Notes under the pieces: model-generated
The model's database searches: none
Told to the model about the DNA's origin: nothing
What the model saw: the letters and a program-made list of their open reading frames with translations, nothing else
Virus record (IMG/VR): IMGVR_UViG_3300027969_000001
Location: 1 to 64,000 of that record
Length of the DNA: 64,000 nucleotides
Strand: one strand, 5' to 3'
From: a virus
Program-made: the position numbers and the translations under genes
Shown: in pieces, positions 1 to 64,000 of the stretch
How positions within the stretch are numbered: the stretch's first letter is position 1
Layout of the letters: every line of letters begins with the position of its first letter

Positions 1-119
1 CTGGCCCACAGGGTGGAGTTGGAGCAACAGGTTTGACTGGTGCAACTGGCCCACAGGGTGGAGTTGGAGCAACAGGTTTGACTGGTGCAACTGGCCCACA
101 GGGTGGAGTTGGTGCAACA
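1..119 (+). repeat. 45-bp tandem repeat in the collagen-like shaft
   Basis: Two exact 45-bp units and most of a third encode identical five-triplet blocks ([15 protein letters not shown]). Being exact at DNA level they are likely recent and prone to length change. Confidence 0.85.
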
Positions 120-701
120 GGCACCGCTGGCACAGATGGCACAAATGGCGGGGTGGGTGCAACCGGCGCAACGGGTCCTGCTGGTTCTTATAACTCGGGC
201 ACTGGTATTGTTGTTTCCTCATTTGAAGCGTATGGCTTGATGTATTACTACAACCCTGGTCCATCTTCAGCAACTGAAGGTATTGTTCGTATTTCAACAG
301 GTGAATTGAAGAAAAACAGCGCTTCTGCAGTTTCTCTTCGTGCTCACAAAGAAGAGATAGTTCCAATAGAAAATGCTATTGAACAATTATCTTTGCTTAA
401 ACCGAGAAACTTTAGATTTAAAGAAGAAATTCTGGTTCCAAATGAGCCATATGATGTCTTTAACAGGCGTACTCAACTCCAGTACGGTTTCGTCATGGAA
501 GAAGTGCAGGAGTCTATTCCTGACTTAGTTATGCATAAATCACCCGACGGCATAGAACATGAAGCAATGTACTGGAAAGAACCAGGAGTGATTGCCCTGA
601 CAGTTAGTGCAGTTCAGGAATTGATAGCAGAAATTGAACTACTTCGCTCTGAGGTTGCATCACTTCACTATCAAGTAAACAAACAAGATAATGTGGGATA
701 A
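1..701 (+). CDS. Collagen-like tail fibre with C-terminal S74-type chaperone domain (5' partial)
   Basis: The reading frame is open to the left edge, so the N-terminus is missing. The first 60 or so residues are Gly-X-Y triplets (GPQ, GVG, ATG types), i.e. a collagen-like trimeric shaft. The last 130 residues resemble the intramolecular-chaperone (peptidase S74) domain at the end of phage fibres: a Ser and Lys five residues apart (VSLRAHK), an LKPRNFRFK strand, a GFVMEEVQESIPDLV segment and a final coiled-coil helix (VQELIAEIELLRSEV). In that family the domain trimerises the fibre and then cleaves itself off. Self-cleavage here is inference; the Ser/Lys pair has the right spacing. It is followed after 7 bp by baseplate genes. 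Confidence 0.8.
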   Translation, partial: GPQGGVGATGLTGATGPQGGVGATGLTGATGPQGGVGATGTAGTDGTNGGVGATGATGPAGSYNSGTGIVVSSFEAYGLMYYYNPGPSSATEGIVRISTGELKKNSASAVSLRAHKEEIVPIENAIEQLSLLKPRNFRFKEEILVPNEPYDVFNRRTQLQYGFVMEEVQESIPDLVMHKSPDGIEHEAMYWKEPGVIALTVSAVQELIAEIELLRSEVASLHYQVNKQDNVG

Positions 702-708
702 TTGAAAA

Positions 709-1005
709 ATGGACATGATTGCATTCCCTATTAAATTTGATTCCACAGGTTTAAAGAAACTTGCCGATGGAACGAACGACTTTTACTCACAACTATTGAC
801 AATATGTCTCCTTACTGAACCATTGACTCATCCCTTTACTCCATCATTTGGAGTAAATGACCCAACCTTCGGCAATATAGATAAAGGGCTATTTGTACTT
901 AATGCTTCTAGATTTATTCCTGAAGTATCAATTAATGGTTTATCAATTACTGGTAATGATTCAAATACGGGGAAAACTAAGATAAGTTTCTCCTTCACGT
1001 CGTAA
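709..1005 (+). CDS. Baseplate wedge protein, gp25/GPW-like (probable)
   Basis: A 98-residue protein whose layout fits the gp25-like baseplate family: an N-terminal FP-x-KFD-x-TG strand, a central helix ending in LLTEPLTHPFTPSFGV (the family has an LLT...R..P.FG segment), then short strands. In T4-like and P2-like phages gp25 joins the inner baseplate to the sheath. It directly precedes the baseplate J gene, its normal partner. No strong Shine-Dalgarno is visible. The call rests on motif layout and position, not on a strong signature. Confidence 0.6.
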   Translation: MDMIAFPIKFDSTGLKKLADGTNDFYSQLLTICLLTEPLTHPFTPSFGVNDPTFGNIDKGLFVLNASRFIPEVSINGLSITGNDSNTGKTKISFSFTS

Positions 1006-1017
1006 CAAGAGGACAAA

Positions 1018-2487
1018 ATGCCAGCTGATTTTACAGAATACATAAACCTAACGGTCTTCGACAAGGAACCAGGAGACATCTATAGAGATGCCATAGAGCT
1101 GGCTCGCTTAACCCTTCCTGACTTTAACCTCAGAACAGGGACTCCAGAAGACGCAATATTTCAAGCAATGTCCTACATCAGCGCTCACAACATTGCATCC
1201 ATAAATAGACTCCCAAATAGATTAATGTCTGGGATAGTTTCGCTAATGGGGTATCAGAGACAAGAAGCCGTACCTGCCGAAATAGACGTAATCATTTATC
1301 TTGATACGTACGATGGAGCCGTAATCCCATACGGAACAACTTTTACGTATGACACAATATTTGAAGACGAGGTTGTGCAATATGCTTTCTGGACAACCGA
1401 AGCAGTAGAGATAGCATCAGTTGACCCGGAAACAGCATTGGATTACCCGTCCGCACAAGTGACACTCACATGTTTAGAGGCTGGAATCATCCCACCAATC
1501 GATGACAACGTTGACTTCACTATCATTTCATCCGGAACACCAATTCAGGCATGCGTGACGGCGTCACCAAACAACTTTGCCAACGGCATAAACGCAGACA
1601 CTGACGAGGACTATCTGTCACGAGCTTCTACCTATATTCGTTCTACGACCCAGGCACTAGTTAAGGCTTCTCAAATTGAGGCATATATTCTTACTGCGTA
1701 TCCAGATGTCGTAAGTAGATGTAAAGTTTACGACCTCACTAATGGCGATGACATATCTGGGGAAATAGGGGTATATCGCTCTCAGGATATAGCGTCAGTA
1801 AGTATAACTTCAGATGTGGCTACAGTGGTTCTTGAAACCGAAAGCACTTTTGTTGTTGGAGATAAAATAACCGTTTCTATAGTCGATGCGACCCCAGCTG
1901 GAATATTCAACGGGGAGTACACAGTAACCTACTCATCCGGGTCAACCGTTCGGTTTGCTCTTGTACATGGAAATGTATCGTCTACTCCTGTAACTTCTGG
2001 AACGGTTCATATTGGAGATGACGTTTCTGGATACGTAACAATCTTTGCTTACGGTTTTAATACGTATCTTAACTTTCTTGAAAAATCAAGCATCATTACT
2101 GACGTAAGAAATAAAGCGGTTGCAGGGCTTTCTTTCGAGATACTCGACCCAACACTTGTTAGTTTTGATATATCTGGAGAGATAGCTGTTTATTCTAATT
2201 ACATTTCTACAGACGTACAGACATCTATTGAAAATGCCCTTATTGACTACCTAAGCCCAACTTCTTTCCCGTATACATCAGACAGAGTTAGAAATAGCCA
2301 GATAGTTTCAATTATTAGTCAAATACCTGGAGTTGCGTATGTTTCTAATATTGATTTTTCTAACTATTTAGCGGCTCTTGACTGGATTACCACGACTGAT
2401 GCTGATGGAAGATTTAAGAACAAAGGAACGCTTCCAAATATAAACGTTGGAAACATAGACCTTACATACGTGACGATAGATGCGTAA
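1018..2487 (+). CDS. Baseplate J-like protein
   Basis: At 489 residues it has the Baseplate_J pattern: an N-terminal arm with the DFNLRTGTPEDAIFQAMSY helix, a central domain with the INADTDEDYLSRAS segment followed by a helix and PDVVSRCKVYD, and a C-terminal part with KSSIITDVRNKAVAGL and repeated beta strands. In contractile tails the protein (gpJ of P2, gp6 of T4) forms the wedge ring of the baseplate. RBS AAGAGGA lies 7 bp upstream of ATG. It sits 12 bp after the gp25-like gene and 2 bp before the tail protein I-like gene, the usual baseplate order. Confidence 0.9.
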   Translation: MPADFTEYINLTVFDKEPGDIYRDAIELARLTLPDFNLRTGTPEDAIFQAMSYISAHNIASINRLPNRLMSGIVSLMGYQRQEAVPAEIDVIIYLDTYDGAVIPYGTTFTYDTIFEDEVVQYAFWTTEAVEIASVDPETALDYPSAQVTLTCLEAGIIPPIDDNVDFTIISSGTPIQACVTASPNNFANGINADTDEDYLSRASTYIRSTTQALVKASQIEAYILTAYPDVVSRCKVYDLTNGDDISGEIGVYRSQDIASVSITSDVATVVLETESTFVVGDKITVSIVDATPAGIFNGEYTVTYSSGSTVRFALVHGNVSSTPVTSGTVHIGDDVSGYVTIFAYGFNTYLNFLEKSSIITDVRNKAVAGLSFEILDPTLVSFDISGEIAVYSNYISTDVQTSIENALIDYLSPTSFPYTSDRVRNSQIVSIISQIPGVAYVSNIDFSNYLAALDWITTTDADGRFKNKGTLPNINVGNIDLTYVTIDA

Positions 2488-2489
2488 CT

Positions 2490-3704
2490 ATGCCAACTAC
2501 ACGAAATTTACTTTCTAGAACCAATTCACTTCTTGTTACGGACGAAAATGGGAGAGCATTACCTATTTCCGGATATGCCCATGACTGGGAATTAGAACCA
2601 GGCAACGGAACTTTTTCCCTTATATCTACTGACTATTTAGTTGATTCAAGATATTCATTTAGAATTTCTCCATCAAATACTAACGACATAACAATCAAAC
2701 TTTTGGATGTACCACTAGTACTAAAAGACAATGGGGAGACACTTTCTTTTAATTGCCGTGTTAAATCTTCTTCAGAAGTTACTGTATCTTCTCTCCTGTA
2801 CATTAATTCAGTAACCCCAGCAGACGTAGCTCATAATGAGGTATTTAGTGCCGGCTTGTATAATGGGGCACACTCTAATACTTCTATTGTTCCAGATAAT
2901 CAAGCTTCAAATTTTGCAAATGTAGAAATAACAATATCTGGACATCAAGCAAAAACTCTTTATCTGACCTGTCCTCATTTAATAAACGAGTTAGCATTTT
3001 ATTCAAACCCGTTTGTTCCATCTATACGCCGCTATATGCCGGATTTTTATTTTGAATACGATTCTGTTGCCGAGTTTCCATCTTATCCTCTCTACAGGTT
3101 GGTAGACATACTCACTAGTGCTGCCGGAGATACTCGACTAGAACATGACGCAATGTGGGGTTATGAAAACTACGAAATTCTTATAGCAGAAGGAATGACG
3201 TCTCATTGGGCGCATAGTGTTCTAACTTCGCCACGTTCAATTAGGAACGACTACATACCTTGGGCTTTGCAATTTGTTGGCGCAAATCTAGTTGGGAATA
3301 TACAACTTGCTGATGGGTCATTGTATTTTAACAATACTCAAACAGTTAGAGAGTTTCTCGAATGGCAGCTTGCTGGTGGATACTTTGGAACAAATGCTGG
3401 AACAAGAAGAGCCATAATCCATGCTGTCCAGCAGGTCACTACAAGGACAGTAGACGGAGAAGAGTCGACTCGCTCGGTAGCAGTATCTCCCATCTACAAC
3501 GGGGACCCTTTCGCCCTGCACATACAAACTCTTACAAACGAAACCATAGATGCAGACGCTGGCGAGACAAGCCAAGCAGTTATGACCATAGCCACGCTAG
3601 CTAAACCAGCAGGATTTTTATTGACACACACAACAGTAGACGAATTCTCGTTTACCTTTGACGACCCATCGCTAGGCGTCTTTGATGATTTGACTTGGGG
3701 CTAA
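2490..3704 (+). CDS. Tail protein I-like baseplate/fibre-attachment protein
   Basis: A 404-residue protein. The first 170 residues are beta-rich, like a carbohydrate-binding or attachment domain. The middle (about 200-310) holds helices with DYIPWALQFVGANLVG, REFLEWQLAGGYFGTNAGTRRAII and a following helix. That matches the P2 tail protein I pattern (LPWLAQ...; RGT..ai). In such phages protein I links baseplate J to the fibres. Position directly after the J gene supports this. Fusion of an N-terminal beta domain to a protein I core is atypical of P2 but common in actinophages. Confidence 0.65.
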   Translation: MPTTRNLLSRTNSLLVTDENGRALPISGYAHDWELEPGNGTFSLISTDYLVDSRYSFRISPSNTNDITIKLLDVPLVLKDNGETLSFNCRVKSSSEVTVSSLLYINSVTPADVAHNEVFSAGLYNGAHSNTSIVPDNQASNFANVEITISGHQAKTLYLTCPHLINELAFYSNPFVPSIRRYMPDFYFEYDSVAEFPSYPLYRLVDILTSAAGDTRLEHDAMWGYENYEILIAEGMTSHWAHSVLTSPRSIRNDYIPWALQFVGANLVGNIQLADGSLYFNNTQTVREFLEWQLAGGYFGTNAGTRRAIIHAVQQVTTRTVDGEESTRSVAVSPIYNGDPFALHIQTLTNETIDADAGETSQAVMTIATLAKPAGFLLTHTTVDEFSFTFDDPSLGVFDDLTWG

Positions 3705-3745
3705 AATGATAAACTTTTTCAACAGGAACGCAGGAGAATAGCAAA

Positions 3746-4846
3746 ATGGCTGGAACACGATTATTTCTTTCAGGAGAAATTGCTTACGCAACAGATGTAA
3801 ATAACTTCCTTATGGACCAGGTTATTGCTCGCTTCACGAACGTTGCCCAAAGAGACCTTGCCTTTGGCGATGGAATAGCAATAGCTCTCGGCGGAGACGG
3901 TAAACCACTATTGACGACTGGACAATTTTGCTACCTTATTGATAGAGGTGACGGGTTCGGAGAGGTTCAATACTGGGACGGAGATAGCTGGGTTTCTTCT
4001 TCTCAATTTACTATCGCTGATGGAGTCATAATTGAATCAAAGATAGCAACTGGAGCAGTAACTAGCACCAAAATTGCACCTAACTCTATTAATTCTTCCC
4101 ATATTGCTCCAGGTACCGTAATAACTTCAGATATTGATGATGGGCAAATCACAGAAGCAAAGATTGCCGATTCTGCTGTTACTAGTGCAAAAATAGCAAA
4201 TGGGGCAATTGTTAATGCCGACATAAACGCTTCAGCAGCAATTGCCTTAACAAAACTTTCAGGAACTGCGGCCAACCTACGTACAGCGCTTGGCAGCGAA
4301 TCAACGGGTACTGGTAATGCAGTTTTTGCGACAAGTCCAACACTGGCGACCCCAACACTCGGCGTAGCTTCGGCAACATCGGTAAACAAATTAGCCATAA
4401 CTGCTCCCAGTACTGGAGCGACCCTAACTCTTGCTGATGGGTCTACGTTTCAGATTACGGGAGCCTTCTCGGTCAACTTGACTGCTACCGCAGGAACTTC
4501 GGTAACGCTTCCAACATCTGGAACTCTTGCAACCCTTGCCGGCGGCGAGACACTAACCAACAAGACCATAGCTTCACCGACTATTTCTGGTCTTTACCTT
4601 TCGGACTCAAGTATTACGTTTGAAGGCTCTTCTGCAGACGCATACGAAACAACAATAAGCGTAGTTGACCCAACCGCAGACAGAACAATCACTGTTCCAA
4701 ACGTAACTGGAACAATAGTTACAACAGGAGATTCTGGAACAGTTTCTAACACAATGCTTAGTTACACAACAGTCCCTCAGCAAACAGTTTCTACAAGTGC
4801 CCCATCAGGCGGTAAACAACACGACATTTGGATAAAGGTCGCATAA
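3746..4846 (+). CDS. Tail fibre / distal tail protein with repeat-rich shaft
   Basis: A 366-residue protein. The N-terminus (1-90) carries an MAGTRLFLSGEIAYATDVNNFL segment typical of fibre-attachment domains. Residues 95-170 are about ten degenerate repeats of the form SKIA-x-G-A-V-T-S-x-KIA. Further on come fibre motifs such as ETLTNKTIASPTISG, where the phrase LTNKTI recurs in many phage fibres. RBS AGGAGAATAG lies upstream of ATG. It is followed 3 bp later by the Cys-rich protein gene, probably in one late operon. The receptor is unknown. Confidence 0.65.
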   Translation: MAGTRLFLSGEIAYATDVNNFLMDQVIARFTNVAQRDLAFGDGIAIALGGDGKPLLTTGQFCYLIDRGDGFGEVQYWDGDSWVSSSQFTIADGVIIESKIATGAVTSTKIAPNSINSSHIAPGTVITSDIDDGQITEAKIADSAVTSAKIANGAIVNADINASAAIALTKLSGTAANLRTALGSESTGTGNAVFATSPTLATPTLGVASATSVNKLAITAPSTGATLTLADGSTFQITGAFSVNLTATAGTSVTLPTSGTLATLAGGETLTNKTIASPTISGLYLSDSSITFEGSSADAYETTISVVDPTADRTITVPNVTGTIVTTGDSGTVSNTMLSYTTVPQQTVSTSAPSGGKQHDIWIKVA

Positions 4847-4849
4847 AAA

Positions 4850-5920
4850 ATGCCAAACGTCGGTTCTAATGAATTCAAGGCTGCTAAAGGGGCGAACGAC
4901 TTCGTCTCGGGTATTCCTTTGGGTAAAAACGGAACTAGCGGTGGCCCCAATAATGACGGTTGGAAGTACGGGATAGCAGTTTATGCTCATAACGGAACAG
5001 ATTGGGTTGAGGTATGGAACGCCAGACCGCAGATGGTTTCATCCACTATTACTCAGACAAGCGCAACCGAATTAAGTTTTACTGGAACGGCTGACCCTAA
5101 TAATTTTTTAACAACGGCTTCTTTTGAATTACGTATAGTCGGCGGAAGTTATGTACCTAGCACCACAACAACTACTGGACTCGGTAACAACATAGACGGA
5201 GCAGTAGGTTACGCAGTAACATACACAGACAACGAAGACGGTACTTATCAGAATTGGGAAGCGCGAGCCAAAGGCGTCAATACAGCAGGAACGGACTACG
5301 GTTCAGTAATCGCTCTTGACTGCCGTCAAAACCAATTTGCATATACGAACGGAGCAGAGTACTCAACCGGTGGCGACTGCGCCACAAAGCGCATTGCTTC
5401 CGACAGAACGTATACAAAAACAGGATGTTTTACATATACGGTTGCTGGAGCGAACTACGACAATGCGGATAATAAATGCCCCGACAAAGCGTACCCATGC
5501 TACGAAGCAGGCGTTTTTCATGAAAACACAGAAAACCCATGCGGTACTTGTGGCTACTATACAAGTAGTTACACTTCATATTCTGCAAGGGCGGTAACCG
5601 GTCCATGTTCTGATGTAAGCGTCACAAACGCCAACGGAGAATGTAGAGACCTTGACGCAAGAGTTCGTATTTACTCAGAAGCGTTTCAGATTGGACACGG
5701 AATAGAGGGAAACCTGTACTGGCATGGATACAACCCTGATACTGGCGTAAACATACTTGCATGGGTTGGACCAAAGAATACCGATGGGTGCGGATTTTTT
5801 GAATTACCGATGTATAAAGTTTGGTACTGTGGAACAGACGTAGATGGAATTAACTCCGAACGACCTTACTGGATTGAGAAGTTCGCATGTCAAAGTCAAT
5901 TCACTAACTACCCAGAGTGA
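4850..5920 (+). CDS. Cysteine-rich tail protein of unknown fold
   Basis: A 356-residue protein. The first 170 residues look like a beta-sandwich (GWKYGIAVYAHNGTDWVEVW, an immunoglobulin-like pattern). The C-terminal half holds about 17 cysteines, some in CGTCGYY, unusual for phage structural proteins and suggestive of metal binding or disulphides formed outside the cell. It ends the rightward distal-tail operon and converges with a leftward operon 6 bp away. I do not recognise a named family; an adhesin role is inferred from position. Confidence 0.5.
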   Translation: MPNVGSNEFKAAKGANDFVSGIPLGKNGTSGGPNNDGWKYGIAVYAHNGTDWVEVWNARPQMVSSTITQTSATELSFTGTADPNNFLTTASFELRIVGGSYVPSTTTTTGLGNNIDGAVGYAVTYTDNEDGTYQNWEARAKGVNTAGTDYGSVIALDCRQNQFAYTNGAEYSTGGDCATKRIASDRTYTKTGCFTYTVAGANYDNADNKCPDKAYPCYEAGVFHENTENPCGTCGYYTSSYTSYSARAVTGPCSDVSVTNANGECRDLDARVRIYSEAFQIGHGIEGNLYWHGYNPDTGVNILAWVGPKNTDGCGFFELPMYKVWYCGTDVDGINSERPYWIEKFACQSQFTNYPE

Positions 5921-5926
5921 GTTTTA

Positions 5927-6121
5927 TTACTTAAACTCAATCCCATCCCAGGTTAAACCTTCTTGTATTGGTTCTTCTACTGGAATAAAAGTTGGATTAC
6001 TTGAAAATATGGCTACCCATTTCTCATCTTCTTCTTTAAAACAGTAATTACCAGCAACTTCGCCATCTACAACTGCAGCAAAACACTGCATTTTAACTTC
6101 TCGCAGAATTTGCTCACTCAT
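5927..6121 (-). CDS. Small acidic hypothetical protein
   Basis: A 64-residue protein, last gene of a three-gene leftward operon. Its ATG overlaps the stop of the upstream gene (ATGA), so it is probably translationally coupled. The sequence has alternating strands and acidic loops (KEEDEKWVAIF, PVEEPIQEGLTWDG) and no recognisable domain. Confidence 0.6.
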   Translation of the reverse strand: MSEQILREVKMQCFAAVVDGEVAGNYCFKEEDEKWVAIFSSNPTFIPVEEPIQEGLTWDGIEFK

Positions 6122-6849
6122 ATTTTGTCAAGAACTTCGTCAAAAGACATTTTAGTATTATTTTCAACTACTGAGACAACCCATTTTTTCATAGCTGTAG
6201 ACATCTCTGGGAAATCTTCTACTAAGTCTCGATGTGATTTATCGCCCCGTAAAAAACGAACAAGATGCATATCTGGGTATGATTTTATTTCATCCATTAT
6301 TTTTTTTGGTGGCTGCAAGAAGTCAAAAACCCTCTTACACAATACCGAAAAAGCGTGAGTTGAGTTAAATGGCTCGTCTACAAGAAGCGACCATTCGTGC
6401 ATAACCTTAAGTAATTCTCCAAATGTTCGTCCTACTTTTAAAACTTCACTCCAGGAACCTTTTTCTAATTCGGGTTTTGCAAATTCAGTAAAACAAAACC
6501 CAAAAACACCAGGAACATGGGAAAATCCATAAATGTGCTTAATGTGACCAGGTCCAAATATCTCGTCTGTATAAGGGATGTTTTTTCCAAACATTAGACC
6601 GTCGATTTCACTTTCATCAAAGTCGGTCCATTTTTTTATGCCATATGTCAAATTGTCGCATCTACCAATATTTGCAACATTGACACCTTCAACAATAAGA
6701 ACGCTGTCCATCAAGTGAAAAAACCCCGTATTAATGCTATCGGGGACTCTAAGTAGTAGGTCTTTTTGTATTGCTGAATCAATACCAACGGTCTCAGGAC
6801 GAATAGTTACGTCAATGCCTGGTCGTACTTCGATTGGGTTGTCGCTCAT
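6118..6849 (-). CDS. Hypothetical protein, 243 aa
   Basis: A mixed alpha/beta protein with no family I can name. Notable segments are a Gly/His/Phe-rich stretch (FGPGHIKHIYGFSHVPG) and a C-terminal helical region. Both ends overlap neighbours by 4 bp (ATGA), giving a compact leftward operon that sits between the distal tail genes and a glycosyltransferase. A role in fibre maturation or host modification is possible but not shown. Confidence 0.6.
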   Translation of the reverse strand: MSDNPIEVRPGIDVTIRPETVGIDSAIQKDLLLRVPDSINTGFFHLMDSVLIVEGVNVANIGRCDNLTYGIKKWTDFDESEIDGLMFGKNIPYTDEIFGPGHIKHIYGFSHVPGVFGFCFTEFAKPELEKGSWSEVLKVGRTFGELLKVMHEWSLLVDEPFNSTHAFSVLCKRVFDFLQPPKKIMDEIKSYPDMHLVRFLRGDKSHRDLVEDFPEMSTAMKKWVVSVVENNTKMSFDEVLDKI

Positions 6850-7091
6850 TTTATTTCCTCAATCTTTAGGTCTATTTTTTTTAAATTATCAAAGGAATTA
6901 ATTATCATCATTTTTTTTGTGTAGCCATATGACGGTATTTCCAACGAGCCCCTCAGTGTCTCGATACTCTCATCACTATAGGAAAGCCCCACCTCTTTAC
7001 ACAAAGAAGAGACGTATGCGTCAGTCAAATCTCTCAATGCTGTAAGTGATTCCAGTTTATCTTCATGTGTCAAGAACTGTTCAATTCCCAT
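6846..7091 (-). CDS. Hypothetical helical protein, 81 aa
   Basis: First gene of the leftward three-gene operon, overlapping the next by 4 bp. It is mostly helical (DKLESLTALRDLTDAYVSSLC, DNLKKIDLKIEEI). The 56 bp upstream are shared with a divergent rightward gene and should hold both promoters. Confidence 0.55.
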   Translation of the reverse strand: MGIEQFLTHEDKLESLTALRDLTDAYVSSLCKEVGLSYSDESIETLRGSLEIPSYGYTKKMMIINSFDNLKKIDLKIEEIK

Positions 7092-7147
7092 TTTTTACCT
7101 CGGTCTTTAGATACACAGTTTACAGTTTATTACGCTAATATATCGAC

Positions 7148-7393
7148 ATGACATCGCCTTGGCAAGAATGGAAAAAGAAGAACCTAGAACGGCAGGAGAC
7201 TGGAGTCGTCCGTCCATGGGACATGCTTAACCCTGAGACCGAGTACGTAGACGAAGAAGTACAGAAATCTCGCTATGACCTGTGCGAAGGCTGCGAGCAC
7301 CTTATGGCCACAAAACAGTGCTCTCAGTGTGGATGTATGATGCCTATTAAAACAAAGCTTTTACACGCAAAATGCCCTGTAGGCAAGTGGTAA
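7148..7393 (+). CDS. Small zinc-ribbon protein
   Basis: An 81-residue protein with four cysteines in C-x2-C and C-x2-C pairs (LCEGCEHL; QCSQCGCMM) plus a C-terminal KCPVGKW. This fits a zinc ribbon. It is paralogous to the next gene, which it overlaps by one base (TAATG). Similar small zinc-ribbon proteins lie near structural genes in T4-like phages. A TAATAT hexamer 8 bp before the ATG could be a -10 for a nearly leaderless transcript. Confidence 0.65.
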   Translation: MTSPWQEWKKKNLERQETGVVRPWDMLNPETEYVDEEVQKSRYDLCEGCEHLMATKQCSQCGCMMPIKTKLLHAKCPVGKW

Positions 7394-7614
7394 TGAGTAA
7401 AAGAACTCGTGGGAAGAACCAGGAAGTCAGTCCTGTAGACTTCCTCAACCTAGACACCGAATATGCGGATAAATCACTACAAGATTCGCGTTACAAAACG
7501 TGTACAGACTGCGAACACTTTAGGAAACTAACCAAACAATGTAAGCTGTGCGGTTGCTTCATGCACTTAAAGGTGAAACTACTCCAGGCTGAATGCCCAA
7601 TAGATAAGTGGTGA
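7393..7614 (+). CDS. Small zinc-ribbon protein, paralogue of the preceding gene
   Basis: A 73-residue protein with the same plan as its neighbour: an FLNLDTEY segment, CTDCEHF and CKLCGCFMHLK pairs and a final CPIDKW. The start is placed at the ATG overlapping the upstream stop (TAATG). The two are a tandem duplication that has diverged well beyond half of its positions. It ends one base before a convergent glycosyltransferase gene. Confidence 0.65.
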   Translation: MSKRTRGKNQEVSPVDFLNLDTEYADKSLQDSRYKTCTDCEHFRKLTKQCKLCGCFMHLKVKLLQAECPIDKW

Positions 7615-7615
7615 G

Positions 7616-8674
7616 CTAAGAAAGCTCGTAGAAACCCTTGCCCCACAAGCCCTGAAGGCGGGTGAAGTACTTTTCGTACATGAGCCCAACAGTGTCTAAT
7701 CCGTAGCGGCCTTTTGAGTACTTACTGATTGCGGCCCTATCCAGGCTCTTTACCTGCTCAGTTGCGTCAGCGAACTCCTGCATTGTGTGACACCGGAATC
7801 CGGTCACTCCATCAATCACCGTTTCGGTGAAGGCACCCCAGTCGGTCGAGATAATTGGGGACCCGCAGGCCATGGCTTCGATGGCTACTGTCCCAAAAGG
7901 TTCAACGTAAATAGTTGGAGTAAAAGTAGCAATTGCGCCACCCATGAGCTTGGCTCGCTCTTCCGTTCCTACAACGCCCACATACTCGCCATAGTCGGGC
8001 GCAGAACCCTGTCCAGCGACCACCAGACGCTTTCCTAGCGCCTTACAGACATCTACTGCTATCTGATAGCCCTTGCGCTCAATAAGCCGTCCTATGAAGA
8101 GATAGTAGTCGTCTGGTTCTTCTTGTAAAGGGAAATCCTGAATATCAATATAACTTGGGATTACCGTGTCATAAAACTTGCCGTCAAGGGCGTGGGGGTC
8201 CGTAACTTTGGACCCGTAGCAGGAATGCATCCATGCGTAGGACTCAAAGACCTTGAAGTTGGCAAACGAGCCACCATACCCAATTCCAAACTCCACGCTC
8301 AGTTCGTCAGGGAAAGCGTCAGCGATTGGTTTGGAGGCATAACCAGCGATAAGGCAAATAAAGTCTTTGTGCTCTAGGCGCTCTTGAATGCCTTTGATTA
8401 CATTGCTATTGAATTCAACCCAATGGGGAAGGTTCCAGTCAAAGGACGCAGCCGAGTAATGATTGGGTCCGACAGCCGCTAGACGCTGTTCTTCGGTAAT
8501 ACAGGTGATGTGCTCATCGCAGGGGGCTTCGTTGAACTCGCCACCGTACAGAAATACGGTATGACCGAGGTCTTTCATCATGATGCAGAACTTACGGACT
8601 TTCTCCGTGTAGGCACAAGCCGTAAAGTCTTCAGTGGTGTTGGTGTGAGGGAGGGAAACTACATGAAATCTCAT
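7616..8674 (-). CDS. GT-B fold glycosyltransferase (GT4-like)
   Basis: A 352-residue protein with a clear family 4 glycosyltransferase C-terminal domain: YLFIGRLIERKGYQIAVDVC, a LVVAGQG strand, a VGVVGTEERAKLMG turn, and the nucleotide-sugar site EPFGTVAIEAMACGSPIISTDWGA with the E-x7-E pair. The N-terminal half is less conserved. It transfers a sugar from a nucleotide donor; acceptor unknown. Phage copies act on host surface glycans, phage DNA or virion proteins. Next to adhesin genes, virion or receptor glycosylation is the best guess. Confidence 0.85.
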   Translation of the reverse strand: MRFHVVSLPHTNTTEDFTACAYTEKVRKFCIMMKDLGHTVFLYGGEFNEAPCDEHITCITEEQRLAAVGPNHYSAASFDWNLPHWVEFNSNVIKGIQERLEHKDFICLIAGYASKPIADAFPDELSVEFGIGYGGSFANFKVFESYAWMHSCYGSKVTDPHALDGKFYDTVIPSYIDIQDFPLQEEPDDYYLFIGRLIERKGYQIAVDVCKALGKRLVVAGQGSAPDYGEYVGVVGTEERAKLMGGAIATFTPTIYVEPFGTVAIEAMACGSPIISTDWGAFTETVIDGVTGFRCHTMQEFADATEQVKSLDRAAISKYSKGRYGLDTVGLMYEKYFTRLQGLWGKGFYELS

Positions 8675-8696
8675 ACCGAGATGCTAGCAGGCAGTC

Positions 8697-8851
8697 CTAC
8701 TCAGGGTTCCATTCTTCAGCGGTGTTACCTTCAGCAACCCACGCAAGATACGCCTGATAATCCGTGTTTGCTTCATCCATAGGAATCCAAGATTTGGTTT
8801 CTTTATGAAAAATTGTTATTCCGAAAAGTTCTGATTCTAAAATTGAGTAAC

Positions 8852-8855
<4 letters not shown>
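8697..8855 (-). CDS. Small tail-fibre-associated protein with [10 protein letters not shown] motif
   Basis: A 52-residue protein. The phrase [16 protein letters not shown] followed by an acidic tail with Trp recurs in small proteins next to phage fibre genes. Its ATG overlaps the stop of the collagen-like fibre gene by 4 bp (ATGA). Coupling to the fibre gene suggests a fibre assembly or trimming function (inference). Confidence 0.6.
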
Positions 8856-10240
<1,385 letters not shown>

Positions 10241-10300
10241 ATGCCACCATTTTACACCATGTTCGCATTGAGATTTTCTTCGACTCGGGTAATGATTTTC

Positions 10301-10337
10301 CTAAATCCGAGGGGGTTTTGTTTCTAAATCCGAGGGG
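10301..10337. repeat. Direct repeat CTAAATCCGAGGGG, two copies
   Basis: Two exact 14-bp copies spaced 23 bp apart lie between the start of the fibre gene and the end of the membrane protein gene. They may be a regulatory site or recombination scar. Confidence 0.6.
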
Positions 10338-10338
10338 A

Positions 10339-10626
10339 TTAGAACCACCAAAAGTGTTTAATAATAGAAAGACTGGCCAAAACGACCCACGCCACGTTGA
10401 AAAGAATGATTGTAGGAAGCGTCTTCTTTGTGGATGTCCAAATCAGGCTCACACTAGAGATAATTGCAAAAATATAAAGCCACCAGAACTGCTTATCAAA
10501 AAGCAAGCCAGGGAAAATAATAGCAATCTTGGTCGCAAATCCCCATGCTTCTACAGTGTTGACTTTTGTCCAATAGTCCTTGGATGACATTGTTTTGACA
10601 GATGCAATAATCTTGTTAAAAAACAT
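10339..10626 (-). CDS. Membrane protein with about three transmembrane helices
   Basis: A 95-residue protein beginning MFFNKIIASV; an upstream in-frame TTG two codons earlier is a less likely start. Hydrophobic stretches TKIAIIFPGLLF, WWLYIFAIISSVSLIW and LPTIILFNVAWVVLASLSII suggest three membrane passes, aromatic-rich at the ends. No known family. It lies between two fibre/modification operons and could be a superinfection-exclusion or holin-like protein (inference). Confidence 0.6.
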   Translation of the reverse strand: MFFNKIIASVKTMSSKDYWTKVNTVEAWGFATKIAIIFPGLLFDKQFWWLYIFAIISSVSLIWTSTKKTLPTIILFNVAWVVLASLSIIKHFWWF

Positions 10627-10748
10627 GGGCAAAATTTATCATGCCCATCAGCATTTTGCAAGAGCTAAGCAAGGTCCTCTGGGGCAGTAAACTCGGCCCC
10701 ATTGCGTCCCATGGGTTACATTTTACTACATAAGCCGTTGAGTACTGT

Positions 10749-10901
10749 TTATTTATTATTACGTTCTTTAGAGTCTTGAAAGATTTTTTTTGCCGTGTCT
10801 ATATCTCTATTTAGGTGATGATTGGCAAACTGTTCCAAAATAGCTAACTCTATGAGGTCTTTTTCGTTATAAATAGTTGTATTGATTATTTTTTCGGCCA
10901 T
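10749..10901 (-). CDS. Small helical protein closing the halogenase operon
   Basis: A 50-residue charged helical protein (EKDLIELAILEQFANHHLNRD). It overlaps the 3' end of the upstream gene by 16 bp in another frame, the same compact style as the rest of this operon. Unknown function. Confidence 0.55.
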   Translation of the reverse strand: MAEKIINTTIYNEKDLIELAILEQFANHHLNRDIDTAKKIFQDSKERNNK

Positions 10902-11650
10902 CTTATTTTCTTTTCTTTTTCAATAGCCTTATCTACCCTGGTCCGCTCTCTCCTATAAGGGGCGGCAGTTCCGTCATGTGGCGCTATGTGCCCCATGCCA
11001 AAACCGGTTGTTGCAACATATTTGAAATACGACTCATCATTAAAGACAATTTCTGAAAAATCAGAATCACGTTTAAAAGGTACCAATTGAGCAATTGGCG
11101 TTCCGACCTTGATTGCAAAAGCCGCATCTCCAGTTATGTTAAGAACGATGTTAGCAAGATGATAATAGTCAGTATTTACTATTGCTGGAATAACGGTAAA
11201 GTTAGCATTGGGCTCCCAATGTAACGGCAACACAAGTGTCGACCATCCCGGAGCTGTTTCAAATCGCCATGGATTTACAAGTTTTGGATATTGTCCAGTC
11301 TCGATGTCTCTCATGTCTGTCATGGGGCAAGAGCCAGTTGATTCATAAGAAAAACCCTGAACACTGCTTATGCCTGCAGGAGGGCTAAAGTCGTCTCCAC
11401 CAGTTTCCCATGCTCCATGACCATCAGGCCTGAATCTATAGTTTGTCCAAAGTGGAAGCGTTACGCCAGCAGCAAGATAATCAATAGTTCCAGCACAACG
11501 CCGAAGCGAGCCTTGATGTTTCCCTATTCGCCTAAACCACGAAGGTTGATTAATAATCTCATTAATAAATGGGGCAAACTCCATCAATCTATTATCGGTC
11601 GGCGTAAATCTAATTTGTCCAGGTTTTACTGCAGGGAGTTTGTGACTCAT
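10886..11650 (-). CDS. Conserved hypothetical protein next to the halogenase (DUF6065-like, tentative)
   Basis: A 254-residue soluble protein with a beta-rich centre (TAPGWSTLVLPLHWEPN, FTVIPAIVNTDYY) and a PIAQLVPF segment. This reminded me of dUTPase/dCTP-deaminase-like beta folds and of the DUF6065 proteins seen near flavin halogenases, but I cannot confirm either. The ATG overlaps the halogenase stop (ATGA). Association with the halogenase suggests a substrate or partner role. Confidence 0.55.
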   Translation of the reverse strand: MSHKLPAVKPGQIRFTPTDNRLMEFAPFINEIINQPSWFRRIGKHQGSLRRCAGTIDYLAAGVTLPLWTNYRFRPDGHGAWETGGDDFSPPAGISSVQGFSYESTGSCPMTDMRDIETGQYPKLVNPWRFETAPGWSTLVLPLHWEPNANFTVIPAIVNTDYYHLANIVLNITGDAAFAIKVGTPIAQLVPFKRDSDFSEIVFNDESYFKYVATTGFGMGHIAPHDGTAAPYRRERTRVDKAIEKEKKIRWPKK

Positions 11651-13191
11651 TTATACAACCATTCTTCGTCTGTGGATGTTAATTCTCTAAGAGCAGTTGC
11701 ATGGTCAACCAATTCATGATTGTGACGATTCTGTCTCATCTTGTCAATTTCGTAAAAAATTGCTTCGCGCAAAACCATCATGTTCATGGCTCTAGTGCAT
11801 GCGTCTTTGCTAATTAATCCCTGCCCTTGAGCCACGTGAGCTATGTGTGGTGTTTGAAAAAGCTCACCAGAACTGTTTTCAAAGTCATAGCGCGATGGTG
11901 GGCGCTCAGACCATAGTTCTATCAATTCTTGCAATTCGTCGTTTACTGGCATGTTAGACATTGCTTCCCAAAAAGGAGAGTCTTTTCTATCTGTGTGATA
12001 GTGCAGACGAATCATAGTGAGAATGTTTCGCATCATCTTTTCAAAACCTTTATTAAAATGCTTTTGCGAAGCAGTATGTCCAGGAGCGTATGACGCTATA
12101 TAGGATATGGCTTGACGGACTTGTTGAATAGTTGAACCAATACTTGTAGCTTCAAGCGGTTCAACAAAAGAAGAAGCAAGACCTATGGCCATACAGTTCT
12201 TTACCCATACATTTTTTAAATAGCCAGCATCAAAGGAAATGACCCGAGGGTTGTCAATCTTATAGCCACTCATTTTTTCAGCTTCGATAACGGCATCTTC
12301 TGCAGATATGAAATCAGAAGAAAATACATAACCGTTACCACGGCGTTCCTGTGTTGGAATTTCCCACATCCAGCCAGAAGATGCTGCTCGCGCTCTGGTG
12401 TATGGGCGGATTCGACCATTTGGGTCGCTTTCGGTTGGAAAAGCAATAGCAGTATTGCTAAGTAGATACTTATTAAAAGACACCCATTCGTCGTTGCCTA
12501 GTTTATTCATTAGCACCCTAGAAAATCCGGAAGCGTCAAACCAAAACGAGGCCGATACTTCGTCTCCTTGAGATGTTGTTATCGTATTGATATTTCCTGT
12601 TTCGGAATCAAGAATTACTTCGGCCACTTCTCCGTCAACAAACTTAATATTGCGGCTAAATGCTAACGACGTAAAAAATTCATTCAATTTAAAAGTGTCA
12701 AAATGAAATTGATTAGTACTCTTATGCAACCCAGCACGGGGTATTTTATCTTTGACTATTCCGACACTGGATGTATTAGGCGTAAATAATCTGTCTTGTT
12801 CAAGAAGGCCCATATAAACACCAAATAGACCAAAAGCAAAAATGTCATCTACGGCACCAACGCTATGAAAATAGTCAGTATTTTTTGTATGCCAATTTTC
12901 GTAACGAATACCGTATTTGTGTGTAGCTGATGTAGCTATGAGCAGGTCGTCAAGTGGTATCTCACACATGTCCATAAATTGACGCCAATGTTCAGTAGAG
13001 CCTTCACCTACACCAATGATGCCTATCTTTGAAGATGATATGACCGTTACGTCGGACAAGGGAAATGCACGCCTCGCCAAAATAGCAGCAATCAATCCAG
13101 CGGTTCCGGAACCAACAATTGCAATGGGTTCTGGTTTTTGAGATACCGTCCGAAGGTTAATTAAATCTTGGTTAGTTACCATGTCTGACAT
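11647..13191 (-). CDS. Flavin-dependent tryptophan-halogenase homologue
   Basis: A 514-residue protein. An FAD-binding GxGxxG lies at 27-32 (VGSGTAGLIAA), followed by GVGEGST. The catalytic lysine equivalent is K92 in ATHKYGIRYENW. The family signature W-x-W-x-I-P is at 274-279 (GWMWEIP). A PLEATSIG segment corresponds to PLESTGI. The enzyme class uses reduced FAD, O2 and halide to make hypohalous acid that reaches the catalytic Lys. Phage homologues include cyanophage VirX1, an iodinating enzyme. FADH2 must come from a host flavin reductase. It overlaps the upstream gene by 20 bp. Substrate unknown; a virion protein or free indole are both possible. Confidence 0.9.
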   Translation of the reverse strand: MSDMVTNQDLINLRTVSQKPEPIAIVGSGTAGLIAAILARRAFPLSDVTVISSSKIGIIGVGEGSTEHWRQFMDMCEIPLDDLLIATSATHKYGIRYENWHTKNTDYFHSVGAVDDIFAFGLFGVYMGLLEQDRLFTPNTSSVGIVKDKIPRAGLHKSTNQFHFDTFKLNEFFTSLAFSRNIKFVDGEVAEVILDSETGNINTITTSQGDEVSASFWFDASGFSRVLMNKLGNDEWVSFNKYLLSNTAIAFPTESDPNGRIRPYTRARAASSGWMWEIPTQERRGNGYVFSSDFISAEDAVIEAEKMSGYKIDNPRVISFDAGYLKNVWVKNCMAIGLASSFVEPLEATSIGSTIQQVRQAISYIASYAPGHTASQKHFNKGFEKMMRNILTMIRLHYHTDRKDSPFWEAMSNMPVNDELQELIELWSERPPSRYDFENSSGELFQTPHIAHVAQGQGLISKDACTRAMNMMVLREAIFYEIDKMRQNRHNHELVDHATALRELTSTDEEWLYK

Positions 13192-13879
13192 ATACAGTAA
13201 ACGCTATCTGTGTTGGGATGTGGAAAGAAGTAAATAGACCTGAGTTAATAATTTGTTGATGAACCAAATAAGCACCAGTCTCGTCTCCATTTTCATAAAG
13301 ATTGCCAAGGTCTGATGCGTTTGAAACAACCAAAACACCATCAGTGCTTATCGAATTAATAACTGCTTCCAAAAGGTGGTCATTAAAACCAAGAGACTGA
13401 CAGTAGACAAGAGCCATATCTTGTGTCCCAGCAAGGGAATCAATATCTGCATAGTCAACTGTAGTGAAGTTGTCAAACAAAGAAGTGTTTGAGTATTTAC
13501 ATACGCTCTGAGTAATGATTGTATTTAGCACTGTTACTTCGTCAACATACGGAGCTATTCTGGTTAAGCTTTCAAGAGCACCAATAACAAGCATATTTTG
13601 CGGCCGGCGCATCCTCACTAGTGCTTCTACGATGTCAACGCAGGCAGCAATTAGGTTTCTGAATTCTGCTTTATCATCTGAGCCTAAAATAAATGAATGG
13701 AACTCATCTACAAAAATAACGCGCTCCAACGGAATCCCAGACGCATCATAAACTTCACGCATTTTTACATAAATTTCTTTCAGTTCATTATCTGAAAGAG
13801 CCGGTGTTAAGTCAGTTTCTGCCCTACTGTGCATTGACCTGGCAATACGAGCCATTTCCTCAATAGTAAAATTAGGCAT
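13172..13879 (-). CDS. Probable Rossmann-fold (methyltransferase-like) protein
   Basis: A 235-residue protein. The start is set at MPNFTIEEMARI because its ATG overlaps the upstream stop by 8 bp; a longer form would overlap further. The order NMLVIGALESLTRIAP / EVTVLNT / FTTVDYADI / DMALVYCQSL / DGVLVVSNASDLG resembles a class I SAM-dependent fold, but the usual GxGxG loop is replaced by GALES, so cofactor binding is doubtful. It sits between the oxygenase and the halogenase. Confidence 0.5.
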   Translation of the reverse strand: MPNFTIEEMARIARSMHSRAETDLTPALSDNELKEIYVKMREVYDASGIPLERVIFVDEFHSFILGSDDKAEFRNLIAACVDIVEALVRMRRPQNMLVIGALESLTRIAPYVDEVTVLNTIITQSVCKYSNTSLFDNFTTVDYADIDSLAGTQDMALVYCQSLGFNDHLLEAVINSISTDGVLVVSNASDLGNLYENGDETGAYLVHQQIINSGLFTSFHIPTQIAFTVYVRHGN

Positions 13880-14108
13880 TTGTTGCACTTTCAATCTGCG
13901 GAGCCAAAAACTTGGCAAAGTAAAGATGACGCAATTCTCCGTAAGCCCTATTATATTCAGCAGGGCTAAGGTTTGACTTTAAACCATTTTTGACTGTTTT
14001 ATAGTTTTCTTCATTGACCGTCATGTCCGCAACGCCAGCAAGAGCGCAAATACGAATTATTCTTGTTTCCACATACTGCATGTGGTCTTCTAGTGAGTAA
14101 CTAATCAT
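13872..14108 (-). CDS. Small helical protein of the halogenase operon
   Basis: A 78-residue helical protein (EDHMQYVETRIIRICALAG, SPAEYNRAYGELRHLYFAKFL). ATG chosen where it overlaps the previous stop by 8 bp. No known family. Confidence 0.55.
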   Translation of the reverse strand: MISYSLEDHMQYVETRIIRICALAGVADMTVNEENYKTVKNGLKSNLSPAEYNRAYGELRHLYFAKFLAPQIESATNA

Positions 14109-14358
14109 CTTCTTCTTCCTGTTTGAATGACGGCATTGGTGTTGACATAAAAACGCACCTAAACTTATCACCTTCGGAGTCAATTACTGCGTGTTGTGTA
14201 AGGTCATATTTTTTGGCAACCCATTCCATTTCGTCATGGTCACTACCTTCTTCATCTTGGTAGTTTTGCTCTTCGCGTTCGGCAACCCCCCAGGGGCGGC
14301 CATTACCACTATGACCCATTGTTTTGAATTGATGAACAAAATAGCCAAATATGCTCAT
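14101..14358 (-). CDS. Small acidic protein of the halogenase operon
   Basis: An 85-residue protein starting MSIFGYFVHQFK, its ATG overlapping the oxygenase stop (ATGA). It has a Gly-rich turn (GHSGNGRPWG), an acidic middle and an EEEDD tail. Unknown; perhaps a partner of an operon enzyme. Confidence 0.5.
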   Translation of the reverse strand: MSIFGYFVHQFKTMGHSGNGRPWGVAEREEQNYQDEEGSDHDEMEWVAKKYDLTQHAVIDSEGDKFRCVFMSTPMPSFKQEEEDD

Positions 14359-14936
14359 CTGAACCACGTCACTAACGAGTATTTGGTACCACTAACAACT
14401 GGATGAGCAATGTGCAGATAAGGAAAATTGCTAGGGAACATAATTACTGTGCCTGCTTCACATTCGACAGTCGTGTCAAACATTGGAAACTCAAGACTTC
14501 CTCCTGATTCAGGAGATACAAGGTTTGCAACCATACTAAAGACACGAGCGTTGTCTCTAAAGTGGTCATAATGCCCATGATACTCAGCTTCGGGCAAGTA
14601 CTTAAGAACCGAATATGGCTCAAATATAGCATTGGCTATTAAATATTCTTTTCTGTAGTCTTCAGAAACTTCAGAAATTTGGTCACGAATAGTTCTATTA
14701 AAAAACTTAGAAAGGTCTGTTTCCGGGTATGGCTTCATAAGTGGAACCAAAGAGCATGACAAAGAAGTGCGGTATTGAGTTACGGTTCCTTGTCCGACGC
14801 CCGAAGAACCCCACCCGAGTTCTGACCATTCGTTTTCTATTTCTTCATTAAGCATATTAATAAAAGCTTGCGCCATATCTGGCTCAAAAGCATCTCTATA
14901 AACAGATATGCAGGTTGCTGGTTTTTCTATTTTCAT
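14355..14936 (-). CDS. 2-oxoglutarate/Fe(II) dioxygenase, prolyl-4-hydroxylase-like
   Basis: A 193-residue double-stranded beta-helix oxygenase. The iron triad is visible: H122 and D124 in YHGHYDHF and a distal His near 175 in PYLHIAHPV, with K185 (GTKYSLVTWF) in the place that binds the 2OG carboxylate. The layout fits the P4Hc group, which hydroxylates proline or other side chains using O2 and 2OG. Enzymes of this group are common in cyanophages. Here the same leftward operon encodes, just upstream, an adhesin full of Gly-Ser-Pro triplets with Pro in the Y position, a plausible substrate (inference). Confidence 0.85.
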   Translation of the reverse strand: MKIEKPATCISVYRDAFEPDMAQAFINMLNEEIENEWSELGWGSSGVGQGTVTQYRTSLSCSLVPLMKPYPETDLSKFFNRTIRDQISEVSEDYRKEYLIANAIFEPYSVLKYLPEAEYHGHYDHFRDNARVFSMVANLVSPESGGSLEFPMFDTTVECEAGTVIMFPSNFPYLHIAHPVVSGTKYSLVTWFR

Positions 14937-15355
14937 ACAACCTCAAAAGAAGAAACTAAAAATTTTTCATTATTATTAAAGACAATAACTTCATATTTGC
15001 CCACTTCGTCAAAACGTGTTCTAAATTTGGCAACATGGCGTTCCAGCATTGATGGTTTGTGCTGCTCTTTTTTGCCCATAGGAGATACGGTTTCCATAAT
15101 AATATCTTTCCCCATTTCAACAAATTCATTTGTTATGTCTACAGAAAATATGTGACCGGACTTTACTATGCCATCCATATTCGATGAAGCAACCTCTGGA
15201 ATGGAGATTATACAAACAGAGTCTTTATTTATTCCATCACCAACTAAACCTGTCCTGATTGACAGTTGAGCATCTTTTGCTAGTTTTTTTGCCTCTTCAG
15301 GGATTTCTAAATCATTTCCTATCAGGAAATGCGGAACATAAACAAAACGTTTCAT
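14933..15355 (-). CDS. Hypothetical protein, 140 aa
   Basis: A soluble alpha/beta protein (MKRFVYVPHFLIG, KDSVCIISIPEVA, KYEVIVFNNNEKFLV). Overlaps both neighbours by 4 bp. No recognisable family; part of the adhesin-modification operon. Confidence 0.55.
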   Translation of the reverse strand: MKRFVYVPHFLIGNDLEIPEEAKKLAKDAQLSIRTGLVGDGINKDSVCIISIPEVASSNMDGIVKSGHIFSVDITNEFVEMGKDIIMETVSPMGKKEQHKPSMLERHVAKFRTRFDEVGKYEVIVFNNNEKFLVSSFEVV

Positions 15356-15588
15356 TGAAGCTCATCTAGCTTGCTTTCAATAAGTTCCAAAGCGGAAACA
15401 AGACCTTTGACTCTGCCGTATTCGCCGGCAAATACACCATCATGGGATACGGGTAGTTCGTCAACTGACGCAAACGTATCAGGGTCTATCCCAATGCGAA
15501 TCAAAATATTATAAATCTCAGTAGTAATTCCAGCTTTTGAATTACGAAGAGCCATCTCTTTTTGTTGGTTATTAAGGCCAAGGTCCAT
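15352..15588 (-). CDS. Hypothetical helical protein, 78 aa
   Basis: A helical protein (LNNQQKEMALRNSKAGI, VKGLVSALELIESKLDEL) directly after the His-rich adhesin, 8 bp from its stop, with RBS AGGAG. The KEMALRNSKAGITTEIYNI stretch reads like a tail assembly chaperone, but this is not certain. Confidence 0.55.
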   Translation of the reverse strand: MDLGLNNQQKEMALRNSKAGITTEIYNILIRIGIDPDTFASVDELPVSHDGVFAGEYGRVKGLVSALELIESKLDELQ

Positions 15589-15596
15589 TTTTTCTC

Positions 15597-17501
15597 CTAA
15601 ACGTTTAGCAAGACGTATGCACTACCGGATGATGCTGAATAGTTATCAGCGTCAGCCGTAAGTCCTGCTCTTGTGTCGTATGTAATCGTATCAGCTATTG
15701 AGTCTGTAAGCAAGAGTATTGAGCCGCCGCCTCCAGCCCCTCCACGCTTGCCAGTAGAACCAGTCGCTCCAGTTCCGCCAGCGCCACCTGCGCCACCTGC
15801 CCCTCCTGTGCCACCTGCTCCACCAGAACCGCCTGCTCCACCAGAACCGCCTGCTCCACGTAATTGACCCAACCCACCAGCACCGCCTGCATAATGACTT
15901 GGGTGAACATGGTAAGTATGAGGAGCAACATGGTGGTGATGCCATGTTGGAGAAGTGGTTGGGTGATGGGCATGAGTGTGGCTATGGTGAGGCAAGCCAA
16001 AGTGAGCATGAACGTGACCGTCGTGCCCACCAAAAGAACCGTGATAAACCCCCGAGTGATGATAACCGCTTCCGTCTCCATGACTATGTCCACCATGTCC
16101 GTTTGGTTTTTGATGATAGTGAGGGAATGGATATCCATGACTTAATTGGAAATAAGCATGCCACCAATGACCATCCCAGTGATGCGCTCCTCCATGTGGA
16201 CCGTCATTGTGAGGATGGTGATAATGCCCATCATGATGATGGTGCGGGGTTGCGTGAGTGTAGTGATGCCCTTTTGAATGAGCACCAGTATGTGCTCGCG
16301 TGGAGTGGGCATGCCTATCTGAATGGTTATTATAATGATGATGATGCGAATAGTTTCTAGCATCAGGGTTTGGATGTGAGCCGTCCGGGTTGGGGTGAGT
16401 AAGGCTGGGAGCGGCAGCTCCATCTGGACCAAAGCTGGAACCAGTTGGATGAGTGCCAGGACTACCTGGAGAACCATGACCACCAGGGGTGCCAGAGGCT
16501 CCAGGGGTGCCAGAGGCTCCAGTAGTACCAGGAGAACCAGTTGCTCCCGGGCTGCCAGCAGAACCGGCAGAACCAGACATGCCGAGGGACACAAACTTTC
16601 CTGAACCTGATATTTTTTTAGCAATTACACAAACAATTCCACCGCCCATGCCGCTAGTTCCGCCAGCACCGCCAGTACCGCCAGCACCAGGTGAACCACT
16701 TGCACCACGACTTCCACTTGCACCAGATACGCCAACAGAGCCAGGACTTCCACTTGCACCAGGACTTCCACTTGCACCAGATACGCCAACAGAGCCAGGA
16801 CTTCCACTTGCACCAGGACTTCCACTTGCACCTTGTGAACCTGGGTTGCCTCGTCCACCAGGAGCATTAACCGTTGTTGCGTTTGGAGGATATGCACCAG
16901 TAGCACCAGCCGCACCAGGGGTTCCAGCCGCGCCAGGACTGCCGGTAGCACCAGGACTGCCACTTGCGCCAGGACTTCCAGTAGCACCAGGACTTCCTGT
17001 AGCGCCAGCTCCAGTAGCCCCCGAATCCCCAATGGAACCAGTTGTTCCCCTAGAGCCACCAGCCATAGGAAGAACTCCGAGCGTTGGGTCCATCATCATC
17101 CCGCCAGACATTGCATTAATGTCTTTATATAAGAACGACGGTAATGCCGTTACTCCAGGACTAGTTCCGCCTCCGCCTTGACCACCAGTTCTGTATGTTA
17201 TTGCGCCACTTGTGTGTCCCTTTAAGCTTGCGTTTGCGACTGCAGATGCGGGTTCACCAACAACTCCAGCAGATACGGAACCGATTCCGATATACCCATT
17301 GTTGGTCAATGTGTTTTTTACAAAAACCCTGTATCCATTTGTATTTAAAAATATGCCAGAGCTAATAGTCAGATTGTTGTAGTACATATCCGACGTAATT
17401 GTTGTATCTGATGTAATAGTTACGTCACCGTCAGCACCAGTTCCGTAAACGGCATCGTTTGCCGTACGGGAAACATTTGCTTCAATTCTTGATACTGCCA
17501 T
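15597..17501 (-). CDS. Collagen-like, histidine-rich, glycine-rich adhesin
   Basis: A 634-residue modular protein. Residues 1-75 form a beta domain shared with the next gene (DAVYGTGADGDVTIT...NGYRVFVK). Collagen-like triplets occur at about 150-280 and 310-352, many GSP or GTP with Pro in the Y position. Residues 384-536 contain about 52 His, mostly as HxH or HH. At 538-594 is a Gly-rich block (GGAGGSGGAGG) like the polyglycine II tips of T4 gp38-type adhesins. HxH motifs in the T4 gp37 needle hold iron ions, so a metal-stabilised tip is plausible. Downstream in the same operon are a prolyl-hydroxylase-like enzyme and a halogenase. Confidence 0.8.
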   Translation of the reverse strand: MAVSRIEANVSRTANDAVYGTGADGDVTITSDTTITSDMYYNNLTISSGIFLNTNGYRVFVKNTLTNNGYIGIGSVSAGVVGEPASAVANASLKGHTSGAITYRTGGQGGGGTSPGVTALPSFLYKDINAMSGGMMMDPTLGVLPMAGGSRGTTGSIGDSGATGAGATGSPGATGSPGASGSPGATGSPGAAGTPGAAGATGAYPPNATTVNAPGGRGNPGSQGASGSPGASGSPGSVGVSGASGSPGASGSPGSVGVSGASGSRGASGSPGAGGTGGAGGTSGMGGGIVCVIAKKISGSGKFVSLGMSGSAGSAGSPGATGSPGTTGASGTPGASGTPGGHGSPGSPGTHPTGSSFGPDGAAAPSLTHPNPDGSHPNPDARNYSHHHHYNNHSDRHAHSTRAHTGAHSKGHHYTHATPHHHHDGHYHHPHNDGPHGGAHHWDGHWWHAYFQLSHGYPFPHYHQKPNGHGGHSHGDGSGYHHSGVYHGSFGGHDGHVHAHFGLPHHSHTHAHHPTTSPTWHHHHVAPHTYHVHPSHYAGGAGGLGQLRGAGGSGGAGGSGGAGGTGGAGGAGGAGGTGATGSTGKRGGAGGGGSILLLTDSIADTITYDTRAGLTADADNYSASSGSAYVLLNV

Positions 17502-17503
17502 AT

Positions 17504-18267
17504 TTACACCTGTTGAATATAGTAGTAGGTTCCTGCGTTTTGTCCAGTTACGTCTGTTGATATCCCAGATGGCAAAGATGCGTTAGAGGAGACAATCAGA
17601 ATCACTCCGCCACCAGCAGGAGCAGTACCTGGCGCTTTTATGTAAGCCGTACCTGATGCTGGACCAGAAATATAACGAGCGGCAAGAATTACTACTCCGC
17701 CTCCCGCTTGACCAGAACCACCAGCACCACCGCGAAGAAAAGTAGGTCCGCCTGATGCGGTGATTGAGTATCCAGTAATTGCTTGAGTCGGAACCTTGAA
17801 GTAGTTACTTCCACCCATCGCCGCAGTCGGAGCTGTTGCTGTATACCCAGTAGCAGAACCACCTAAAGAATGAGTGACAGCAGTAGTGGCTGCTCCGCCT
17901 TGAGCAATAGAACCAGCAGTTGCATACCCAGTCGTGTAGCCAATCGTGGAGTTAGTTCCATCAAACTTAAGCATTCCTTTAACGAAAATCCTATAACCAT
18001 TTGGTTGAAGTCGACAACTTGTATTGATAGTCAAGTCATTGAAAAACATATCCGTAGTCATTGTGTAAACGCTTGCAGACGGAGCCATACCCAAGACTGT
18101 TGTAGTTCCGTCTAGGGTCGCATCACCATCTGCGCCAGTTCCGTAAACAGAGTCAACGCCTTCGTTGTAGTAGGCGTTCCATACAGAACCATCCCATTGC
18201 CAACTCTTAGAGCCGACAGTGTAAACCTGGTTTGTATATGGAGATGAAGGAAAAGTTATTGCAGGCA

Positions 18268-18268
<1 letters not shown>
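17504..18268 (-). CDS. Tail fibre/adhesin with FPSSP attachment module and Gly-rich tip
   Basis: A 254-residue protein. Residues 1-32 are the attachment module (FPSSP...SKSWQWDGSVWN). Residues 38-110 match the beta domain of the His-rich adhesin. The rest alternates Gly/Ala-rich loops (GGAGGSGQAGGGVVILAARYISG) with strands, as in polyglycine-tip adhesins. It has no collagen shaft. One base overlaps the upstream fibre stop. It looks like a shorter paralogue of its neighbour. Confidence 0.7.
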
Positions 18269-20456
<2,188 letters not shown>

Positions 20457-20458
20457 TT

Positions 20459-20809
20459 CTATTCTCCATCCGATGGAATATTGTCTGTCCTGACACCCCA
20501 TGGACTAGAGCCATTAGTCAAGTCCCAGTTATCCCAAGAGGCAGGGTATCCCGTGCGTGGAGGCAGAGGAAGTTGAAGAGTGTTTTCTAAAGGACGAGAA
20601 ACAGTAGAGGTTATGTCTCTCATTTCTTGCCTCCATACACGCCAGTCGTTTTTAATTTCCTCAGAAAGAGGGCAGTCTGGCATTTGTGTCCAATCTGATT
20701 CTTTTAGAAGAACATCACGCATTTCACGAAGTGCTTGAGCAAGTTCTTCTTGTGTTTGCGCATATGTACCAGTTGTTGAAAGTGTCCAACCATAAATTTG
20801 AATTAACAT
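20459..20809 (-). CDS. Tail fibre assembly chaperone-like protein
   Basis: A 116-residue protein with the hallmark LREMRDVLLKESDWTQMPDC followed by PLSEEIKNDWRVWRQEMRDI. This pattern (RD-x-LL-x-SDWTQ-x-PD-x-PL-x(n)-W-x-x-YRQ-x-LRD) defines small phage tail assembly chaperones. It lies between the collar protein and the largest fibre, whose folding it may assist. Confidence 0.8.
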   Translation of the reverse strand: MLIQIYGWTLSTTGTYAQTQEELAQALREMRDVLLKESDWTQMPDCPLSEEIKNDWRVWRQEMRDITSTVSRPLENTLQLPLPPRTGYPASWDNWDLTNGSSPWGVRTDNIPSDGE

Positions 20810-20810
20810 G

Positions 20811-23618
<2,808 letters not shown>

Positions 23619-23646
23619 CTATGTTATTGCCCCTCAGGGCAAGGCG

Positions 23647-23835
23647 TTAAGCCTTTTTGCCGAAAGCTGTATCTTTTGGATTCAGATAACGAAGGATAAC
23701 AGGTAGTGCTGCTGCCCAAAGAGCATTAGCAGTAAGTTTGATATCGTTCGTTGCTGCGTATGTTGCGACTGCTGCACCAAGGACGCTTCTTGCGTACGAT
23801 GCTGCCATTGCTTTTTGTTCTGCTGTGATTTTCAT
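23647..23835 (-). CDS. Small membrane protein, holin candidate
   Basis: A 62-residue protein with two hydrophobic segments (AASYARSVLGAAVATYAAT and ALWAAALPVILRYL) and a basic tail. Close relatives annotated as holins occur in actinophages, but the placement among fibre genes rather than beside the endolysin is unusual. Function not proven. Confidence 0.55.
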   Translation of the reverse strand: MKITAEQKAMAASYARSVLGAAVATYAATNDIKLTANALWAAALPVILRYLNPKDTAFGKKA

Positions 23836-23841
23836 GTTTTC

Positions 23842-25140
23842 CTATCCAGTTACAACGATGTGGAAATCGTCGGCACCGATTGTTGAGCCATTGATTGTTA
23901 CTACGACCGCGTCTACGCTTGAACGAACAACATCACAGTTGACAGTTTCACCAGTGGATACTTGGTAAACCTGAACAAGAACGTTCTTTGTGTTAAATTT
24001 GTGCGTGACGGTCGTGACCGAAGTAGTGCCAGAAGAAGCGGCACATGCTTGGTCGGCAACACGAGCAAGTACTGAAGTACTAGTTGTTACAGCACCAGCA
24101 GTTGTCTTGATACCAAGGGCTGCACGAGCATCAGCGGCTGTTGAGGAGCCAGTACCACCATCTGCAACGGCAATGTCTGTACCATTCCATGTACCAGAAC
24201 TGATTGTTCCAACCGTTGTAATTGAAGACTGACCAACATAACTGGCGTGAATATCAATGGCGTTTGCAGTTACATCAATACGGCTTGCTGTTCCAACAGC
24301 ATTGATGGTGTTTCCGTCTTTTGTAAGACCGTCACCAGCAATAACTTGTCCAGCGCCAGAGAACTGAACAAATGTAAGGCCAGTTGTTCCAAGAGTAATT
24401 GTGTCGTTTGTTGTAAGAACAAAACCGTTGTCGGCATTTACATCACCTTCAGAAACAAAGGTAAACATTCCTGTCGTAACTTTTGCTGATGTATTTGCGT
24501 CGTCTGCACGGGAAGCCGCACCTGCCCCAGAAGCAACAGCTACATAAATACCGTTCTCGGATGCTGTGGCCTGGTTTTTAACAAGAACACGGTCGCCTTC
24601 AGCAAGCGTTACTCCGTCAATTGCATCGCCGGCCTCAAGACCTGAAGCCAATAAAACTGCACCGGTTGTGGCAACCCTAACGGAAGCCTTAACATCAAGA
24701 CCTTGACGAGCGGCGTCTACATAACCTTTGTTGGCAGCATGACCGTCAGCAGTTGGGTTAGCAACGCTGATGTTTCCGTTTCCGTCGCGCTTGGCTATCT
24801 TGCCGTTAGTGGCAGCATCGGTTGCGTCGTTAAGGGCATTCCAGAAGTCGGAAGATAAGAGACCCGCGTTTGAGGTGTCCGCAAGGTTGAGAGTGATGGT
24901 AACAGTGCCGTTTGACTCATCAAGAGTAATGGCGTTGGTGTGAGAGCCACCCTTTGCAATGTTATTAACAACCTTACGCCATGCACCATTGCCGTAGACC
25001 AGGATTGAATCTGTGGTGCTATTAAAGACCATCCGGCCTTCAAAGTTGCCTTCAGCAGGGTTGGTTGCAACAACTTGAAAGGTTGCGTTAATCAGCTCGT
25101 TTTGATTAAGGTCAATATTTGTGAGAAATTTTTGTGCCAT
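23842..25140 (-). CDS. Tail fibre/tail appendage protein
   Basis: A 432-residue protein. The N-terminus MAQKFLTNIDLNQNEL parallels that of the large fibre. A common fibre phrase, PTADGHAANKGYVDAARQGLDVKASVR, appears near 128-155, followed by TTGAVLLASG and a repeated beta region. The C-terminus (VTHKFNTKNVLVQVYQVSTGETV...) matches end domains of other fibres. Probably a trimeric appendage. Confidence 0.7.
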   Translation of the reverse strand: MAQKFLTNIDLNQNELINATFQVVATNPAEGNFEGRMVFNSTTDSILVYGNGAWRKVVNNIAKGGSHTNAITLDESNGTVTITLNLADTSNAGLLSSDFWNALNDATDAATNGKIAKRDGNGNISVANPTADGHAANKGYVDAARQGLDVKASVRVATTGAVLLASGLEAGDAIDGVTLAEGDRVLVKNQATASENGIYVAVASGAGAASRADDANTSAKVTTGMFTFVSEGDVNADNGFVLTTNDTITLGTTGLTFVQFSGAGQVIAGDGLTKDGNTINAVGTASRIDVTANAIDIHASYVGQSSITTVGTISSGTWNGTDIAVADGGTGSSTAADARAALGIKTTAGAVTTSTSVLARVADQACAASSGTTSVTTVTHKFNTKNVLVQVYQVSTGETVNCDVVRSSVDAVVVTINGSTIGADDFHIVVTG

Positions 25141-25152
25141 TTTTACTCTACC

Positions 25153-25461
25153 TTACGTGAGATATGCTTTACCAGAAAACGCCGCAGAAAACGTCACCGT
25201 AATCTGAGTATTACTATTGTATTGTACCTCACCGAATACATGCGTATTTGCAGAATCAACTATGGTTACAGACGGGAACCCGCCGAGACTATGGGTTATT
25301 ACCCATGTTGCGGATGACGTACCTTGTTCAAAGACGTATCTTCTTGTGTTTCCGGCATTTGCGGCCAGTCTGACAACTACTTGATTAGGGGCGTCCTGGT
25401 TAACTATTACCTGATTTGCTGTGTCCTCGTTGACTATTACGTTGTTTGGGACATTGCTCAT
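25153..25461 (-). CDS. Short tail fibre-type protein with ITHSLGGFPSV domain
   Basis: A 102-residue protein: an N-terminal repeat of VIVN/VVV strands, then TSSATWVITHSLGGFPSVTIVDSANTHVFGEVQYNSN, a compact beta domain found at the ends of many phage fibres. It overlaps the upstream gene by 4 bp. Confidence 0.65.
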   Translation of the reverse strand: MSNVPNNVIVNEDTANQVIVNQDAPNQVVVRLAANAGNTRRYVFEQGTSSATWVITHSLGGFPSVTIVDSANTHVFGEVQYNSNTQITVTFSAAFSGKAYLT

Positions 25462-25841
25462 CTTGTGACCTCAGGGCTGACGGTAAATATTCCCTGAAGA
25501 ATCCTGGACACTTCTCCACCGTTATTAATTATTTCAATATCGTACACGCCACTGCTTTGAAGAGTCGCTGTCAGTTCATCTGCCATATATATGTTTATAT
25601 GGTTTATTGAACCAGGAGTTTGATTGATGATTATTCTGCCGTTTTCCGTAGTAAGGGTAACCATCGCCGTTGAACTATCTATAGTTCTTCTTACCTGCAT
25701 TCGTGCCGTATAACCATTTAAATCAAAAACAGCAAAAGTCTGACCAGTTGGGTCCGCCACAAGGTCTGGTTGTTCTAATTCTATTAGGCGTGAAAAAGTA
25801 GAGCCTTGTTCGCATGTGAAATTATAAGTTCCTGCTCTCAC
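25458..25841 (-). CDS. Tail accessory beta-sandwich protein
   Basis: A 127-residue protein matching a common phage pattern: N-terminal YNFTCEQGSTFSRLIEL, central LNGYTARMQVRRTIDSS, and VYDIEIINNGGEVSRILQGIFTVSPEVT. The family usually lies with distal tail and fibre genes and may be a baseplate or fibre adaptor. It is the first gene of the long leftward fibre operon. Confidence 0.65.
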   Translation of the reverse strand: MRAGTYNFTCEQGSTFSRLIELEQPDLVADPTGQTFAVFDLNGYTARMQVRRTIDSSTAMVTLTTENGRIIINQTPGSINHINIYMADELTATLQSSGVYDIEIINNGGEVSRILQGIFTVSPEVTR

Positions 25842-25926
25842 TTGGTATTCACTCCTGAAATGGTCGGCGTAGATTGCTGCTCTAAGTGTAGATTATTTAG
25901 CCAATTTTCCTTGTGAGTATTGAGGA

Positions 25927-25955
25927 TTGACGTTCTGGTCGTATTTAGTTAGGCA
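25927..25955 (+). promoter_or_regulatory. Candidate sigma-70-type promoter for the secreted protein gene
   Basis: TTGACG, 17 bp, TAGGCA in the divergent 138-bp gap; the -10 is weak. No other good candidate was seen. Confidence 0.35.
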
Positions 25956-25979
25956 ACATTTATTAGTAGTTTTTATTAA

Positions 25980-28751
25980 GTGCTACAATTAACTAGTTAT
26001 TTTGGGAGGGCTGGGCCTAAATTGAAGTTGTCAAACAAAGACGTCAATAGATTGACGCGATTCTTGGTTTTATTTCCCCTTGTATTTCTGGCCATATTTT
26101 CTCCTCCACTTTCGAAGTCCGGCGCGTCAACAGTTATAACAAATGGCAGCTTTAATGGCTCTGACGGCTGGACAATAGTTCAAAACGGTGGAAGCGGGAT
26201 GGTCTTTAACGGAGCCCTTAGATTTTCTTACGCAACTGGAGAAGTAAGTCAATCCTTTACAGTTAACCCGGGAGACACTGTAGAGATTTCTTTTACTGTG
26301 GATAACTCCTCAACCAACAGTGTTGGCAGGGGGGCAATATCTGATACGTGGAATGTGTCCCTGGTATCCGGAAGCGCTTCAGCAACTACTGGCAGAACAG
26401 TTGCCCACAACCAAGAAGCGTTCACTTTGACGCTGACGGTTCCGTCCGGTGCATCTTCTGCAACCCTGGACTTCAGCGGAATGGATAATGGATACTGGGC
26501 CGGGGTATATGGACCAGTAGTAACCGCTGTTTCGGCAAAAATAACACCTGCCCCCACCTCGCTTTTAGTCACCAGCCTTGCTGACGACGGCTCTGAAGGA
26601 ACGCTTCGCTGGGCAATAAACCAAGCAAATGCTACGGCTGGTGGAATTTATGACTCTATTACCATCACAGCAGAAGGCACAATCACACTAACTTCTAGCC
26701 TTCCATCCATAACTCAAAGTCTCACAATTACTGGTGCCGGAATATCCAAGACGATAATCGACGGAAACAACCAATATCGCTCCATATATAACAACGGTAC
26801 TCGCAATATATCTATTAGTGACATGACCTTCAAAAAGGGAGCAAACGCTACAGGGGGTATTGTTTGGTCAAACAATGGAACGTTTACAGTTACTAACGTA
26901 AAGTTCACCGAGTCTCAAAACTATGCCTGGTATCAGCAAAACAACACAGTAACTACTTTCGAGTCGTGCCAGTTTACAAATCTTGTTTATGGCATTCGTT
27001 CAGATTACGGTTCAACTCCTTCCGTAAAGAGTGAAGACTCCGCATATGGGGACCGCATATATATTAAAAATTCTCAGTTTTTGAATAACTCTTATGGTCT
27101 AGCAACTGAACGTTTTGTAAAAATTGAAAACTCAGTATTTTCAAACAATGTAGTTGCTGCGCAATTACAAGGGCTCAACCGCATACAGGTGTACGGGTCA
27201 ACATTTAACAACAACGGAACTGCTATCTATATTTTTTCATGGATACCCACTTCTTGGACCCCGGGTTTGGATAACCAAGTAATCGATGGAAATATATTCT
27301 CTGAAAACTCCAACGCGATAAACATTAATAACTATTTTAGCAATGGCACAAAAACCATGAACGGGAACAACTCAAACTCTTGGTCTACCGTACGTTCTAA
27401 TAACTATAGCGAAAATGCGACTATATATGTTGGTTCAGGATTTATTGAAGATAGCAACACTATTGTAACTACTACAACCAGCACTACAAGTACAACTACT
27501 ACAAGTACTTTGCCTCCAACTACTACTACAAGTACAACAACCACTAGTACTAGTACTACTACAACCACTATCGAACCAGAATCTGAGACAACTACAACAG
27601 TAGAACCTGAACCAGAAACTACAACTACGGTTTCACCTACTACAACAACACTTATTGAAAAAATATTTGACCCAGTGGAGGTAACCCCAGTTGAAACACC
27701 CGCGAGCGAAGGTGAAACCGAAAGCGATGGACCCGCCACCTCGGTACCACAATATGCCCCAGAACAAGAGACAACAACACAAACGGATGAACCAGCGATA
27801 GACGTACCCAAAGAAACTCAAGACGCAGCCGACGCTGCAGTTGCAGATATCTTTGACGCGCCTATATCTGACACAAAACTTGCGGATGCTGTTGATAATT
27901 TAATTGCCGATGCCGGAACTCCAGAAGAACTCACTGCTGTAGTTAATTCTCTTCTCGACCAGGAACTTACAGACACCCAGTTTGCAACAGTCATTGATTC
28001 CGTTTTCTCTGAATCTTTATCAGATGAAAACTTTTCTGCTGCAGTTGATGCTGTTTTTGCAGATACTTCTAAATTGAGCGATGAACAATTTGATACCGCA
28101 GTACAAGCAGTCTTTGATGAGCCCTTGTCAACCGAACAATTCAGTGCTGCTCTTGAAGCAGTTTTTGATGAACCAATCTCGGATGAAAAGTTTGATGCCA
28201 TTATCTCTGCCGTATTAGATGAACCACTTTCTGATGAGCAGTTTACAGAGCTGGTAAACGTCTTAGAATCAGACACAGTTACTGAAGAGCAAGTAGCAGC
28301 TGCGGTTGACTCTGTTATTGAAAACGGTGTAACCGAAGACCAAGCCACCGAACTTGCTACCAGCGAAAAGGTTTTGCAGAGCATTGACGGAGAACAGGCA
28401 ACAGAAATCTTTGACGCTGTTGAAATTTCAAATGTAACCCCAGAAGAAGCAGCAGCCCTAGTTGCAGCGGTTCAGGACGCTCCTACTGAAGTCAGAGAAG
28501 CGCTGGAATCGGAAATTAACGTATTCGATGGTGCTATTGACACGTATGTTCCACTTGGTTCCATAGTAGACGTAGGAACGCGAAGAGTTGTCGTAGCAGC
28601 AGCGGCGGCTGCAGCAAGCATGACAATGGGTGGAGCCTCTCCATCGGCTCCATCTGCGCCAAGTGGTAGTGGTGGTAGCGGTGGAGGAGATGGCGGCGAT
28701 TCAGCACCATCCGAAGACAAGAAAACTTCTAATAAGAGGAGAAGAAAGTGA
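25980..28751 (+). CDS. Large secreted host-like protein with parallel beta-helix and Thr-rich linker
   Basis: A 923-residue protein from a GTG start; a TTG about 13 codons later, after GGGAGGG, is an alternative. A membrane/signal segment (FLVLFPLVFLAIFSPP) is at about 30-45. Next come a beta-sandwich domain, then a right-handed beta-helix region (200-480) opening with TSLADDGSEGTLRWAINQAN, as in CSLREA-type surface proteins. A linker of Thr repeats (about 490-560) follows, then eight or so helical repeats of the form AVFDEPLSDEQF, and a Gly-rich, basic tail. Such Thr linkers are typical of acidimicrobial secreted proteins. It lies just before the lysis genes. Confidence 0.65.
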   Translation: MLQLTSYFGRAGPKLKLSNKDVNRLTRFLVLFPLVFLAIFSPPLSKSGASTVITNGSFNGSDGWTIVQNGGSGMVFNGALRFSYATGEVSQSFTVNPGDTVEISFTVDNSSTNSVGRGAISDTWNVSLVSGSASATTGRTVAHNQEAFTLTLTVPSGASSATLDFSGMDNGYWAGVYGPVVTAVSAKITPAPTSLLVTSLADDGSEGTLRWAINQANATAGGIYDSITITAEGTITLTSSLPSITQSLTITGAGISKTIIDGNNQYRSIYNNGTRNISISDMTFKKGANATGGIVWSNNGTFTVTNVKFTESQNYAWYQQNNTVTTFESCQFTNLVYGIRSDYGSTPSVKSEDSAYGDRIYIKNSQFLNNSYGLATERFVKIENSVFSNNVVAAQLQGLNRIQVYGSTFNNNGTAIYIFSWIPTSWTPGLDNQVIDGNIFSENSNAININNYFSNGTKTMNGNNSNSWSTVRSNNYSENATIYVGSGFIEDSNTIVTTTTSTTSTTTTSTLPPTTTTSTTTTSTSTTTTTIEPESETTTTVEPEPETTTTVSPTTTTLIEKIFDPVEVTPVETPASEGETESDGPATSVPQYAPEQETTTQTDEPAIDVPKETQDAADAAVADIFDAPISDTKLADAVDNLIADAGTPEELTAVVNSLLDQELTDTQFATVIDSVFSESLSDENFSAAVDAVFADTSKLSDEQFDTAVQAVFDEPLSTEQFSAALEAVFDEPISDEKFDAIISAVLDEPLSDEQFTELVNVLESDTVTEEQVAAAVDSVIENGVTEDQATELATSEKVLQSIDGEQATEIFDAVEISNVTPEEAAALVAAVQDAPTEVREALESEINVFDGAIDTYVPLGSIVDVGTRRVVVAAAAAAASMTMGGASPSAPSAPSGSGGSGGGDGGDSAPSEDKKTSNKRRRK

Positions 28752-28921
28752 AAACACTTAAAAAAATAACAAACGAATTCCACTCACTGGCATGGACAAT
28801 TGCCGGTGCAGCAACAGTTCTAATTACACTCTCGGGTGATACAAGAACTATGGGTTTATGGATATCGGGCATTGCGCTTGTTGTTCATCTGCTTGGAATA
28901 ATTTTCAAAAAAAGCGAATAA
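28748..28921 (+). CDS. Two-helix membrane protein, holin candidate
   Basis: A 57-residue protein from a GTG start overlapping the upstream stop (GTGA), with GAGGAGAAGAAA as ribosome site. Segments SLAWTIAGAATVLITLSG and GLWISGIALVVHLLGIIF are two membrane helices with short charged ends (MKTLKK; FKKSE). Size, topology and position just before the endolysin suit a holin. The family is not certain. Confidence 0.6.
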   Translation: MKTLKKITNEFHSLAWTIAGAATVLITLSGDTRTMGLWISGIALVVHLLGIIFKKSE

Positions 28922-28982
28922 AGCATAAAAACTATTTACTCAATAAGAATGCAGGCATTTATTTTGCTGCATTTATATGGGG

Positions 28983-28988
28983 TACAAT
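28983..28988 (+). promoter_or_regulatory. Candidate -10 box (TACAAT) before the endolysin
   Basis: A good -10 hexamer 30 bp upstream of the endolysin start; the -35 region is AT-rich but poor. Confidence 0.35.
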
Positions 28989-29017
28989 ATTAGAACGTTT
29001 CCTGTCAAGGTAGGAAA

Positions 29018-29569
29018 ATGTCGGTTATTCACAAACAGATGGAGTCTTCAATGGCACGCAAATACACTGGCAATACTGATGGAAATTCAGGCAAAGCTCT
29101 TCCAGGAACACAAAAGCTTTTAGAACTTTGTGGGAAAAGATGGGGTTTTACGAACCTGGGGATTTGGGCCAATAGGTCGATGAAAAATCCTAAGGCGATT
29201 CCTGGTGACCCAAAATGGTTGAGCGTTCACGCAACTGGACGTGCCGTTGATATGGGCTACACAGACCGTAAGAAAGCGGTAGAGGCTTGGAATTGGTTCC
29301 TCGCTAACACTGCGGCGCTTGGTATCGAAGAGATGCATGACTATGCTTTTGATAAAGACAAAGCAGACAAAGAAGCTGGCTGGGGTCGCGGTTACAGATG
29401 TTCTCGCGGCGAAGGCTCAGACCCTAAATCGGTCAAGATTTATGATGAAAATGATAATGCTGGCTCGCAAGGCGGGCATTGGCTGCACATAGAACTTTCT
29501 CCAGAGATGGGCAAAGACGCAACCAAGTTTGAGGCTGCATGGCGCGCCCTTCCAAAGCCTGGTGCATGA
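29018..29569 (+). CDS. Endolysin, peptidase M15-like
   Basis: A 183-residue protein with the M15/VanY zinc pattern: S69-V-H71 and D78 in SVHATGRAVDMGY, and HWLHIEL with H154 and H157 near the end. Such enzymes cut peptide cross-links of peptidoglycan. No cell-wall binding repeat is visible. RBS AGGTAGGA precedes the ATG; an internal Met at residue 12 is possible. The neighbours are small membrane proteins, forming the lysis module. Confidence 0.75.
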   Translation: MSVIHKQMESSMARKYTGNTDGNSGKALPGTQKLLELCGKRWGFTNLGIWANRSMKNPKAIPGDPKWLSVHATGRAVDMGYTDRKKAVEAWNWFLANTAALGIEEMHDYAFDKDKADKEAGWGRGYRCSRGEGSDPKSVKIYDENDNAGSQGGHWLHIELSPEMGKDATKFEAAWRALPKPGA

Positions 29570-29575
29570 TTCCGA

Positions 29576-29803
29576 ATGGAAGCAATTACAGTTGCTCTCA
29601 TAACGGTAGTCGGTGCCGTGCTAGTTGCCCTTGTTGAAAAAGGACGACGTGAAAACAAAACCGACCATGGAGTCGTTTCTGAAAAACTTGACATGATTGG
29701 TAAAAACTTAGGTCGCTCAATTGACCGCGTAGAAGCAACCGTTGTTCGTAACGAAGTAAAACTAGATGAGCATATTCGTGACCACGCAAAAGGGGATGTC
29801 TGA
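29576..29803 (+). CDS. Membrane-anchored coiled-coil lysis accessory protein (DUF2746-like)
   Basis: A 75-residue protein: one N-terminal membrane helix (ITVALITVVGAVLVALVEKG), then a coiled coil (VSEKLDMIGKNLGRSIDRVEATVVRNEVKLDEHIRDH split over two helices). Actinophages often have such a protein after the endolysin, called a holin or spanin-like factor. The C-terminal phrase DEHIRDHAKGDV is repeated as a remnant about 1.4 kb downstream. Confidence 0.65.
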   Translation: MEAITVALITVVGAVLVALVEKGRRENKTDHGVVSEKLDMIGKNLGRSIDRVEATVVRNEVKLDEHIRDHAKGDV

Positions 29804-30033
29804 TGGCAGGCAAGAAACCAGCAAAGAAATCAGCAAGTTCAAGTGCGGTAGCACCAACACCTAAGGTTGATACAGGAATAAATGTTTTGTATCTCGGATA
29901 CAAGGGTGTGAAGCATGTTTGCCCTGTATGCAACAGTTGGCGCGGCAAAGGCATGGTTCGTGAATACAAGTCTGTTCTCTATTGCAGTATTGGTTGTGTT
30001 ACTTCTTTCAAGACCATTTCAGAGGGAAACTAA
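29803..30033 (+). CDS. Small zinc-ribbon protein, copy 1 of MAGKKP pair
   Basis: A 76-residue protein: basic, disordered N-terminus (MAGKKPAKKSASSS), then HVCPVCNSWRGKGMV and LYCSIGCVTSF, a four-Cys zinc site. The ATG overlaps the upstream stop (TGATG). A diverged copy lies at 31024, part of a duplicated block. Confidence 0.65.
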   Translation: MAGKKPAKKSASSSAVAPTPKVDTGINVLYLGYKGVKHVCPVCNSWRGKGMVREYKSVLYCSIGCVTSFKTISEGN

Positions 30034-30128
30034 TGAAAAAAGATTTGTTGGTTAATGTCCTTTTACGAATTCTTGCAACTTTTGCCGCATCTGGTCTGGG
30101 CGTTATCGGTGCAGGAACTTTGGATTGA
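30033..30128 (+). pseudogene. Truncated copy of the holin-like gene at 31548
   Basis: The first 29 codons (MKKDLLVNVLLRILATFAAS then GLGVIGAGT) match the start of the intact 110-residue membrane protein downstream. The frame then runs LD-stop at the point where the aminopeptidase gene begins. The intact copy continues IAGVPVWKS. It is a broken duplicate, cut at the insertion point. Confidence 0.75.
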
Positions 30129-30991
30129 CCAAGACCTATGTTGAGCGTTCCTGACCACATTGTGAAGCCGCCGTACGCAGAGACTGGCAAGGTCACGCGC
30201 TGGCAGGAATCTGCTGTGAAGTCCCCTGAAATTATTGAACGCATGCGCATTGCGTGTTCTGCTGCTGCCGAAGTACTACGCCTTGCAGGAGAATTTGTTC
30301 GTCCAGGAATAACCACCGATGAAATTGATGTGTATGTGCATAACTTGTGCATTGAGCGTGGTGCATACCCGAGCCCATTGAATTATTCGGGCTATCCAAA
30401 GAGTGTGTGCACTTCAGTGAACGAAGTGATTTGTCATGGAATTCCCGATTCACGCGTGTTGCAAGACGGTGACATCATTAATCTTGATGTCACCACATAC
30501 ATGAATGGCGTTCATGGCGACACCAATGCAACATTTGCGGTAGGCGAGATTGACGACGAGAGCCGCAACCTAATTTCTGTAACCGAAGAGTGCACATGGC
30601 GCGGCATTGAAGCCGTTGTTCCTGGTCGCCCACTAAGTGACATTGGAAAAGCCATTGAAACCCGAGCAAAACAAGACCAAATGAGCGTTATTCGCGCCTT
30701 TATTGGTCACGGTATTGGCGAGCAGTTCCACACCGATATTCAGGTGCTGCACTACTACGACAAGAGCAACAATACAATAATGCGACCTGGCATGACATTC
30801 ACGATTGAGCCGATGATTTCACTTGGCACATGGCAGCACCGCATGTGGAACGACGGCTGGACAGCAGTCACTGCAGACGGCAAGCGCACCGCGCAATTTG
30901 AACACACCGTGTTGGTCACTGAAACTGGTGTTGATGTATTGACAGGTGGACCAATCACCAAAGGGAAAAAATGAGAGTATGGATTGACCAA
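30121..30991 (+). repeat. 12-bp direct repeat flanking the aminopeptidase gene
   Basis: TGGATTGACCAA occurs at 30121-30132 and 30980-30991, immediately outside the two ends of the map gene. It may be a target duplication or the crossover site of the event that placed the gene here. Confidence 0.7.
30138..30974 (+). CDS. map: Methionine aminopeptidase, type I
   Basis: A 278-residue enzyme that removes N-terminal Met from nascent proteins. All five metal ligands are present: D117 (INLDVTTY), D128 (VHGDTN), H191 (FIGHGIG), E224 (TIEPM) and E255 (QFEHT), plus the substrate His in VICHGIP (H100). The N-terminal extension (VPDHIVKPPYAETG) matches actinobacterial cellular enzymes, implying capture from a host. 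It lies inside a duplicated phage module and interrupts one copy. A phage-borne enzyme could aid virion protein maturation or resist host deformylation/peptidase limits (inference). Confidence 0.93.
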   Translation: MLSVPDHIVKPPYAETGKVTRWQESAVKSPEIIERMRIACSAAAEVLRLAGEFVRPGITTDEIDVYVHNLCIERGAYPSPLNYSGYPKSVCTSVNEVICHGIPDSRVLQDGDIINLDVTTYMNGVHGDTNATFAVGEIDDESRNLISVTEECTWRGIEAVVPGRPLSDIGKAIETRAKQDQMSVIRAFIGHGIGEQFHTDIQVLHYYDKSNNTIMRPGMTFTIEPMISLGTWQHRMWNDGWTAVTADGKRTAQFEHTVLVTETGVDVLTGGPITKGKK

Positions 30992-31024
30992 CACATTCGT
31001 GACCACGTAAAGGGAGATGCCTGA
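30971..31024 (+). pseudogene. Remnant of the DUF2746-like gene C-terminus
   Basis: An 18-codon frame, MRVWIDQHIRDHVKGDA, whose last residues copy the end of the gene at 29576 (LDEHIRDHAKGDV). Its ATG overlaps the aminopeptidase stop and its stop overlaps the next ATG. It is the left end of the second module copy. Confidence 0.7.
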
Positions 31025-31275
31025 TGGCCGGTAAAAAACCAACAAAAGCTATTGCTACCCAAAACAAGCAAAAAGCAGTACTTGACCCTGCAATCTACGG
31101 AATTAGCGTAAAATACATAGGTACCAAGTCATCCCCGTGCCCTTGTGGTGAATGTGGGAGAAACATGGTTAGGGGAATGATAAGACTAAGAACGAATGAT
31201 TATTTTTGTTCAGAAGTCTGCGCATTTAACTCGCATCTTAAAAACACCAAGACACAAGAAAGTACAATCTCATGA
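31024..31275 (+). CDS. Small zinc-ribbon protein, copy 2 of MAGKKP pair
   Basis: An 83-residue protein: MAGKKPTKAIAT start, then SSPCPCGECGRNMVRGMI and YFCSEVCAFN. Compared with copy 1 it has an extra Cys pair in the first knuckle. The ATG overlaps the upstream remnant stop (TGATG). Confidence 0.65.
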   Translation: MAGKKPTKAIATQNKQKAVLDPAIYGISVKYIGTKSSPCPCGECGRNMVRGMIRLRTNDYFCSEVCAFNSHLKNTKTQESTIS

Positions 31276-31487
31276 GAAAATTGTCACCAGAAGAGAGAGC
31301 GGCAAAGCGCGCTCTTACAGAAACAGCAGCACCAGTAGCGGAAGCAACTTCTAAAAAATCTAAGAAAAAAGAAGTAGTCGAAGAAGCCGTACCTGCAGAA
31401 GAAGCCGTACCTGCAGAAGAAGCCGTAGCCGAAGTTGCTCCAGCAACAGAAGAAGAAGTATCAGTAAAAGAAGAAGCTGCTGAATAA
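31272..31487 (+). CDS. Low-complexity charged protein
   Basis: A 71-residue protein: a basic N-terminal third (SPEERAAKRAL, KKSKKKE), then an acidic Ala/Glu repeat (EEAVPAEEAVPAEEAV) encoded by an 18-bp tandem DNA repeat. It overlaps the upstream gene by 4 bp. Probably disordered; unknown role. Confidence 0.55.
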   Translation: MRKLSPEERAAKRALTETAAPVAEATSKKSKKKEVVEEAVPAEEAVPAEEAVAEVAPATEEEVSVKEEAAE

Positions 31488-31547
31488 AACTTCCTGTTAG
31501 GAAAGTTTCAGTAATCAATTTCTTTAAACAAACAGGACAACCATAAG

Positions 31548-31880
31548 GTGAAAAAAGAGCTTATATCCAGCATTTTAATGCGAATACTAGCTACTTTTGC
31601 CGCATCTGGTCTTGGTGTCATAGGTGCCGGCACAATAGCTGGCGTGCCTGTTTGGAAGTCTGTATTTATGGCTGGTCTTGCTGGCGTAGCAACTGTCATA
31701 GAAGGTCTTTCTCGAGCCTTCCTAGATGATGGAAAACTAACCGCATCAGAAATCAATGCTGTCTTCTCTCGCTTCGATAAAAAAGATGTATCAGATAGTG
31801 AAGTTGCCAAAAAAGAAGAAGCAACTAACGCTCGTAAAAGAAAAGCAGCCGAGACAACTACTTCTACTGTAGAACAATAA
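31548..31880 (+). CDS. Holin-like membrane protein with DDGKLTASEI segment
   Basis: A 110-residue protein from GTG (RBS AAGG). Two hydrophobic segments (LATFAASGLGVIGAGTIAG; SVFMAGLAGVATVIEGL) are followed by AFLDDGKLTASEINAVFSRF, a loop resembling an EF-hand, and a charged tail. Proteins of this plan are common holin candidates in actinophages. It is the intact version of the truncated gene at 30033. Confidence 0.65.
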   Translation: MKKELISSILMRILATFAASGLGVIGAGTIAGVPVWKSVFMAGLAGVATVIEGLSRAFLDDGKLTASEINAVFSRFDKKDVSDSEVAKKEEATNARKRKAAETTTSTVEQ

Positions 31881-31961
31881 AGAAATGGTACGTTGTTAGT
31901 AGCTGTTAGCGCGTGTAAAGAGACGTAGTACTTTTTATAGATTTATCTAAAGTTGGAACAG

Positions 31962-32306
31962 ATGGCTCCTAAAATCCAGGACACCGAACAGGTTTGGCAT
32001 AACGATAAACACAAACTCAGCTTGCGCATAAACAAGTCCGAGTTAGAGATAATGCAAATTATCTGTCCAGAAGAAGGACTTCACGCCTGCACTAACAGAG
32101 ATGGCGTGTGCGTGGTTCAGCACTTTATTGGACTGTATGGACTTGATTGTAATGGTGGAGTGTGTCCAGCCCAAGAACACTTAGAAATATGCTGGACACT
32201 CATCGGTGACGTTAATGATGTTGAGTCATCTCAGCTTTGGTTTATTCCTCTTGCTGACGAGGTGTTTCAAGCATGGATTGTTTCAAACCAGGAGCCACAA
32301 CCCTAG
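31962..32306 (+). CDS. Hypothetical Cys-containing protein
   Basis: A 114-residue protein starting MAPKIQDTEQVW; an in-frame TTG three codons earlier is possible. It has paired Cys (EGLHACTNRDGVCVVQHF; DCNGGVCPAQEH) and a beta-rich end. Its last 65 bp overlap the end of the convergent wHTH gene. No known family. Confidence 0.55.
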   Translation: MAPKIQDTEQVWHNDKHKLSLRINKSELEIMQIICPEEGLHACTNRDGVCVVQHFIGLYGLDCNGGVCPAQEHLEICWTLIGDVNDVESSQLWFIPLADEVFQAWIVSNQEPQP

Positions 32307-32757
32307 ACCTACTGGGTCTATTGTTTTTACGCCTACAGGCTTCAATGTACTTCTGATTGGCTTCTTCAAGGATGGCATCCTCTCTGTCTATATTGTCAAG
32401 ACTTAAAAGCGCCCCCCTCTCCGCGACATCAGCAAGCCTCTGCCTAAGAGTTGCTACATACATCTTCCCAAGCATTTTGTCTCTTGTTTCTCTGTAGTGA
32501 TTTACGGATATGTATATCTCGTTTATGCCGGATGAAGTTATAAACCAGGTGTCTTCTCCAGACTTGTACAAAAGCTCATTTTTCTCCATTTTTCTAAGCA
32601 ATGGACGTATATCACTGTAATGACGCTTACTGAACTTGCCAGACAAACACTCCTTTACTTCCATTGGAGTGAACGAACCTCTACGCATTCTTGCGAAACA
32701 AAGCGCATAATACGAAAGAGTGCCGTAACTAACTAGTGGGAATCTTTGTTCTGACAT
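32242..32757 (-). CDS. Winged-helix-type DNA-binding protein (probable)
   Basis: A 171-residue protein. Residues 10-80 show a winged-helix pattern (LSYYALCFARMRRGSFTPMEV, DIRPLLRKMEKNELLYKSG, TWFITSSGINEIY), followed by a long basic helix region. A phage regulator is likely. It follows another winged-helix gene on the same strand by 14 bp, a two-regulator operon. Confidence 0.55.
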   Translation of the reverse strand: MSEQRFPLVSYGTLSYYALCFARMRRGSFTPMEVKECLSGKFSKRHYSDIRPLLRKMEKNELLYKSGEDTWFITSSGINEIYISVNHYRETRDKMLGKMYVATLRQRLADVAERGALLSLDNIDREDAILEEANQKYIEACRRKNNRPSRSRVVAPGLKQSMLETPRQQEE

Positions 32758-32771
32758 TGAATAACATTGTA

Positions 32772-33206
32772 TTAGAACGGTTCCTGTTCGCCAACTTCTT
32801 CTTGTTCAGAAAATTTAATAGTTTCAACAGCGCGTAGAACATGTTGTATATCAGGCTGTTCTTTAATTAATTTATTATTTAATCGATAGACATTTTGTCG
32901 GTTAACTTTTGTCTTTGTAAGAAGCCCTGAAGATATAAGGCTTTTAACAGTTTTATCTATCATTGTTTCACTGAGGTCAAGATAAACAGAAACAGCACGA
33001 ACTGTCATTGTTGGGTCTTGAATTAAAGAAATTAAAACTCGACCACTTGTGGATAACAAATTAACATCCGTATCACGATGATACCTAAGTATTTTTTTAT
33101 CATCCAGTGCTTCCATTATTTTCTGCACGGCTTCACTAGTTCCACCTTCTGAAGTGATGGCTTTTTCTATCGCTTTTTTAATGTCATCGTTTTTTGCGTT
33201 CTTCAT
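32772..33206 (-). CDS. MarR-like winged-helix regulator
   Basis: A 144-residue protein. A helical N-terminus is followed by a MarR-type fold: GRVLISLIQDPTMTVRAVSVYLDLSE (helices 1-2), MIDKTVKSLISSGLLTK (recognition helix) and KVNRQNVYRLN (wing). It is transcribed away from a rightward operon across a 119-bp gap with a G-rich run, which is its likely operator region. Confidence 0.65.
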   Translation of the reverse strand: MKNAKNDDIKKAIEKAITSEGGTSEAVQKIMEALDDKKILRYHRDTDVNLLSTSGRVLISLIQDPTMTVRAVSVYLDLSETMIDKTVKSLISSGLLTKTKVNRQNVYRLNNKLIKEQPDIQHVLRAVETIKFSEQEEVGEQEPF

Positions 33207-33223
33207 AGATACCTGTACATGAT

Positions 33224-33249
33224 GGGGTAGGGTGGGGTAACATCTGGGG
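33224..33249 (+). other. G-run cluster with G-quadruplex potential
   Basis: GGGG-TA-GGG-T-GGGG-N8-GGGG in the divergent gap between the MarR-like gene and the rightward operon. Four runs of three or more G with short loops. Confidence 0.5.
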
Positions 33250-33325
33250 TGTCATAGAGACCGACATTGAGAGCAACACTTGATGAGAAACACCACATAA
33301 TTACAGACACTAGCAGGAGGGGCGA

Positions 33326-33604
33326 ATGCTCAAAGATACTCTCAAAGAACTAATAGCAAAGCCGGACAATACGTTCGACAATTGCAAACTAGGTTCCATT
33401 ATTAATAGCCAAGACAAAGAGACCCAAAAGGTACTTATAGACGCACTTAGTGGAGACATATCCACGATGTCACTTATAAGGGCACTTAACGCCGAAGGTA
33501 TCAAACTCAGCAGAGAATACCTAGGTACAAAGAGGGCCGGATGCTTCAAGAACGAAAACGGTAGCAATTCCTGCTGCATTAACAACAAGTCAGAAAGTAA
33601 GTAA
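33326..33604 (+). CDS. Small helix-turn-helix-like protein
   Basis: A 92-residue protein: a helical bundle with LIDALSGDISTMSLIRALNAEGIKLSREYLGTKRAGCF, which reads as a HTH (ISTMSLIRAL / IKLSREYLGTKR). It has a C-terminal Ser/Lys tail with CC. RBS AGGAGGGG lies 6 bp before ATG. It starts a four-gene rightward operon with the phosphoesterase. It may be a small DNA-binding factor. Confidence 0.55.
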   Translation: MLKDTLKELIAKPDNTFDNCKLGSIINSQDKETQKVLIDALSGDISTMSLIRALNAEGIKLSREYLGTKRAGCFKNENGSNSCCINNKSESK

Positions 33605-33605
33605 A

Positions 33606-34856
33606 ATGGTCCCCCCAAAGAAAAAACCAGCAGCAGCTCCAAATCTTGGTGAAAAATTAAGAAATTTGAAGAATACGGCCGAAACAGCCAAGGCCACTGT
33701 AGACGGTGAAAAAAACTCAAAAAAAACACTCAATGACATCGCGCAGATGCTTGCTCGTAAAGGTATCGACCCATCCGAAGTTGGCTCAATCAAAAAAGTT
33801 TCGCTTTACCAGTCGGTAACAAAGAACCCAGATACTGGCGAAGCAATAGTTCACGACCTTCAAGCCATCCAGTTCAGCCCTTCGTGGGAGACCGGACCAG
33901 CTTGGCCTGTTATAGAACAAGGGCCTCAAATACAAATACAAAAGGTAAAGACAAAAACCGGCAAGCCCAAAGCATGGGAGACCGCAGTTATCGTACCTGA
34001 TATACAAATAGGTTTTTACCGTAAATCGCTCGATTCTTTTGAATTAGAGCCAATTCATGACGAAAAAGCCATAGCAGTTGCTCTTGAAGTAATAAAGAAC
34101 ATGAACCCTGACCAAGTGGTTCTCGTAGGAGACAACCTCGACTTTGCGGAATTCGGCAAGTTTCTTACCGCCGCACCATTTAAACAGATGGTTCAAGCCT
34201 CAATTGACCGAGCAACCATGCTTTGTGCACAATTGCGCGAAGCAGCGCCTACTGCCAAAATCACATGGATTGCCGGAAACCACGAAGCAAGATTGGCGCG
34301 ATACATCCAAACCAACGCAGAAGCAGCTTTTGGCATCACCCGAGGTAAAGCAGATAAATTTAGAGAGACCTGGCCTGTCCTTTCTGTGCCATTTCTTTGC
34401 AGAATGGATGAATTCGGCGTCGAATATCTTCCCGGTTACCCAGAATCAGCTCACTACATCAACTCAAACCTGATGATTGTTCATGGAGACAAGGTTGTTT
34501 CAAACAACTCAACCACCAAGAAGTATCTGGACAATGAGCGTATATCAGTTATTTATGGACATATCCACAGAAATGAGTACGCCTACAGAACTCGCCGTAC
34601 AGACAAGGGTCCACGAACAATCATGGCCGCAAGTCCTGGATGTCTCTGCAGAGTAGACGGCGCTGTTCCATCCACGAAATCAGGTATGGACGAATTTGGT
34701 AGACCACTCCTCCAAGGAGCCGAGAACTGGCAACAAGGACTAGGAATAGTTACTTACCAGCCTTACGGAGTAGGCGAAGAGTGGTTCAACTACGAACCAA
34801 TGTGGATTTACAACGGCCGAGGCATCCTTCGCGGAGTGGAGTACGTTGCCCAATGA
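33606..34856 (+). CDS. Calcineurin-like metallophosphoesterase
   Basis: A 416-residue protein. N-terminal 125 residues are helical and charged. The catalytic domain has the family motifs: D132 in PDIQIGF (D-x-Q instead of D-x-H), GDNLD (175-179), GNHE (224-227), MIVHGD and IYGHIHRNEY. The family cleaves phosphodi- or monoesters with two metals, including Mre11/SbcD nucleases. Phage members with PDIQ are common. A DNA or nucleotide substrate is likely, not shown. It is followed by an ATGA overlap. Confidence 0.85.
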   Translation: MVPPKKKPAAAPNLGEKLRNLKNTAETAKATVDGEKNSKKTLNDIAQMLARKGIDPSEVGSIKKVSLYQSVTKNPDTGEAIVHDLQAIQFSPSWETGPAWPVIEQGPQIQIQKVKTKTGKPKAWETAVIVPDIQIGFYRKSLDSFELEPIHDEKAIAVALEVIKNMNPDQVVLVGDNLDFAEFGKFLTAAPFKQMVQASIDRATMLCAQLREAAPTAKITWIAGNHEARLARYIQTNAEAAFGITRGKADKFRETWPVLSVPFLCRMDEFGVEYLPGYPESAHYINSNLMIVHGDKVVSNNSTTKKYLDNERISVIYGHIHRNEYAYRTRRTDKGPRTIMAASPGCLCRVDGAVPSTKSGMDEFGRPLLQGAENWQQGLGIVTYQPYGVGEEWFNYEPMWIYNGRGILRGVEYVAQ

Positions 34857-35086
34857 GCGGATACGACTTTGGCGAGAACATGCCAAACCTCAGAGAAGAC
34901 CTAGAATCCTTAAGAGACAAGGGTCTCATCGATATTGTTGGGATAAATGACGAGGGAGAGTGGCTTTACAACCTTTCCCCCACATCAAAACAACTTGTTG
35001 AAGAACTTCGCCATGAAACCGATGACATATGGGGTACTATCGCATTACTCATGGAAAACATGATGGAGGAAGAGCGTGACCTATGA
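34853..35086 (+). CDS. Small acidic protein, possible wHTH
   Basis: A 77-residue protein with start overlapping the phosphoesterase stop (ATGA). LREDLESLRDKGLIDIVGINDEGEWLYNLSPTSKQLVEEL looks like half a winged helix. It overlaps the proteasome-like gene by 4 bp. Confidence 0.55.
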   Translation: MSGYDFGENMPNLREDLESLRDKGLIDIVGINDEGEWLYNLSPTSKQLVEELRHETDDIWGTIALLMENMMEEERDL

Positions 35087-35718
35087 CAACAATAATTGGC
35101 ATACAGGGTGATGGCTTTTGTATAGCAACAACTGATTCTCGCATCTCAGAGCTTGAGGGCGGGTCTAATTTGATTTCGCAATTTGTCAGTCTAAAAGAGA
35201 CGAATACGAAAATAGCCTTAAATGGTCGCTACTTGTTGGGCGCGGCAGGGGATTTGCGCGCCATAAACATACTGCATCACGCTTTCCAGCCTCCGCCGGC
35301 ACCGCCAACACTTAAAGGCAAGAAGCTCGACCACTTCGTTACAGTTAAATTTATCCCAGCTTTAAGAGAAGTATTCGAGTCTTCCGGATACGCAATGCCT
35401 GATAAAGATGAAAAGACTCACATGGCGGAGCATGCCTCCACTGTATTCATGGCCATAAACGGCACTATCTATATCATTGATGGAGATTACTCCTGGATAT
35501 CTGACTCCTCTGGCTTGTTTGCCATAGGGAGCGGAGCCCAATACGCACTCGGTTCTCTCTATACACAGATGCCAAAAGGCAAACTAACCCTGCCAATGGC
35601 AAAGAAAATAGCAATGCGCGCAATCAATGTGGCCGCAAAGTTTGACCCATATACGGGAGCGCCGTACCACGCCTTCGTACAGGGAGCCGAAAAACCCCCT
35701 GCACCTAAGTCTCAATAG
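35083..35718 (+). CDS. Proteasome beta/HslV-like Ntn hydrolase
   Basis: A 211-residue protein. The sequence starts M-TTIIGIQGDGFCIATTDSR: after Met removal Thr1 is the N-terminal nucleophile, Asp17 falls exactly in place, and a Lys before IALNGRYLLGAAGD fits Lys33. FAIGSGAQYALGSLY and KLTLPMAKKIAMRAINVAA match the GSG and helix segments of 20S/HslV subunits. These are ATP-dependent proteases when paired with a ring ATPase, and no partner is seen here. Its stop codon is the TAG of the first ATAGATAAGT motif in the window. Confidence 0.75.
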   Translation: MTTIIGIQGDGFCIATTDSRISELEGGSNLISQFVSLKETNTKIALNGRYLLGAAGDLRAINILHHAFQPPPAPPTLKGKKLDHFVTVKFIPALREVFESSGYAMPDKDEKTHMAEHASTVFMAINGTIYIIDGDYSWISDSSGLFAIGSGAQYALGSLYTQMPKGKLTLPMAKKIAMRAINVAAKFDPYTGAPYHAFVQGAEKPPAPKSQ

Positions 35719-35736
35719 ATAAGTCATCACAGGATA

Positions 35737-35742
35737 TATAAT
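35737..35742 (+). promoter_or_regulatory. Consensus -10 TATAAT for a leaderless small gene
   Basis: TATAAT lies 6 bp before the ATG of the 45-residue membrane protein. The ATAGATAAGT motif falls over the -35 zone 17 bp upstream. Confidence 0.5.
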
Positions 35743-35748
35743 TAACTC

Positions 35749-35886
35749 ATGCCAACAAAAAGCCAAAAACTAGCCGCAACAGCATCCTTCATCATCTCCT
35801 TGCCTATCGTTATTGGCTTGATTGTCCTAATTCGCTCCATGCGTGAGCACTTCAGGAAAATACGAGAAGGATACCGCTGGGAATAA
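35749..35886 (+). CDS. Small single-pass membrane protein
   Basis: A 45-residue protein: one membrane helix (TASFIISLPIVIGLIVLI) and a basic C-terminal tail (RSMREHFRKIREGYRWE). A TATAAT box directly upstream suggests leaderless expression. Unknown role. Confidence 0.6.
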   Translation: MPTKSQKLAATASFIISLPIVIGLIVLIRSMREHFRKIREGYRWE

Positions 35887-35986
35887 TCCCACGACCTTTG
35901 ACCCAACTATCTCCATATCTGGGTAGATAGATAAAGAAACGCCTTTTTAACCCATCCACGTGTAAGAAAAGTCCGTGTAATCACCA

Positions 35987-36054
35987 TAGGTGTCTAACTC
36001 TTCTATGTAGGAGTAAACAAACTCTAGGGAGTAGTAGAAACACCTACCCTTTTT
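35987..36054 (+). terminator. Structured RNA or terminator-like element upstream of whiB
   Basis: TAGGTGT (35987) pairs with ACACCTA (36040), closing a 46-nt internal region with smaller ACTC/GAGT helices, and is followed by CCTTTTT. It could be a multibranched terminator for the operon to the left or a leader of whiB. Confidence 0.45.
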
Positions 36055-36161
36055 CTGCTCTGCGGGCATTGTCACAGAATCCACTTAACACCCCCCTGTG
36101 AGTACGAGTGTACTAATAATTGTGTAGTACTTAAAAATAAGCTTTTACACAAGGACACATA

Positions 36162-36512
36162 GTGGAATCAGACAACAAAAAGACCCAACAAAAATTACCC
36201 AATAAAAATACCTTACCTGTAGAAAGTCTAGCTATACCTAAAAAAGCTTGGTTTGGAATGGCAGCCTGTAAAGGAAAGACCGAACTAATGTTCCCCAAAC
36301 AACATAAGGACATTACTTATATCGCTCAGGCGAGAGCATTGTGCAGAACATGCCCAGTGATAGATAACTGTTTGGAGTACGCACTAGAGTTCCCGCCAGC
36401 TGATATGCACGGAGTATGGGCAGGACTCACATCAAGACAACTAGCCGCAGAACAAAGAAGGCGCAAGATAAAACCAATACGCCCAACACTCGCACAAATG
36501 TGGGGTAACTAA
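36162..36512 (+). CDS. WhiB-family transcription factor
   Basis: A 116-residue protein from GTG (RBS AAGGA). The four Fe-S cysteines are C36 (AAC), C61, C64 and C70 (LCRTCPVIDNC), followed by GVWAGLT, the WhiB turn, and a basic tail (RRRKIKPIRP) for DNA contact. WhiB proteins are found only in Actinobacteria and their phages and bind the primary sigma factor region 4. In phage TM4 WhiBTM4 represses host whiB2 and affects superinfection. Good host marker. Confidence 0.95.
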   Translation: MESDNKKTQQKLPNKNTLPVESLAIPKKAWFGMAACKGKTELMFPKQHKDITYIAQARALCRTCPVIDNCLEYALEFPPADMHGVWAGLTSRQLAAEQRRRKIKPIRPTLAQMWGN

Positions 36513-36515
36513 CTT

Positions 36516-36578
36516 ATGGTCACTTTTATCATGCTGGGAATTATTTACGCTTTCATCCTATGGTGGAGTTCCTACTAG
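36516..36578 (+). CDS. Possible 20-residue membrane micropeptide
   Basis: The frame after whiB encodes MVTFIMLGIIYAFILWWSSY, one hydrophobic helix with aromatic end. No strong RBS. Low confidence because of its size. Confidence 0.3.
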   Translation: MVTFIMLGIIYAFILWWSSY

Positions 36579-36588
36579 AAGAGAAAGG

Positions 36589-36652
36589 GCTGGGCCGGAA
36601 GTCCGTTAGCAATCGCGCCTTTTTGTGTGGTTTGAGCATCCACCGACCCAGC
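36589..36652. other. Possible structured RNA
   Basis: GCTGGG and CCCAGC enclose about 50 nt with a further partial helix (CCGG/CCACCG). It is located in the gene-free convergent gap between whiB and the RHH genes. The rest of this gap (to 36792) is T-rich toward its end and may terminate both sides. Confidence 0.3.
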
Positions 36653-36792
36653 AAGAGAAACTTTATCGCCGGCCATAAACAAAAGCAACACCCGTATAGC
36701 TTTCCACCCGCAAAAGGAATAAACGCAAAAAACCTCCGGAAGCTTGCGAATTTGCTCTTTTTTTCTTTTTTGAGAAAATTTGTCAGTATTAA

Positions 36793-37137
36793 CTACAAAA
36801 TCCTCAAATTACAGGTCGTACAGTATTGCATTTCATTTAATAGTGTTAATTTTTGGACGCATTCTTTTTGTCCGCAGGGTTTTAGTATCTGTTCGCCCCT
36901 GATGTAGGCAAGAACTGTCTCTTCGACTGTTGGTATTGAGAACTGTGGGGTGCCGGCGTCCGGTATTCCCTTCTCGTTCTGAATGAATTGCCACACGGCA
37001 TACAGCACTACTTCGTTTACCGAGTAGCCCTTTGCGCGCGCATAGTCAACTATCTCATTTTTTTGTTTGCCTTTTAGGCGTATTTGTATAGTGACGTACC
37101 TATCGGGGAATTTAGTCTTTTCAGACTTACGCCCCAT
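36793..37137 (-). CDS. Ribbon-helix-helix protein with C-terminal Cys cluster
   Basis: A 114-residue protein. RYVTIQIRLKGKQKNEIVDYARAKGYSVNEVVLYAVWQFI is a ribbon-helix-helix core (strand TIQIRL, helices A and B). The tail carries CGQKEC and CTTC, a possible zinc site. Overlaps the upstream RHH-like gene by 11 bp. Probably a phage repressor. Confidence 0.6.
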   Translation of the reverse strand: MGRKSEKTKFPDRYVTIQIRLKGKQKNEIVDYARAKGYSVNEVVLYAVWQFIQNEKGIPDAGTPQFSIPTVEETVLAYIRGEQILKPCGQKECVQKLTLLNEMQYCTTCNLRIL

Positions 37138-37294
37138 CGCGTTCTACCAATGATTGCAAGTAAGCGGTGAGCGTCAGGTCTACAGCAGATGATTGGTTTA
37201 TGAGCTTTTCTTTAAACTCTTTTGTAACGCGCAGCGTGAGTGTTACTACTGGTTTAGTAGGAATGGTTACTGGACGGCCAGGATTTCTCTTCAT
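37127..37294 (-). CDS. Small ribbon-helix-helix-like protein
   Basis: A 55-residue protein from MKRNPGRPVTIP: KPVVTLTLRVTKEFKEKLINQSSAVDLTLTAYLQSLVER fits strand-helix-helix. It includes a GRP minor-groove hook near the start. Forms a pair with the next gene, overlapping it. Confidence 0.55.
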   Translation of the reverse strand: MKRNPGRPVTIPTKPVVTLTLRVTKEFKEKLINQSSAVDLTLTAYLQSLVERDGA

Positions 37295-37469
37295 GCAAGA
37301 GAATTTACTGCAATACGAACGTCCTGATTGCAACAACGATAAGCAATACGGTTATTAGCTTTGTTGCGAACTTCTGACTGGAGTACATTGTCGACCAGAT
37401 GAGGGCACTAGAACAAAATAAAATTAGGACTTTTAAAAAGGGTAACATTAATAACCTCACTATTGTTGG

Positions 37470-37481
37470 GAACTATTGTTC
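37470..37481. promoter_or_regulatory. Weak SOS-box-like palindrome GAAC-TATT-GTTC
   Basis: Core matches GAAC-N4-GTTC but lies over the 3' end of the loader-like gene, 165 bp from the next start, and lacks the C/G flanks of the box at 41825. It also forms a small hairpin. Doubtful as an operator. Confidence 0.25.
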
Positions 37482-37964
37482 CTCTATTAGAGGGACCGCA
37501 TATCTTGCGATATCCATCTCTGACACTATCCTAGTGTAGGTCCGGCAGAAGGCTTCCCTGTCTGAGTTGGTGTGCATGCCGATTGCAGCATCCCCTAATT
37601 GTTTGACAGTTTCTTTCAGTGCTTCTGATACCCCAATAGAAGGAGCCATACCTGAGTTGACGTCTTTTTGTATGGTAATCCAAGTACCCCAAGCAGAAAG
37701 GGGGTCTTCGAATTGGGTCATTTTTGTGACCCTATTTATTGCGGTGCGGCGTATCTCTCCTGGGCGGGGGAGGAACTGCGCTTCTACAGCCAGAGTAAGG
37801 AATGCTGCCTTCGCATCCTTGTAATCCAAATCGTGCAACAAGTCGAACCAAGATGCATAAAGCAACTTAGTTGGTGCGGGTCCTACAGGGAGAGGGACAT
37901 TAAAGGTCATGTAGGCCTGGTCCACTAGTGAGCACAGCTCTTCTTTGGTCATTCGTTTATCCAT
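37473..37964 (-). CDS. Helicase loader/inhibitor-like replication protein
   Basis: A 163-residue protein. The segment PTKLLYASWFDLLHDLDYKDAKAAFLTLAVEAQFLPRPGEIRR fits the N-terminal fold of phage helicase loaders such as SPP1 G39P (a W...L......A..A...L....F.P.PAEI pattern). It overlaps the upstream replication protein by 16 bp, the usual initiator-loader pairing. It probably loads a phage or host DnaB-type helicase (inference). Confidence 0.6.
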   Translation of the reverse strand: MDKRMTKEELCSLVDQAYMTFNVPLPVGPAPTKLLYASWFDLLHDLDYKDAKAAFLTLAVEAQFLPRPGEIRRTAINRVTKMTQFEDPLSAWGTWITIQKDVNSGMAPSIGVSEALKETVKQLGDAAIGMHTNSDREAFCRTYTRIVSEMDIARYAVPLIEEQ

Positions 37965-38332
37965 TCGTCTTTAGCTGAGGTTTCGCTCTGCTTGTCATGC
38001 AGCTCGAGGAACTTCTCTACATTGCCGGCGTTTCTGAATATGACTGACACATCGTTATAGGCCTGGCCCCTATTATTCTGGCCCATCCACCACGGGTCAT
38101 TGGCACAGCCGTCTATGGCATCCCTACAGGCTTCTACTCCATATACAGCAATTGCCCACCCGATATCTCTGTGGCGGTTTACATCGAGAGCAGCGCGGCG
38201 TTTGGTCTTGCCCATAGCTACCTTCCAGTACTCAAAGATTTCTTCTATTAGAACATTGGAGACAGTTTTGGCTAGGTCTCCCTTACTCCTATTGTGAGCG
38301 CTGGGACCTCTTACTTTTTTATCATCTACCAT
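37949..38332 (-). CDS. Phage replication protein, conserved C-terminal domain type
   Basis: A 127-residue protein. EEIFEYWKVAMGKTKRRAALDVNRHRDIGWAIAVYG and DAIDGCANDPWWMGQNNRGQAYNDVSVIFRNAGNVEKFLE match a domain common in phage replisome organisers (F-x-YWK..M..T..R...D..R...I...L..Y, then AI.GC..S.W.MG.N..G..Y.D..LIFR). The N-terminal DNA-binding part is short (SAHNRSKGDLAK). With the loader-like gene it makes up a replication operon. Confidence 0.7.
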   Translation of the reverse strand: MVDDKKVRGPSAHNRSKGDLAKTVSNVLIEEIFEYWKVAMGKTKRRAALDVNRHRDIGWAIAVYGVEACRDAIDGCANDPWWMGQNNRGQAYNDVSVIFRNAGNVEKFLELHDKQSETSAKDEWINE

Positions 38333-38890
38333 TTTATGAATCTATCCCTTAATTTGTGATTACACACAGAGTTCTCCTTAAGCCTGATGGAGAAGGCTAC
38401 GGTTTTGACGTTGGCTTCTTTTCCGTGGACGGAAGATGTTTCGCCTAGTGAAGGACGGTCGCTGCGCTCCCTTTTGGAGGGGGGTGTGGGGGGAACCTTT
38501 AGATTTGCTCCAGCGCCCACGCATGCTAATGCCCACCGAGTTGATTGGGTGGTACAAAGATGCTAAGAAGTGACATATGCCTATGTCATGTGAATCACAT
38601 TCAAGCTCTATTGAACTTGCGGAGGTGATGGTAGCAGCATCATCCACCACCGTCAACCCCTAACGCGAGGAATCTTTTAAAAGCCGGCGAAATATTTTTT
38701 GTTGACGTGTTCGTGTCACGGTTCGGATAAGTCTTGACGCGCGCTCGAGCCGTTATGCTGCTAAATTGGCCGGGGCTTCTACGGGAGGGTTTACCCCTTT
38801 CGACCTCCTATGGAAGTAGGACCCTGGAGTTGAGTTTTCTGGAACGTTGGTAGGTGGCTTACCGGAAAACTCCTCCGGGGTTTCCCATCT
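38333..38890. other. Gene-poor region with promoter-like boxes and possible structured RNA
   Basis: 558 bp with no convincing gene. It contains one CATCCACCACCGTCA repeat (38641), two rightward TTGACG boxes (38703 and about 38732; the first with GGATAA 17 bp on) and, to the right of them, GC-rich foldable sequence. In that part GAGTTTTC and GAAAACTC enclose a GGTA...TACC helix at about 38830-38873, followed by GGAAA...TTTCC. Candidates are a replication origin, an antisense RNA to the membrane protein gene at 38891, or a leader. Confidence 0.4.
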
Positions 38891-39247
38891 CTACTCGTAG
38901 ACGTCCCAGTCAGGCCAGAACGGTCTGTTCTTTTTGTCTTTTATTTCCTTGGCGCGGCGGAATGCTGCCTTGCCCATGGATTCTTTATCGAAGTACGACC
39001 AATTGGGGTTGCCCATCATTTGTACATTGAGGGTTGACCTGAGGTCTTTGTCCATATGCTTGTGACCGTACTCATGATTCAACATCTCTTGAAGCTCTTC
39101 GTCTACCAGAGACGTCTGGGCCTCAACATATTTATTGAATTCTTTTGAGTACTTCTTCTGGGTCCTACGACGTTCGACAGATTTTGAGTCAAAAAACCAA
39201 ATAATTAGCGCAGCGATGGCCGCAGCTGTAATAGTGAATTGTTTCAT
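38891..39247 (-). CDS. Membrane-anchored hypothetical protein
   Basis: A 118-residue protein: N-terminal anchor (FTITAAAIAALIIWFF), then a charged helical domain (RRRTQKKYSKEFNKYVEAQ; MLNHEYGHKHMDKDL). HEYGH is reminiscent of a HExxH zinc site (H-E-Y-G-H), so a small metallopeptidase is conceivable. RBS AGGAGA. Last gene before the gene-poor region. Confidence 0.5.
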   Translation of the reverse strand: MKQFTITAAAIAALIIWFFDSKSVERRRTQKKYSKEFNKYVEAQTSLVDEELQEMLNHEYGHKHMDKDLRSTLNVQMMGNPNWSYFDKESMGKAAFRRAKEIKDKKNRPFWPDWDVYE

Positions 39248-39255
39248 TTTTTCTC

Positions 39256-39495
39256 CTAAAATTGAGAATCTTGAGGGAAGTGTACTTCATCCCCAGTTAG
39301 CGGGTCGGTAAACAGAATTAAAACGTCATTTTTTGCAATATCAATCTGGGCCCAACCCAGCATCTTGTCAATAATCGCATTTTTTGTAATTTCTTCGCCG
39401 GCCGCAGCTAGCTCAGCTCGAGCTTCCGCCGCGGAATAATGCAAATTAAATGAAATTCCAACAATATCTGGGAGACCGTCGCGGTACGTGCTCAT
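39256..39495 (-). CDS. Hypothetical protein, 79 aa
   Basis: A soluble protein with an Ala-rich helix (SAAEARAELAAAGEEITKNAIIDKMLGWA) and a beta end (DVLILFTDPLTGDEVHFP). Overlaps the upstream zinc-site gene by 4 bp. Confidence 0.5.
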   Translation of the reverse strand: MSTYRDGLPDIVGISFNLHYSAAEARAELAAAGEEITKNAIIDKMLGWAQIDIAKNDVLILFTDPLTGDEVHFPQDSQF

Positions 39496-39731
39496 CGTTT
39501 GAAGAATTCTTCGTTTTTCTTCATGATTTCTGGAGCTGCGCGGCCAGCAATTTCGAAGGTTTCATAATGGACGATGTCCCCGCATAGATAACATAGGTAG
39601 TAGTCGTCCCAGTCCTTGGGTGTTGGCTCTACTAGTTCTCCATCTTTTGTACATGGGTAGAACCCGTCACTGTCTGGGCGGTTGCCGCATGTGCATTCCC
39701 ACCAGTCTTCTGCTAATTGTTTAATAGTCAT
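39492..39731 (-). CDS. Small zinc-binding protein
   Basis: A 79-residue protein with CTCGNRPDSDGFYPC and LCYLCGD, a four/five-Cys zinc ribbon, and an AAPEIMKKNEEFF helix. RBS AGGGTCC region is poor. Unknown role. Confidence 0.55.
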   Translation of the reverse strand: MTIKQLAEDWWECTCGNRPDSDGFYPCTKDGELVEPTPKDWDDYYLCYLCGDIVHYETFEIAGRAAPEIMKKNEEFFKR

Positions 39732-39800
39732 AGCGGACCCTTTCTAATTGATGCACGTATAACGCGTGCGCGTTTAAATTTATCTAAAGTCTACAAGAAT

Positions 39801-39962
39801 TTAGTGAAGTTTCTTTTTCTTTTTTTTCTTAATTTTGTAGCCGGCGCGCTCGAGCTCTTCGATTACGTGCTGCGGGATTCCTTCCCAGATTGGGATTCCC
39901 TTTTGAGTTAAGGCACGAGCAATCGCTGCGCGCTTTGGTCCTAGTTGACTAATGTCTTGCAT
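39801..39962 (-). CDS. Small basic protein with Lys tail
   Basis: A 53-residue protein: DISQLGPKRAAIARALTQKG, IPIWEGIPQHVIEELERAG, then a run of seven Lys. It reads as a small DNA-binding peptide. Its ATG is the GATGATG at the edge of a CATCCACCACCGTCA repeat. Confidence 0.6.
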   Translation of the reverse strand: MQDISQLGPKRAAIARALTQKGIPIWEGIPQHVIEELERAGYKIKKKKKKKLH

Positions 39963-39996
39963 CATCCACCACCGTCATTCGTTAACGTGAGAAAAC

Positions 39997-40674
39997 TCAC
40001 TTGATATCCAATAAAAACCAGCCGCGCTCCCACATCATACCGATGGCTGAGTAACCAATGATATCGACATACGTGTCAGTAAGTGCTTCGTTCTGGGGGT
40101 TGTTGCTTGAGAGATGTAAATTCCTCAAGCGCGCTAGCTTGTCATGAGTCCTGATAATTAATCCGATTCTTCCAAAGCGTGCGATGTTGTTATGCCCGTA
40201 ATCCATTTGCTTACGAATCAAGGTTTCTGTAATTTGCTCGCGAATCATCCAGGAGTCAAATTCGCCGGCCGCTGCGGGATTGTCAATTTTTTCAAATTCT
40301 GGATGATTATCCAGTGGCCCTGGAGCTCCCAGTAATGGCAATAATTCTCCATTTTTTATCCCCGCCGCTGCCGCGGTGATGCCAAGGATTTTCCACTCTT
40401 CTGTCCAATACATCTGGTCTGAGTCAAAACATTTAGAATTATTCACCATTCCTTCAAACTGAACATCCAGGCGATGAAGGCCTTCCAGAACAGCTTCCAG
40501 GCATGGGTCAATTTCTTGATTTTTTGAACTGTCAACTCGAGCTACGTGCGGTTGGGAGTTCATTTGGTCGAGGGACTTATCTATTAAGTCGAATATTTGA
40601 GAAACACAGATTTTGGCAGCATCTTGCCAACGTTCTGGCTGACCAGGATTCAGTTCATCCACCACCGTCAACAT
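39997..40674 (-). CDS. DUF1599/Nmad1-like, MazG-type protein
   Basis: A 225-residue protein. The C-terminal 80 residues, LIRKQMDYGHNNIARFGRIGLIIRTHDKLARLRNL then NEALTDTYVDIIGYSAIGMMWERG, match DUF1599: a MazG-like all-alpha fold linked with nucleotide pyrophosphohydrolase and nucleotide modification (E and D residues in IRTHDK, EALTDTYVD). The N-terminus (MLTVVDELNPG) is encoded by a CATCCACCACCGTCA repeat. An ATAGATAAGT motif lies in frame (DLIDKSLDQ). Possibly purges or shapes the dNTP pool. Confidence 0.75.
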   Translation of the reverse strand: MLTVVDELNPGQPERWQDAAKICVSQIFDLIDKSLDQMNSQPHVARVDSSKNQEIDPCLEAVLEGLHRLDVQFEGMVNNSKCFDSDQMYWTEEWKILGITAAAAGIKNGELLPLLGAPGPLDNHPEFEKIDNPAAAGEFDSWMIREQITETLIRKQMDYGHNNIARFGRIGLIIRTHDKLARLRNLHLSSNNPQNEALTDTYVDIIGYSAIGMMWERGWFLLDIK

Positions 40675-41157
40675 CTAATTACCCCCACTAAGTAAGTCTT
40701 CCCACTTTTCGGGCGGGTTCGTGTCCATCTCTACCTTAACGGCGAGTGCCATCTTTTCCAACTTCGCCAACCATGCTGCGTCCGCGATACCAGTGAGCCC
40801 CGCTCCCTCTTCTATCGAATCGACATTTGATATCTCTGATTGTATATATTCTTTAGAAAAAGCTGCGATGATGCTTTTGTCTGTTGCCCCTCGCAGCAGA
40901 ACTGGTCCAGTTTCTCCATTTATTGATTTTTGGGGAACGTGTATGGCCGTCACGACGTAGTCCCCCTCCGTGAAAATAAAGATAATATTATGCTTTTCCC
41001 CAGAGGCCTCTCTGAGCTGGGAAATTACTTCATGAGCAACATCCACATCCATAGATGCATCTGTCAAAATTTTCAATAATTCAGCATTATCGTCTCGAGC
41101 TCCAGGGACATTTAGTTTGTCGATGGCATTCCATTTACTATTTTGCTTTTCTTCCAT
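40675..41157 (-). CDS. Hypothetical protein, 160 aa
   Basis: A soluble alpha/beta protein (NIIFIFTEGDYVVTAIHVPQ; LEKMALAVKVEMD). It precedes the MazG-like gene and ends 11 bp before it. No recognisable family. Confidence 0.5.
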   Translation of the reverse strand: MEEKQNSKWNAIDKLNVPGARDDNAELLKILTDASMDVDVAHEVISQLREASGEKHNIIFIFTEGDYVVTAIHVPQKSINGETGPVLLRGATDKSIIAAFSKEYIQSEISNVDSIEEGAGLTGIADAAWLAKLEKMALAVKVEMDTNPPEKWEDLLSGGN

Positions 41158-41235
41158 GGTTACCTTTCTAAGGGCCCGATAGTTATGTTTAAAAAAACGA
41201 TTTTTTTAGGCACGCAGCGGCTGCTACGTAGCGCG

Positions 41236-41502
41236 TTACTTTTTAAGATTTGAGATTTTTATAGCGTCTACTGCAGCTTCATAAATGACTGACCAGTAAA
41301 TTTCCCAAAGCCTTGGGTCGTTCATGCATAAATTTGTCACTAAATTCAAGGTCTCTTCTTCAGCTTCCAGGAGAAACTCTCGAATATTTGTCGAATTTTC
41401 AATATCAAGCTGCTCAAGAATAAGACTCTCACGAGCTTCTTCTACAAGAGACATTGGGTCAAAAGGAAGTGCGGTGAACACGTACGGGTCGAGGTCGCTC
41501 AT
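41236..41502 (-). CDS. Hypothetical acidic helical protein
   Basis: An 88-residue protein from MSDLDPYVFTALPFD, its ATG 2 bp after the upstream stop (GGATAAAT before it). Mostly helical and acidic (ESLILEQLDIENSTNIREF). Unknown. Confidence 0.5.
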   Translation of the reverse strand: MSDLDPYVFTALPFDPMSLVEEARESLILEQLDIENSTNIREFLLEAEEETLNLVTNLCMNDPRLWEIYWSVIYEAAVDAIKISNLKK

Positions 41503-41504
41503 AT

Positions 41505-41717
41505 TTATCCTTTTTCTTGCATGTTCTGGCTGAGCTCGTAAAGAGCCCCCCAATATTTAAACGTTTTTTCTTGCTCGGCAGCGGAGTCGAATTCCAGCCT
41601 GAGGTCTTCGTATTGTTGAGCCCCAGTTTCCACACTGACGGTTACGAAGTAGGAGGGGTCTCGACTAGAGGTACGTTCGGTGGATTTCTTGACACTACTG
41701 ATTCTGCCAGCTTTCAT
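41505..41717 (-). CDS. Hypothetical basic/beta protein, 70 aa
   Basis: Start MKAGRISSVKKST chosen because GAGGAG lies 4 bp upstream; an upstream ATG four codons earlier overlaps this RBS. Has DPSYFVTVSVETGAQQYEDLRLEF strands. First gene of its operon: TTGACA-17-TAGATT on the - strand at about 41744-41772 fits a promoter and overlaps the degenerate CATCCACC repeat. Confidence 0.5.
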   Translation of the reverse strand: MKAGRISSVKKSTERTSSRDPSYFVTVSVETGAQQYEDLRLEFDSAAEQEKTFKYWGALYELSQNMQEKG

Positions 41718-41824
41718 GAGACTCCTCATTCGTTATGTAATAAATCTATCCGCCACCGCAGCTTTTGTCAACCCCACTAATAAATAACTTTGGATAAATG
41801 ATTAAGGTGACATTTCTTTACAGC

Positions 41825-41836
41825 GAACATATGTTC
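41825..41836. promoter_or_regulatory. SOS (LexA) box, GAAC-ATAT-GTTC
   Basis: A perfect palindrome CGAACATATGTTCG matching the actinobacterial/mycobacterial SOS box (TCGAAC-N4-GTTCGA core). It overlaps the spacer of a TTTACA-18-TAGGAT promoter and lies about 17 bp before the start of the next gene, so LexA would block that promoter until DNA damage. Confidence 0.7.
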
Positions 41837-41852
41837 GTACTAGGATGTGTTC

Positions 41853-42227
41853 ATGGATAACCTCACAAAATTCAATATTTATACAGGAGCTCTCGAGCAG
41901 TACATTTCCCGAGAAGGGGATTCTCGAATTCCGGCAATTCATATCGAAAAATTTCAAGAAAATGATATTTCCCTAGGGGCATGGTCCGGATATATTCGTC
42001 AGAGATATCGTAAAAATCAACTCCATCCAGAACGTGTTTCAAAAATGCAAGAAATTGCTGGCTGGCAGTGGGGTCCATTTCAGCCGGGTCCTGCGACGGA
42101 CATCAAAAGAAATGAAATTATTAAAGAAATGCGTATCGAGGGAAAGTCCCTTCGGGAAATCGCCGATGAGTTTGATTTGTCTCGGCAGCGGGTTCATCAA
42201 ATAGTTAAGAAACTTAAAATCGATTAA
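41853..42227 (+). CDS. Helicase-associated-type domain and sigma-region-4-like HTH protein
   Basis: A 124-residue protein. Residues 35-72 (ISLGAWSGYIRQRYRKNQLHPERVSKMQEIAGWQW) match the helicase-associated (HA) domain repeat (LG.Wv..qR...k..L...R...L..igf.W). The C-terminus, IIKEMRIEGKSLREIADEFDLSRQRVHQIVKKL, is a sigma-70 region-4-like HTH. It is the only gene here with a clear SOS box, so it probably acts in DNA damage or induction. It faces the genes to the left. Confidence 0.65.
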   Translation: MDNLTKFNIYTGALEQYISREGDSRIPAIHIEKFQENDISLGAWSGYIRQRYRKNQLHPERVSKMQEIAGWQWGPFQPGPATDIKRNEIIKEMRIEGKSLREIADEFDLSRQRVHQIVKKLKID

Positions 42228-42256
42228 TAATAAAAGTCATCCACCACCGTCATTCA

Positions 42257-42703
42257 CTAACGTGAGGGAGAGAACATGAATCTCAGAAAAAACGAAAAAT
42301 TAAACGGGGGCGCAGCGTACCCGAGAGTAATCCGAGACGATTTTCGCGGGGCTCCTATCAAGCCGAAGGAGTCAGAATCAAGCGGGGCTCTCTTGGGATT
42401 TTTGGTGGCGAGCGCAATCAACACTTTGGTCATTGACGGTGCGCTACACATCTTGCGCTCTGCTGGCGTGACAGAGGTGAGCCTGTCACTGTGGCAGACG
42501 CTCGGCTTGTCATCACTTCTCATGGTGTGGCGTGGCGTAGAGAGAGCCATGCGCCAGTAGCGATAGCGAGCGATTGACTTATCTATCACTGTACGGCTCT
42601 GTGTGAGCGTCACGGTAACGAGTTGAGTGAGAATGAGTAGTAGTGACAGAGCGAGCGTGTACGGCTCTGTGAGTAGCGCAAGAATGAATAGCAGAATCTC
42701 CAT
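42257..42703 (-). CDS. Overlapping leftward frame, N-terminal part possibly real
   Basis: The first 50 codons (MEILLFILALLTEPYTLALS..., with in-frame VIDKSIA from an ATAGATAAGT motif) look like a membrane protein and follow the upstream gene by 2 bp. The remaining codons are antisense to the gene at 42276 and have no protein-like character. Either a short gene with an unrecognised end or a chance frame. Confidence 0.3.
   Translation of the reverse strand: MEILLFILALLTEPYTLALSLLLILTQLVTVTLTQSRTVIDKSIARYRYWRMALSTPRHTMRSDDKPSVCHSDRLTSVTPAERKMCSAPSMTKVLIALATKNPKRAPLDSDSFGLIGAPRKSSRITLGYAAPPFNFSFFLRFMFSPSR
42276..42560 (+). CDS. Small membrane protein
   Basis: A 94-residue protein: basic N-terminal 35 residues, then hydrophobic helices SSGALLGFLVASAINTLVIDGALHIL and LSLWQTLGLSSLLMVWRGV. 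RBS GAGGGAGAG is strong. It follows a CATCCACCACCGTCA repeat. A leftward frame overlaps it and the two are unlikely to be both full genes. Confidence 0.6.
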   Translation: MNLRKNEKLNGGAAYPRVIRDDFRGAPIKPKESESSGALLGFLVASAINTLVIDGALHILRSAGVTEVSLSLWQTLGLSSLLMVWRGVERAMRQ

Positions 42704-42705
42704 GA

Positions 42706-42909
42706 CTACTGTCTATCAGCAAGTTCAGCAAGAACGGACATAATGTTATTGCCTTCATTCCACATCAGATTATCGTAGTCCTCGTACGCTTTCTGTGGCG
42801 TGTATGTGCCTGCGATTATCTCGTCTTGTATTGCAGAGTAGTATCTAATTGCGCTCGTAAGACTCGCCTGCAAGTCTGTTAGTAATTCTGATTCAGATGG
42901 CTCGGTCAT
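42706..42909 (-). CDS. Hypothetical acidic protein, 67 aa
   Basis: A helical acidic protein (LTDLQASLTSAIRYYSAIQDEII; NIMSVLAELADRQ). Poly-A/T rich RBS region (AAAGGATT). It lies after the two hairpins at 42982-43084, so may have its own expression. Confidence 0.5.
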   Translation of the reverse strand: MTEPSESELLTDLQASLTSAIRYYSAIQDEIIAGTYTPQKAYEDYDNLMWNEGNNIMSVLAELADRQ

Positions 42910-42981
42910 AAAAAATCCTTTTTTTGATTAGTAATAGATAAGTGTCAGATGTGGTACATGAATAGATAAGTGAAACGCCAA

Positions 42982-43084
42982 TGTCTCTCGGCAATGTGTA
43001 GTACCCACCAAAGGAGAAACACGATTACCGAGAGACACTAGCACCAGTGCCTCTGTTGGGAACAACCAAGAAACCAACAGAGGC
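42982..43084. terminator. Two strong stem-loops after the VWA operon
   Basis: TGTCTCTCGG/CCGAGAGACA (10 bp) and GCCTCTGTTGG/CCAACAGAGGC (11 bp, 14-nt loop) in tandem immediately past the VWA gene stop. They lie among ATAGATAAGT copies on both sides and are likely terminators or RNA-stabilising ends. Confidence 0.65.
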
Positions 43085-43097
43085 AGGGACTTATCTA

Positions 43098-44645
43098 TTA
43101 CTGAATGTTCACGCCCATGTGCTGACGATAAGTGTGAACGAACATTGACGGATACACGCTCTTTGGCTTTATGCCTTTGTTCATGTTGGACAGTTGCTCA
43201 ATCGCTTCCTCAATGTGTGGCACAACAATGTAGTTGTGTTTCATTGCGTAAGTTAGGCACTGCATAGCGAGCAGGTCTGTGTAACCATCACCTTCGCCAC
43301 ACACTCCACCGTCTGTAATCCAAACGAGAGGAGTGTTGCGATACTGGCGATTCTCTACGCCCCACACGATTGCAGGATAATCAACACCGTTTCCGTGTCC
43401 GTAAGGAATGTTCTCCAATGTCTCAATCATTCGTCCCTTATCAGCGATAATCCACATGTTCGCACCGTTCTTTTTGTGACGGTCTGAATAGATTGCCACC
43501 GTTGCGCCTTTTGCCAAATCTGTAATCTGCCAAATCTGCTCTTTGGTGAATGACATAGAACCACTTGCGTCAATGATGACCATGCCACCACTGCCACGAA
43601 CGGTCTTGTCAAATACTCGCTTTGCAGGGTCAGTCATGTAACGGTGCATACGGCGTGGTCTGCGCCCCATGTTCGTAGCAACACGCTTCTTGCCGATTGT
43701 GCCAGCGTGTAAGCGTGGCATAGGAACACGCTCAATGCGTAGTTCTGCCCACTTGCCAGTGCCACTGTGTGATGTTGGGGTAATGCTCTGATGAGGAATA
43801 CCTTTCTTGTCACCTTCCTCTGAATCGCCTTCGTTGGAATGGACTGCCGTAGCAGGGTCTTTCTCGCCTTCTTCGCCTTCGCCTGACTTATCTATTCCCT
43901 TTGCACCTGCACCAGCCTTGCCTTCTTTCTCACGCTCTTTTGGTGGTGGGAATGAAGCGAGCCTGTCCACCCATTCTGCGATTCTTTCTGTGTGAACGAA
44001 TCCGTATGGCGCAATGCCGTGATGTTCTGTTGTGTTGGCGAGAGAGCGTGTCTTGTGCGCTTTCTTCATCTCACGGACTGCTCGCTTGCTGATGTCAAGC
44101 AGAGCGTCACCCCATGCACGATTGTGCCTGCGAATACCGTTCAGGAATTGCTTGTGTCCAGCAGTGCCAGCAGTTGCGATTGCACCTGTTACTGCACCAG
44201 CCCAATCTCCAGTTTTCGCTAGGCGTTCTCCGTCATTGAGTTCTCCACCGTCAGCGAGATTCTTCTTCACATCAAATCCTGCCTCTTGGCAAAGAATGTT
44301 TATGCGTAATTCCTCTACAACGGTCAGTGCAGTAGCAGAAGCCATTTCACGAGCAACCCACATCTCAAATTGTTCAGAGTTTGGTGAAACTTTTGAGTGC
44401 ATGAGTTCATGCCCACGAATACAGCGAGCGAGTTCGTCCGTCTGTGACGGTGTGAACATTGTGCGAGTATTCAGGTCAGTGCTTGGCTCGCCTCTGACTG
44501 CTTGACATTCTTCTACTGTCCATCGTCCATGCGCTAAGTCTTTGCGCCCGATGAAGTTTGGCTCGGCTTTCGCCGTTCCCCCTGACTTATCTATTGACGA
44601 GGGGAACGGCTTACCAACGCTCTTTCGTGCTGGCTTGATACTCAT
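43098..44645 (-). CDS. HExxH metallopeptidase-VWA fusion, partner of MoxR-type ATPase
   Basis: A 515-residue protein. Residues 60-125 carry H79-E-L-M-H83 (CIRGHELMHSK) and a downstream glutamate pair in VVEELRINIL, a zincin-like site. A disordered acidic linker occupies 240-290. The C-terminal VWA domain has MIDAS D359-A-S-G-S363 (MVIIDASGSMS) and WITDGG (D445). Proteins of this plan pair with MoxR AAA+ ATPases as metal-dependent chaperone or protease systems; the ATPase gene is 2 bp upstream. Two ATAGATAAGT motifs fall inside the gene, both read as IDKSG. The stop is the TAA of a third copy. Confidence 0.85.
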   Translation of the reverse strand: MSIKPARKSVGKPFPSSIDKSGGTAKAEPNFIGRKDLAHGRWTVEECQAVRGEPSTDLNTRTMFTPSQTDELARCIRGHELMHSKVSPNSEQFEMWVAREMASATALTVVEELRINILCQEAGFDVKKNLADGGELNDGERLAKTGDWAGAVTGAIATAGTAGHKQFLNGIRRHNRAWGDALLDISKRAVREMKKAHKTRSLANTTEHHGIAPYGFVHTERIAEWVDRLASFPPPKEREKEGKAGAGAKGIDKSGEGEEGEKDPATAVHSNEGDSEEGDKKGIPHQSITPTSHSGTGKWAELRIERVPMPRLHAGTIGKKRVATNMGRRPRRMHRYMTDPAKRVFDKTVRGSGGMVIIDASGSMSFTKEQIWQITDLAKGATVAIYSDRHKKNGANMWIIADKGRMIETLENIPYGHGNGVDYPAIVWGVENRQYRNTPLVWITDGGVCGEGDGYTDLLAMQCLTYAMKHNYIVVPHIEEAIEQLSNMNKGIKPKSVYPSMFVHTYRQHMGVNIQ

Positions 44646-44647
44646 GG

Positions 44648-45373
44648 TTAGACCACCGAATCAACTGCGATAGCGTCAAGAATCTGCTTTGCTCGCTTGC
44701 CGAATGTGAGTTGGCATGCTCGTTCCATGCCTACGCTCTTACGCAACTTGTCAAGAGCCATAAATGCTCGCAACGAGATACGGTCATCGCCAGCGTCAGC
44801 CATACGGATTGCGTATCCACGCAAATCCTTTGACAATGCGAGCAGAGCGTGTGGGTGTGGTTCGTTGATACGAATACGGATTGGGAAACGGTCAGCGAGT
44901 GCTGTTGGCAATTCGCCCATGTTCTCAATGTTCGTGGTCATAATTGCAGAGAAGCCTTCTTTGGGTCGGACTACCGAGCCAGTTTCAGGATGCTCAAATG
45001 AAGCAGATTCAGGTGAATCAAGCATGGCGAGAAGTGTTGCGAACACATCGCCACCAGCCTTGTCAATTTCGTCCACGATAAGTCGTGCGCCAACTGTGCC
45101 GTTGCCGTTCCATGCTTTGAGGGCAGAACCGTCAAGCCATTGGAAGCCACCGTTATTACTTGGCATGAAGCCACCAGTTACATCCATGTTTGTCATGTCC
45201 TCTGTGCAAACAAGACGGTATGCGCCTGCTTCCACATTGCCCATTGTCATACCTGCGTAGGTCTTGCCGATTCCAGCAGGTCCAAACAGGATTACTCGGT
45301 CAATGCCTGCATTGAGAGCGTCATTGAGGTCAGTCCAGCACTGAGGCAGGCTTTCCGTTGTTGTTGATTCCAT
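44648..45373 (-). CDS. MoxR-type AAA+ ATPase
   Basis: A 241-residue ATPase. Walker A GPAGIGKT (31-38), Walker B LIVDEID (98-104, D101/E102), sensor 1 N148 (MTTN), arginine-finger R162 (ALADRF). It is a single AAA+ module of the MoxR/CbbQ class, which remodels proteins together with VWA partners. Promoter-operator and three ATAGATAAGT copies precede it. It forms a two-gene operon with the metalloprotease-VWA gene. Target unknown. Confidence 0.9.
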   Translation of the reverse strand: MESTTTESLPQCWTDLNDALNAGIDRVILFGPAGIGKTYAGMTMGNVEAGAYRLVCTEDMTNMDVTGGFMPSNNGGFQWLDGSALKAWNGNGTVGARLIVDEIDKAGGDVFATLLAMLDSPESASFEHPETGSVVRPKEGFSAIMTTNIENMGELPTALADRFPIRIRINEPHPHALLALSKDLRGYAIRMADAGDDRISLRAFMALDKLRKSVGMERACQLTFGKRAKQILDAIAVDSVV

Positions 45374-45408
45374 CTCTATTCTCCTTGTTGTTGGTGAGTG
45401 GTGAACAC

Positions 45409-45437
45409 ACCATACCAGCGTAGGTACAGACCTACAA
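45409..45437 (-). promoter_or_regulatory. Promoter-operator of the MoxR-VWA operon
   Basis: TTGTAG, 17 bp, TATGGT, with GTACC in the spacer. The right half of the palindrome is diverged (GGTAT). Preceded by tandem ATAGATAAGT motifs. Confidence 0.75.
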
Positions 45438-45593
45438 ACCTGACTTATCTATTCAGTAGAGACTTATCTATTCAGTATCAGAAGCGCACCACTTATCTAT
45501 TCACTCTCCACTTGTGGGCAAGCGAGCGAGCGAGTGCGCCAGCGCAAACTTTTTTATCTCTACCCCCATGCTCGCCACACGCCCTTCTGCGTT

Positions 45594-45628
45594 GGAGCCC
45601 CGATGTTGCCGAGCAGTGCCGGGGCTCC
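45594..45628. terminator. GGAGCCCCG hairpin
   Basis: GGAGCCCCG/CGGGGCTCC, 9 bp, between the end of the 45663 gene and the MoxR promoter. Confidence 0.7.
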
Positions 45629-45662
45629 TATGGGAAAGGGGACTTATCTATTACAGATAGTT

Positions 45663-46145
45663 TTATTTTTCTCGTTTGGGAACCATAAGAACTTCCCATA
45701 GTCCATTTTTGATTTTGCGAAATAATGGAGATTCTTTGAGGTAGGTCAAAGTTGTCTGGTAAGAGAATCCTGATTGTTCTGTGAGTTGGTCAGATGTAAA
45801 TTGCTCTGCCTGATGTTCGCTTGACCACTGCTCAAATGCTGACCACTTATCTTTGCGCTTCTCTGTGCGTTCTACTTCTACCTGTGCGTCAGATAGTCCG
45901 ATGAATGTTGATAGAAGGTACTTTGATACTTCTGCCTGCACCGAGTATGTACTTAGGTACGATTGTGGTACACGCTGTCCACCTTCTCGTTGCCAAATCT
46001 GCAATACATAAAGTCCTCTGTTTATTTCAGAAACATAAGAAACTTCCGAGAACGGAACTGCTGTTGCGTTTTTGTATTTTTTGAGAAGCACTGCCCAATG
46101 TTCTTTGTGTACTTCTTTGATTAGGTCATCTGTAATAGTTTGCAT
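45663..46145 (-). CDS. Hypothetical protein with C-terminal HTH-like region
   Basis: A 160-residue protein. The C-terminal part, FTSDQLTEQSGFSYQTTLTYLKESPLFRKIKNGLWEV, resembles a winged helix; the rest is mixed. Upstream is an AT-rich 80 bp with one ATAGATAAGT in the + sense. No family recognised. Confidence 0.5.
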   Translation of the reverse strand: MQTITDDLIKEVHKEHWAVLLKKYKNATAVPFSEVSYVSEINRGLYVLQIWQREGGQRVPQSYLSTYSVQAEVSKYLLSTFIGLSDAQVEVERTEKRKDKWSAFEQWSSEHQAEQFTSDQLTEQSGFSYQTTLTYLKESPLFRKIKNGLWEVLMVPKREK

Positions 46146-46225
46146 TTTTTCCTTTTTTTTGCAGTTTCTACCGTTTAGTTTTTTTCTAAAAAATCGTTTT
46201 TTTGATAGATAAGTAAGTTGGGCTG

Positions 46226-46435
46226 TTAGTCAATAACAACCCAACTGTCCTCTCCCTTGATTAGTCCGAGACTAGACCCACTATCCCACTGCACAAACAT
46301 TGTTCCTAGTGAATCAAAGTCGGTAATGACCCCTTCATCTCCTTTGGATAGTTTGGTGTGAATGTCAGATGTGTAAATCAGCCTGATTCTCCTGCCAATA
46401 AGTGCTTCTAGTCCTGCTGACAACTTATCTATCAT
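46226..46435 (-). CDS. DUF4314-like protein
   Basis: A 69-residue protein: GRRIRLIYTSDIHTKLSKGDEGVITDFDSLGTMFVQWDSGSSL and EDSW fit DUF4314 (G.rI.Li...D....G..G.V...D..G...V.WD.G..L), a small beta-barrel of unknown role. Start codon and residues 1-5 (MIDKL) come from an ATAGATAAGT motif. Confidence 0.7.
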   Translation of the reverse strand: MIDKLSAGLEALIGRRIRLIYTSDIHTKLSKGDEGVITDFDSLGTMFVQWDSGSSLGLIKGEDSWVVID

Positions 46436-46590
46436 GCTGGCTCTTTCTCTTGTAACGCGATGATTCGCATGTCTAATAGAAAATCTGTCATTTCTAATGA
46501 CGAAACAATGTCTCTGCCTGAACAGTGGGAGATTGCTTTGTCAATCAACAAGACGATTGGTGACTTATCTATTACAGATTCTTCACTCAT
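46432..46590 (-). CDS. Small conserved hypothetical protein
   Basis: A 52-residue protein overlapping both neighbours. Residues 6-10 are VIDKS from an ATAGATAAGT motif. The rest, LIDKAISHCSGRDIVSSLEMTDFLLDMRI, is a helical pair common in actinobacterial and phage small proteins. Confidence 0.65.
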   Translation of the reverse strand: MSEESVIDKSPIVLLIDKAISHCSGRDIVSSLEMTDFLLDMRIIALQEKEPA

Positions 46591-46826
46591 TCTGCGTACC
46601 CGTAAATAACCATGTCAAGTTCGTTGCCTTCTTCATCGGTGTACTTCTTCTTTCCCTCTCCTGCACAGTCGTCAAAGTATTCATCGGCTTCCAACATAAT
46701 CATTTCCATGATGTCATCAAAGTCGGGCTTCTCATCGTTGTCCTCTCTGAATCGCTTTGCCGTTTCTGCCACATCAAATGTGACAGTATTGGTGCGAGTT
46801 ACTGTGATTGTTTTTGGCTCAGACAC
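46587..46826 (-). CDS. Hypothetical acidic protein
   Basis: A 79-residue protein. Its GTG start is inside an AATAGATAAGTG sequence that also ends the upstream gene. Strands then acidic helix (ITVTRTNTVTFDVAET; DIMEMIMLEADEYFDD). Unknown. Confidence 0.6.
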   Translation of the reverse strand: MSEPKTITVTRTNTVTFDVAETAKRFREDNDEKPDFDDIMEMIMLEADEYFDDCAGEGKKKYTDEEGNELDMVIYGYAE

Positions 46827-46830
46827 TTAT

Positions 46831-47499
46831 CTATTCCTCATCTTTCTTTTTCTTAGCGTTACCAAGTAGGTCGTGGTAACGGTGAGCAACTACGGCGAGT
46901 TTCATGTAGGCAGTGGTAGCACCCATAGCCTCAACCATGCGTCCGTACTCCTGACCTTCTTTTACTTCGCTTACATCTGCCATGTAATCTTCTTCCGAAT
47001 ACACAGGAACTCCAAAGTCATCGTAGCGATACATTTGAGTAGCACTACCAATCAACGAACCATCCCAGTCCATGCCAGTAACAACGATTGCTTCACGGAC
47101 TTCTGAAAAAGGATTCTCTGAAAAGTCTTTCTGCATTTCGCCACGCTCAAAGTCAATTTCTTCTGATGTGTCTGCACTACGGCAGAAACCCTCTACACAG
47201 AGAAAGAGGAAAGAGAACTCACGGATAGGCATAGCCTTGACTACATCTTCGTACGCCTCTAATACATCTTCACGGTGAATGAGTGGAATCATTGCAATCT
47301 TGTATGGAGAAGATAATTCGTTTTCTTCCTGATACTCAACTGCATCTTCGTCATCGCTCTTGTAAGCAACGAGCATGAGTGGGGGAGTGTCTGTCATCCC
47401 CTCGTCTTTGCACATTTGCTCTTTGGCGTACTTAGTACGGTCAAGAACATCCAGCATTATTTTTGACATTTCTTCTGAAATGGTTTCGTTGATAGCCAT
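46831..47499 (-). CDS. Hypothetical protein, 222 aa
   Basis: Start MAINETISEEM after AAGGAGAAA. Mixed alpha/beta with LMLVAYKSDDEDAVEYQEENE, REFSFLFLCVEGFCR and a basic tail. Ends with GAA-TAG of an ATAGATAAGT motif. First gene of the unit driven by the promoter at 47531. No family recognised. Confidence 0.6.
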   Translation of the reverse strand: MAINETISEEMSKIMLDVLDRTKYAKEQMCKDEGMTDTPPLMLVAYKSDDEDAVEYQEENELSSPYKIAMIPLIHREDVLEAYEDVVKAMPIREFSFLFLCVEGFCRSADTSEEIDFERGEMQKDFSENPFSEVREAIVVTGMDWDGSLIGSATQMYRYDDFGVPVYSEEDYMADVSEVKEGQEYGRMVEAMGATTAYMKLAVVAHRYHDLLGNAKKKKDEE

Positions 47500-47530
47500 T
47501 GGCTTTCTCCTTGTTGGTAGGTGTGCAGTC

Positions 47531-47559
47531 ATCGTACCAGTACAGGTACAGAACTACAA
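47531..47559 (-). promoter_or_regulatory. Promoter-operator for the 47499 unit
   Basis: TTGTAG, 17 bp, TACGAT; palindrome GTACC-TGTACT-GGTAC. One of the best matches. Confidence 0.85.
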
Positions 47560-47766
47560 CTATCCAAGCAACCCCTGAATGGGGAGACTTAGTGCGTCAC
47601 TTAGCGAGACAAGAGTGTCCACGCTCGGCGAATAATGTTGGTTCTCAATACGGTTCACCGTTTTTCGTTCCAGCCCTGCTCGCTTTGCTAGTTCCTCTTG
47701 TGACCAGCCTCTTTCTTTTCTTTCAGTTTTTAGCCGTGTGGCAATTACTTCTGTTGCGTTTCCCAT
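47560..47766 (-). CDS. XRE-family HTH regulator
   Basis: A 68-residue single-domain repressor: VIATRLKTERKERGWSQEELAKRAGLERKTVNRIENQHYSP is a classic XRE helix-turn-helix (WSQEELAKRAG / ERKTVNRIENQ), with DTLVSLSDALSLPIQGLLG after it. It is the best visible candidate to bind either the GTACC-N6-GGTAC operators or the ATAGATAAGT sites; nothing shows which. Lies in the same unit as the 48457 gene. Confidence 0.85.
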   Translation of the reverse strand: MGNATEVIATRLKTERKERGWSQEELAKRAGLERKTVNRIENQHYSPSVDTLVSLSDALSLPIQGLLG

Positions 47767-47800
47767 GTTGTTTCCTCTCTTGGGGACTTATCTATTTAGT

Positions 47801-48457
47801 TCAGAATGACGGAATGAAACTCTGAAACACCTTTCTCCTTTTATTTCCCCTTCTCCATGCCACATACTCCCTGATAGTGGCATCCAAATCTATGTCATGC
47901 TGGTCAGTGATGAGATTGCGCCATTCACTTTGTGCTTCGTAGAACTCGTCATACAACTCGTCAAGCCCTGATTCTGACGCTTTTTCGTACATCTGTATCA
48001 GTTCAGGTGGTTGCGTCATGTCACACATGTCCTCTGCAATCTTTTCGCCGTCACAGTAAAGTTCCCAACCAGCGTAGAAATCTGCTTCTTCTGTGCAACT
48101 GTACCCAAATACCAATTTAGGGAACTGCTTGCTGATGTTCTCAATCAACTTGTCACATGGACTCCATGCGCTCGTGTAGCGCAGATGTAGTGGGTACGAA
48201 TCTTTATCGTCAATCTCTATGTCACAAGCACCCCACTTGCTTCCCCACACGCCAAGTGCGCCACCAAAGAAAGAATCAAGTTTGTCCACCCATTCACTCT
48301 CGTCAGGGATAGGTACTAGATGGTTCATGTCATAGTGAGCGTTTATCTTGCGCCCTAGTTCATCATAATCTTCGGGCATTGAGATTGCTTTGAGAAACTT
48401 ACGAGTTTCTGTTTTGTTCCCTGCAACAACAAGGTTTGAGAAGCACCAGTTTGGCAT
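47801..48457 (-). CDS. YubB/Api92-like ferredoxin-fold protein
   Basis: A 218-residue protein: MPNWCFSNLVVAG start, ALGVWGSKWGACDIEI and LRYTSAWSPCDKLIENISKQFPKLVF, then a cysteine/tryptophan end. This is the DUF1281/YubB pattern found on plasmids and phages; role unknown. RBS GAAAGGA precedes ATG. A promoter of the repeat family is upstream. Confidence 0.75.
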   Translation of the reverse strand: MPNWCFSNLVVAGNKTETRKFLKAISMPEDYDELGRKINAHYDMNHLVPIPDESEWVDKLDSFFGGALGVWGSKWGACDIEIDDKDSYPLHLRYTSAWSPCDKLIENISKQFPKLVFGYSCTEEADFYAGWELYCDGEKIAEDMCDMTQPPELIQMYEKASESGLDELYDEFYEAQSEWRNLITDQHDIDLDATIREYVAWRRGNKRRKVFQSFIPSF

Positions 48458-48491
48458 GGTAGTCCTTTCGGGTTAGTGGTGGTATGCAATG

Positions 48492-48520
48492 AGCGTACCA
48501 GCACAGGTTCAGAACTACTC
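48492..48520 (-). promoter_or_regulatory. Promoter-operator for the YubB-XRE unit
   Basis: GAGTAG, 17 bp, TACGCT; palindrome GAACC-TGTGCT-GGTAC. Confidence 0.75.
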
Positions 48521-48660
48521 GGGGGGACTTATCTATTACTCATCCACCACCGTCATTGACTAACGAGCAAAAGTTTTCTATCTCATCCCCCAAGATTTTT
48601 GACTTTTCTATCTCTACCCCCCATGCGCCGATTTTTTCTCTTTTTCGCCGTGTTCCGAAG

Positions 48661-48693
48661 GAGCCCCGACCAGTTTGGTTCGCCCCGGGGCTC
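48661..48693. terminator. GAGCCCCG hairpin
   Basis: GAGCCCCG/CGGGGCTC, 8 bp, followed by TTTT on the + strand. Confidence 0.7.
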
Positions 48694-48715
48694 TTTTGGG
48701 AAAAGGACTTATCTA

Positions 48716-49039
48716 TTACATAGGGAGAGTTACGAGTTGTGCCGAGTGGATGTACCAGCCGTAAGCGTGACGGTGTGTCATGTAGTGCAGTAGTTCCTTG
48801 ACATCGGTAAGGTGCGTGAACACATCTTCCAACGGAACGCCGTGGCTATCAAAGAATCCACGCTCGGGCTTGGGTGAGAACGAGATGTACATGTTCTCGT
48901 ATCCCTCATAAGAGCCATAAGACCTCTGTGGCTTTATCTGGCACTGCGCTCCAATAAACTTTTTTTTTGTCATCATCAGAAAGAGAGTCTTTATCAAAGA
49001 CCAAATGTGGGCGAATGACTTATCTATTACCATTCTCAT
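48716..49039 (-). CDS. Hypothetical protein, 107 aa
   Basis: Start MRMVIDKSFAHIW overlaps the upstream stop (ATGA); a later Met at about 48976 is possible. VIDKS comes from an ATAGATAAGT motif. The body has YGSYEGYENMYISFSPKPE and a His/Tyr-rich end (YMTHRHAYGWYIH). Its TAA stop is part of another ATAGATAAGT. Unknown. Confidence 0.5.
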   Translation of the reverse strand: MRMVIDKSFAHIWSLIKTLFLMMTKKKFIGAQCQIKPQRSYGSYEGYENMYISFSPKPERGFFDSHGVPLEDVFTHLTDVKELLHYMTHRHAYGWYIHSAQLVTLPM

Positions 49040-49281
49040 GCCCTTCGCCAAACGCTGAACTGTTCGGTCAGGTCGGTACCAATCAGGGCAATAGTCAATC
49101 GTGCAATGGATTCCAGCAGTTCTTTTTCGGTAATGCCCCATTCCTCGTTAGCCCACGGGAACATCATTCCGTTCTCGTAGTCACACCAAATGTTCGCCAT
49201 TGCGCCAGCACGACTAACGCCAATGCTGTAATAGTTTTCCCATAGGATTTCATCAACTGCGTATTTGCTAGTTTTCGTCAT
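49036..49281 (-). CDS. Hypothetical protein, 81 aa
   Basis: Mixed protein (IGVSRAGAMANIWCDYENGM; ITEKELLESIARLTIALIGTD). Overlaps the upstream gene by 14 bp. Unknown. Confidence 0.5.
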   Translation of the reverse strand: MTKTSKYAVDEILWENYYSIGVSRAGAMANIWCDYENGMMFPWANEEWGITEKELLESIARLTIALIGTDLTEQFSVWRRA

Positions 49282-49483
49282 TTTGTACTTCCTCTGCTAC
49301 GTGCGATGAAATCGTGTCTGCAATTTTTGAGAAATCTACACCAAACGATGCTTTCCATCTGTCCAGTACAACTTCCATCGCAAGGTTCGCAACTTCTTCC
49401 GTAGAAAGATTTGCCGAGTCAATGCTCAGCACTTCCCTTACTGTTGCTGGTCCAACTATTGCTGTTACTTCGTAAAGAGCCAC
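49268..49483 (-). CDS. Hypothetical protein, 71 aa
   Basis: GTG start embedded in GAATAGATAAGTG, just as at 46826. Beta start (YEVTAIVGPATVREVLSID) then helices. Unknown. Confidence 0.55.
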   Translation of the reverse strand: MALYEVTAIVGPATVREVLSIDSANLSTEEVANLAMEVVLDRWKASFGVDFSKIADTISSHVAEEVQNDEN

Positions 49484-49487
49484 TTAT

Positions 49488-49715
49488 CTATTCCTCATCT
49501 TCATAGTCGCTGTCCACGGAGAACCAGCGCATCACTGTTAGAAGCAGGTTATCGTAATCGCCCGATGTTGCTTCGGCACGAAACGCCTCTATCTCATCGG
49601 CAGTCAATCCTGCTCGCCGAGCAATTCTCTGCACACGCCCAAGTATGGAGAAGGCGTTGCCGTCCTCTCCTACTAGTGGAATGTTGATGTGTGGGTATTT
49701 TGTATCTGTACTCAT
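49488..49715 (-). CDS. Small conserved hypothetical protein
   Basis: A 75-residue protein with NIPLVGEDGNAFSILGRVQRIARRAG and AEATSGDYDNLLLTVMRWF, a recurring pattern in actinobacterial and phage small genes. Stop TAG in the ATAGATAAGT motif. Confidence 0.65.
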   Translation of the reverse strand: MSTDTKYPHINIPLVGEDGNAFSILGRVQRIARRAGLTADEIEAFRAEATSGDYDNLLLTVMRWFSVDSDYEDEE

Positions 49716-49930
49716 TCTGAGTGTTCTCCTGTTTCCATGTCAATAGCGTAAGCATCTTCCAACTTGGCTCCTGCCAAGCCTGCAACATTCCTGCCGAATG
49801 TTCTAGCCATTTTGCCTGCTTCTTTTAGGCTCTTGGCTTCTACGGTGGTATCTTCTGTCCACTCGGCAAGACCAATCTTTTCCTGCTTTGTCAGCAGAGC
49901 GATTATTTCGTATTCTTTTGTTGCCATTAC
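49712..49930 (-). CDS. Hypothetical protein, 72 aa
   Basis: Start MATKEYEIIALL after GGGGAAAG. Strand then helix (VEAKSLKEAGKMARTFGR). First gene of the five-gene unit 49930-48716. Unknown. Confidence 0.55.
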   Translation of the reverse strand, partial: VMATKEYEIIALLTKQEKIGLAEWTEDTTVEAKSLKEAGKMARTFGRNVAGLAGAKLEDAYAIDMETGEHSE

Positions 49931-49958
49931 TTTCCCCTTTGTGGTTGGCTTCGCCTTC

Positions 49959-49987
49959 ACTGTACCACAAGAGGTACGGAACTACAA
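49959..49987 (-). promoter_or_regulatory. Promoter-operator for the 49930 unit
   Basis: TTGTAG, 17 bp, TACAGT; palindrome GTACC-TCTTGT-GGTAC. Confidence 0.85.
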
Positions 49988-50002
49988 GGGGGACTTATCT
50001 AT

Positions 50003-50314
50003 TCATGAACAGAGGTAGTCAAGCCACAGTACGAGAATGTCCAACGGCTCTGACATTGACGGAAATGCGTCCGAGGCTAGGAACTGGAAGTCCGAGAACA
50101 TCAACTCGTTCGTCTCCGTGTAACGGTTGCACCCACCTTCTCCCATGTTGTACACGGTCAGGAACTCCACACCATTGCGTGAGACAACTGCCTTCCAGTA
50201 AATCCCTCGGTCATGTTCGCTCTCCTCTTGTAGAGCAAACCTGTACCCCATCTTGTCAGGGCGCAGTTCGTCAGGAACGCTGTCAAAGATTTCTTCTATG
50301 TTTAGGTCAGTCAT
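50003..50314 (-). CDS. Hypothetical protein, 103 aa
   Basis: Start MTDLNIEEIFDSVPDEL. Beta-rich, with ESEHDRGIYWKAVVSRNGVEFLTVYN. Unlike its neighbours it has a canonical TTGACT-17-TACACT promoter directly upstream and not the repeat-family promoter. Confidence 0.55.
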   Translation of the reverse strand: MTDLNIEEIFDSVPDELRPDKMGYRFALQEESEHDRGIYWKAVVSRNGVEFLTVYNMGEGGCNRYTETNELMFSDFQFLASDAFPSMSEPLDILVLWLDYLCS

Positions 50315-50321
50315 GTTTTTT

Positions 50322-50350
50322 AGTGTAGATAGATTTATCCGAAAAGTCAA
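50322..50350 (-). promoter_or_regulatory. Canonical sigma-70-type promoter
   Basis: TTGACT, 17 bp, TACACT, 8 bp before the ATG, so a nearly leaderless transcript. Lies just downstream (in the sense of transcription) of a CATCCACCACCGTCA repeat. Confidence 0.6.
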
Positions 50351-50480
50351 TCAGCAGACTCATCCACCACCGTCAATTGCTAACGGCGACTTTTTTATCG
50401 CGACCCCCAGCTCGACCGACGAATTCGCAAAAAATCAACTTTTTTATCCCGACCCCCCAGATTTTTGCCCTGTTCCGAAA

Positions 50481-50512
50481 GAGCCCCGGACGGACCAGCG
50501 CAGGCGGGGCTC
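50481..50512. terminator. GAGCCCCG hairpin
   Basis: GAGCCCCG/CGGGGCTC, flanked on the left by two GGGGGT elements. Confidence 0.7.
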
Positions 50513-50594
50513 CAATGGAGAAGATGGGACTTATCTATTACATAGAGCAATCTCCCCTGCCGAGCGCAAGGGAGACTACTGAATAGATAAGTGG

Positions 50595-50912
50595 TCACTC
50601 GGTCAGGAGATAATGCCCACCACGCCTCTCGTATTGAGCAGTAGCCTCAGTAACGGTTTCACGGTAATCACCATTCTCCATGTGCCAACCTTCGGGACGG
50701 TCTACGGCGTTCCACACTGCGAACGGGTGAAGCGTGTTGTGTGGCAAGAGACAGAGAACAACCCACACGGCGTAAGCGTCAATGTCAGACGGGCGAGAGA
50801 GCCAGCAAGCGAGAATGGTGACAGGATTACTGCCACTGCTAGGAGTGAATGTGTCACCCACTTTCAGCAATCGCATTGGGTATGTCTCGGTAGGGGACTT
50901 ATCTATTGACAT
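50595..50912 (-). CDS. Hypothetical protein, 105 aa
   Basis: Start MSIDKSPTETYPMRLLK overlaps the upstream stop (TAATG) and contains an in-frame ATAGATAAGT (SIDKSP). Then a DTFTPSSGSNPVTILACWL domain. Unknown. Confidence 0.55.
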   Translation of the reverse strand: MSIDKSPTETYPMRLLKVGDTFTPSSGSNPVTILACWLSRPSDIDAYAVWVVLCLLPHNTLHPFAVWNAVDRPEGWHMENGDYRETVTEATAQYERRGGHYLLTE

Positions 50913-51355
50913 TACTCGCCACCCAACCAAGCGTTCATCTGCTCATCTGTCATCTCGGTAATGGTTGGTCTGAAATCCATTTCAGCGATTTCTTTGGTCA
51001 GCATTTCTTTGATGACTTCCATCTCTGCGATTTCTTTCGCAAAGTCAAAAAAGCGTCCTGATGTGTAGGTTGCTGGAATGTCGTGGTTCTCTCCGTCATA
51101 CTCGCCACGCTCGTTGAGAGAGCCGATTACAACGCAGTCACCCACAAGTGGACGCTGGAACAACATAGACGCTACGGCGTTCACTGGTAGCCCGATAAGC
51201 AATCCTTCGTCATGGACATAGCCCACGATTTCTTCGCCTCGTACACAGTCAAACCAGCCACCCACGATTTCGTGAATGAGTGTGTGACCGTTCTCGCTTG
51301 GTATGTCCTGCGTGAATACTTCACCTGTGGACTTGATGATTATTGCTGTTGCCAT
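50912..51355 (-). CDS. DUF3846 protein
   Basis: A 147-residue protein: IHEIVGGWFDCVRGEEIVGYVHDEGLLIGLPVNAVASMLF and LVGDCVVIG match DUF3846, a small domain found in actinobacteria and their phages; function unknown. A paralogue lies at 63150 on the other strand. Confidence 0.75.
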   Translation of the reverse strand: MATAIIIKSTGEVFTQDIPSENGHTLIHEIVGGWFDCVRGEEIVGYVHDEGLLIGLPVNAVASMLFQRPLVGDCVVIGSLNERGEYDGENHDIPATYTSGRFFDFAKEIAEMEVIKEMLTKEIAEMDFRPTITEMTDEQMNAWLGGE

Positions 51356-51385
51356 GATGGCTCTCCTTGTTTGGTAGGTGTTGAT

Positions 51386-51414
51386 AGCGTACCACTGTGG
51401 GTACAGAACTACTG
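51386..51414 (-). promoter_or_regulatory. Promoter-operator for the DUF3846 unit
   Basis: CAGTAG, 17 bp, TACGCT; palindrome GTACC-CACAGT-GGTAC. Confidence 0.8.
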
Positions 51415-51470
51415 GTGGACTTATCTATTGAGTAGTGGGGACTTCTCCCCACTACTCGCAGATGAATTGG

Positions 51471-51875
51471 TTAGACGGCTTCTGCTTTGCTCGCAGGCTT
51501 GACTGAACCTTTGGCAGGCTTCACGAGAACTCGCACACTGTTCGTGATTTCCACGCAGGACTTGATGACCTTCTTGGTGATTTCGCCCTTGCCTACTGCG
51601 CTGTCCCACGCCTTAGTGTCAATCGCTGGCTTGGTGACCTTGCGAAACAATGCTGGCGAAAGTTGCTCACGCAATTTCTCAACAGAGAACGAACGGCGTT
51701 CTGCTGGCGAGACTTTGACATTCAGTTCTGCGAACTCGGCTTCGCTCACGCCTGCGATTGCGAATGTTGCGATAAGCAACTCTCTCGCTTCGTCATGCGC
51801 CTGCTCGGCTTGCTCTTTGGCTGTTAGAGCAGTGAGAAAAGCCTCTACTGCTTGGTTGATTGTTTCTGCTTCCAT
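51471..51875 (-). CDS. Hypothetical helical protein, 134 aa
   Basis: Start MEAETINQAVEAF after AAAGGGGTAC. N-terminal coiled-coil (LTAKEQAEQAHDEARELL), then a basic domain ending in Lys/Pro/Ala-rich sequence. Single-gene unit. Confidence 0.55.
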   Translation of the reverse strand: MEAETINQAVEAFLTALTAKEQAEQAHDEARELLIATFAIAGVSEAEFAELNVKVSPAERRSFSVEKLREQLSPALFRKVTKPAIDTKAWDSAVGKGEITKKVIKSCVEITNSVRVLVKPAKGSVKPASKAEAV

Positions 51876-51918
51876 GATGTACCCCTTTCGTGGGTGTGTA
51901 TCGCTTGTGGTACCCACA

Positions 51919-51947
51919 AGCGTACACGGTCAGGTACAGAACTACAA
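51919..51947 (-). promoter_or_regulatory. Promoter-operator for the 51875 gene
   Basis: TTGTAG, 17 bp, TACGCT; GTACC-TGACCG-TGTAC. Confidence 0.8.
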
Positions 51948-52051
51948 CCTTTTGACTTATCTATTTACAACTCCCCTCAACCCCTCACGGTTAGCCTCTT
52001 ATTTATCACGACCCCCCATGCCTCGCCTCTCCTTTTCGCCCCTTCTCGGTT

Positions 52052-52086
52052 GGAGCCCCGTTCTAGTCGGGCATCATCGGGGCTCC
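52052..52086. terminator. GGAGCCCCG hairpin
   Basis: GGAGCCCCG/CGGGGCTCC with GGGGGT elements outward on both sides (51999, 52119). Confidence 0.7.
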
Positions 52087-52138
52087 CTTCGGCAAACCCC
52101 CCGATAGGCAAGTTCGCATGGGGAGTAGAGATAGAAAA

Positions 52139-52327
52139 GTGAACGATTTGGATAAGCGCAGACTGGCTCGGATTTATGCTCGGCTCACAGAAGTAGAACG
52201 GCTAGTGAGTGCCGTGCGTCTGCTCAACAGTCAGACACGGGCAAGGTTAGAGCGAAGCAAGTTCGTACTCGTGGAGAACGACTTATCTATTCAGGTAGAA
52301 AACCAAAAAAGGGAGACTCATCTGTAA
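52139..52327 (+). CDS. Small coiled-coil protein
   Basis: A rightward gene in a leftward area. A GTG start at 52139 follows a GGGGAGTAGAGATAGAAAAGT element; an ATG at 52118 lies inside that element. Helical product (DKRRLARIYARLTEVERLVS; RLLNSQTRARLERSK). Ends with the TAATAG of an ATAGATAAGT motif, as true units do. Confidence 0.5.
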   Translation: MNDLDKRRLARIYARLTEVERLVSAVRLLNSQTRARLERSKFVLVENDLSIQVENQKRETHL

Positions 52328-52362
52328 TAGATAAGTCTCCCTCTTTGTTGGTGTGGGCGTTT

Positions 52363-52380
52363 CCCTTCTGAAAGGAAGGG
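52363..52380. terminator. Hairpin between convergent genes
   Basis: CCCTTC-TGAAAG-GAAGGG with further C/G pairing outside, between the rightward small gene and the leftward 52409 gene. Confidence 0.5.
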
Positions 52381-52408
52381 GGGACAGAGGTACTAAGCCC
52401 TCGCTCAA

Positions 52409-52828
52409 CTACTTTATGTAGCGAGCGACCCCTGCGTAGGTGTTGGTGCTTACTGTTTCCTCGTCTGTCATACGAAGGATACTGATAGCGTTCTCCAACT
52501 CCTCAATCTCTGATTTGATAGCCCAATGAACGAAGTCTTGTTCAGGCTCTTTTGGTGCTTTCACCGAAGCAGGAAACTCAATCGTGAGTTCGTACTTGTT
52601 GCCTTCCTCGTTACGGTAGTTGTTGTACTTGCTGACATTTGTGACCTTGCCCTTGCCTGAACGAAACAACTCCGAAAGACTGTCTTGGAAGTCTTTGACT
52701 TCTTTTTCGTATTCTTTTTTTGCTTTTTCGTAATCGGACATTTGCTTATTGCGAAAGTCAAGAGCCTTCTGTAATGCGTCAATCACTTTCTTAGTGCTGA
52801 CCTTTACATTTATGGATTTCTGTTTCAT
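52409..52828 (-). CDS. Coiled-coil hypothetical protein, 139 aa
   Basis: Start MKQKSINVKVSTKKV after CAGGAGAAAC. Long charged helix (FRNKQMSDYEKAKKEYEKEV), then a beta segment (KYELTIEFPAS). Unknown. Confidence 0.55.
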   Translation of the reverse strand: MKQKSINVKVSTKKVIDALQKALDFRNKQMSDYEKAKKEYEKEVKDFQDSLSELFRSGKGKVTNVSKYNNYRNEEGNKYELTIEFPASVKAPKEPEQDFVHWAIKSEIEELENAISILRMTDEETVSTNTYAGVARYIK

Positions 52829-52871
52829 TTGGTTTCTCCTGCCAGCCTTGTAGGTGGGTGCTGACTCGCAT

Positions 52872-52900
52872 ACCGTACCACTCAAGGTACAGACCTACAC
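52872..52900 (-). promoter_or_regulatory. Promoter-operator for the 52828 gene
   Basis: GTGTAG, 17 bp, TACGGT; GTACC-TTGAGT-GGTAC. Confidence 0.8.
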
Positions 52901-52961
52901 GCCCACTTATCTATTACATTTTTATCTCGCCCCCCCGTCCCTCGCCATGTGTTCGCAAGAA

Positions 52962-52992
52962 AGCCCCGACCTAGTTCGTTATCAACGGGGCT
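52962..52992. terminator. AGCCCCG hairpin
   Basis: AGCCCCG/CGGGGCT. Confidence 0.65.
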
Positions 52993-53148
52993 CATTCCGA
53001 AACGAGAGAACAAGAGCGCACTTGGGGGTTGAGATAGAAAAGTTGAGTTCGGGGTTGCGTAACTTATCTATTTGGAATAATCAAAAAACCGTAACGCTCG
53101 CACAACCGTAATAGATAAGTCAGGTCACCTTGGTAATAGATAAGTCAA

Positions 53149-53182
53149 AGCCCCTGTCAGCATGGGGTGGCTGACAGGGGCT
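53149..53182 (-). terminator. Strong hairpin after the 53198 gene
   Basis: AGCCCCTGTCAGC/GCTGACAGGGGCT, 13 bp perfect stem, 8-nt loop, 15 bp past the stop codon. Confidence 0.75.
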
Positions 53183-53197
53183 AAGGCTTGCTAAGTG

Positions 53198-53662
53198 TTA
53201 GCGCATGAAGTTGCGAATAGCGTCATTGAGACTGCCAGTTGCGCCACCTTCATCAGTAATCGTGTCATCAGGCTCGTCTTGGAAACGGAGAACGCTTACA
53301 ACATCTTCACGAGTAGCAACCACAACGAGACGAACACGACGCTTTTCAGGGTGCTGACTTGGTGGAGTGTCAAGACCAACTTCTGCGTCAAAGTCCTTGG
53401 GAAGTGGCGCAGCCCAACCCGTTGTAACTACTGCCGTGAACTCGTATGACTTAGCAACCTTACGGTCTGCCTTGTCCAGTAGGTCATAAACATCATCATG
53501 TGACGAGAGGTGAGTGAGTTTCGCTTCGTTGTTGGTGATAGTGACACCGTAGAGGCGAGATGAGGACAGTTGGAACTGGTCATCAGGATTAGTCGGGTGA
53601 CTGAGTAGGTGGTGGAGTTTGGCTTCTGCCAACTCTGCCGTAGCGAGTAATGAAAGTGTCAT
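53198..53662 (-). CDS. Hypothetical protein, 154 aa
   Basis: Start MTLSLLATAELAEAKL after GAAGGGAAA. Mixed alpha/beta with RRVRLVVVATREDVVSVL, acidic end (DEPDDTITDEGG). Unknown. Confidence 0.55.
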   Translation of the reverse strand: MTLSLLATAELAEAKLHHLLSHPTNPDDQFQLSSSRLYGVTITNNEAKLTHLSSHDDVYDLLDKADRKVAKSYEFTAVVTTGWAAPLPKDFDAEVGLDTPPSQHPEKRRVRLVVVATREDVVSVLRFQDEPDDTITDEGGATGSLNDAIRNFMR

Positions 53663-53696
53663 AGCGTTTCCCTTCGTGGTTTGTTGTGACAAGGAC

Positions 53697-53725
53697 AGCG
53701 TACACGATTAGGTACAGAACTACAA
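53697..53725 (-). promoter_or_regulatory. Promoter-operator for the 53662 gene
   Basis: TTGTAG, 17 bp, TACGCT; GTACC-TAATCG-TGTAC. Confidence 0.8.
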
Positions 53726-53866
53726 TGGCACTTATCTATTCAGAAAAAAGACTTCCACCACCGTCATTCACTAACAGGACAACCCACAACCCTTCTCGCT
53801 ATTTTTTGACTTTTTTATCACGACCCCCAAGCCCCTCGTTCGCCCTCGCCTTGGCGTGTTCGGAAA

Positions 53867-53898
53867 GAGCCCCGGGCATTTCGCCAACGGCGGGGCTC
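53867..53898. terminator. GAGCCCCG hairpin
   Basis: GAGCCCCG/CGGGGCTC. Confidence 0.7.
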
Positions 53899-53991
53899 CA
53901 ATGGGAAAGGAAGCCGAGCCGAGTGAATTGGTTGGGTTGGGTGACTTATCTATTGCTGATACCGAGACAGCCGAGAGATAGAGCGAGCGTG

Positions 53992-54105
53992 TCACTCTCT
54001 GCCCTCGTGCCTATCCTCAATAGACAAGTGCCACGCCACAACGCCTGCCATGAGAGCAACACCGAGCAACGGTGAACAGAGGGCGAGTATCACGAGCGTT
54101 CTCAT
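53992..54105 (-). CDS. Small membrane peptide, 37 aa
   Basis: MRTLVILALCSPLLGVALMA then GVVAWHLSIEDRHEGRE: one hydrophobic helix and a charged tail. ATG overlaps the LysM gene stop (ATGA), so it is probably co-translated with that envelope protein. Confidence 0.6.
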   Translation of the reverse strand: MRTLVILALCSPLLGVALMAGVVAWHLSIEDRHEGRE

Positions 54106-54392
54106 CTGTCATGTGGCATGGTCAGCACTTGCCAAGTGTCTAGGCTAGTTCCGTAGAAATCCACGAGCCGTGAGATGACAGCCCCCGTGTCTCCGTGACA
54201 ATTTGTGCGAGCGATACTCCACACCGTGTCACCCTTCTCAACATTCACCGTAGGCGTGTCACAAGTGAAGTGGGTACGGTCAGCCGTAATCCACCCCACA
54301 ACAGCACCAGCGAGAGGGAGAGAGAACAGCAGAACAATAAGCGAGGTAGTGCCGAAAGCGAAACGCCTACGCTTGTACTTATCTATTACCAT
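54102..54392 (-). CDS. Membrane-anchored LysM protein
   Basis: A 96-residue protein: start MVIDKYKRRR (an ATAGATAAGT motif in frame), a membrane helix (TTSLIVLLFSLPLAGAVVGWI), then a LysM-like domain (VNVEKGDTVWSIARTNCHGDTGAVISRLVDFYGTSL), which binds peptidoglycan. It should sit in the membrane facing the wall. Possible roles are superinfection exclusion or envelope remodelling. Two Cys (FTCDTP, TNCHG) could form a disulphide. Confidence 0.65.
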   Translation of the reverse strand: MVIDKYKRRRFAFGTTSLIVLLFSLPLAGAVVGWITADRTHFTCDTPTVNVEKGDTVWSIARTNCHGDTGAVISRLVDFYGTSLDTWQVLTMPHDR

Positions 54393-54393
54393 T

Positions 54394-54825
54394 TCACGCA
54401 CTCACTTTCATAGCGTCTGCCCACGAATAATTTGCAATTTCTGCCAATGTTTGATTTTCGTCTAATCCCTCTACGGCATAAACGGTGACACCATCTTTAC
54501 GCATTACATACACATAGTCAGCCCATGAGAACGATTTGTCCTCTGGCGCATACCACGCATACTCGTCATCAGGCGTATCGGTGTGAAAAATACCGTAGCC
54601 CTCGCAGTAGTTATCGCTTGCAGTTTCCTCACGAGGTTCGGTGGTGATTACTGACCAAGAGTTGTGGTCGTGCAAAAGCGTCTGAACCACTTTCGCTAAT
54701 CCGTCACGCTCTCGCAGTTCAGCCAAGAGAGGCACGATACGAGATGGGTAGTTGTCCCAATGAGCGTAACGCCCATGCCACCTGCCCCCTGCTAGTTCGC
54801 TTGCGATTATTGCTCGTGTACTCAT
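54394..54825 (-). CDS. Conserved hypothetical protein with GRYAHWDNYP motif
   Basis: A 143-residue protein: MSTRAIIASELAGGRWHGRYAHWDNYPSRIVPLL, then LLHDHNSWSVI and a GYGIFHTD segment. This pattern is widespread on actinobacterial plasmids and phages; no function known. Confidence 0.7.
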   Translation of the reverse strand: MSTRAIIASELAGGRWHGRYAHWDNYPSRIVPLLAELRERDGLAKVVQTLLHDHNSWSVITTEPREETASDNYCEGYGIFHTDTPDDEYAWYAPEDKSFSWADYVYVMRKDGVTVYAVEGLDENQTLAEIANYSWADAMKVSA

Positions 54826-54826
54826 G

Positions 54827-55132
54827 TTATTTACCCACCGTGATTACAGGGCGAGTGCCGAACATTGAGAAGTGCGCTTCCAATGGGTACGCCTCTAACA
54901 AACTCTTGTAGTGAGATGGATAGTTCGCATACGCCAAGAAATAATCGCTTGCGTCAATGATGGTAGTGATGGTGACATTCTCAATGTCTGAAAGGTCAAT
55001 AATCAGCAATACCGAATTATCTCGGCTTGCTCGCACATACGCTTGTGCGCCGTTGTAGTGGTACACGAGGTGTTTGCTCGCCTGCTGGTCAATAAACCTC
55101 GCAGTTGTCATGTGGTCATTGTTCATAGTCAT
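54827..55132 (-). CDS. Hypothetical protein, 101 aa
   Basis: RBS AAGGAAAC. AYVRASRDNSVLLIIDLSDIENVTITTIIDASDYFLAY is beta-alpha-beta-like. First gene of the four-gene LysM unit. Confidence 0.55.
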   Translation of the reverse strand: MTMNNDHMTTARFIDQQASKHLVYHYNGAQAYVRASRDNSVLLIIDLSDIENVTITTIIDASDYFLAYANYPSHYKSLLEAYPLEAHFSMFGTRPVITVGK

Positions 55133-55160
55133 TTCGTTTCCTTCCGTTTGACTTGCTTGC

Positions 55161-55189
55161 AGAATACCAGTAGAGGTACAAACCTACAA
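55161..55189 (-). promoter_or_regulatory. Promoter-operator for the LysM unit
   Basis: TTGTAG, 17 bp, TATTCT; GTACC-TCTACT-GGTAT. Confidence 0.8.
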
Positions 55190-55267
55190 CCCTGCCCACT
55201 TATCTATTACCAACACGCCCGACCCACTCACAATCTGACTTTTTTATCACGACCCCCCATGCTCACA

Positions 55268-55329
55268 AAAGCGTCAAAAAAGACGCTTTCTGTTGGAGCC
55301 CCGACCTCGCTCGTTTCCATCGGGGCTCC
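55268..55329. terminator. AAAGCGTC and GGAGCCCCG hairpins
   Basis: AAAGCGTC-AAAAAA-GACGCTTT followed by GGAGCCCCG/CGGGGCTCC. Confidence 0.7.
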
Positions 55330-55492
55330 CCTCGTGCGTGACGCTTTGCTCGCATGACGGGGGTAGAGATAGAAATGTGGAGTTCTATCGGGTTGCGAAC
55401 TTTATCGCACGGCTTGTATCGGTGGAGTGAGTTCGCTCACGCACGGGCGCACGGCTCGTATCTGTAATAGATAAGTCCACGCACACAGCAAA

Positions 55493-55525
55493 GCCCTGAC
55501 CTATCCGTAATAGATAAGTCAGGGC
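55493..55525 (-). terminator. Hairpin GCCCTGAC/GTCAGGGC enclosing an ATAGATAAGT
   Basis: 8-bp stem, the loop side holding the motif, 17 bp past the 55542 stop. A sister hairpin at 56631 keeps the stem but has lost the motif. Confidence 0.6.
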
Positions 55526-55541
55526 AAAGGCTGTTAGAGGG

Positions 55542-55850
55542 CTACTCGGACTCGCACCTGCCACACAGGTAGTCAGCACCCCAAGCGTCACCCACATAAT
55601 TACCGTGCTTACAGTAGAGGCTCGCCTGATACTCACGCTCACGGTTCTCACGGGCTTCACATTCCTCGTAGTACGCCTCGTAATGCTTCTCACAGCGTGG
55701 GAAGGTAACGAACGCACCCGAACGGTAGTAGCGCACGGGGATAGTCACCTCGTAGTTCACGGAGCCTTCGCACGGGGAGTCAGGATTATCGTAATCAAGA
55801 CAATCCTCATGCGTCAGTTCGGGCGTATCGGACTTATCTATGTCAGTCAT
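55542..55850 (-). CDS. Cysteine-rich hypothetical protein
   Basis: A 102-residue protein: start MTDIDKSDTPEL includes an ATAGATAAGT in frame. Cys at CLDYDNPDSPCEG, RCEKHYEAYYEEC, LYCKHGN and LCGRCES suggest one or two zinc sites. Confidence 0.6.
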   Translation of the reverse strand: MTDIDKSDTPELTHEDCLDYDNPDSPCEGSVNYEVTIPVRYYRSGAFVTFPRCEKHYEAYYEECEARENREREYQASLYCKHGNYVGDAWGADYLCGRCESE

Positions 55851-55851
55851 G

Positions 55852-56340
55852 TCAGACCTTTCCAGCACAGGTGCTACCCATGCCCCTAGCAACGCTCTTA
55901 GGGTCAGTTAGGTCTGCCCCACAGATAACGCACATTGAGTACAGCAAGCCAAGTTCAGCGCACTCGGCAATAGTCATACGCATACTCGCAGTAAGGCGAT
56001 AGAACGCCCCACGCTCAAAGACAATGCGCTCGGACTTCGTTGTGCCTTCGGGAACGAAACGCATGGCGTACATTCCTGATTTATCCTTGTTGTACTTCAC
56101 ACGATAAACAACGCCGTCAGCATTGCGATACATACCGATTTCGGTAACAGGGTCAAGGTTCGCAGGCGCACTCGCCTTAGCCTTCGCCATGCTCGCCTCT
56201 ACGGCTTCTATCTGCTTGATAGTGAGAGAGCCGAAACGGTCTAGCGAACTAAGTACGCTCGCATAGAACGAATTACTCTTAGCGTTCTCACGCAAGAAAT
56301 TAGCGATTATTTCTAATCGGTCTAGTGGTGGTGTGGTCAT
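55852..56340 (-). CDS. Hypothetical protein with DUF6011-like C-terminus
   Basis: A 162-residue protein. N-terminal helices; the C-terminus MCVICGADLTDPKSVARGMGSTCAGKV is a zinc-finger-like motif (C-x2-C-x-x-L-x-D-P-x-S-x-x-x-G-x-G-x-x-C) seen in actinobacterial mobile elements. Starts its unit; RBS GAAGGGGTA. Confidence 0.65.
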   Translation of the reverse strand: MTTPPLDRLEIIANFLRENAKSNSFYASVLSSLDRFGSLTIKQIEAVEASMAKAKASAPANLDPVTEIGMYRNADGVVYRVKYNKDKSGMYAMRFVPEGTTKSERIVFERGAFYRLTASMRMTIAECAELGLLYSMCVICGADLTDPKSVARGMGSTCAGKV

Positions 56341-56373
56341 GTCTTACCCCTTCTAAGTAGTTTGACTACTCGT

Positions 56374-56402
56374 ACAATACCAGCAAAGGTACGGAACTAC
56401 TA
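56374..56402 (-). promoter_or_regulatory. Promoter-operator for the DUF6011-like unit
   Basis: TAGTAG, 17 bp, TATTGT; GTACC-TTTGCT-GGTAT. Confidence 0.75.
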
Positions 56403-56577
56403 GGGGACTTATCTATTCAGTATCGGCTCGCAGTATCCACTCGGATACGCTCGCAGTTGGCTCGCATACTTCGCTCGGACTTATCTATTCAGTAATCACC
56501 CACGCCTCGCACCTACCAGCACCAGCACTCTTTTTTATCTCTACCCCCGTTGCGCCCCCACCCGTCACTTCTCGGTG

Positions 56578-56612
56578 GGGGCCCCGTTCGCGCTGAGTCA
56601 TGCCGGGGCTCC
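56578..56612. terminator. GCCCCG hairpin
   Basis: GCCCCG/CGGGGC with outer G/C pairing. Confidence 0.65.
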
Positions 56613-56630
56613 CATCGGGCGCAAGGTCAA

Positions 56631-56662
56631 GCCTTGACCTACCCGTGAGAGTAAGTCAAGGC
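56631..56662 (-). terminator. Hairpin GCCTTGAC/GTCAAGGC
   Basis: 8-bp stem just past the 56682 stop; same plan as the one at 55493 with compensated base pairs. Confidence 0.6.
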
Positions 56663-56681
56663 GAGACTATCTAGCACTTAT

Positions 56682-57116
56682 CTATTCAGGAAAGGCGCTA
56701 GCCCTTGCGAGTAATCCCGTAAGTATGCCGTCAGCGTAGTAGTCAGGCGCTGTGCCGTCTAGGTACTTGCCCAATGAGGCTAGGACTGTGCGCTCAAACT
56801 CGGCGAAGGACTTATCGCCGTAGCGCCCCACCGCTTGCGTGGCAAACTTGGTAGCAGGGTAGGTAGCGAAGTCAAAGACGGTAAATGATGTCACGCTCAT
56901 GGTGGCGTGTGGTTGCCAGTGAACTAGACGGATAGTTGCCTCATACTGCTTGCGCTTAGCGTCATGGCTGAACTCAAGTTCTATTTGCTCACCCCACAAG
57001 TCATTGCTGTGGACATGCGGAATGTCTACCTTTGAGGACTGCCAACGGTAGGTGACCTCACGGTCACGCTCACGGCGCTTGGCTTGCGCTAGTAGGTTGG
57101 TGGTTGCTGTGGTCAT
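56682..57116 (-). CDS. Hypothetical protein, 144 aa
   Basis: RBS GAAGGGGTAAC. Beta-rich (VTYRWQSSKVDIPHVHSNDL; QYEATIRLVHWQPHATMSV), helical end. Last leftward gene before the divergence. Unknown. Confidence 0.55.
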   Translation of the reverse strand: MTTATTNLLAQAKRRERDREVTYRWQSSKVDIPHVHSNDLWGEQIELEFSHDAKRKQYEATIRLVHWQPHATMSVTSFTVFDFATYPATKFATQAVGRYGDKSFAEFERTVLASLGKYLDGTAPDYYADGILTGLLARASAFPE

Positions 57117-57148
57117 GGTTACCCCTTCATGGTTGTTTGACTACTCGC

Positions 57149-57177
57149 ATAGTACCATCGTAGGTACGGAACTACTG
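57149..57177 (-). promoter_or_regulatory. Promoter-operator for the 57116 gene
   Basis: CAGTAG, 17 bp, TACTAT; GTACC-TACGAT-GGTAC. Confidence 0.8.
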
Positions 57178-57292
57178 TGGGACTTATCTATTACCGATAC
57201 GCTCACGCCTCGCCACTCGGCAACCCCCGATAGTTGGGCTTATCTATCTCAACCCCCGTCACAGCCTCGGAGTCTCTCGGACTCTTACGGTT

Positions 57293-57327
57293 GGAGCCCC
57301 GTTCGCGCTCGGTTCCCTCGGGGCTCC
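57293..57327. terminator. GGAGCCCCG hairpin at the divergence point
   Basis: GGAGCCCCG/CGGGGCTCC lying between two outward promoters, so not acting as a simple 3' terminator. Confidence 0.65.
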
Positions 57328-57417
57328 CATCGGGAAGGGCGCTTCCCTACTCTTGGGGGTCGTGATAAAAAAGTTTCATCTAATCGGTCAGGGTCTTTCT
57401 TTCATAGATAAGTCTCG

Positions 57418-57446
57418 GTGGAGGTTTGTACCTCACCATGTACTCT
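57418..57446 (+). promoter_or_regulatory. Promoter-operator for the 57488 gene
   Basis: GTGGAG, 17 bp, TACTCT; GTACC-TCACCA-TGTAC. Confidence 0.75.
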
Positions 57447-57487
57447 GTGTCCAGTTGGGGGATGGTCTCCCAGCAGGAAGGGATGCC

Positions 57488-58009
57488 ATGTTCGGTGTTG
57501 TTCAGCAGTTGGAGGACGAAGAGGTGCAGGCTCGCACTGTGCTTTTCGTTTACGAAGTCAAAGAGGAAGGCGATGCACTCGCTGTGGTTGGAACATTCCA
57601 CCCCAACTTCTTTGACCAAGACATTGTCAATCTCATCAAGGAAGAGCGCCAGTGCTCTTACAACCAAGCAGAGGACGACGAGCAGGGTTCAGCGATGGAA
57701 GCCTGTGGTTGCATTTGGTGCCTCACCGAAGGCACGGGCTATCTCAATTGGGGAAGCAACGGATGGGATGACATTCCGAGAGGGTTCGCATTTGTGCAGT
57801 TTCCAAAAAGCGCTGCAATCGCCGAAGGCTCGCTCATTCTTGTTGAAGGCAAGTGGCTCTCCGAGGACATCCACGGCGTTTCGGAAACCAAGTCCGTTAT
57901 CAACTACGAGACCACAATGGTGGAGACCTCGCATGGCACCTACCCCGAAGCCGAGTGCCTTGCAGTTGAGCATTGGGAGTTGCTACCAGCACTCCCAGCC
58001 AATCGGTAA
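57488..58009 (+). CDS. Hypothetical protein, 173 aa
   Basis: Start MFGVVQQLEDEEV after GGAAGGGATGCC. Beta-rich acidic protein (ARTVLFVYEVKEEGDALAVVG; CGCIWCLTEGTG; LLPALPANR). CIWC may bind metal. Stop and second stop are TAATAG of the motif. Confidence 0.6.
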   Translation: MFGVVQQLEDEEVQARTVLFVYEVKEEGDALAVVGTFHPNFFDQDIVNLIKEERQCSYNQAEDDEQGSAMEACGCIWCLTEGTGYLNWGSNGWDDIPRGFAFVQFPKSAAIAEGSLILVEGKWLSEDIHGVSETKSVINYETTMVETSHGTYPEAECLAVEHWELLPALPANR

Positions 58010-58025
58010 TAGATAAGTCATCAAC

Positions 58026-58058
58026 CACTCTGAGTGAAAGAAGAACTCGCTCAGAGTG
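58026..58058 (+). terminator. Hairpin after the 57488 gene
   Basis: CACTCTGAG/CTCAGAGTG, 9 bp, 15-nt loop. Confidence 0.6.
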
Positions 58059-58068
58059 ATGACCAAGG

Positions 58069-58099
58069 AAGCCCCGGCTCGCTCGTTCCCAACGGGGCT
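58069..58099. terminator. AAGCCCCG hairpin
   Basis: AGCCCCG/CGGGGCT. Confidence 0.65.
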
Positions 58100-58200
58100 C
58101 CCTTGCGCTTCGCTTGCTTCGGTGGTGGGGGTCGTGATAAAAAAGTCTGCTCCTCGTTGCGAGGGAGAAGCTCGGGTTATCTGTAATAGATAAGTACCCC

Positions 58201-58229
58201 TAGCAGTTCTGTACCTATTGGGTTACTAT
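58201..58229 (+). promoter_or_regulatory. Promoter-operator for the 58268 unit
   Basis: TAGCAG, 17 bp, TACTAT; GTACC-TATTGG-GTTAC. Confidence 0.7.
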
Positions 58230-58267
58230 TGAGTGACCACATAACACTTTCCTGAAGGGGGAACTAA

Positions 58268-58681
58268 ATGTCAAAAATAGATTATGACGGAATACAACTT
58301 TCGTACGAGGCTCAAGTTATTGAGTCAGATAAAAAGTTGCTTGATGCTTTACTTGATGCCGTGAAAGATGAAGAACTTGCACCTTTCACATTCCACATGG
58401 AGTGGGTCATCTGTGATTACTGCCGTGGCAACGGTGGACACTCTCGCCGTTTCGGTGCAATGAGTTCAGAAGAGTTTGCAGAGTGGAGCGATGAGTCTCG
58501 TGAAGCGTACTTGCGTGGTGCTTACGATGACCGTTGTGAAGCGTGTGATGGAAGTGGAAAGGTCTATGAGATGAACGAAGGCGCATTGCCTGAAGAAGTT
58601 ATTGAGTTCATTGACAACTACCGTCAGTACGCATTTGATAGCGCATCTGAAAGTCGTGCTGAACGAATGGCAGGTTGCTGA
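58268..58681 (+). CDS. Zinc-binding protein with DnaJ-type CxxCxGxG repeats
   Basis: A 137-residue protein. CDYCRGNGGH and CEACDGSGKV are CxxCxGxG knuckles as in DnaJ and similar small zinc proteins. The helical ends are acidic. RBS GAAGGGGGAAC. It could be a chaperone-like adapter. Confidence 0.65.
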   Translation: MSKIDYDGIQLSYEAQVIESDKKLLDALLDAVKDEELAPFTFHMEWVICDYCRGNGGHSRRFGAMSSEEFAEWSDESREAYLRGAYDDRCEACDGSGKVYEMNEGALPEEVIEFIDNYRQYAFDSASESRAERMAGC

Positions 58682-58920
58682 TGTTTACTTACCGTGTAAC
58701 TGTTCAGGTCACGCTTGATGTTGAGGCAGAAGATGACGATGGAGCAATGGCAGTAGCAATGCAGAATGTCAGTGCTCGCATAGGCGATGACCGTACAACA
58801 CCTCTCCACGAAAGAACTGATGCAATGTGGGTGACAGGCATTGCTGAAAGAGATTACGAATACTTTTGTTACAAGCAACCATTCCCACTATGGGTAATAG
58901 ATAAGTCAGAGGACTACTAA
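58681..58920 (+). CDS. Hypothetical protein, 79 aa
   Basis: MFTYRVTVQVTLDVEAEDDDGAM then a helix; ATG overlaps the upstream stop. An ATAGATAAGT lies in frame near the end (LWVIDKSEDY). Confidence 0.6.
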   Translation: MFTYRVTVQVTLDVEAEDDDGAMAVAMQNVSARIGDDRTTPLHERTDAMWVTGIAERDYEYFCYKQPFPLWVIDKSEDY

Positions 58921-58922
58921 TC

Positions 58923-59213
58923 ATGAATAACAAAAGCGATAGTTATTACACACTTAGGTCTGTCATTCGTTTTATCTTTTGGGGAACGATACTCGCAGTA
59001 ATCATGTGGATTGTTACAACATCTATTGCAGTTTTTGCATCTGATGAAACACCCGATTGTGATGTGACATTAGAGCGTGACTTCACATGGAACGCTCGTG
59101 AGTTCGCAGTGCTCAATCCAACCAAGACGCTTGCAGATTGCCGTCATTACCAAAGCGTTGTTCTCAATGAGAACGGCACATGGGAATGGTACGACCCATA
59201 CATGGACTCATAG
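58923..59213 (+). CDS. Membrane/secreted protein, 96 aa
   Basis: An N-terminal membrane helix (VIRFIFWGTILAVIMWIVTTSIAVFA) then an extracytoplasmic-type domain with two Cys (DCDVTL, DCRHYQ). Unknown. Confidence 0.6.
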   Translation: MNNKSDSYYTLRSVIRFIFWGTILAVIMWIVTTSIAVFASDETPDCDVTLERDFTWNAREFAVLNPTKTLADCRHYQSVVLNENGTWEWYDPYMDS

Positions 59214-59225
59214 AAAGGATTGATT

Positions 59226-59300
59226 ATGGTTTTTTTATTTGTTATTGCAGTAACGCTTGCAGTTCTAATAGCAATAGTTCGTGACGATAGATGGTGGTGA
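59226..59300 (+). CDS. Small membrane peptide, 24 aa
   Basis: MVFLFVIAVTLAVLIAIVRD ends DRWW: one helix. RBS AGA-AAGGATTG. Follows another membrane gene by 12 bp. An ATAGATAAGT r copy follows. Confidence 0.45.
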   Translation: MVFLFVIAVTLAVLIAIVRDDRWW

Positions 59301-59314
59301 ACACTTATCTATTA

Positions 59315-59626
59315 CTAATCAAACGAACGAGACACTGGTAAGTCGCATTGCAAACAATCGTAATGTGCAAGTGTCTTTTTTGTTTTTCTCTTGACGATGT
59401 ACGCAGATGAAAGATGACCACCACCTTCGTACTCACTCAACAATGCTTGATGCGTTTTTATCTCTTCGCTGTTGAGACCTAAGTCCTCGGCGCAGTACGC
59501 ACAGATGTAGCCATCGGCAATCTCGTCATAGATGACAGATGTAGTCATGTCATCTTGCTCGTACTCATCAGAGAACTGGTTGGTGCTAGTTGCAAAGTAC
59601 GGTTGGAGTGCTTTTGTTTTTTTCAT
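59315..59626 (-). CDS. Zinc-site hypothetical protein
   Basis: A 103-residue protein with ICAYCAEDLG and CLQCDLP, a four-Cys zinc site, and a basic KRKTKKT. Leftward, convergent with the preceding unit. Promoter-like TTGACA (- strand, about 59728) upstream. Confidence 0.6.
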   Translation of the reverse strand: MKKTKALQPYFATSTNQFSDEYEQDDMTTSVIYDEIADGYICAYCAEDLGLNSEEIKTHQALLSEYEGGGHLSSAYIVKRKTKKTLAHYDCLQCDLPVSRSFD

Positions 59627-59925
59627 TTTTTCCTCTCACCTCTTATGAGGTTGCTTGTGTTTTACAATCGGACATTTTTTCTTACATCTTTTACAAGAGT
59701 CCTTGCATCTCTTTATGTCAAAAGTTTTTGTCCGTTACCTATTAGACGTGTCATCGTCTCCGTTTCTGAAAACGATGCTCGCAGTTGATAGAAGCGTCAT
59801 CTTGATACGAAAACGAAACGACTTATCTATTCAGTAATAGAAAGCAGGCTTCGCTCGGAGAAAGTAAGCGAGTCAGCAACTTTTCTATCTCTACCCCCGT
59901 TGCAAGGCAGTTATGCCAGCGCATG

Positions 59926-59960
59926 GGAGCCCCGATGCTGTTCGCTCCTAACGGGGCTTC
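59926..59960. terminator. GGAGCCCCG hairpin
   Basis: GGAGCCCCG/CGGGGCTTC. Confidence 0.65.
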
Positions 59961-60024
59961 TACCTCGCGCGCGTGACGCCGAGAGCAGCAAGCTTGGGGG
60001 GTCGCGATAAATAAGCAAGATTTC

Positions 60025-60051
60025 AGCTGGGAGCTGGGAGCTGGGAGCTGG
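60025..60051 (+). repeat. AGCTGGG tandem repeat, four copies
   Basis: Three full and one 6-bp copy of a 7-bp unit just before an ATAGATAAGT. Confidence 0.85.
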
Positions 60052-60146
60052 CGAAATAAGGGATAGATAAGTGGTTTAAATCTTTTACAAAACTGACCGA
60101 TTGCAAAACGCAACTCCTTGCAAATAAAGGGTTTGCGGTCGTAAAA

Positions 60147-60175
60147 ATGTAGGTTTGTACCTACTTTTGTATAAT
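60147..60175 (+). promoter_or_regulatory. Promoter-operator for the 60220 unit
   Basis: ATGTAG, 17 bp, TATAAT: perfect -10, which confirms where the -10 falls in the whole family. GTACC-TACTTT-TGTAT. Confidence 0.85.
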
Positions 60176-60219
60176 CCGCGCACGCCCACAACCACCACAA
60201 CAACCCACAAGGAGCCCAC

Positions 60220-60321
60220 ATGAAGCCACACGATAAGAACAGCCGCCCACCTACCTCATTCGTAGGCGGCGCAGGTCATTGGAATAAGCGCGGCAAATCA
60301 AAGCCAAAAGATAAAAAGTAA
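60220..60321 (+). CDS. Small basic protein, 33 aa
   Basis: MKPHDKNSRPPTSFVGGAGH then WNKRGKSKPKDKK. RBS AAGGAG. Disordered and basic, possibly nucleic-acid binding. First gene of its unit. Confidence 0.6.
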   Translation: MKPHDKNSRPPTSFVGGAGHWNKRGKSKPKDKK

Positions 60322-60348
60322 TTCGGACAAAGGAAGGAACCACACCCG

Positions 60349-60957
60349 ATGAACACACACCCACACCACGCAGCAGTAGTAGACGCAATCAAGGCGCTAC
60401 CTGCTTACACAGACCCGCAGACATTCTTTGAGTCAGAACTAGCCGAGTGCTACTCAGACGAGGAGCTTGTAGAAACATTCGGCTGGGACGGAGACAAGGC
60501 GCTCACAATCAAGCAGGCGCTCAAAGCAGTCAAGGAGCTTTGCGAGCTTCGTCAAGATGTTTACGGCTGGATTATTGAGGAAGGCGACCGAGAGCGCGAA
60601 GCAGAGCAAGAGGCGTACAAGCGCTGGCGCGAAGAACAAGAGGCAGCTAGCCGTTGTGGTTGGCTCGTAGAGCGCTCATGGGAAGCAGCTTTCCCATTCG
60701 TGCCGAACCCCGAATACACAGATGAGGAGAACGCCGAACACAGGCAGTGGCACGGTGAAAGCCTCGGTGAACGAGCAGCAGAGTCAGGCAACCGCTACGC
60801 AATCGTTGATTGTGGTGCGAAGCTCGCAGATGTCATTCGCAACGGCGTGCGAGTTGGTTGGGAGTGCGAAGCAGGTCACCGTTCCATCAGCATGGAACAC
60901 ATGACGCAAGAGGAGCAGGACGAGCAATACCGCTTGGATTACGAGGACAGCTACTAG
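60349..60957 (+). CDS. Hypothetical protein, 202 aa
   Basis: A helical protein with a central charged coiled coil (EEGDREREAEQEAYKRWREE). RBS AAGGAAGG. Unknown. Confidence 0.6.
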   Translation: MNTHPHHAAVVDAIKALPAYTDPQTFFESELAECYSDEELVETFGWDGDKALTIKQALKAVKELCELRQDVYGWIIEEGDREREAEQEAYKRWREEQEAASRCGWLVERSWEAAFPFVPNPEYTDEENAEHRQWHGESLGERAAESGNRYAIVDCGAKLADVIRNGVRVGWECEAGHRSISMEHMTQEEQDEQYRLDYEDSY

Positions 60958-60982
60958 CCACCTCTTGGAATAGATAAGTTCT

Positions 60983-61021
60983 CCCCACGCCCCCACCCCC
61001 CCTTCCATCAGGGGCGTGGGG
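60983..61021 (+). terminator. Terminator after the 60349 gene
   Basis: CCCCACGCCCC/GGGGCGTGGGG, 11 bp, then TTTAT. Confidence 0.75.
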
Positions 61022-61035
61022 TTTATCGCAGGGAC

Positions 61036-61067
61036 AAGCCCCGTTCGGGTTCGTTTCCGTCGGGGCT
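61036..61067. terminator. AAGCCCCG hairpin
   Basis: AGCCCCG/CGGGGCT. Confidence 0.65.
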
Positions 61068-61088
61068 CTCATCGTTAGCGCGAAATGT

Positions 61089-61117
61089 CCGTAGGTCTGT
61101 ACCTCCCCGGGTACTCT
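61089..61117 (+). promoter_or_regulatory. Promoter-operator, leaderless unit
   Basis: CCGTAG, 17 bp, TACTCT; GTACC-TCCCCG-GGTAC. Only 6 bp separate the -10 from the ATG. Confidence 0.75.
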
Positions 61118-61123
61118 GTGGCC

Positions 61124-61453
61124 ATGACAAAAAAACACTTCACCGATTACACCAAAGCCGAAGCATGGGCCGAGAAAAACAACCTCGCCCTAGAACCCAT
61201 CGGAACCTGCTGGGAGGAGCACACAGTGGCCTCATGGAAGAGCGATACCACCCGTATCGAAATATGGATTCAGGAGATGGAATACGCAGCAGAGCACGAG
61301 CGTGGCGGATACATCCCTTGCCTTGTGGATTGCCCTGTAGTCCTCGTGTGGGACGGCCTAGAGGCCAATGCGCCCTACACGCTCCACCCTGACTTCTGCA
61401 CGCTCACAGAGGCTCGCAAGGGCTTCGATGAGTTGGTCAGGCAAGCGAGTTAG
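61124..61453 (+). CDS. Hypothetical protein, 109 aa
   Basis: Start MTKKHFTDYTKAEAWAEK just after the -10, so the mRNA should be leaderless. Alpha/beta (YIPCLVDCPVVLVWDGLEA). Unknown. Confidence 0.6.
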   Translation: MTKKHFTDYTKAEAWAEKNNLALEPIGTCWEEHTVASWKSDTTRIEIWIQEMEYAAEHERGGYIPCLVDCPVVLVWDGLEANAPYTLHPDFCTLTEARKGFDELVRQAS

Positions 61454-61470
61454 ACACCCGGTGAACTTTT

Positions 61471-61520
61471 TCTCCCCGGCACGAAATTCCCTGCCGGGGA
61501 GAAATTCCGGCGGGTTTTTT
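61471..61520 (+). terminator. Strong terminator after the 61124 gene
   Basis: TCTCCCCGGC/GCCGGGGAGA, 10 bp, followed by a second AAATTCCGG/CCGGAATTT helix and T6. Confidence 0.8.
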
Positions 61521-61570
61521 CTTCACCGGAATTTCTTGCCGGAATCGGAAAGATTTTGCGCTAATGGTAG

Positions 61571-61613
61571 AAGCCCCGTTCTCGTTCGTTCTCTATTGTT
61601 TCGAACGGGGCTC
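61571..61613. terminator. AAGCCCCGTTC hairpin
   Basis: AGCCCCGTTC/GAACGGGGCT. Confidence 0.7.
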
Positions 61614-61668
61614 TCATCGGCTCGGGTGTTCGGCGCGAACAACACGCGATGGGGGTTGTGATAGATAA

Positions 61669-61697
61669 GTGTAGGTCTGTACCTGACCAGGTACGAT
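61669..61697 (+). promoter_or_regulatory. Promoter-operator for the 61738 gene
   Basis: GTGTAG, 17 bp, TACGAT; GTACC-TGACCA-GGTAC, a near-perfect palindrome. Abuts GATAGATAAGT. Confidence 0.85.
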
Positions 61698-61737
61698 GCT
61701 TGTACGGCGGGAAGTACCCGCCCATGAAGGGAAAGTC

Positions 61738-62019
61738 ATGAAGCAAGTAACAATCACATGGAAAGCGTTCGGCGAACCAACATCGGCTGCACTCGCGCTT
61801 GACACGAGCGCAAGCGCGTTGGAGATATGCGATGCAATATTCCACCAAACGAATGTTTACGCTGGTCCGATATGGGACGAACTGGAACCGCTCCTGCCAG
61901 CCACACGCACACACACTGCGCTTTCAGTTGGAGACGAAGTCACAGTTGATGGCGAAGTGATTCGGTGCGAGCCAATGGGTTGGGCTACCAGGTTCATCGC
62001 TGACGCTCTTACTGAATAG
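61738..62019 (+). CDS. Hypothetical protein, 93 aa
   Basis: Start MKQVTITWKAFGEPTSA after GAAGGGAAAG. HTALSVGDEVTVDGEVIRCEP is a small beta barrel-like stretch. Stop TAG in ATAGATAAGT. Confidence 0.6.
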   Translation: MKQVTITWKAFGEPTSAALALDTSASALEICDAIFHQTNVYAGPIWDELEPLLPATRTHTALSVGDEVTVDGEVIRCEPMGWATRFIADALTE

Positions 62020-62037
62020 ATAAGTCCCCCCAGCGGA

Positions 62038-62064
62038 GAACCCCACCTCACTCGGGTGGGGTTC
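62038..62064 (+). terminator. Terminator after the 61738 gene
   Basis: GAACCCCACC/GGTGGGGTTC, 10 bp, then TTCTTCC. Confidence 0.75.
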
Positions 62065-62080
62065 TTCCCGTTCTCAAGAC

Positions 62081-62111
62081 AGCCCCGTGGCTGTTCGGCA
62101 CGAACGGGGCT
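62081..62111. terminator. AGCCCCG hairpin
   Basis: AGCCCCG/CGGGGCT. Confidence 0.65.
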
Positions 62112-62173
62112 CTCATCGGCGAGCGAGCGAGAATGATTGGGGGTCGCGATAGAAAAGTTTCCAAAAGAAAAGG

Positions 62174-62202
62174 TTGCAATCCTGTACCTGCTGTGGTACG
62201 AT
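62174..62202 (+). promoter_or_regulatory. Promoter-operator for the 62232 gene
   Basis: TTGCAA, 17 bp, TACGAT; GTACC-TGCTGT-GGTAC. Confidence 0.85.
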
Positions 62203-62231
62203 TTCATCAGACCAGTAGAAGGGGTTGACCA

Positions 62232-62531
62232 ATGAGGAAAGAGACACGCTCTCTCAAAAAGAAAGCCGAAGGCCTAGGCATTTCGGTAGATGAATTAGTT
62301 GAGGAAATGGAAGTCGGGAATCCCGACAAATCGTTCGTCATAACTGTGGCCTTTGACCGATACAAAGATTTGCGTTCGTTCGCAGACGAAATCGCTCAGA
62401 GAATGGGTCTCGCAATTTATCAGGCCGATTCACTTGACCACGAATACAACGGCAGTGTGCGAGACGGAATGTTCGTCCTGCGAGACCCGAACGGTTTCCA
62501 CGGCAAACCAGACCATTGGAGGGTTGACTAG
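62232..62531 (+). CDS. Hypothetical protein, 99 aa
   Basis: RBS GAAGGGG. LKKKAEGLGISVDELVEEM then FVITVAFDRYKDLRSFADEIAQRMG. Unknown. Confidence 0.6.
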   Translation: MRKETRSLKKKAEGLGISVDELVEEMEVGNPDKSFVITVAFDRYKDLRSFADEIAQRMGLAIYQADSLDHEYNGSVRDGMFVLRDPNGFHGKPDHWRVD

Positions 62532-62550
62532 TGGTGATAGATAAGTCCCC

Positions 62551-62579
62551 TTGTAGTTCTGTACCTTATGTAGTACGCT
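62551..62579 (+). promoter_or_regulatory. Promoter-operator for the 62606 gene
   Basis: TTGTAG, 17 bp, TACGCT; GTACC-TTATGT-AGTAC. Confidence 0.85.
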
Positions 62580-62605
62580 CTGTTCAGACCACGGAAGGGG
62601 TTTCC

Positions 62606-62908
62606 ATGATAACAACGGAAAAATTCGAGATGCTCAAAGAGCAACTGGAAGCATCAACAGACCAGATGAAGAAAATGGTAGAGGCGCTAAGAACGCCAAC
62701 ACCATGCGATTGCTGCTTCTCAGACGAGGAGAACGCTGAGAATTATCGCGATTTTGAGAACGCAGTTCGCGACCTCTCTAACGAATGTCAAGAGATTGCG
62801 ATGAAGGCCTACGATTGCTACATGGCCATCACCCGCGCTCCACTGGAAATTGCGCTCGCACAACTGGATGCGATGCAAGAGGGCTACCGCCTCCTCGCCG
62901 AACAATAG
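62606..62908 (+). CDS. Helical hypothetical protein, 100 aa
   Basis: Start MITTEKFEMLKEQLEAST after GAAGGGG. Helices throughout; CDCCFSDEENAENYRDF could bind metal. Unknown. Confidence 0.6.
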   Translation: MITTEKFEMLKEQLEASTDQMKKMVEALRTPTPCDCCFSDEENAENYRDFENAVRDLSNECQEIAMKAYDCYMAITRAPLEIALAQLDAMQEGYRLLAEQ

Positions 62909-62921
62909 GTAATAGATAAGT

Positions 62922-62950
62922 CCCCCGAGCACCCCCCGCTCGGGGGATTT
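62922..62950 (+). terminator. Terminator after the 62606 gene
   Basis: CCCCCGAGC/GCTCGGGGG, 9 bp, then ATTTTCTTT. Confidence 0.8.
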
Positions 62951-63004
62951 TCTTTGCCCGTGACCCAGCCCGTACTTGTAATAGATAAGTCCCCTGTTGT
63001 GATG

Positions 63005-63046
63005 AAGCCCCGTCTTCGGCGGAGTCCGTTCGTCTCCGACGGGGCT
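63005..63046. terminator. AAGCCCCGTC hairpin
   Basis: AGCCCCGTC/GACGGGGCT. Confidence 0.7.
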
Positions 63047-63092
63047 CTCATCGGCGAGCGAGCGAGAGTGCATTGGGGGTCGTGATAAAAAA

Positions 63093-63121
63093 GTGTAGGT
63101 CTGTACCTAGTGCAGTACAGT
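63093..63121 (+). promoter_or_regulatory. Promoter-operator for the second DUF3846 gene
   Basis: GTGTAG, 17 bp, TACAGT; GTACC-TAGTGC-AGTAC. Abuts a GGGGGT element. Confidence 0.8.
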
Positions 63122-63149
63122 GTGGTCATACCAACGGAAGGGGTACGAG

Positions 63150-63656
63150 ATGCCAAAGACGGCTCTACAAGTAAAGACCACAGGTGAAGTAGTAATGCTT
63201 GACCTAGAGGGTGACGAACTAGCAACACTGCAGAGTGCAGTGGGCGGATACATTGAAGCAATAAACTTCACCAACTCGCTGACTATGTGGTGCAACGAAG
63301 AAGGCAAACTAGACGGTCTCTCGCAGAACATCATTGCTCAACACTTCTATGACAATGCATACGGTGCAGGGCGTGACATTATCGTGGGTGATGTTGTATT
63401 CACTGGCGGTGCTGATGATGAAGGTGACACAATGGGTCTCCGTGAAGAATTGGTCAAAGACATTCACGAAGTAGCCGAGCGTCTTGCTCGCTCCGCAGTG
63501 TTCATCACCAAGGCAGAGACGAAGAAGGTCATGAGCTGGCAAGACCATCTCGGTGACGCTCCTATGACAGAGGAGAATGTGTGGCAGGCAATTGCTGATG
63601 CGAATGACCTTGACTACGACGAAATTGCTGACGGCGATTTATTTGAGTGGCTCTAG
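63150..63656 (+). CDS. DUF3846 protein, second copy
   Basis: A 168-residue protein, start MPKTALQVKTTGEV after GAAGGGG. LQSAVGGYIEAINFTNSLTMWCNEEGKLDGLSQN then IIVGDVVFTGGADDEGDTMG is the DUF3846 pattern. Paralogue of the gene at 50912, with an extra helical C-terminus. Confidence 0.75.
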   Translation: MPKTALQVKTTGEVVMLDLEGDELATLQSAVGGYIEAINFTNSLTMWCNEEGKLDGLSQNIIAQHFYDNAYGAGRDIIVGDVVFTGGADDEGDTMGLREELVKDIHEVAERLARSAVFITKAETKKVMSWQDHLGDAPMTEENVWQAIADANDLDYDEIADGDLFEWL

Positions 63657-63687
63657 CGCTCAATTATTGGTAATAGATAAGTGCCAA

Positions 63688-63716
63688 TTGTAGGTCTGAA
63701 CCTACGGTGGTACTGT
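63688..63716 (+). promoter_or_regulatory. Promoter-operator for the last gene
   Basis: TTGTAG, 17 bp, TACTGT; GAACC-TACGGT-GGTAC. Confidence 0.8.
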
Positions 63717-63743
63717 GTGGTCACCTAAGGAAAGGGGTACGCA

Positions 63744-64000
63744 ATGTCATCAGACATTACATTCATCAACAGAGTGCAGGAAGCACTCACGGCAGGCAAG
63801 GTTATCGGGGACGGGCACACTCTGTTCGCTCCCGAGTTCTACGAGCCGTACTTCACGGCAGAGGAACTCTCTAGCCTTATTCGTAAGCACGAATCTCACG
63901 GCTCGTGGAAATCCACCATCTTTGACGAGGACGGCAATGTCATTCCTGAATTAGAGGCTATCTACAATCTAGATTTTCTCTACTGGCTCGCAGGGCAACT
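63744..64000 (+). CDS. Hypothetical protein (3' partial)
   Basis: MSSDITFINRVQEALTAG then EFYEPYFTAEELSSLIRKH; open at the right edge after 85 codons. RBS AAAGGGGTACG. Confidence 0.55.
   Translation, partial: MSSDITFINRVQEALTAGKVIGDGHTLFAPEFYEPYFTAEELSSLIRKHESHGSWKSTIFDEDGNVIPELEAIYNLDFLYWLAGQ

What the first reader, a model, noticed from the sequence alone, without database searches (positions are those of the whole stretch)
14355..17501. Prolyl-hydroxylase-like enzyme beside a collagen-like adhesin with Y-position prolines
The adhesin at 15597 has many Gly-Ser-Pro and Gly-Thr-Pro triplets with Pro in the Y position, the site hydroxylated in collagen; other fibres here have Pro mainly at X. 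The oxygenase is in the same operon. A phage making its own hydroxyproline collagen would be new.
Basis: inference. Interest (0 to 1): 0.75.

Follow-up and report, generated by a model that had tools for sequence, protein, structure and literature searches.

The report
Phage cassette likely modifies its adhesin
An uncultured water phage carries, beside its glycine- and histidine-rich tail-tip protein, a prolyl-hydroxylase-like enzyme and a halogenase that almost always travel with that protein, which suggests (not yet proven) that phages chemically finish their own attachment proteins after making them.

Summary
Adhesin 15597-17501(-) has 17 prolines at Y and none at X in its Gly-X-Y blocks, while the other Gly-X-Y fibres here have 55 at X and none at Y. 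The oxygenase 14355-14936(-) is a prolyl-4-hydroxylase relative with its known active-site residues intact. A cassette (adhesin, p78, p140, oxygenase, flavin-dependent halogenase, dUTPase-like p254) recurs in environmental phages. Of 52 halogenase loci with enough flank, 52 have the adhesin and 50 the oxygenase, despite rearrangement and, on two contigs, duplication. The specific claim, hydroxylated Y-prolines of a collagen helix, is only partly supported. Nine of 60 oxygenase-bearing adhesins have no Y-proline outside the His-rich segment. In two independent lineages that lost the canonical oxygenase, proline is depleted most clearly in the His-rich segment (1.3-4.2% against a median of 8.3%). 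Best reading: the hydroxylase modifies prolines of the adhesin, mainly in the His-rich segment, and the halogenase its aromatic or His residues. The characterised viral halogenase VirX1 also sits beside Gly/His-rich tip-like genes. No chemistry was tested.

The parts
14355..14936 (-). 2OG-Fe(II) oxygenase, prolyl-4-hydroxylase-like, 193 aa (Fe ligands H122, D124, H175; 2OG Lys K185; Y113, Y119, R131, W191)
   Evidence: PF13640 E 4.8e-11; PDB profile hits headed by prolyl 4-hydroxylases; AF2 pLDDT 92.1; Foldseek top hits 5c5t, 3gze
15597..17501 (-). Gly/His-rich tail-tip adhesin, 634 aa; G 24%, 57 His; presumed substrate
   Evidence: only Gly- and His-rich protein of the 158.7 kb record; role inferred from position at the end of the fibre module
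15801..16493 (-). His-rich segment of the adhesin (aa ~337-567), 21 Pro; best-supported hydroxylation region
16449..17057 (-). Gly-X-Y blocks 1-4 of the adhesin (aa 149-166, 169-204, 215-289, 307-351) with all 17 Gly-X-Pro-Gly sites (Pro at aa 171-348); the end overlaps the start of the His-rich segment
15717..15857 (-). C-terminal Gly-rich blocks of the adhesin (aa 549-595), no Y-Pro
15352..15588 (-). p78, small cassette protein of unknown function
   Evidence: 50 of 52 halogenase loci with flank
14933..15355 (-). p140, cassette protein of unknown function (possible accessory)
   Evidence: 44 of 52 loci; missing in L092 and L109 together with the canonical oxygenase; no clear PDB relative
13872..14183 (-). 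p103, optional cassette protein
   Evidence: present in a subset
13172..13918 (-). p248, optional cassette protein (start codon unsure)
   Evidence: present in a subset; no family or PDB match
11647..13191 (-). flavin-dependent (tryptophan-type) halogenase, 514 aa; GxGxxG 27-32, K92, WxWxIP 274-279, E347
   Evidence: PF04820 E 4.6e-102; residues kept in at least 95% of 40 non-redundant relatives; PDB relatives include VirX1 6qgm
10886..11650 (-). p254, dUTPase-like-fold protein; overlaps the halogenase stop by 4 bases
   Evidence: 52 of 52 loci; weak dUTPase/DUF6065 relation
17504..18268 (-). 254 aa adhesin-related protein (N-terminal domain shared with the adhesin)
   Evidence: precedes the adhesin in most loci

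Best explanation
This is a tail-tip adhesin maturation cassette. The phage makes a Gly/His-rich distal adhesin together with a peptidyl prolyl hydroxylase (Fe(II), O2, 2-oxoglutarate) and a flavin-dependent halogenase dedicated to it. The hydroxylase converts prolines of the adhesin, chiefly in the His-rich segment and perhaps also the X-Pro-Gly triplets, to hydroxyproline. The halogenase acts on His, Tyr or Trp side chains of the same segment. The result would be a stiffer, more stable or chemically altered receptor-binding tip. Shown here: the genes, intact active-site residues, linkage, and proline loss when the canonical oxygenase is missing. Inferred: that the enzymes act on the adhesin, which residues, and the benefit.
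For: Oxygenase family profile against the PDB: B. anthracis P4H 2.6e-11, PBCV-1 P4H 1.3e-9, Cr-P4H-1 2.4e-7, human C-P4H alpha-2 5.7e-7. Foldseek of a pLDDT 92 model: PBCV-1 viral collagen prolyl hydroxylase first (E 9.9e-12), Cr-P4H-1 with (Ser-Pro)5 second (3.4e-11); the 50 matches listed are all prolyl hydroxylases. H122, D124, H175, Y113, Y119, R131 and W191 are invariant in A1 and K185 nearly so; Y119 aligns with Tyr140 of Cr-P4H, which contacts the hydroxylated proline (PMC9676403). Linkage: of 52 halogenase loci with flank, 52 have the adhesin family and p254 within 7 kb and 50 the oxygenase, including rearranged loci (L080-083, L099-104) and two contigs with two cassettes (L115, L118). 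Natural experiment: four adhesins in two lineages without the canonical oxygenase (two independent losses on the halogenase tree) have 1.3, 2.8, 4.2 and 3.4% Pro in the His-rich segment against a median of 8.3% (minimum 3.9%) in 60 with it; L338 was fetched after the prediction was made and fits. The His content of that segment is unchanged (18.4 vs 18.9%) and the halogenase is retained. Three homologues without the cassette have almost no His. Halogenase catalytic residues conserved. Gly/His-rich tip-like proteins also precede VirX1 in Syn10 and halogenases of S-RIM44, P-TIM40, S-SZBM1 and S-CREM1, with p254-like and/or 2OG oxygenase genes after them.
Against: No chemistry was tested. Oxygenase loss rests on two independent events; two of the four adhesins (L092, L109) keep a divergent oxygenase paralogue and the other two lie on 12.9 and 22.3 kb fragments. 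Y-position Pro is also lower there (one-sided p 0.03) and total Pro separates weakly from one oxygenase-bearing clade (3.5 vs 3.6%). Cys rises in the same segments, so other causes of composition change are possible. Trp is missing from the His-rich segment in 21 of 60, so free or peptidyl Trp may not be the halogenase target. Several cyanophage halogenases do not sit beside adhesins (P-SSM2, S-H38, S-PM2, Syn1, S-MbCM6, S-B64). 'Adhesin' is inferred from position and composition.
Confidence: 0.5

Rival explanations
1. One reading: the oxygenase is a collagen prolyl hydroxylase that hydroxylates the Y-position prolines of the Gly-X-Y blocks, which trimerise into a hydroxyproline-stabilised collagen helix.
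For: 17:0 Y:X bias here and 136:14 across the family, opposite to other fibres of the same loci. Y-Pro followed by Gly is the X-Pro-Gly site of collagen P4H. B. anthracis P4H hydroxylates (PPG)n, Y favoured (PMC8968730). Y-Pro is also lower in oxygenase-negative adhesins (one-sided p 0.03).
Against: Nine of 60 oxygenase-bearing adhesins have no Y-Pro outside the His-rich segment, two of them with 56-63 such triplets. Proline loss with the oxygenase is clearer in the His-rich segment. Blocks are short and interrupted, so a continuous helix is not evident.
Confidence: 0.15
2. The enzymes act elsewhere (host translation factor, host surface glycan or protein, small metabolite) and are linked to the adhesin only because the host-range module is exchanged as a block.
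For: Bacterial P4H relatives bind or modify EF-Tu (PDB titles 4iw3, 5v7y). Host-range loci are exchanged as modules (general knowledge). Papers on cyanophages treat halogenase and 2OG oxygenases as auxiliary metabolic genes.
Against: Linkage to one adhesin family in 52 of 52 loci despite rearrangement and duplication. Adhesin composition changes with oxygenase presence, which a bystander model does not predict.
Confidence: 0.25
3. The oxygenase hydroxylates another residue of the adhesin (His, Asn or Asp) rather than Pro.
For: 2OG oxygenases can hydroxylate such residues (general knowledge), and the His-rich segment is rich in His and Asn.
Against: Nearest relatives by sequence and fold are prolyl hydroxylases with Tyr119/Arg131/Trp191 kept. 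His stays and Asn rises when the oxygenase is lost, while Pro falls.
Confidence: 0.1

Closest known systems
PBCV-1 viral prolyl 4-hydroxylase (vCPH, 5c5t)
   Same: Best fold match; virus-encoded; P4H active site. Evidence for 4-hydroxyproline in viral proteins (Eriksson 1999, title cited in PMC9301287).
   Different: 20% identity; a eukaryotic algal virus; no halogenase partner or Gly/His-rich adhesin is part of that story.
Bacillus anthracis prolyl 4-hydroxylase (3itq, 5hv0)
   Same: Best sequence-profile match; active on (PPG)n in vitro (PMC8968730).
   Different: Cellular enzyme; an EF-Tu interaction is reported for it (5v7y title); not in an operon with an adhesin in what was read.
VirX1 of cyanophage Syn10 (6qgm) and related phage halogenases
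   Same: Same halogenase superfamily and motifs; its gene follows Gly/His-rich tip-like genes and precedes a second halogenase, a p254-like gene and 2OG-oxygenase-like genes.
   Different: Low identity to this halogenase (27% for the Syn10 match); native substrate not given in PMC8407142; the tip proteins are a different family.
T2/S16 gp38 tail-fibre adhesin (polyglycine-II sandwich, PMC12892980)
   Same: Gly-rich blocks with variable insertions in a distal fibre-tip protein.
   Different: No structural match found; gp38 has no His-rich segment or modifying enzymes.
Nereis jaw protein Nvjp-1 (PMC13120676)
   Same: Gly/His-rich, halogenated, metal-binding; shows what such chemistry can do.
   Different: Animal protein, no homology; analogy only, and halogenation here is inferred.

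Membership tests
Peptidyl prolyl 4-hydroxylase (2OG-Fe(II)) | Double-stranded beta-helix fold nearest to P4Hs | tested here: met
   AF2 pLDDT 92.1; Foldseek top 5c5t, 3gze, 4iw3, 7zsc
Peptidyl prolyl 4-hydroxylase (2OG-Fe(II)) | HxD...H iron site and Lys for 2OG | tested here: met
   H122, D124, H175 invariant, K185 nearly invariant in 32 relatives
Peptidyl prolyl 4-hydroxylase (2OG-Fe(II)) | Substrate-contact Tyr (Tyr140 of Cr-P4H) and associated Arg/Trp | tested here: met
   Y119, R131, W191 invariant; Tyr and Arg aligned to Cr-P4H-1; Tyr140 role in PMC9676403; Trp role from general knowledge
Peptidyl prolyl 4-hydroxylase (2OG-Fe(II)) | Hydroxylates peptidyl proline | not testable with these tools
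   needs assay and mass spectrometry
Collagen-like triple-helical protein | Long Gly-X-Y repeat | tested here: inconclusive
   PF01391 53 bits, but six blocks of 5-25 triplets
Collagen-like triple-helical protein | Trimeric triple helix with Y-hydroxyproline | not testable with these tools
   AF2 monomer below pLDDT 50 over most of the blocks
Flavin-dependent halogenase | GxGxxG, catalytic Lys, WxWxIP, Glu | tested here: met
   27-32, K92, 274-279, E347; PF04820 E 4.6e-102
Flavin-dependent halogenase | Halogenates an aromatic substrate | not testable with these tools
   needs assay
gp38 polyglycine-II adhesin | PGII sandwich fold | tested here: inconclusive
   no PDB match, but the model is mostly low confidence

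The most novel reading that the evidence does not exclude
Phages carry dedicated two-enzyme systems, a prolyl hydroxylase plus a flavin halogenase, that chemically mature Gly/His-rich tail-tip adhesins. This would also give the native role of VirX1 and other tail-locus viral halogenases, and of part of the abundant viral P4H genes.
Probability: 0.4. Interest if true: 0.87.

Novelty: new variant of a known kind. Interest (0 to 1): 0.7.

Why it matters
Prolyl 4-hydroxylase is an abundant viral gene whose use 'remains cryptic' (PMC9301287), and the reviews and genome papers read here give no native substrate for cyanophage halogenases. The cassette names one candidate substrate for both enzymes and makes the question testable by ordinary mass spectrometry. 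If true, post-translational hydroxylation and halogenation of receptor-binding proteins would be a widespread feature of aquatic phages.

Tried and rejected
tblastn of the adhesin against phage records found nothing (low-complexity filter). AF2 of the adhesin was low confidence and matched no PDB fold. p78, p103 and p248 had no family hit or were not placed, and p140 and p248 had no convincing PDB relative. A bacterial host was not found: genome contigs gave three MAG contigs that may be viral. Trp as the obligatory halogenase target was rejected because it is absent from the His-rich segment in 21 of 60. HxH enrichment is weak (1.22x), so a T4-gp37-like iron needle is not supported by that measure. 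'All viral halogenases sit by adhesins' was rejected. The P4H-EF-Tu reading was kept only as a rival.
Full report
1. Observation. The window is bases 1-64000 of a 158,714-base virus record with tail-sheath and portal genes. ORF 15597-17501(-) encodes 634 aa with 73 Gly-X-Y triplets; Pro is at Y 17 times and never at X, the reverse of the three other Gly-X-Y fibres here (X 55, Y 0). Across 42 non-redundant relatives the bias is 136 Y to 14 X, against 89 Y to 1378 X in other Gly-X-Y ORFs of the same loci. It is more than chance, although the sequences are related. Bacterial collagens in general have Pro at X and Thr at Y (PMC8968730).

2. The oxygenase. ORF 14355-14936(-) matches PF13640. A profile of 32 relatives finds prolyl 4-hydroxylases first in the PDB: B. 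anthracis, PBCV-1, Chlamydomonas, and human collagen P4H alpha-2. The AlphaFold model (pLDDT 92.1) matches the PBCV-1 'viral collagen prolyl hydroxylase' best and Cr-P4H-1 with (Ser-Pro)5 second. Iron ligands H122, D124 and H175, and Y113, Y119, R131 and W191 are invariant; K185 is nearly so. Y119 aligns with Tyr140 of Cr-P4H, which contacts the proline being hydroxylated (PMC9676403).

3. The cassette. Loci fetched by the oxygenase, the adhesin and the halogenase show one recurring set: p17504, Gly/His-rich adhesin, p78, p140, oxygenase, (p103, p248), flavin-dependent halogenase, p254. Of 80 loci fetched by the halogenase alone, 52 have at least 5 kb upstream and 2.5 kb downstream: 52 carry the adhesin and p254, 50 the oxygenase. 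Linkage survives changes of order and strand (L080-083, L099-104), and two contigs carry two cassettes, each with its own adhesin, oxygenase and halogenase (L115, L118). The halogenase keeps all catalytic motifs in 40 relatives. p254 is a distant dUTPase-fold protein. In this genome the adhesin is the only Gly- and His-rich protein.

4. What does the oxygenase act on? If it serves the adhesin, adhesin composition should change when it is lost. Of 63 non-redundant adhesins, 57 have oxygenase and halogenase, 3 the halogenase without the canonical oxygenase, and 3 neither. The three oxygenase-negative ones (L092, L109, L270) have the three lowest proline contents of the 60 halogenase-bearing ones and represent two independent losses on the halogenase tree. 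The depletion is clear in the His-rich segment (ranks 0, 0, 1 of 57, p 0.004) and not significant at Y positions (p 0.15) or elsewhere (p 0.19). A further oxygenase-negative locus, L338, fetched after this prediction, has 3.4%. A clade with the oxygenase (L345, L346) has long Gly-X-Y blocks with no Y-Pro at all but 6.8-7.7% Pro in the His-rich segment. Updated totals, 60 against 4: His-rich segment median 8.3% against 1.3, 2.8, 4.2 and 3.4% (one-sided p 5e-4); Y positions p 0.03; nine oxygenase-bearing adhesins have no Y-Pro outside the His-rich segment. These p-values ignore relatedness, and several partitions of the protein were tried. L092 and L109 keep a divergent paralogue, and L270 and L338 lie on fragments.

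5. Reading. The data favour an adhesin-directed prolyl hydroxylase whose main target is the His-rich segment, with the Gly-X-Pro-Gly triplets as possible additional sites. The halogenase is as tightly linked. His-rich segments occur in cassette adhesins and not in the three homologues without it, and Trp is absent from the segment in 21 of 60, so His or Tyr is the more general candidate. Gly/His-rich, halogenated and metal-hardened Nereis jaw proteins show that such chemistry is useful elsewhere (PMC13120676); that is analogy only.

6. Beyond this family. In cultured cyanophages, VirX1 of Syn10 (structure 6qgm) follows two Gly/His-rich tip-like genes and precedes a second halogenase, a p254-like gene and 2OG-oxygenase-like genes. 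S-RIM44, P-TIM40, S-SZBM1 and S-CREM1 are similar in having Gly/His-rich proteins just before the halogenase. S-SRM01 has its halogenase beside a Gly/Trp-rich 'adhesin tip complex' gene, and the actinophage DSL-LC01 near collagen-like genes. Other cyanophage halogenases lie elsewhere, so not all do this. The papers read propose antibiotic protection, metabolite modification, DNA repair or nitrogen sensing for these genes and call viral P4H use 'cryptic'; none found proposes adhesin modification, within the open-licence library searched.

7. Limits. No hydroxylation or halogenation was measured. The adhesin role is inferred from position and composition. Two independent losses are few. The adhesin structure is not predicted well enough to decide between a triple helix and a polyglycine-type packing. 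The host is unknown.

Noticed in passing
L127:6830-15056 (Syn10, HQ634191.1): VirX1 lies directly after two Gly/His-rich tip-like proteins (with one small gene between) and before a second halogenase, a p254-like protein and 2OG-oxygenase-like genes; suggests a native substrate for VirX1.
   Followed up: partly
L115 and L118 (contigs 3300042291_001557, 3300042545_001591): Two cassettes in one phage, each with its own adhesin, oxygenase and halogenase.
   Followed up: partly
L092:6754-8616, L109:7100-8647, L270:963-2258: Adhesins without the canonical oxygenase have more Cys in the His-rich segment (3.9% against 0.4%); the L092 adhesin also carries extra sequence before its C-terminus.
   Followed up: partly
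L139:10636-20115 (S-CREM1): A halogenase next to a Gly/His-rich 'collagen-like' protein is followed by eight annotated 2OG-Fe(II) oxygenases and a JmjC protein.
   Followed up: no
L140:7938-13407 (actinophage DSL-LC01): A distantly related halogenase lies near two collagen-like proteins in another phage lineage.
   Followed up: no
L114:6316-7959 and L119:6320-7948: Adhesins whose His-rich segment is largely a GHNPHVAGNPHPA-type repeat, a good peptide substrate to test.
   Followed up: no
window 19536-20501: 321 aa protein of the fibre module with 6% His; may be a collar/short-fibre-like protein (not tested against family libraries).
   Followed up: no
L025, L110, L113, L117, L119, L122: Divergent cassettes carry a second, longer 2OG oxygenase of a related family; among all oxygenase sequences Phe replaces Trp191 in 15 of 54, apparently in this second group.
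   Followed up: no

What the first reader, a model, noticed from the sequence alone, without database searches (positions are those of the whole stretch)
29560..31880. Methionine aminopeptidase inserted in a duplicated lysis-region module
The block (membrane coiled-coil end, MAGKKP zinc-ribbon, holin-like protein) occurs twice. In the first copy the holin-like gene is cut after 29 codons where map begins, and 12-bp repeats TGGATTGACCAA flank map. A host gene has been captured by duplication and insertion.
Basis: seen in the sequence. Interest (0 to 1): 0.68.

Follow-up and report, generated by a model that had tools for sequence, protein, structure and literature searches.

The report
Mobile host aminopeptidase gene among phages
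A lake-water phage carries a methionine aminopeptidase gene taken from a freshwater actinobacterium; the gene is a small passenger that has spread among many unrelated phages, mostly by landing on the start of a phage ferredoxin gene whose first bases are the repeats seen here.

Summary
In detail: map (30138-30974) lies between two exact copies of TGGATTGACCAA, a cut holin-like gene and a second coil-end/MAGKKP/holin block. The 12 bp are codons 4-7 (WIDQ) of a phage ferredoxin (fdx) gene. The same map, 95-100% identical, sits in at least six upstream and six downstream contexts in viral contigs. In most it interrupts the 5' end of fdx, leaving a 31-nt direct repeat, and flank-matched empty sites exist. 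Freshwater Ilumatobacteraceae (acIV) chromosomes give the capture breakpoints: 7 bp of shared sequence with fdx on the left, and about 10 bp with gene X, a phage gene that precedes fdx, on the right. The SEC-C N-terminus was lost; purifying selection (dN/dS 0.07) keeps the enzyme. An unrelated small gene uses the same fdx site. Four of eight phage records examined, the window's included, encode a Rad52-like annealing protein; none a tyrosine or serine recombinase. Best reading: a host gene captured by microhomology, then spread by short-homology recombination between fdx starts, reaching the window's lysis region secondarily. Only the window assembly crosses map there, so a chimeric join is not excluded.

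The parts
29576..29803 (+). coil: short membrane/coiled-coil protein, complete first copy
   Evidence: phrog_32850 E 4e-12; about 90% identical in single-block relatives L303-L305, L316
29803..30033 (+). ZR1: MAGKKP zinc-ribbon-like protein, first copy
   Evidence: 41% identical to ZR2
30033..30128 (+). holin', truncated holin-like gene (31 aa; about 29 homologous codons)
   Evidence: intact relatives read GGAACT-ATTGCTGG where the window reads GGAACT-TTGGATTGACC
30121..30141 (+). left arm: 21 bp of ferredoxin 5' end (TGGATTGACCAAGACCTATGT); its last 7 bp (CCTATGT) are the left capture microhomology
   Evidence: fdx starts in over 100 viral contigs; host alignment
30138..30974 (+). map: type I methionine aminopeptidase, 278 aa; host-derived through about 30949, last residues from gene X
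   Evidence: PF00557 3.9e-51; TIGR00500 1e-89 above cut-off; host junctions
30940..30949 (+). TGACAGGTGG: right capture microhomology between host map and phage gene X
30950..30979 (+). 3' tail of gene X (..PITKGKK*) overlapping a new ferredoxin start ATGAGAGTA
   Evidence: same arrangement, gene X directly before fdx, in L013, L037, L064, L065, L084, L098, L112, L025
30980..30991 (+). right arm: TGGATTGACCAA, ferredoxin codons 4-7
   Evidence: fdx continues here in L001, L009, L379; replaced here by coil in window/L381 and L056/L380, and by another gene in L008
30992..31024 (+). coil'': last codons of a second coil gene, fused in frame (MRVWIDQ-HIRDHVKGDA*)
   Evidence: relatives' coil reads CTTGACCAACA[CT]ATTCG, sharing TTGACCAA with fdx
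31024..31275 (+). ZR2: second MAGKKP zinc-ribbon-like protein
31272..31487 (+). K/E-rich small protein
31548..31880 (+). intact holin-like protein (phrog_26427 3.5e-23; phrog_443 holin 1e-7)
   Evidence: 65-77% identical relatives

Best explanation
A phage of freshwater Ilumatobacteraceae captured the catalytic part of the host map gene by microhomology recombination in front of its ferredoxin gene: 7 bp (CCTATGT) joined it to codons 8-10 of fdx on the left, and about 10 bp (TGACNGGYGG) joined it to the last codons of the upstream gene X on the right. Because the two breakpoints overlap, gene X's end and the fdx start were duplicated, so map became flanked by direct repeats of the fdx 5' end while fdx kept a start codon. 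This made it portable: recombination between short fdx-start homologies, probably by the Rad52-like annealing protein these phages encode, inserts map in front of fdx in any phage that has fdx. In the window's phage, which has no detectable fdx, the cassette sits in the lysis region; its right end joins a coil gene through 8 bp (TTGACCAA), its left end a holin gene with almost no homology. Translation of map is probably coupled to the short reading frame ending at its start. The product probably trims N-terminal methionine from abundant phage proteins. Shown by sequence: host origin, junctions, multiple contexts, empty sites, conserved catalytic residues, purifying selection. Inferred: which recombinase, translational coupling, and the benefit.
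For: The cassette with its repeats is 95-100% identical in viral contigs with unrelated flanks, and homology stops at the repeats. Filled versus empty sites: upstream homology runs to base 6003/6004 of L001, L011, L012 and L014, then switches to map; L001 against L028, L181, L206, L214 (no map) shows a 31-nt overlap. Host breakpoints; host SEC-C PF02810 present in L219, absent in phage. Phage MetAPs form one clade beside freshwater Ilumatobacteraceae. dN 0.012, dS 0.179 between phage copies. A second gene (MNHD) is inserted at the same site with 20-25 nt overlaps in three contexts that have empty partners. Rad52-like PF04098 in G000, G009, G008, G017; RecA in G005. PMC3945230 reports minimal pairing of 23-27 bp for Red-beta.
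Against: No read data, so the window's join of left and right flanks rests on one assembly; contigs L010 and L381 match each side but end inside map. The exact perfect homology is 17-22 bp in several pairs, at or below the published minimum. The first capture could have used any end-joining route. A homing-type or site-specific enzyme is not excluded: an HNH gene lies about 2.3 kb upstream of the cassette in one phage.
Confidence: 0.72

Rival explanations
1. The fdx 5' end is a true site for a site-specific recombinase or a homing-type nuclease, which inserts cassettes there, integron-like.
For: Two unrelated genes (map, MNHD) use the same site; L001 carries both in tandem, L056 map then coil''-ZR-holin then fdx. 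Codons 5-8 of fdx show high synonymous conservation (0.87-1.0, most other positions lower). HNH gene near the cassette in G005.
Against: No PF00589 or PF00239 in eight records; the cassettes carry no recombinase; the right junctions in window, L056 and L008 are microhomology joins to coding sequence; repeat length varies (20-31 nt) with the cassette.
Confidence: 0.17
2. In the window the left and right flanks of map belong to two phages and were joined by the assembler, so the duplicated block is partly artefact.
For: map is shared by many phages, and at least nine contigs break inside it, most of them about 100 nt from an end; no second contig crosses map with the window's flanks.
Against: Each junction is seen in an independent contig at 99.7-99.98% (L010 left, L381 right); gene order across the join (endolysin-like, coil ... 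holin, p33, phosphoesterase) matches single-block relatives.
Confidence: 0.2
3. One reading: map was inserted in place while the lysis block duplicated.
For: Two blocks flank map.
Against: Blocks are strongly diverged (ZR1/ZR2 41%); both map ends carry ferredoxin and gene-X sequence, and no fdx was found in this phage's record.
Confidence: 0.06
4. Each phage captured map independently from its host.
For: map is a host gene.
Against: All copies share the same two breakpoints, the same gene-X tail and one clade.
Confidence: 0.02

Closest known systems
Type I methionine aminopeptidase of Ilumatobacteraceae (SEC-C-bearing, e.g. L219)
   Same: Catalytic domain 94-96% aa identical, metal ligands kept
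   Different: Phage form starts at an internal methionine, lacks the SEC-C motif, and its last residues are replaced by 7 from a phage gene
Morons and auxiliary metabolic genes of tailed phages
   Same: Single extra host-derived gene in a phage genome
   Different: Carries fdx-derived direct repeats and is dispersed at one homologous site; no promoter or terminator signal above chance
Mobile regulatory (PeSL) cassettes of T4-like phages (Arbiol 2010, Comeau 2014; cited in PMC4503421)
   Same: Short repeated sequences around genes serve as homology for shuffling
   Different: There the repeats are promoter-stem-loop elements; here they are the coding start of ferredoxin
Mycobacteriophage MPME elements (PMC3029335)
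   Same: Small elements present or absent in related phages, one inserting near a gene's 5' end
   Different: MPME1 is 439 bp with inverted repeats and a 6-bp addition; here direct repeats, and the only gene is a MetAP
Integron gene cassettes
   Same: Genes added at a fixed site, sometimes in tandem (L001, L056)
   Different: No integrase found in eight records

Membership tests
Type I methionine aminopeptidase | Above curated cut-off of TIGR00500 / PF00557 | tested here: met
   300 bits against cut-off 171; 174 bits against 23
Type I methionine aminopeptidase | Five metal ligands D, D, H, E, E | tested here: met
   NLDV, HGDTNATF, GHGIG, TIEPM, FEHT present and aligned with solved 8yp6
Type I methionine aminopeptidase | Enzyme activity | not testable with these tools
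   dN/dS 0.07 implies selection on function
Phage moron / host-derived auxiliary gene | Nested within a host lineage, absent from close phage relatives | tested here: met
Integron cassette | Integrase (tyrosine recombinase) in the system | tested here: not met
   PF00589 absent in eight records, several incomplete
Integron cassette | attC-type folded site at cassette ends | not tested
   Repeats are coding sequence of fdx; no folding test was run
Transposon / MPME-like element | Terminal inverted repeats and transposase | tested here: not met
   Only direct repeats at the ends; sole ORF is MetAP
Homing endonuclease element | Nuclease gene inside the insert | tested here: not met
   Only map inside the insert
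PeSL mobile regulatory cassette | Promoter plus terminator stem-loop at the joints | tested here: not met
   Consensus scan at or below chance, none at the joints; organism-specific promoters not covered

The most novel reading that the evidence does not exclude
The start of the phage ferredoxin gene is a dedicated docking site: a family of freshwater phages assembles tandem arrays of captured genes there (MNHD, map, coil''-ZR-holin), each insertion restoring the ferredoxin start, by an enzyme not yet identified, in effect an integrase-free cassette platform.
Probability: 0.2. Interest if true: 0.85.

Novelty: new variant of a known kind. Interest (0 to 1): 0.62.

Why it matters
It is rare to see both breakpoints of a host-to-phage gene capture at base level, together with the ancestral-type insertion site, empty sites and later spread in natural phage populations. 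It gives a concrete route by which a captured gene becomes mobile without any mobility gene: by being framed with a fragment of a widely shared phage gene. It also makes methionine aminopeptidase a selected phage function in abundant lake bacteria, and warns that contigs breaking in such shared genes are easily mis-joined.

Tried and rejected
Ferredoxin in the window's own 158,714-bp record: none found. Peptide deformylase beside map as a maturation pair: none in eight records. RecT, ERF, tyrosine and serine recombinases: none; AAA_24 gave only sub-threshold matches. Idea that diverged map genes precede fdx in many phages (the ..TGGPITK tails): rejected, these tails belong to gene X, unrelated to map. 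Annotated phages: MetAP only under 60% identity and no fdx match. Papers on phage MetAP, freshwater acIV phage ferredoxin or SEC-C MetAP: none held. No structure prediction was run because sequence similarity to solved MetAPs is decisive. No folding test of the repeats was run.

Full report
Observation. The map gene (30138-30974), the flanking 12-bp repeats (30121-30132, 30980-30991), the cut holin-like gene and the second coil-end/MAGKKP/holin block are all present. The repeats are the only matches in the window, even at one mismatch. The protein is a type I methionine aminopeptidase above curated cut-offs, with the metal ligands in place.

What the repeat is. A search for map in viral contigs brought 14 loci; in ten of them the match is map at 97-100%. 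Compared with the window, homology begins and ends at the repeats. Four loci (L004-L007) carry a different, 73-76% identical MetAP with other flanks and lack the repeat. In most map loci whose right side is seen, the downstream repeat runs on into an open reading frame MRVWIDQDLCTGDGLCAEIAPDVF..., a single-cluster ferredoxin (PF13459). TGGATTGACCAA is therefore codons 4-7 of fdx. A pattern search found over 100 viral contigs with this fdx start, and the upstream sequences of fdx fall into 49 clusters without detectable similarity to each other.

Mobility. Left flanks of map fall into six contexts: window/L010 (holin), L001-L003 (MNHD gene), L011, L012, L013, L014. Right flanks also fall into six: window/L381 and L056/L380 (two different coil-ZR-holin blocks), L001, L379 and L009 (fdx), L008 (inside a phrog_3704 gene). 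For L001, L011, L012 and L014 contigs exist with the same upstream sequence and an uninterrupted fdx. Alignment ends at the map ATG, and against the L001 sites that lack map the two flanks overlap by 31 nt, the length of the duplicated fdx start. A second, unrelated small gene (MNHD) is inserted at the same place with 20-25-nt overlaps in L181, L206 and L214, with empty partners L041/L114, L125 and L102. In L001 MNHD and map stand in tandem.

Capture. Freshwater Ilumatobacteraceae/acIV chromosomal map genes are 94-96% identical at the protein level; the closest sampled host is 88% at the DNA level. Phage copies form one supported clade beside them. Host L219 reads AGCCCTATGTTGAGC where fdx reads AGACCTATGTACT: the left join is at CCTATGT. 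On the right, host TTGACTGGCGG and gene X GTGACCGGTGG share about ten bases, and the phage gene continues with gene X's last codons and then fdx. Gene X directly precedes fdx in several phages, and in L013 gene X, the fdx remnant and map stand in that order, as the original insertion would. The host protein has an N-terminal SEC-C motif (PF02810), which the phage form lacks because it starts at an internal methionine. Between two phage copies dN is 0.012 and dS 0.179, so the enzyme is under purifying selection.

The window. No fdx was found in the window's record. Its right junction follows from coil genes that read CTTGACCAACA[CT]ATTCG in relatives, sharing TTGACCAA with fdx; its left junction joins holin at GGAACT with little homology. 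L056/L380 have the same right junction followed by ZR, holin and fdx. Relatives of the window phage have one block and no map. The two zinc-ribbon copies are only 41% identical, which argues for foreign origin of one block, not recent duplication.

Mechanism. No tyrosine or serine recombinase, RecT or ERF was found in eight records, but a Rad52-like annealing protein (PF04098) is present in the window's record at 134528-134914 and in three others, and RecA in G005. Rad52-like phage recombinases act on short and divergent homologies, with a reported minimum of 23-27 bp for Red-beta (PMC3945230). Spread by short-homology recombination at the fdx start is the economical reading. The remaining doubt is whether something also cuts there: codons 5-8 are unusually uniform, and one HNH gene lies about 2.3 kb upstream of the cassette in G005.

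Caveat. Many contigs end inside map because it is shared. L010 matches the window's left side at 99.7% over 20 kb and L381 the right side at 99.98% over 9 kb, but only the window contig crosses. The conclusions on capture and spread do not depend on it: L001-L003 cross the whole cassette.

Function (inference). map follows a short frame that stops at or just before its start codon, so coupled translation is likely. Extra MetAP would help remove N-terminal methionine from abundant phage proteins. No deformylase accompanies it.

Noticed in passing
L028, L181, L206, L214 (about 180 nt before fdx): Small His/Cys-rich membrane-like gene (MNHDHSS...) fused behind the ferredoxin start (MKVWIDH-MNHD), present or absent at the same site in several phages: a second cassette.
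   Followed up: partly
L056 103-883; L380: map, coil'', ZR, holin and fdx in a row, the insert framed by two ferredoxin starts.
   Followed up: partly
viral contigs: Ferredoxin is widespread in these phages (513 relatives) yet gives no match among 50,697 annotated phage records.
   Followed up: no
L391 7985-8623; L008 right flank: Gene filed as 'ferredoxin' in phrog_3704 has no Pfam ferredoxin domain; it lies near fdx and is the gene cut in L008.
   Followed up: no
window 11647-13191 (minus strand): Flavin-dependent halogenase-like gene (by eye, GSGTAGL motif); a similar gene lies upstream of the cassette in L389.
   Followed up: no
window 8852-10240, 15597-17501, 20811-23603 (minus strand): Long collagen-like GXT/GXP repeat proteins, one with a His-rich stretch, probably tail fibres.
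   Followed up: no
G000 134528-134914: Rad52-like annealing protein in the window's own phage, outside the window.
   Followed up: partly

What the first reader, a model, noticed from the sequence alone, without database searches (positions are those of the whole stretch)
42572..63681. About 58 copies of the 10-mer ATAGATAAGT: a stoperator-like regulatory array
A 10-mer is expected about 0.1 times in 64 kb on both strands, yet about 58 copies are seen, nearly all right of 42.5 kb. It is asymmetric and mostly oriented with transcription, turning with the strand switch near 57.2 kb. It sits at gene ends and before promoters. This resembles the one-directional repressor sites (stoperators) of mycobacteriophage L5, but the sequence differs. 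Alternatives are an RNA signal (UAAUAGAUAAGU) or a nucleoid-protein site.
Basis: partly seen in the sequence, partly recalled or inferred. Interest (0 to 1): 0.93.

Follow-up and report, generated by a model that had tools for sequence, protein, structure and literature searches.

The report
Lineage-private stoperator-like phage DNA array
A roughly 160-kb phage that probably infects aquatic actinobacteria carries 66 near-invariant copies of one short one-directional DNA tag at the starts and ends of its small genes, and each related phage lineage has its own private version of the tag; this looks like an unusually diverse 'stoperator' system, in which a phage protein would bind the tags to stop transcription and tell phages apart.

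Summary
ATAGATAAGT occurs 59 times in the window (0.16 expected), 56 of them at 42.6-63.7 kb, and 66 times in the 158.7-kb phage. Nearly all copies are exact (63 exact, 9 one-mismatch, in 30 kb). They point along transcription (46:11) and turn at the strand switch. They overlap stop codons, sit just upstream of a repeated sigma70-like promoter, or lie just inside genes. Nine related 145-170-kb genomes (this one included) carry such arrays, but the sequence is almost private to each lineage (GAGTAGATAASTC, TGTAGGTAAS, GGTAGATAAGT, AATAGATAACT, ACTAGATAAGT, AATTTGGTAT...). Eight genomes give 302 codirectional versus 63 opposed copies. The same pipeline recovers the known stoperators of mycobacteriophages Peaches and Trixie. 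Best explanation: operator/stoperator sites for a phage-encoded, lineage-specific repressor. A fast-evolving winged-helix protein (32242-32757) is a weakly supported candidate. No integrase was found; four of nine genomes carry a ParA-like gene. It works like stoperators but is not shown to be a member: binding, transcription arrest and lysogeny are untested.

The parts
42572..63682 (.). main array: 56 exact copies of ATAGATAAGT (35 minus, 21 plus)
7600..7609 (+). outlying copy
35715..35724 (+). outlying copy overlapping the stop of 35083-35718 (HslV-like)
40575..40584 (-). outlying copy, codirectional inside 39997-40662
42577..42586 (-). copy
42934..42943 (+). reversed copy upstream of 42706-42909
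42962..42971 (+). reversed copy upstream of 42706-42909
43089..43098 (-). copy overlapping stop codon of 43098-44645 (VWA/CobT-like)
43886..43895 (-). copy inside gene, reads IDKS
44585..44594 (-). copy inside gene 51 bases from its start, reads SIDKS
45443..45452 (-). copy just upstream of promoter 45409-45438
45462..45471 (-). copy upstream of promoter
45491..45500 (-). copy upstream of promoter
45642..45651 (-). copy after stop of 45663-46145, before a GGAGCCCCG..CGGGGCTCC hairpin; syntenic site in G003 and G005 with their own motif
46205..46214 (+). reversed copy upstream of 45663-46145
46423..46432 (-). copy at the start codon of 46226-46435 (ATGATAGATAAG)
46563..46572 (-). copy in a short gene start (VIDKS)
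46825..46834 (-). copy bridging the stop of 46831-47499 and the next start
47786..47795 (-). copy after stop of 47801-48457, before the XRE gene
48527..48536 (-). copy just upstream of a promoter
48707..48716 (-). copy overlapping a stop codon, before a GC hairpin
49018..49027 (-). copy after the stop of 49036-49281
49482..49491 (-). copy bridging two genes
49993..50002 (-). copy after a stop and upstream of promoter 49959-49987
50529..50538 (-). copy
50583..50592 (+). reversed copy
50897..50906 (-). copy near a gene start (SIDKSP)
51419..51428 (-). copy just upstream of a promoter
51955..51964 (-). copy 79 bp upstream of 51471-51875
52281..52290 (-). copy
52327..52336 (+). reversed copy inside a terminator-like hairpin
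52905..52914 (-). copy just upstream of a promoter
53062..53071 (-). copy
53111..53120 (+). reversed copy past a hairpin
53136..53145 (+). reversed copy past a hairpin
53730..53739 (-). copy 67 bp upstream of 53198-53662
53944..53953 (-). copy
54377..54386 (-). copy near the start of 54102-54392
55198..55207 (-). copy 71 bp upstream of 54827-55126
55467..55476 (+). reversed copy
55510..55519 (+). reversed copy
55832..55841 (-). copy at the start of 55542-55850
56407..56416 (-). copy just upstream of a promoter
56479..56488 (-). copy at a predicted stop codon
56676..56685 (-). copy overlapping the stop of 56682-57116
57182..57191 (-). last minus copy before the strand switch, upstream of a promoter
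57404..57413 (+). first plus copy after the strand switch
58009..58018 (+). copy overlapping the stop of 57488-58009
58186..58195 (+). copy 72 bp upstream of 58268
58897..58906 (+). copy near the end of 58681-58920
59303..59312 (-). copy after the stop of minus-strand gene 59315-59626
59821..59830 (-). minus copy
60063..60072 (+). copy
60970..60979 (+). copy after the stop of 60349-60957
61661..61670 (+). copy abutting promoter 61668-61697
62016..62025 (+). copy overlapping the stop of 61738-62019
62537..62546 (+). copy 5 bp after a stop, 59 bp before the next start
62912..62921 (+). copy after the stop of 62606-62908
62981..62990 (+). copy
63673..63682 (+). copy after a stop and upstream of promoter 63688-63716
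47531..47559 (-). member of the conserved promoter family TTGTAG-N17-TACGAT with GTACC-N6-GGTAC palindrome; no array copy beside it
32242..32757 (-). candidate reader: fast-evolving winged-helix protein, 171 aa, orthologue in all seven fully read GATAA/GGTAA-array genomes (inferred, weakly supported)
47560..47766 (-).
41853..42227 (+). HA domain + sigma-r4-like HTH protein at the array edge; conserved, more likely reads a conserved element

Best explanation
The array is a set of stoperator-like repressor sites. A phage-encoded DNA-binding protein would recognise the asymmetric roughly 13-bp site (consensus TAATAGATAAGTC here). At copies beside promoters (about 5 bp upstream of the -35 in this phage) it would block initiation. 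At copies overlapping gene ends and starts it would stop RNA polymerase arriving from upstream, in an orientation-dependent way. Together the sites would hold the whole block of small non-structural genes silent (in a lysogen, in a superinfected cell, or until a set time after infection). Site and reader would change together between lineages, so each lineage has its own specificity, as immunity groups do. Shown: the sites, their number, exactness, orientation, positions, syntenic conservation and lineage-specific sequence. Inferred: that a protein binds them, that binding stops transcription, and that this serves immunity.
For: Copy number, orientation and near-absence of one-mismatch variants. 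Sites overlap stop codons or lie within 15 bp after them (17 of 37 tandem codirectional intergenic copies here; 7-17 per genome in six relatives, 3 of 21 in G015) and abut a promoter family (promoter-like within 60 bp downstream in 15% against 2% at shifted positions, offset mostly 11-13; not seen with this pattern in G013 and G014). Nine genomes, this one included, have an array; motifs counted across the nine give a nearly diagonal matrix (55, 79, 41, 75, 46, 56, 42, 29 on the diagonal, almost 0 off it), and the ninth genome has its own one-strand motif CCCCTAACCGACAAAT. The same place keeps a site with the lineage's own sequence, e.g. after the stop of 45663-46145 in three genomes. 50 of 77 related loci of 9 kb or more have a strong array, in over 15 sequence families. 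Positive control: known stoperators of Peaches and Trixie recovered, 17:1 and 19:0 by strand. WhiB gene, hence probably an actinobacterial host, where stoperators are known.
Against: No binding or expression data. No integrase or serine recombinase in nine genomes; a ParA-like gene in only four and not in this one, so lysogeny is unproven. No homologue of the cluster A repressor. No reader identified with confidence: the best candidate gives partial Mantel r = 0.19, p = 0.047 before correction for ten candidates, and phages sharing GAGTAGATAA have dissimilar recognition helices. About 17% of copies are reversed. Many array genes have their own promoters, unlike the long operons of L5.
Confidence: 0.7

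Rival explanations
1. Activator or promoter element: a phage-encoded activator or polymerase factor binds the motif upstream of the -35 and switches on the array genes at a set time.
For: Promoter-proximal copies are codirectional and at a fairly fixed offset from a conserved -35/-10; about 60-75 bp before start codons.
Against: Most copies have no such promoter downstream; many overlap stop codons, some of these directly before GC hairpins, and others lie inside genes. Promoter 47531-47559 has no copy beside it.
Confidence: 0.12
2. RNA signal: UAAUAGAUAAGU in the transcript is bound or cut by a phage factor (processing, antitermination or translation control at gene junctions).
For: Codirectional, at gene junctions, contains stop codons in two frames.
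Against: Promoter-proximal copies lie upstream of the -35 and are not in that promoter's transcript; 63 of 365 classified copies are reversed and some form inverted pairs.
Confidence: 0.08
3. Partition or nucleoid sites: a centromere-binding protein coats the region to segregate a plasmid-like prophage or organise DNA.
For: ParA-like gene in G003, G011, G012 and G016, inside the array region in at least G003, G011 and G012, and no integrase; many copies in one 30-kb block.
Against: Partition sites need no orientation relative to genes and no placement at stop codons and promoters; this genome has no detectable ParA.
Confidence: 0.06
4. Recombination boundary sequences: short homologous tags at gene edges that help gene cassettes to be shuffled and are homogenised by gene conversion.
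For: Tags at cassette edges, lineage-wide homogenisation; recombination between stoperators is known in cluster A (PMC5712189).
Against: Does not explain exactness of a 10-mer in unrelated contexts, orientation, or copies inside reading frames; could be a by-product.
Confidence: 0.04

Closest known systems
Stoperators of cluster A mycobacteriophages (L5, Bxb1, Peaches, Trixie) and Rhodococcus cluster CA
   Same: Short asymmetric site in many copies, one direction relative to transcription, intergenic or at gene termini, some next to promoters; consensus changes between related phages (PMC6550527, PMC13313380; own control).
   Different: Here the genomes are 145-170 kb rather than about 46-53 kb, with more copies (42-94 in the array-rich genomes against about 24-30), far wider motif diversity, no integrase, no Rep homologue, many individually promoted small genes.
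Repressor-stoperator system of Streptomyces phage R4
   Same: Repressor acting at an early promoter and at many intergenic sites (PMC10276819).
   Different: Those are temperate phages with serine integrases and eight or more sites per genome; relation of the repressor not tested.
Start-associated sequences (SAS/ESAS) of cluster K mycobacteriophages
   Same: 13-bp asymmetric repeat, one orientation, non-structural genes (PMC3203893).
   Different: SAS sit 3-7 bp before start codons and contain a ribosome-binding core; the present motif has none and lies at stops and upstream of promoters.

Membership tests
Stoperator system (cluster A type) | Multiple copies of one short asymmetric site | tested here: met
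   66 copies; extreme exactness
Stoperator system (cluster A type) | One predominant orientation relative to transcription | tested here: met
   46:11 here, 302:63 over eight genomes
Stoperator system (cluster A type) | Sites intergenic or overlapping gene termini, some in promoters | tested here: met
Stoperator system (cluster A type) | Site consensus differs between related phages | tested here: met
Stoperator system (cluster A type) | Immunity repressor homologous to Rep (HTH plus stoperator domain) | tested here: not met
   Peaches gp68 and Trixie gp75 against nine genomes: best E 0.2-0.3; the HTH of 41853-42227 is similar only as a generic HTH
Stoperator system (cluster A type) | Repressor binds the sites | not testable with these tools
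   needs gel shift or pull-down
Stoperator system (cluster A type) | Bound sites stop transcription in one orientation | not testable with these tools
   needs reporter assay or RNA-seq
Stoperator system (cluster A type) | Temperate life cycle (integrase or ParABS) | tested here: inconclusive
   no integrase or resolvase; ParA-like in 4 of 9
Start-associated sequences (cluster K) | Site 3-7 bp before start codon with AGGAG core | tested here: not met
XRE (Cro/CI) operator | Recognition helix of the XRE protein changes with the site | tested here: not met
   RKT[VI]NRIEN core essentially unchanged in about 45 loci with different motifs

The most novel reading that the evidence does not exclude
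A large family of non-integrating phages of aquatic actinobacteria uses dozens of mutually private site sets, each read by a fast-evolving repressor unrelated to Rep, as a self/non-self code. It would silence a large block of accessory genes and define many immunity groups, evolved independently of cluster A.
Probability: 0.35. Interest if true: 0.9.

Novelty: new variant of a known kind. Interest (0 to 1): 0.8.

Why it matters
Stoperators are known from a few smaller temperate actinophage groups. Here the same design appears in 145-170-kb aquatic phages without an integrase, with larger site numbers and a far wider range of site sequences, and with a different, unidentified reader. That gives a natural series of site specificities in closely syntenic genomes with which to study how a repressor and dozens of its sites can change specificity together. 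It also gives a sequence-only way to predict immunity groups of uncultured phages.

Tried and rejected
XRE protein (47560-47766) as reader: recognition helix unchanged while motifs differ, partial Mantel r = -0.50. HA+HTH protein (41853-42227): DNA-contact stretches conserved, also in relatives where no array was seen on short contigs, r = -0.02; it more likely goes with the universal GACGGTGGTGGA element (5-9 copies in all nine genomes), which is a guess. Protein 45663-46145 with a winged-helix-like end: r = -0.24. Looking for genes closer between same-motif genomes (G005, G011) than between different-motif ones (G003) gave no convincing DNA-binding protein. The winged-helix protein 32242-32757 gave only a weak signal; its model (pLDDT 78) matches PadR/MarR-type folds without a significant hit, and the PDB and PHROG sequence searches gave nothing useful. 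No near relative in the isolated-phage or plasmid collections. Isolated phage DSL-LC01 has a different repeat (AAAGATGTTATA, about 16-17 copies in 40 kb), not studied. L5 and Bxb1 records were not in the collection, so Peaches and Trixie served as controls. A shared G[AG]TA core fits many motifs but not all (G016).
Full report
The finding stands. ATAGATAAGT occurs 59 times in the window, against 0.16 expected, 56 of them at 42577-63682, and 66 times in the 158,714-base virus record, none beyond 72.3 kb. The extended consensus is [GT][TG]AATAGATAAGT[C/g]. The core hardly varies: in 42.5-72.5 kb there are 63 exact copies and only 9 with one mismatch.

Orientation and place. Left of the strand switch near 57.2 kb there are 33 minus and 9 plus copies, right of it 12 plus and 2 minus (Fisher p = 3e-5). 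Relative to predicted genes 46 copies are codirectional and 11 opposed. The copies fall mainly into two places: overlapping or just after stop codons (17 of 37 tandem codirectional intergenic copies), and about 60-75 bp before the next start. The second group mostly sits about 5 bp upstream of a repeated promoter of the form TTGTAG-N17-TACGAT with a TGG-extended -10 and an inverted repeat GTACC-N6-GGTAC. A promoter-like match lies within 60 bp downstream of 15% of copies against 2% at shifted positions. A few copies lie just inside genes, where they read as IDKS. Some gene-end copies precede GC-rich hairpins, but the overall enrichment of such hairpins is modest (11 of 66 against 4.6%).

Relatives. 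A 515-aa protein from the array led to relatives of 47-100% identity. The 100% ones carry the same array and are probably the same phage from other assemblies. The 64-65% ones have no ATAGATAAGT but dozens of GAGTAGATAASTC or GGTGTAGGTAASTC. A conserved AAA protein next door gave 80 viral loci. Together with six loci from the bacterial collection, 50 of the 77 loci of 9 kb or more have a strong array, in over 15 sequence families; 10 are weak and 17 show none on the stretch held. Contigs are partial: relative G016 shows little in the 17-kb locus around the AAA gene but a one-strand array (CCCCTAACCGACAAAT) over its whole 148 kb.

The key result is a count of each motif in nine genomes of 145-170 kb. 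Each motif is frequent in its own genome (55, 79, 46, 56, 42, 29; 41 and 75 in two genomes that share one) and nearly absent from the others, with small overlaps only (16 AGTAGATAA[GC]T in G012, 8 GGTAGATAAGT in G003). Over eight genomes 302 copies are codirectional and 63 opposed; G015, whose motif is quite different, has 24:0. By contrast GACGGTGGTGGA is present 5-9 times in all nine. Places are kept while the sequence changes: for example, the site after the stop of 45663-46145 is present in G000, G003 and G005, each with its own motif.

Control. The same counting on cluster A mycobacteriophages Peaches and Trixie recovers their known stoperators (GCGATGTCAA 14 times, AATGTCAAGT 10 times; TGTCAAG 17:1 and 19:0 by strand). 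The published description of stoperators, 13-14 bp, one direction relative to transcription, intergenic or overlapping gene termini, with lineage-dependent consensus (PMC13313380, PMC6550527, PMC9283540), matches what is seen here.

Mechanism. The simplest reading is a repressor whose sites block initiation beside promoters and elongation at gene junctions. A plain activator does not explain the gene-end and in-gene copies. An RNA signal does not explain copies upstream of the -35 or reversed copies and inverted pairs. A partition site does not explain orientation and placement, although a ParA-like gene is present in four relatives, in the array region of at least three.

The HA+HTH protein 41853-42227 has two DNA-binding modules, and its HTH resembles that of the cluster A repressor as generic HTHs do, but its contact stretches are conserved. 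Cluster A Rep has no homologue in the nine genomes. The best remaining candidate is a 171-aa winged-helix protein (32242-32757), among the fastest-evolving orthologues seen: 52-60% within a trio whose proteins are otherwise about 80% identical, 23-32% from this genome to the others. Its model is a winged helix like PadR/MarR proteins, none significantly. Homologues occur in 16 of 30 further records. Its distances follow motif distances weakly (partial r 0.19, p 0.047, ten candidates tested), and one pair with the same motif has different helices. I hold it at about one in three.

Host and life cycle. A WhiB-type protein (36162-36512, PF02467 E 1.5e-14) points to an actinobacterial host. Related contigs found in bacterial collections sat in draft genomes of unrelated groups, one of them Actinomycetota, and are probably misbinned phage, so they prove nothing. 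No tyrosine integrase or serine recombinase was found in nine genomes although the control genomes rang. Whether these phages form lysogens, perhaps as plasmids, is unknown.

Novelty. Nothing in the held literature describes such arrays in large aquatic actinophages (subscription papers are mostly not held). I rate it a new variant of a known kind: it works like stoperators, but the Rep test failed and binding, arrest and immunity are untested.

Noticed in passing
38643-53765 (-), seven exact copies of GACGGTGGTGGA: A second repeated element, TCAATGACGGTGGTGGATGA-like, conserved in sequence in all nine genomes (5-9 copies each), unlike the private array; perhaps read by the conserved HA+HTH protein.
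   Followed up: partly
45409-63716, e.g. 47531-47559 (-): A family of near-identical promoters with an inverted repeat GTACC-N6-GGTAC between -35 and -10 precedes many array genes; a possible operator for the XRE protein.
   Followed up: partly
43098-45373 (-): VWA/CobT-like and AAA/CobS-like gene pair; the AAA protein is among the most conserved of the group outside the virion genes.
   Followed up: no
11647-13191 (-): Tryptophan-halogenase-like protein (PHROG 2928, E 1e-102) near tail-fibre genes.
   Followed up: no
35083-35718 and 36162-36512 (+): HslV-like peptidase and WhiB genes close together, as in isolated phage DSL-LC01.
   Followed up: partly
L042 (G003 record, 117302-117904 +): ParA-like protein at the strand switch inside the array; also in G011, G012 and G016, not detected in this genome.
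   Followed up: partly
L042 (G003 103485-103514, 119830-119856): Inverted pairs of the motif 7-10 bp apart at gene ends, able to form hairpins, e.g. GAGTAGATAAGCACCCCCCGCTTATCTACTC.
   Followed up: no
L218 (DSL-LC01): Isolated actinomycete phage with about 16-17 copies of AAAGATGTTATA in 40 kb; may be a promoter family or another array.
   Followed up: no
L009-L012 (record 79459-92211, 110339-118276, 120118-130227, minus): Three giant reading frames of 4250, 2645 and 3369 aa.
   Followed up: no
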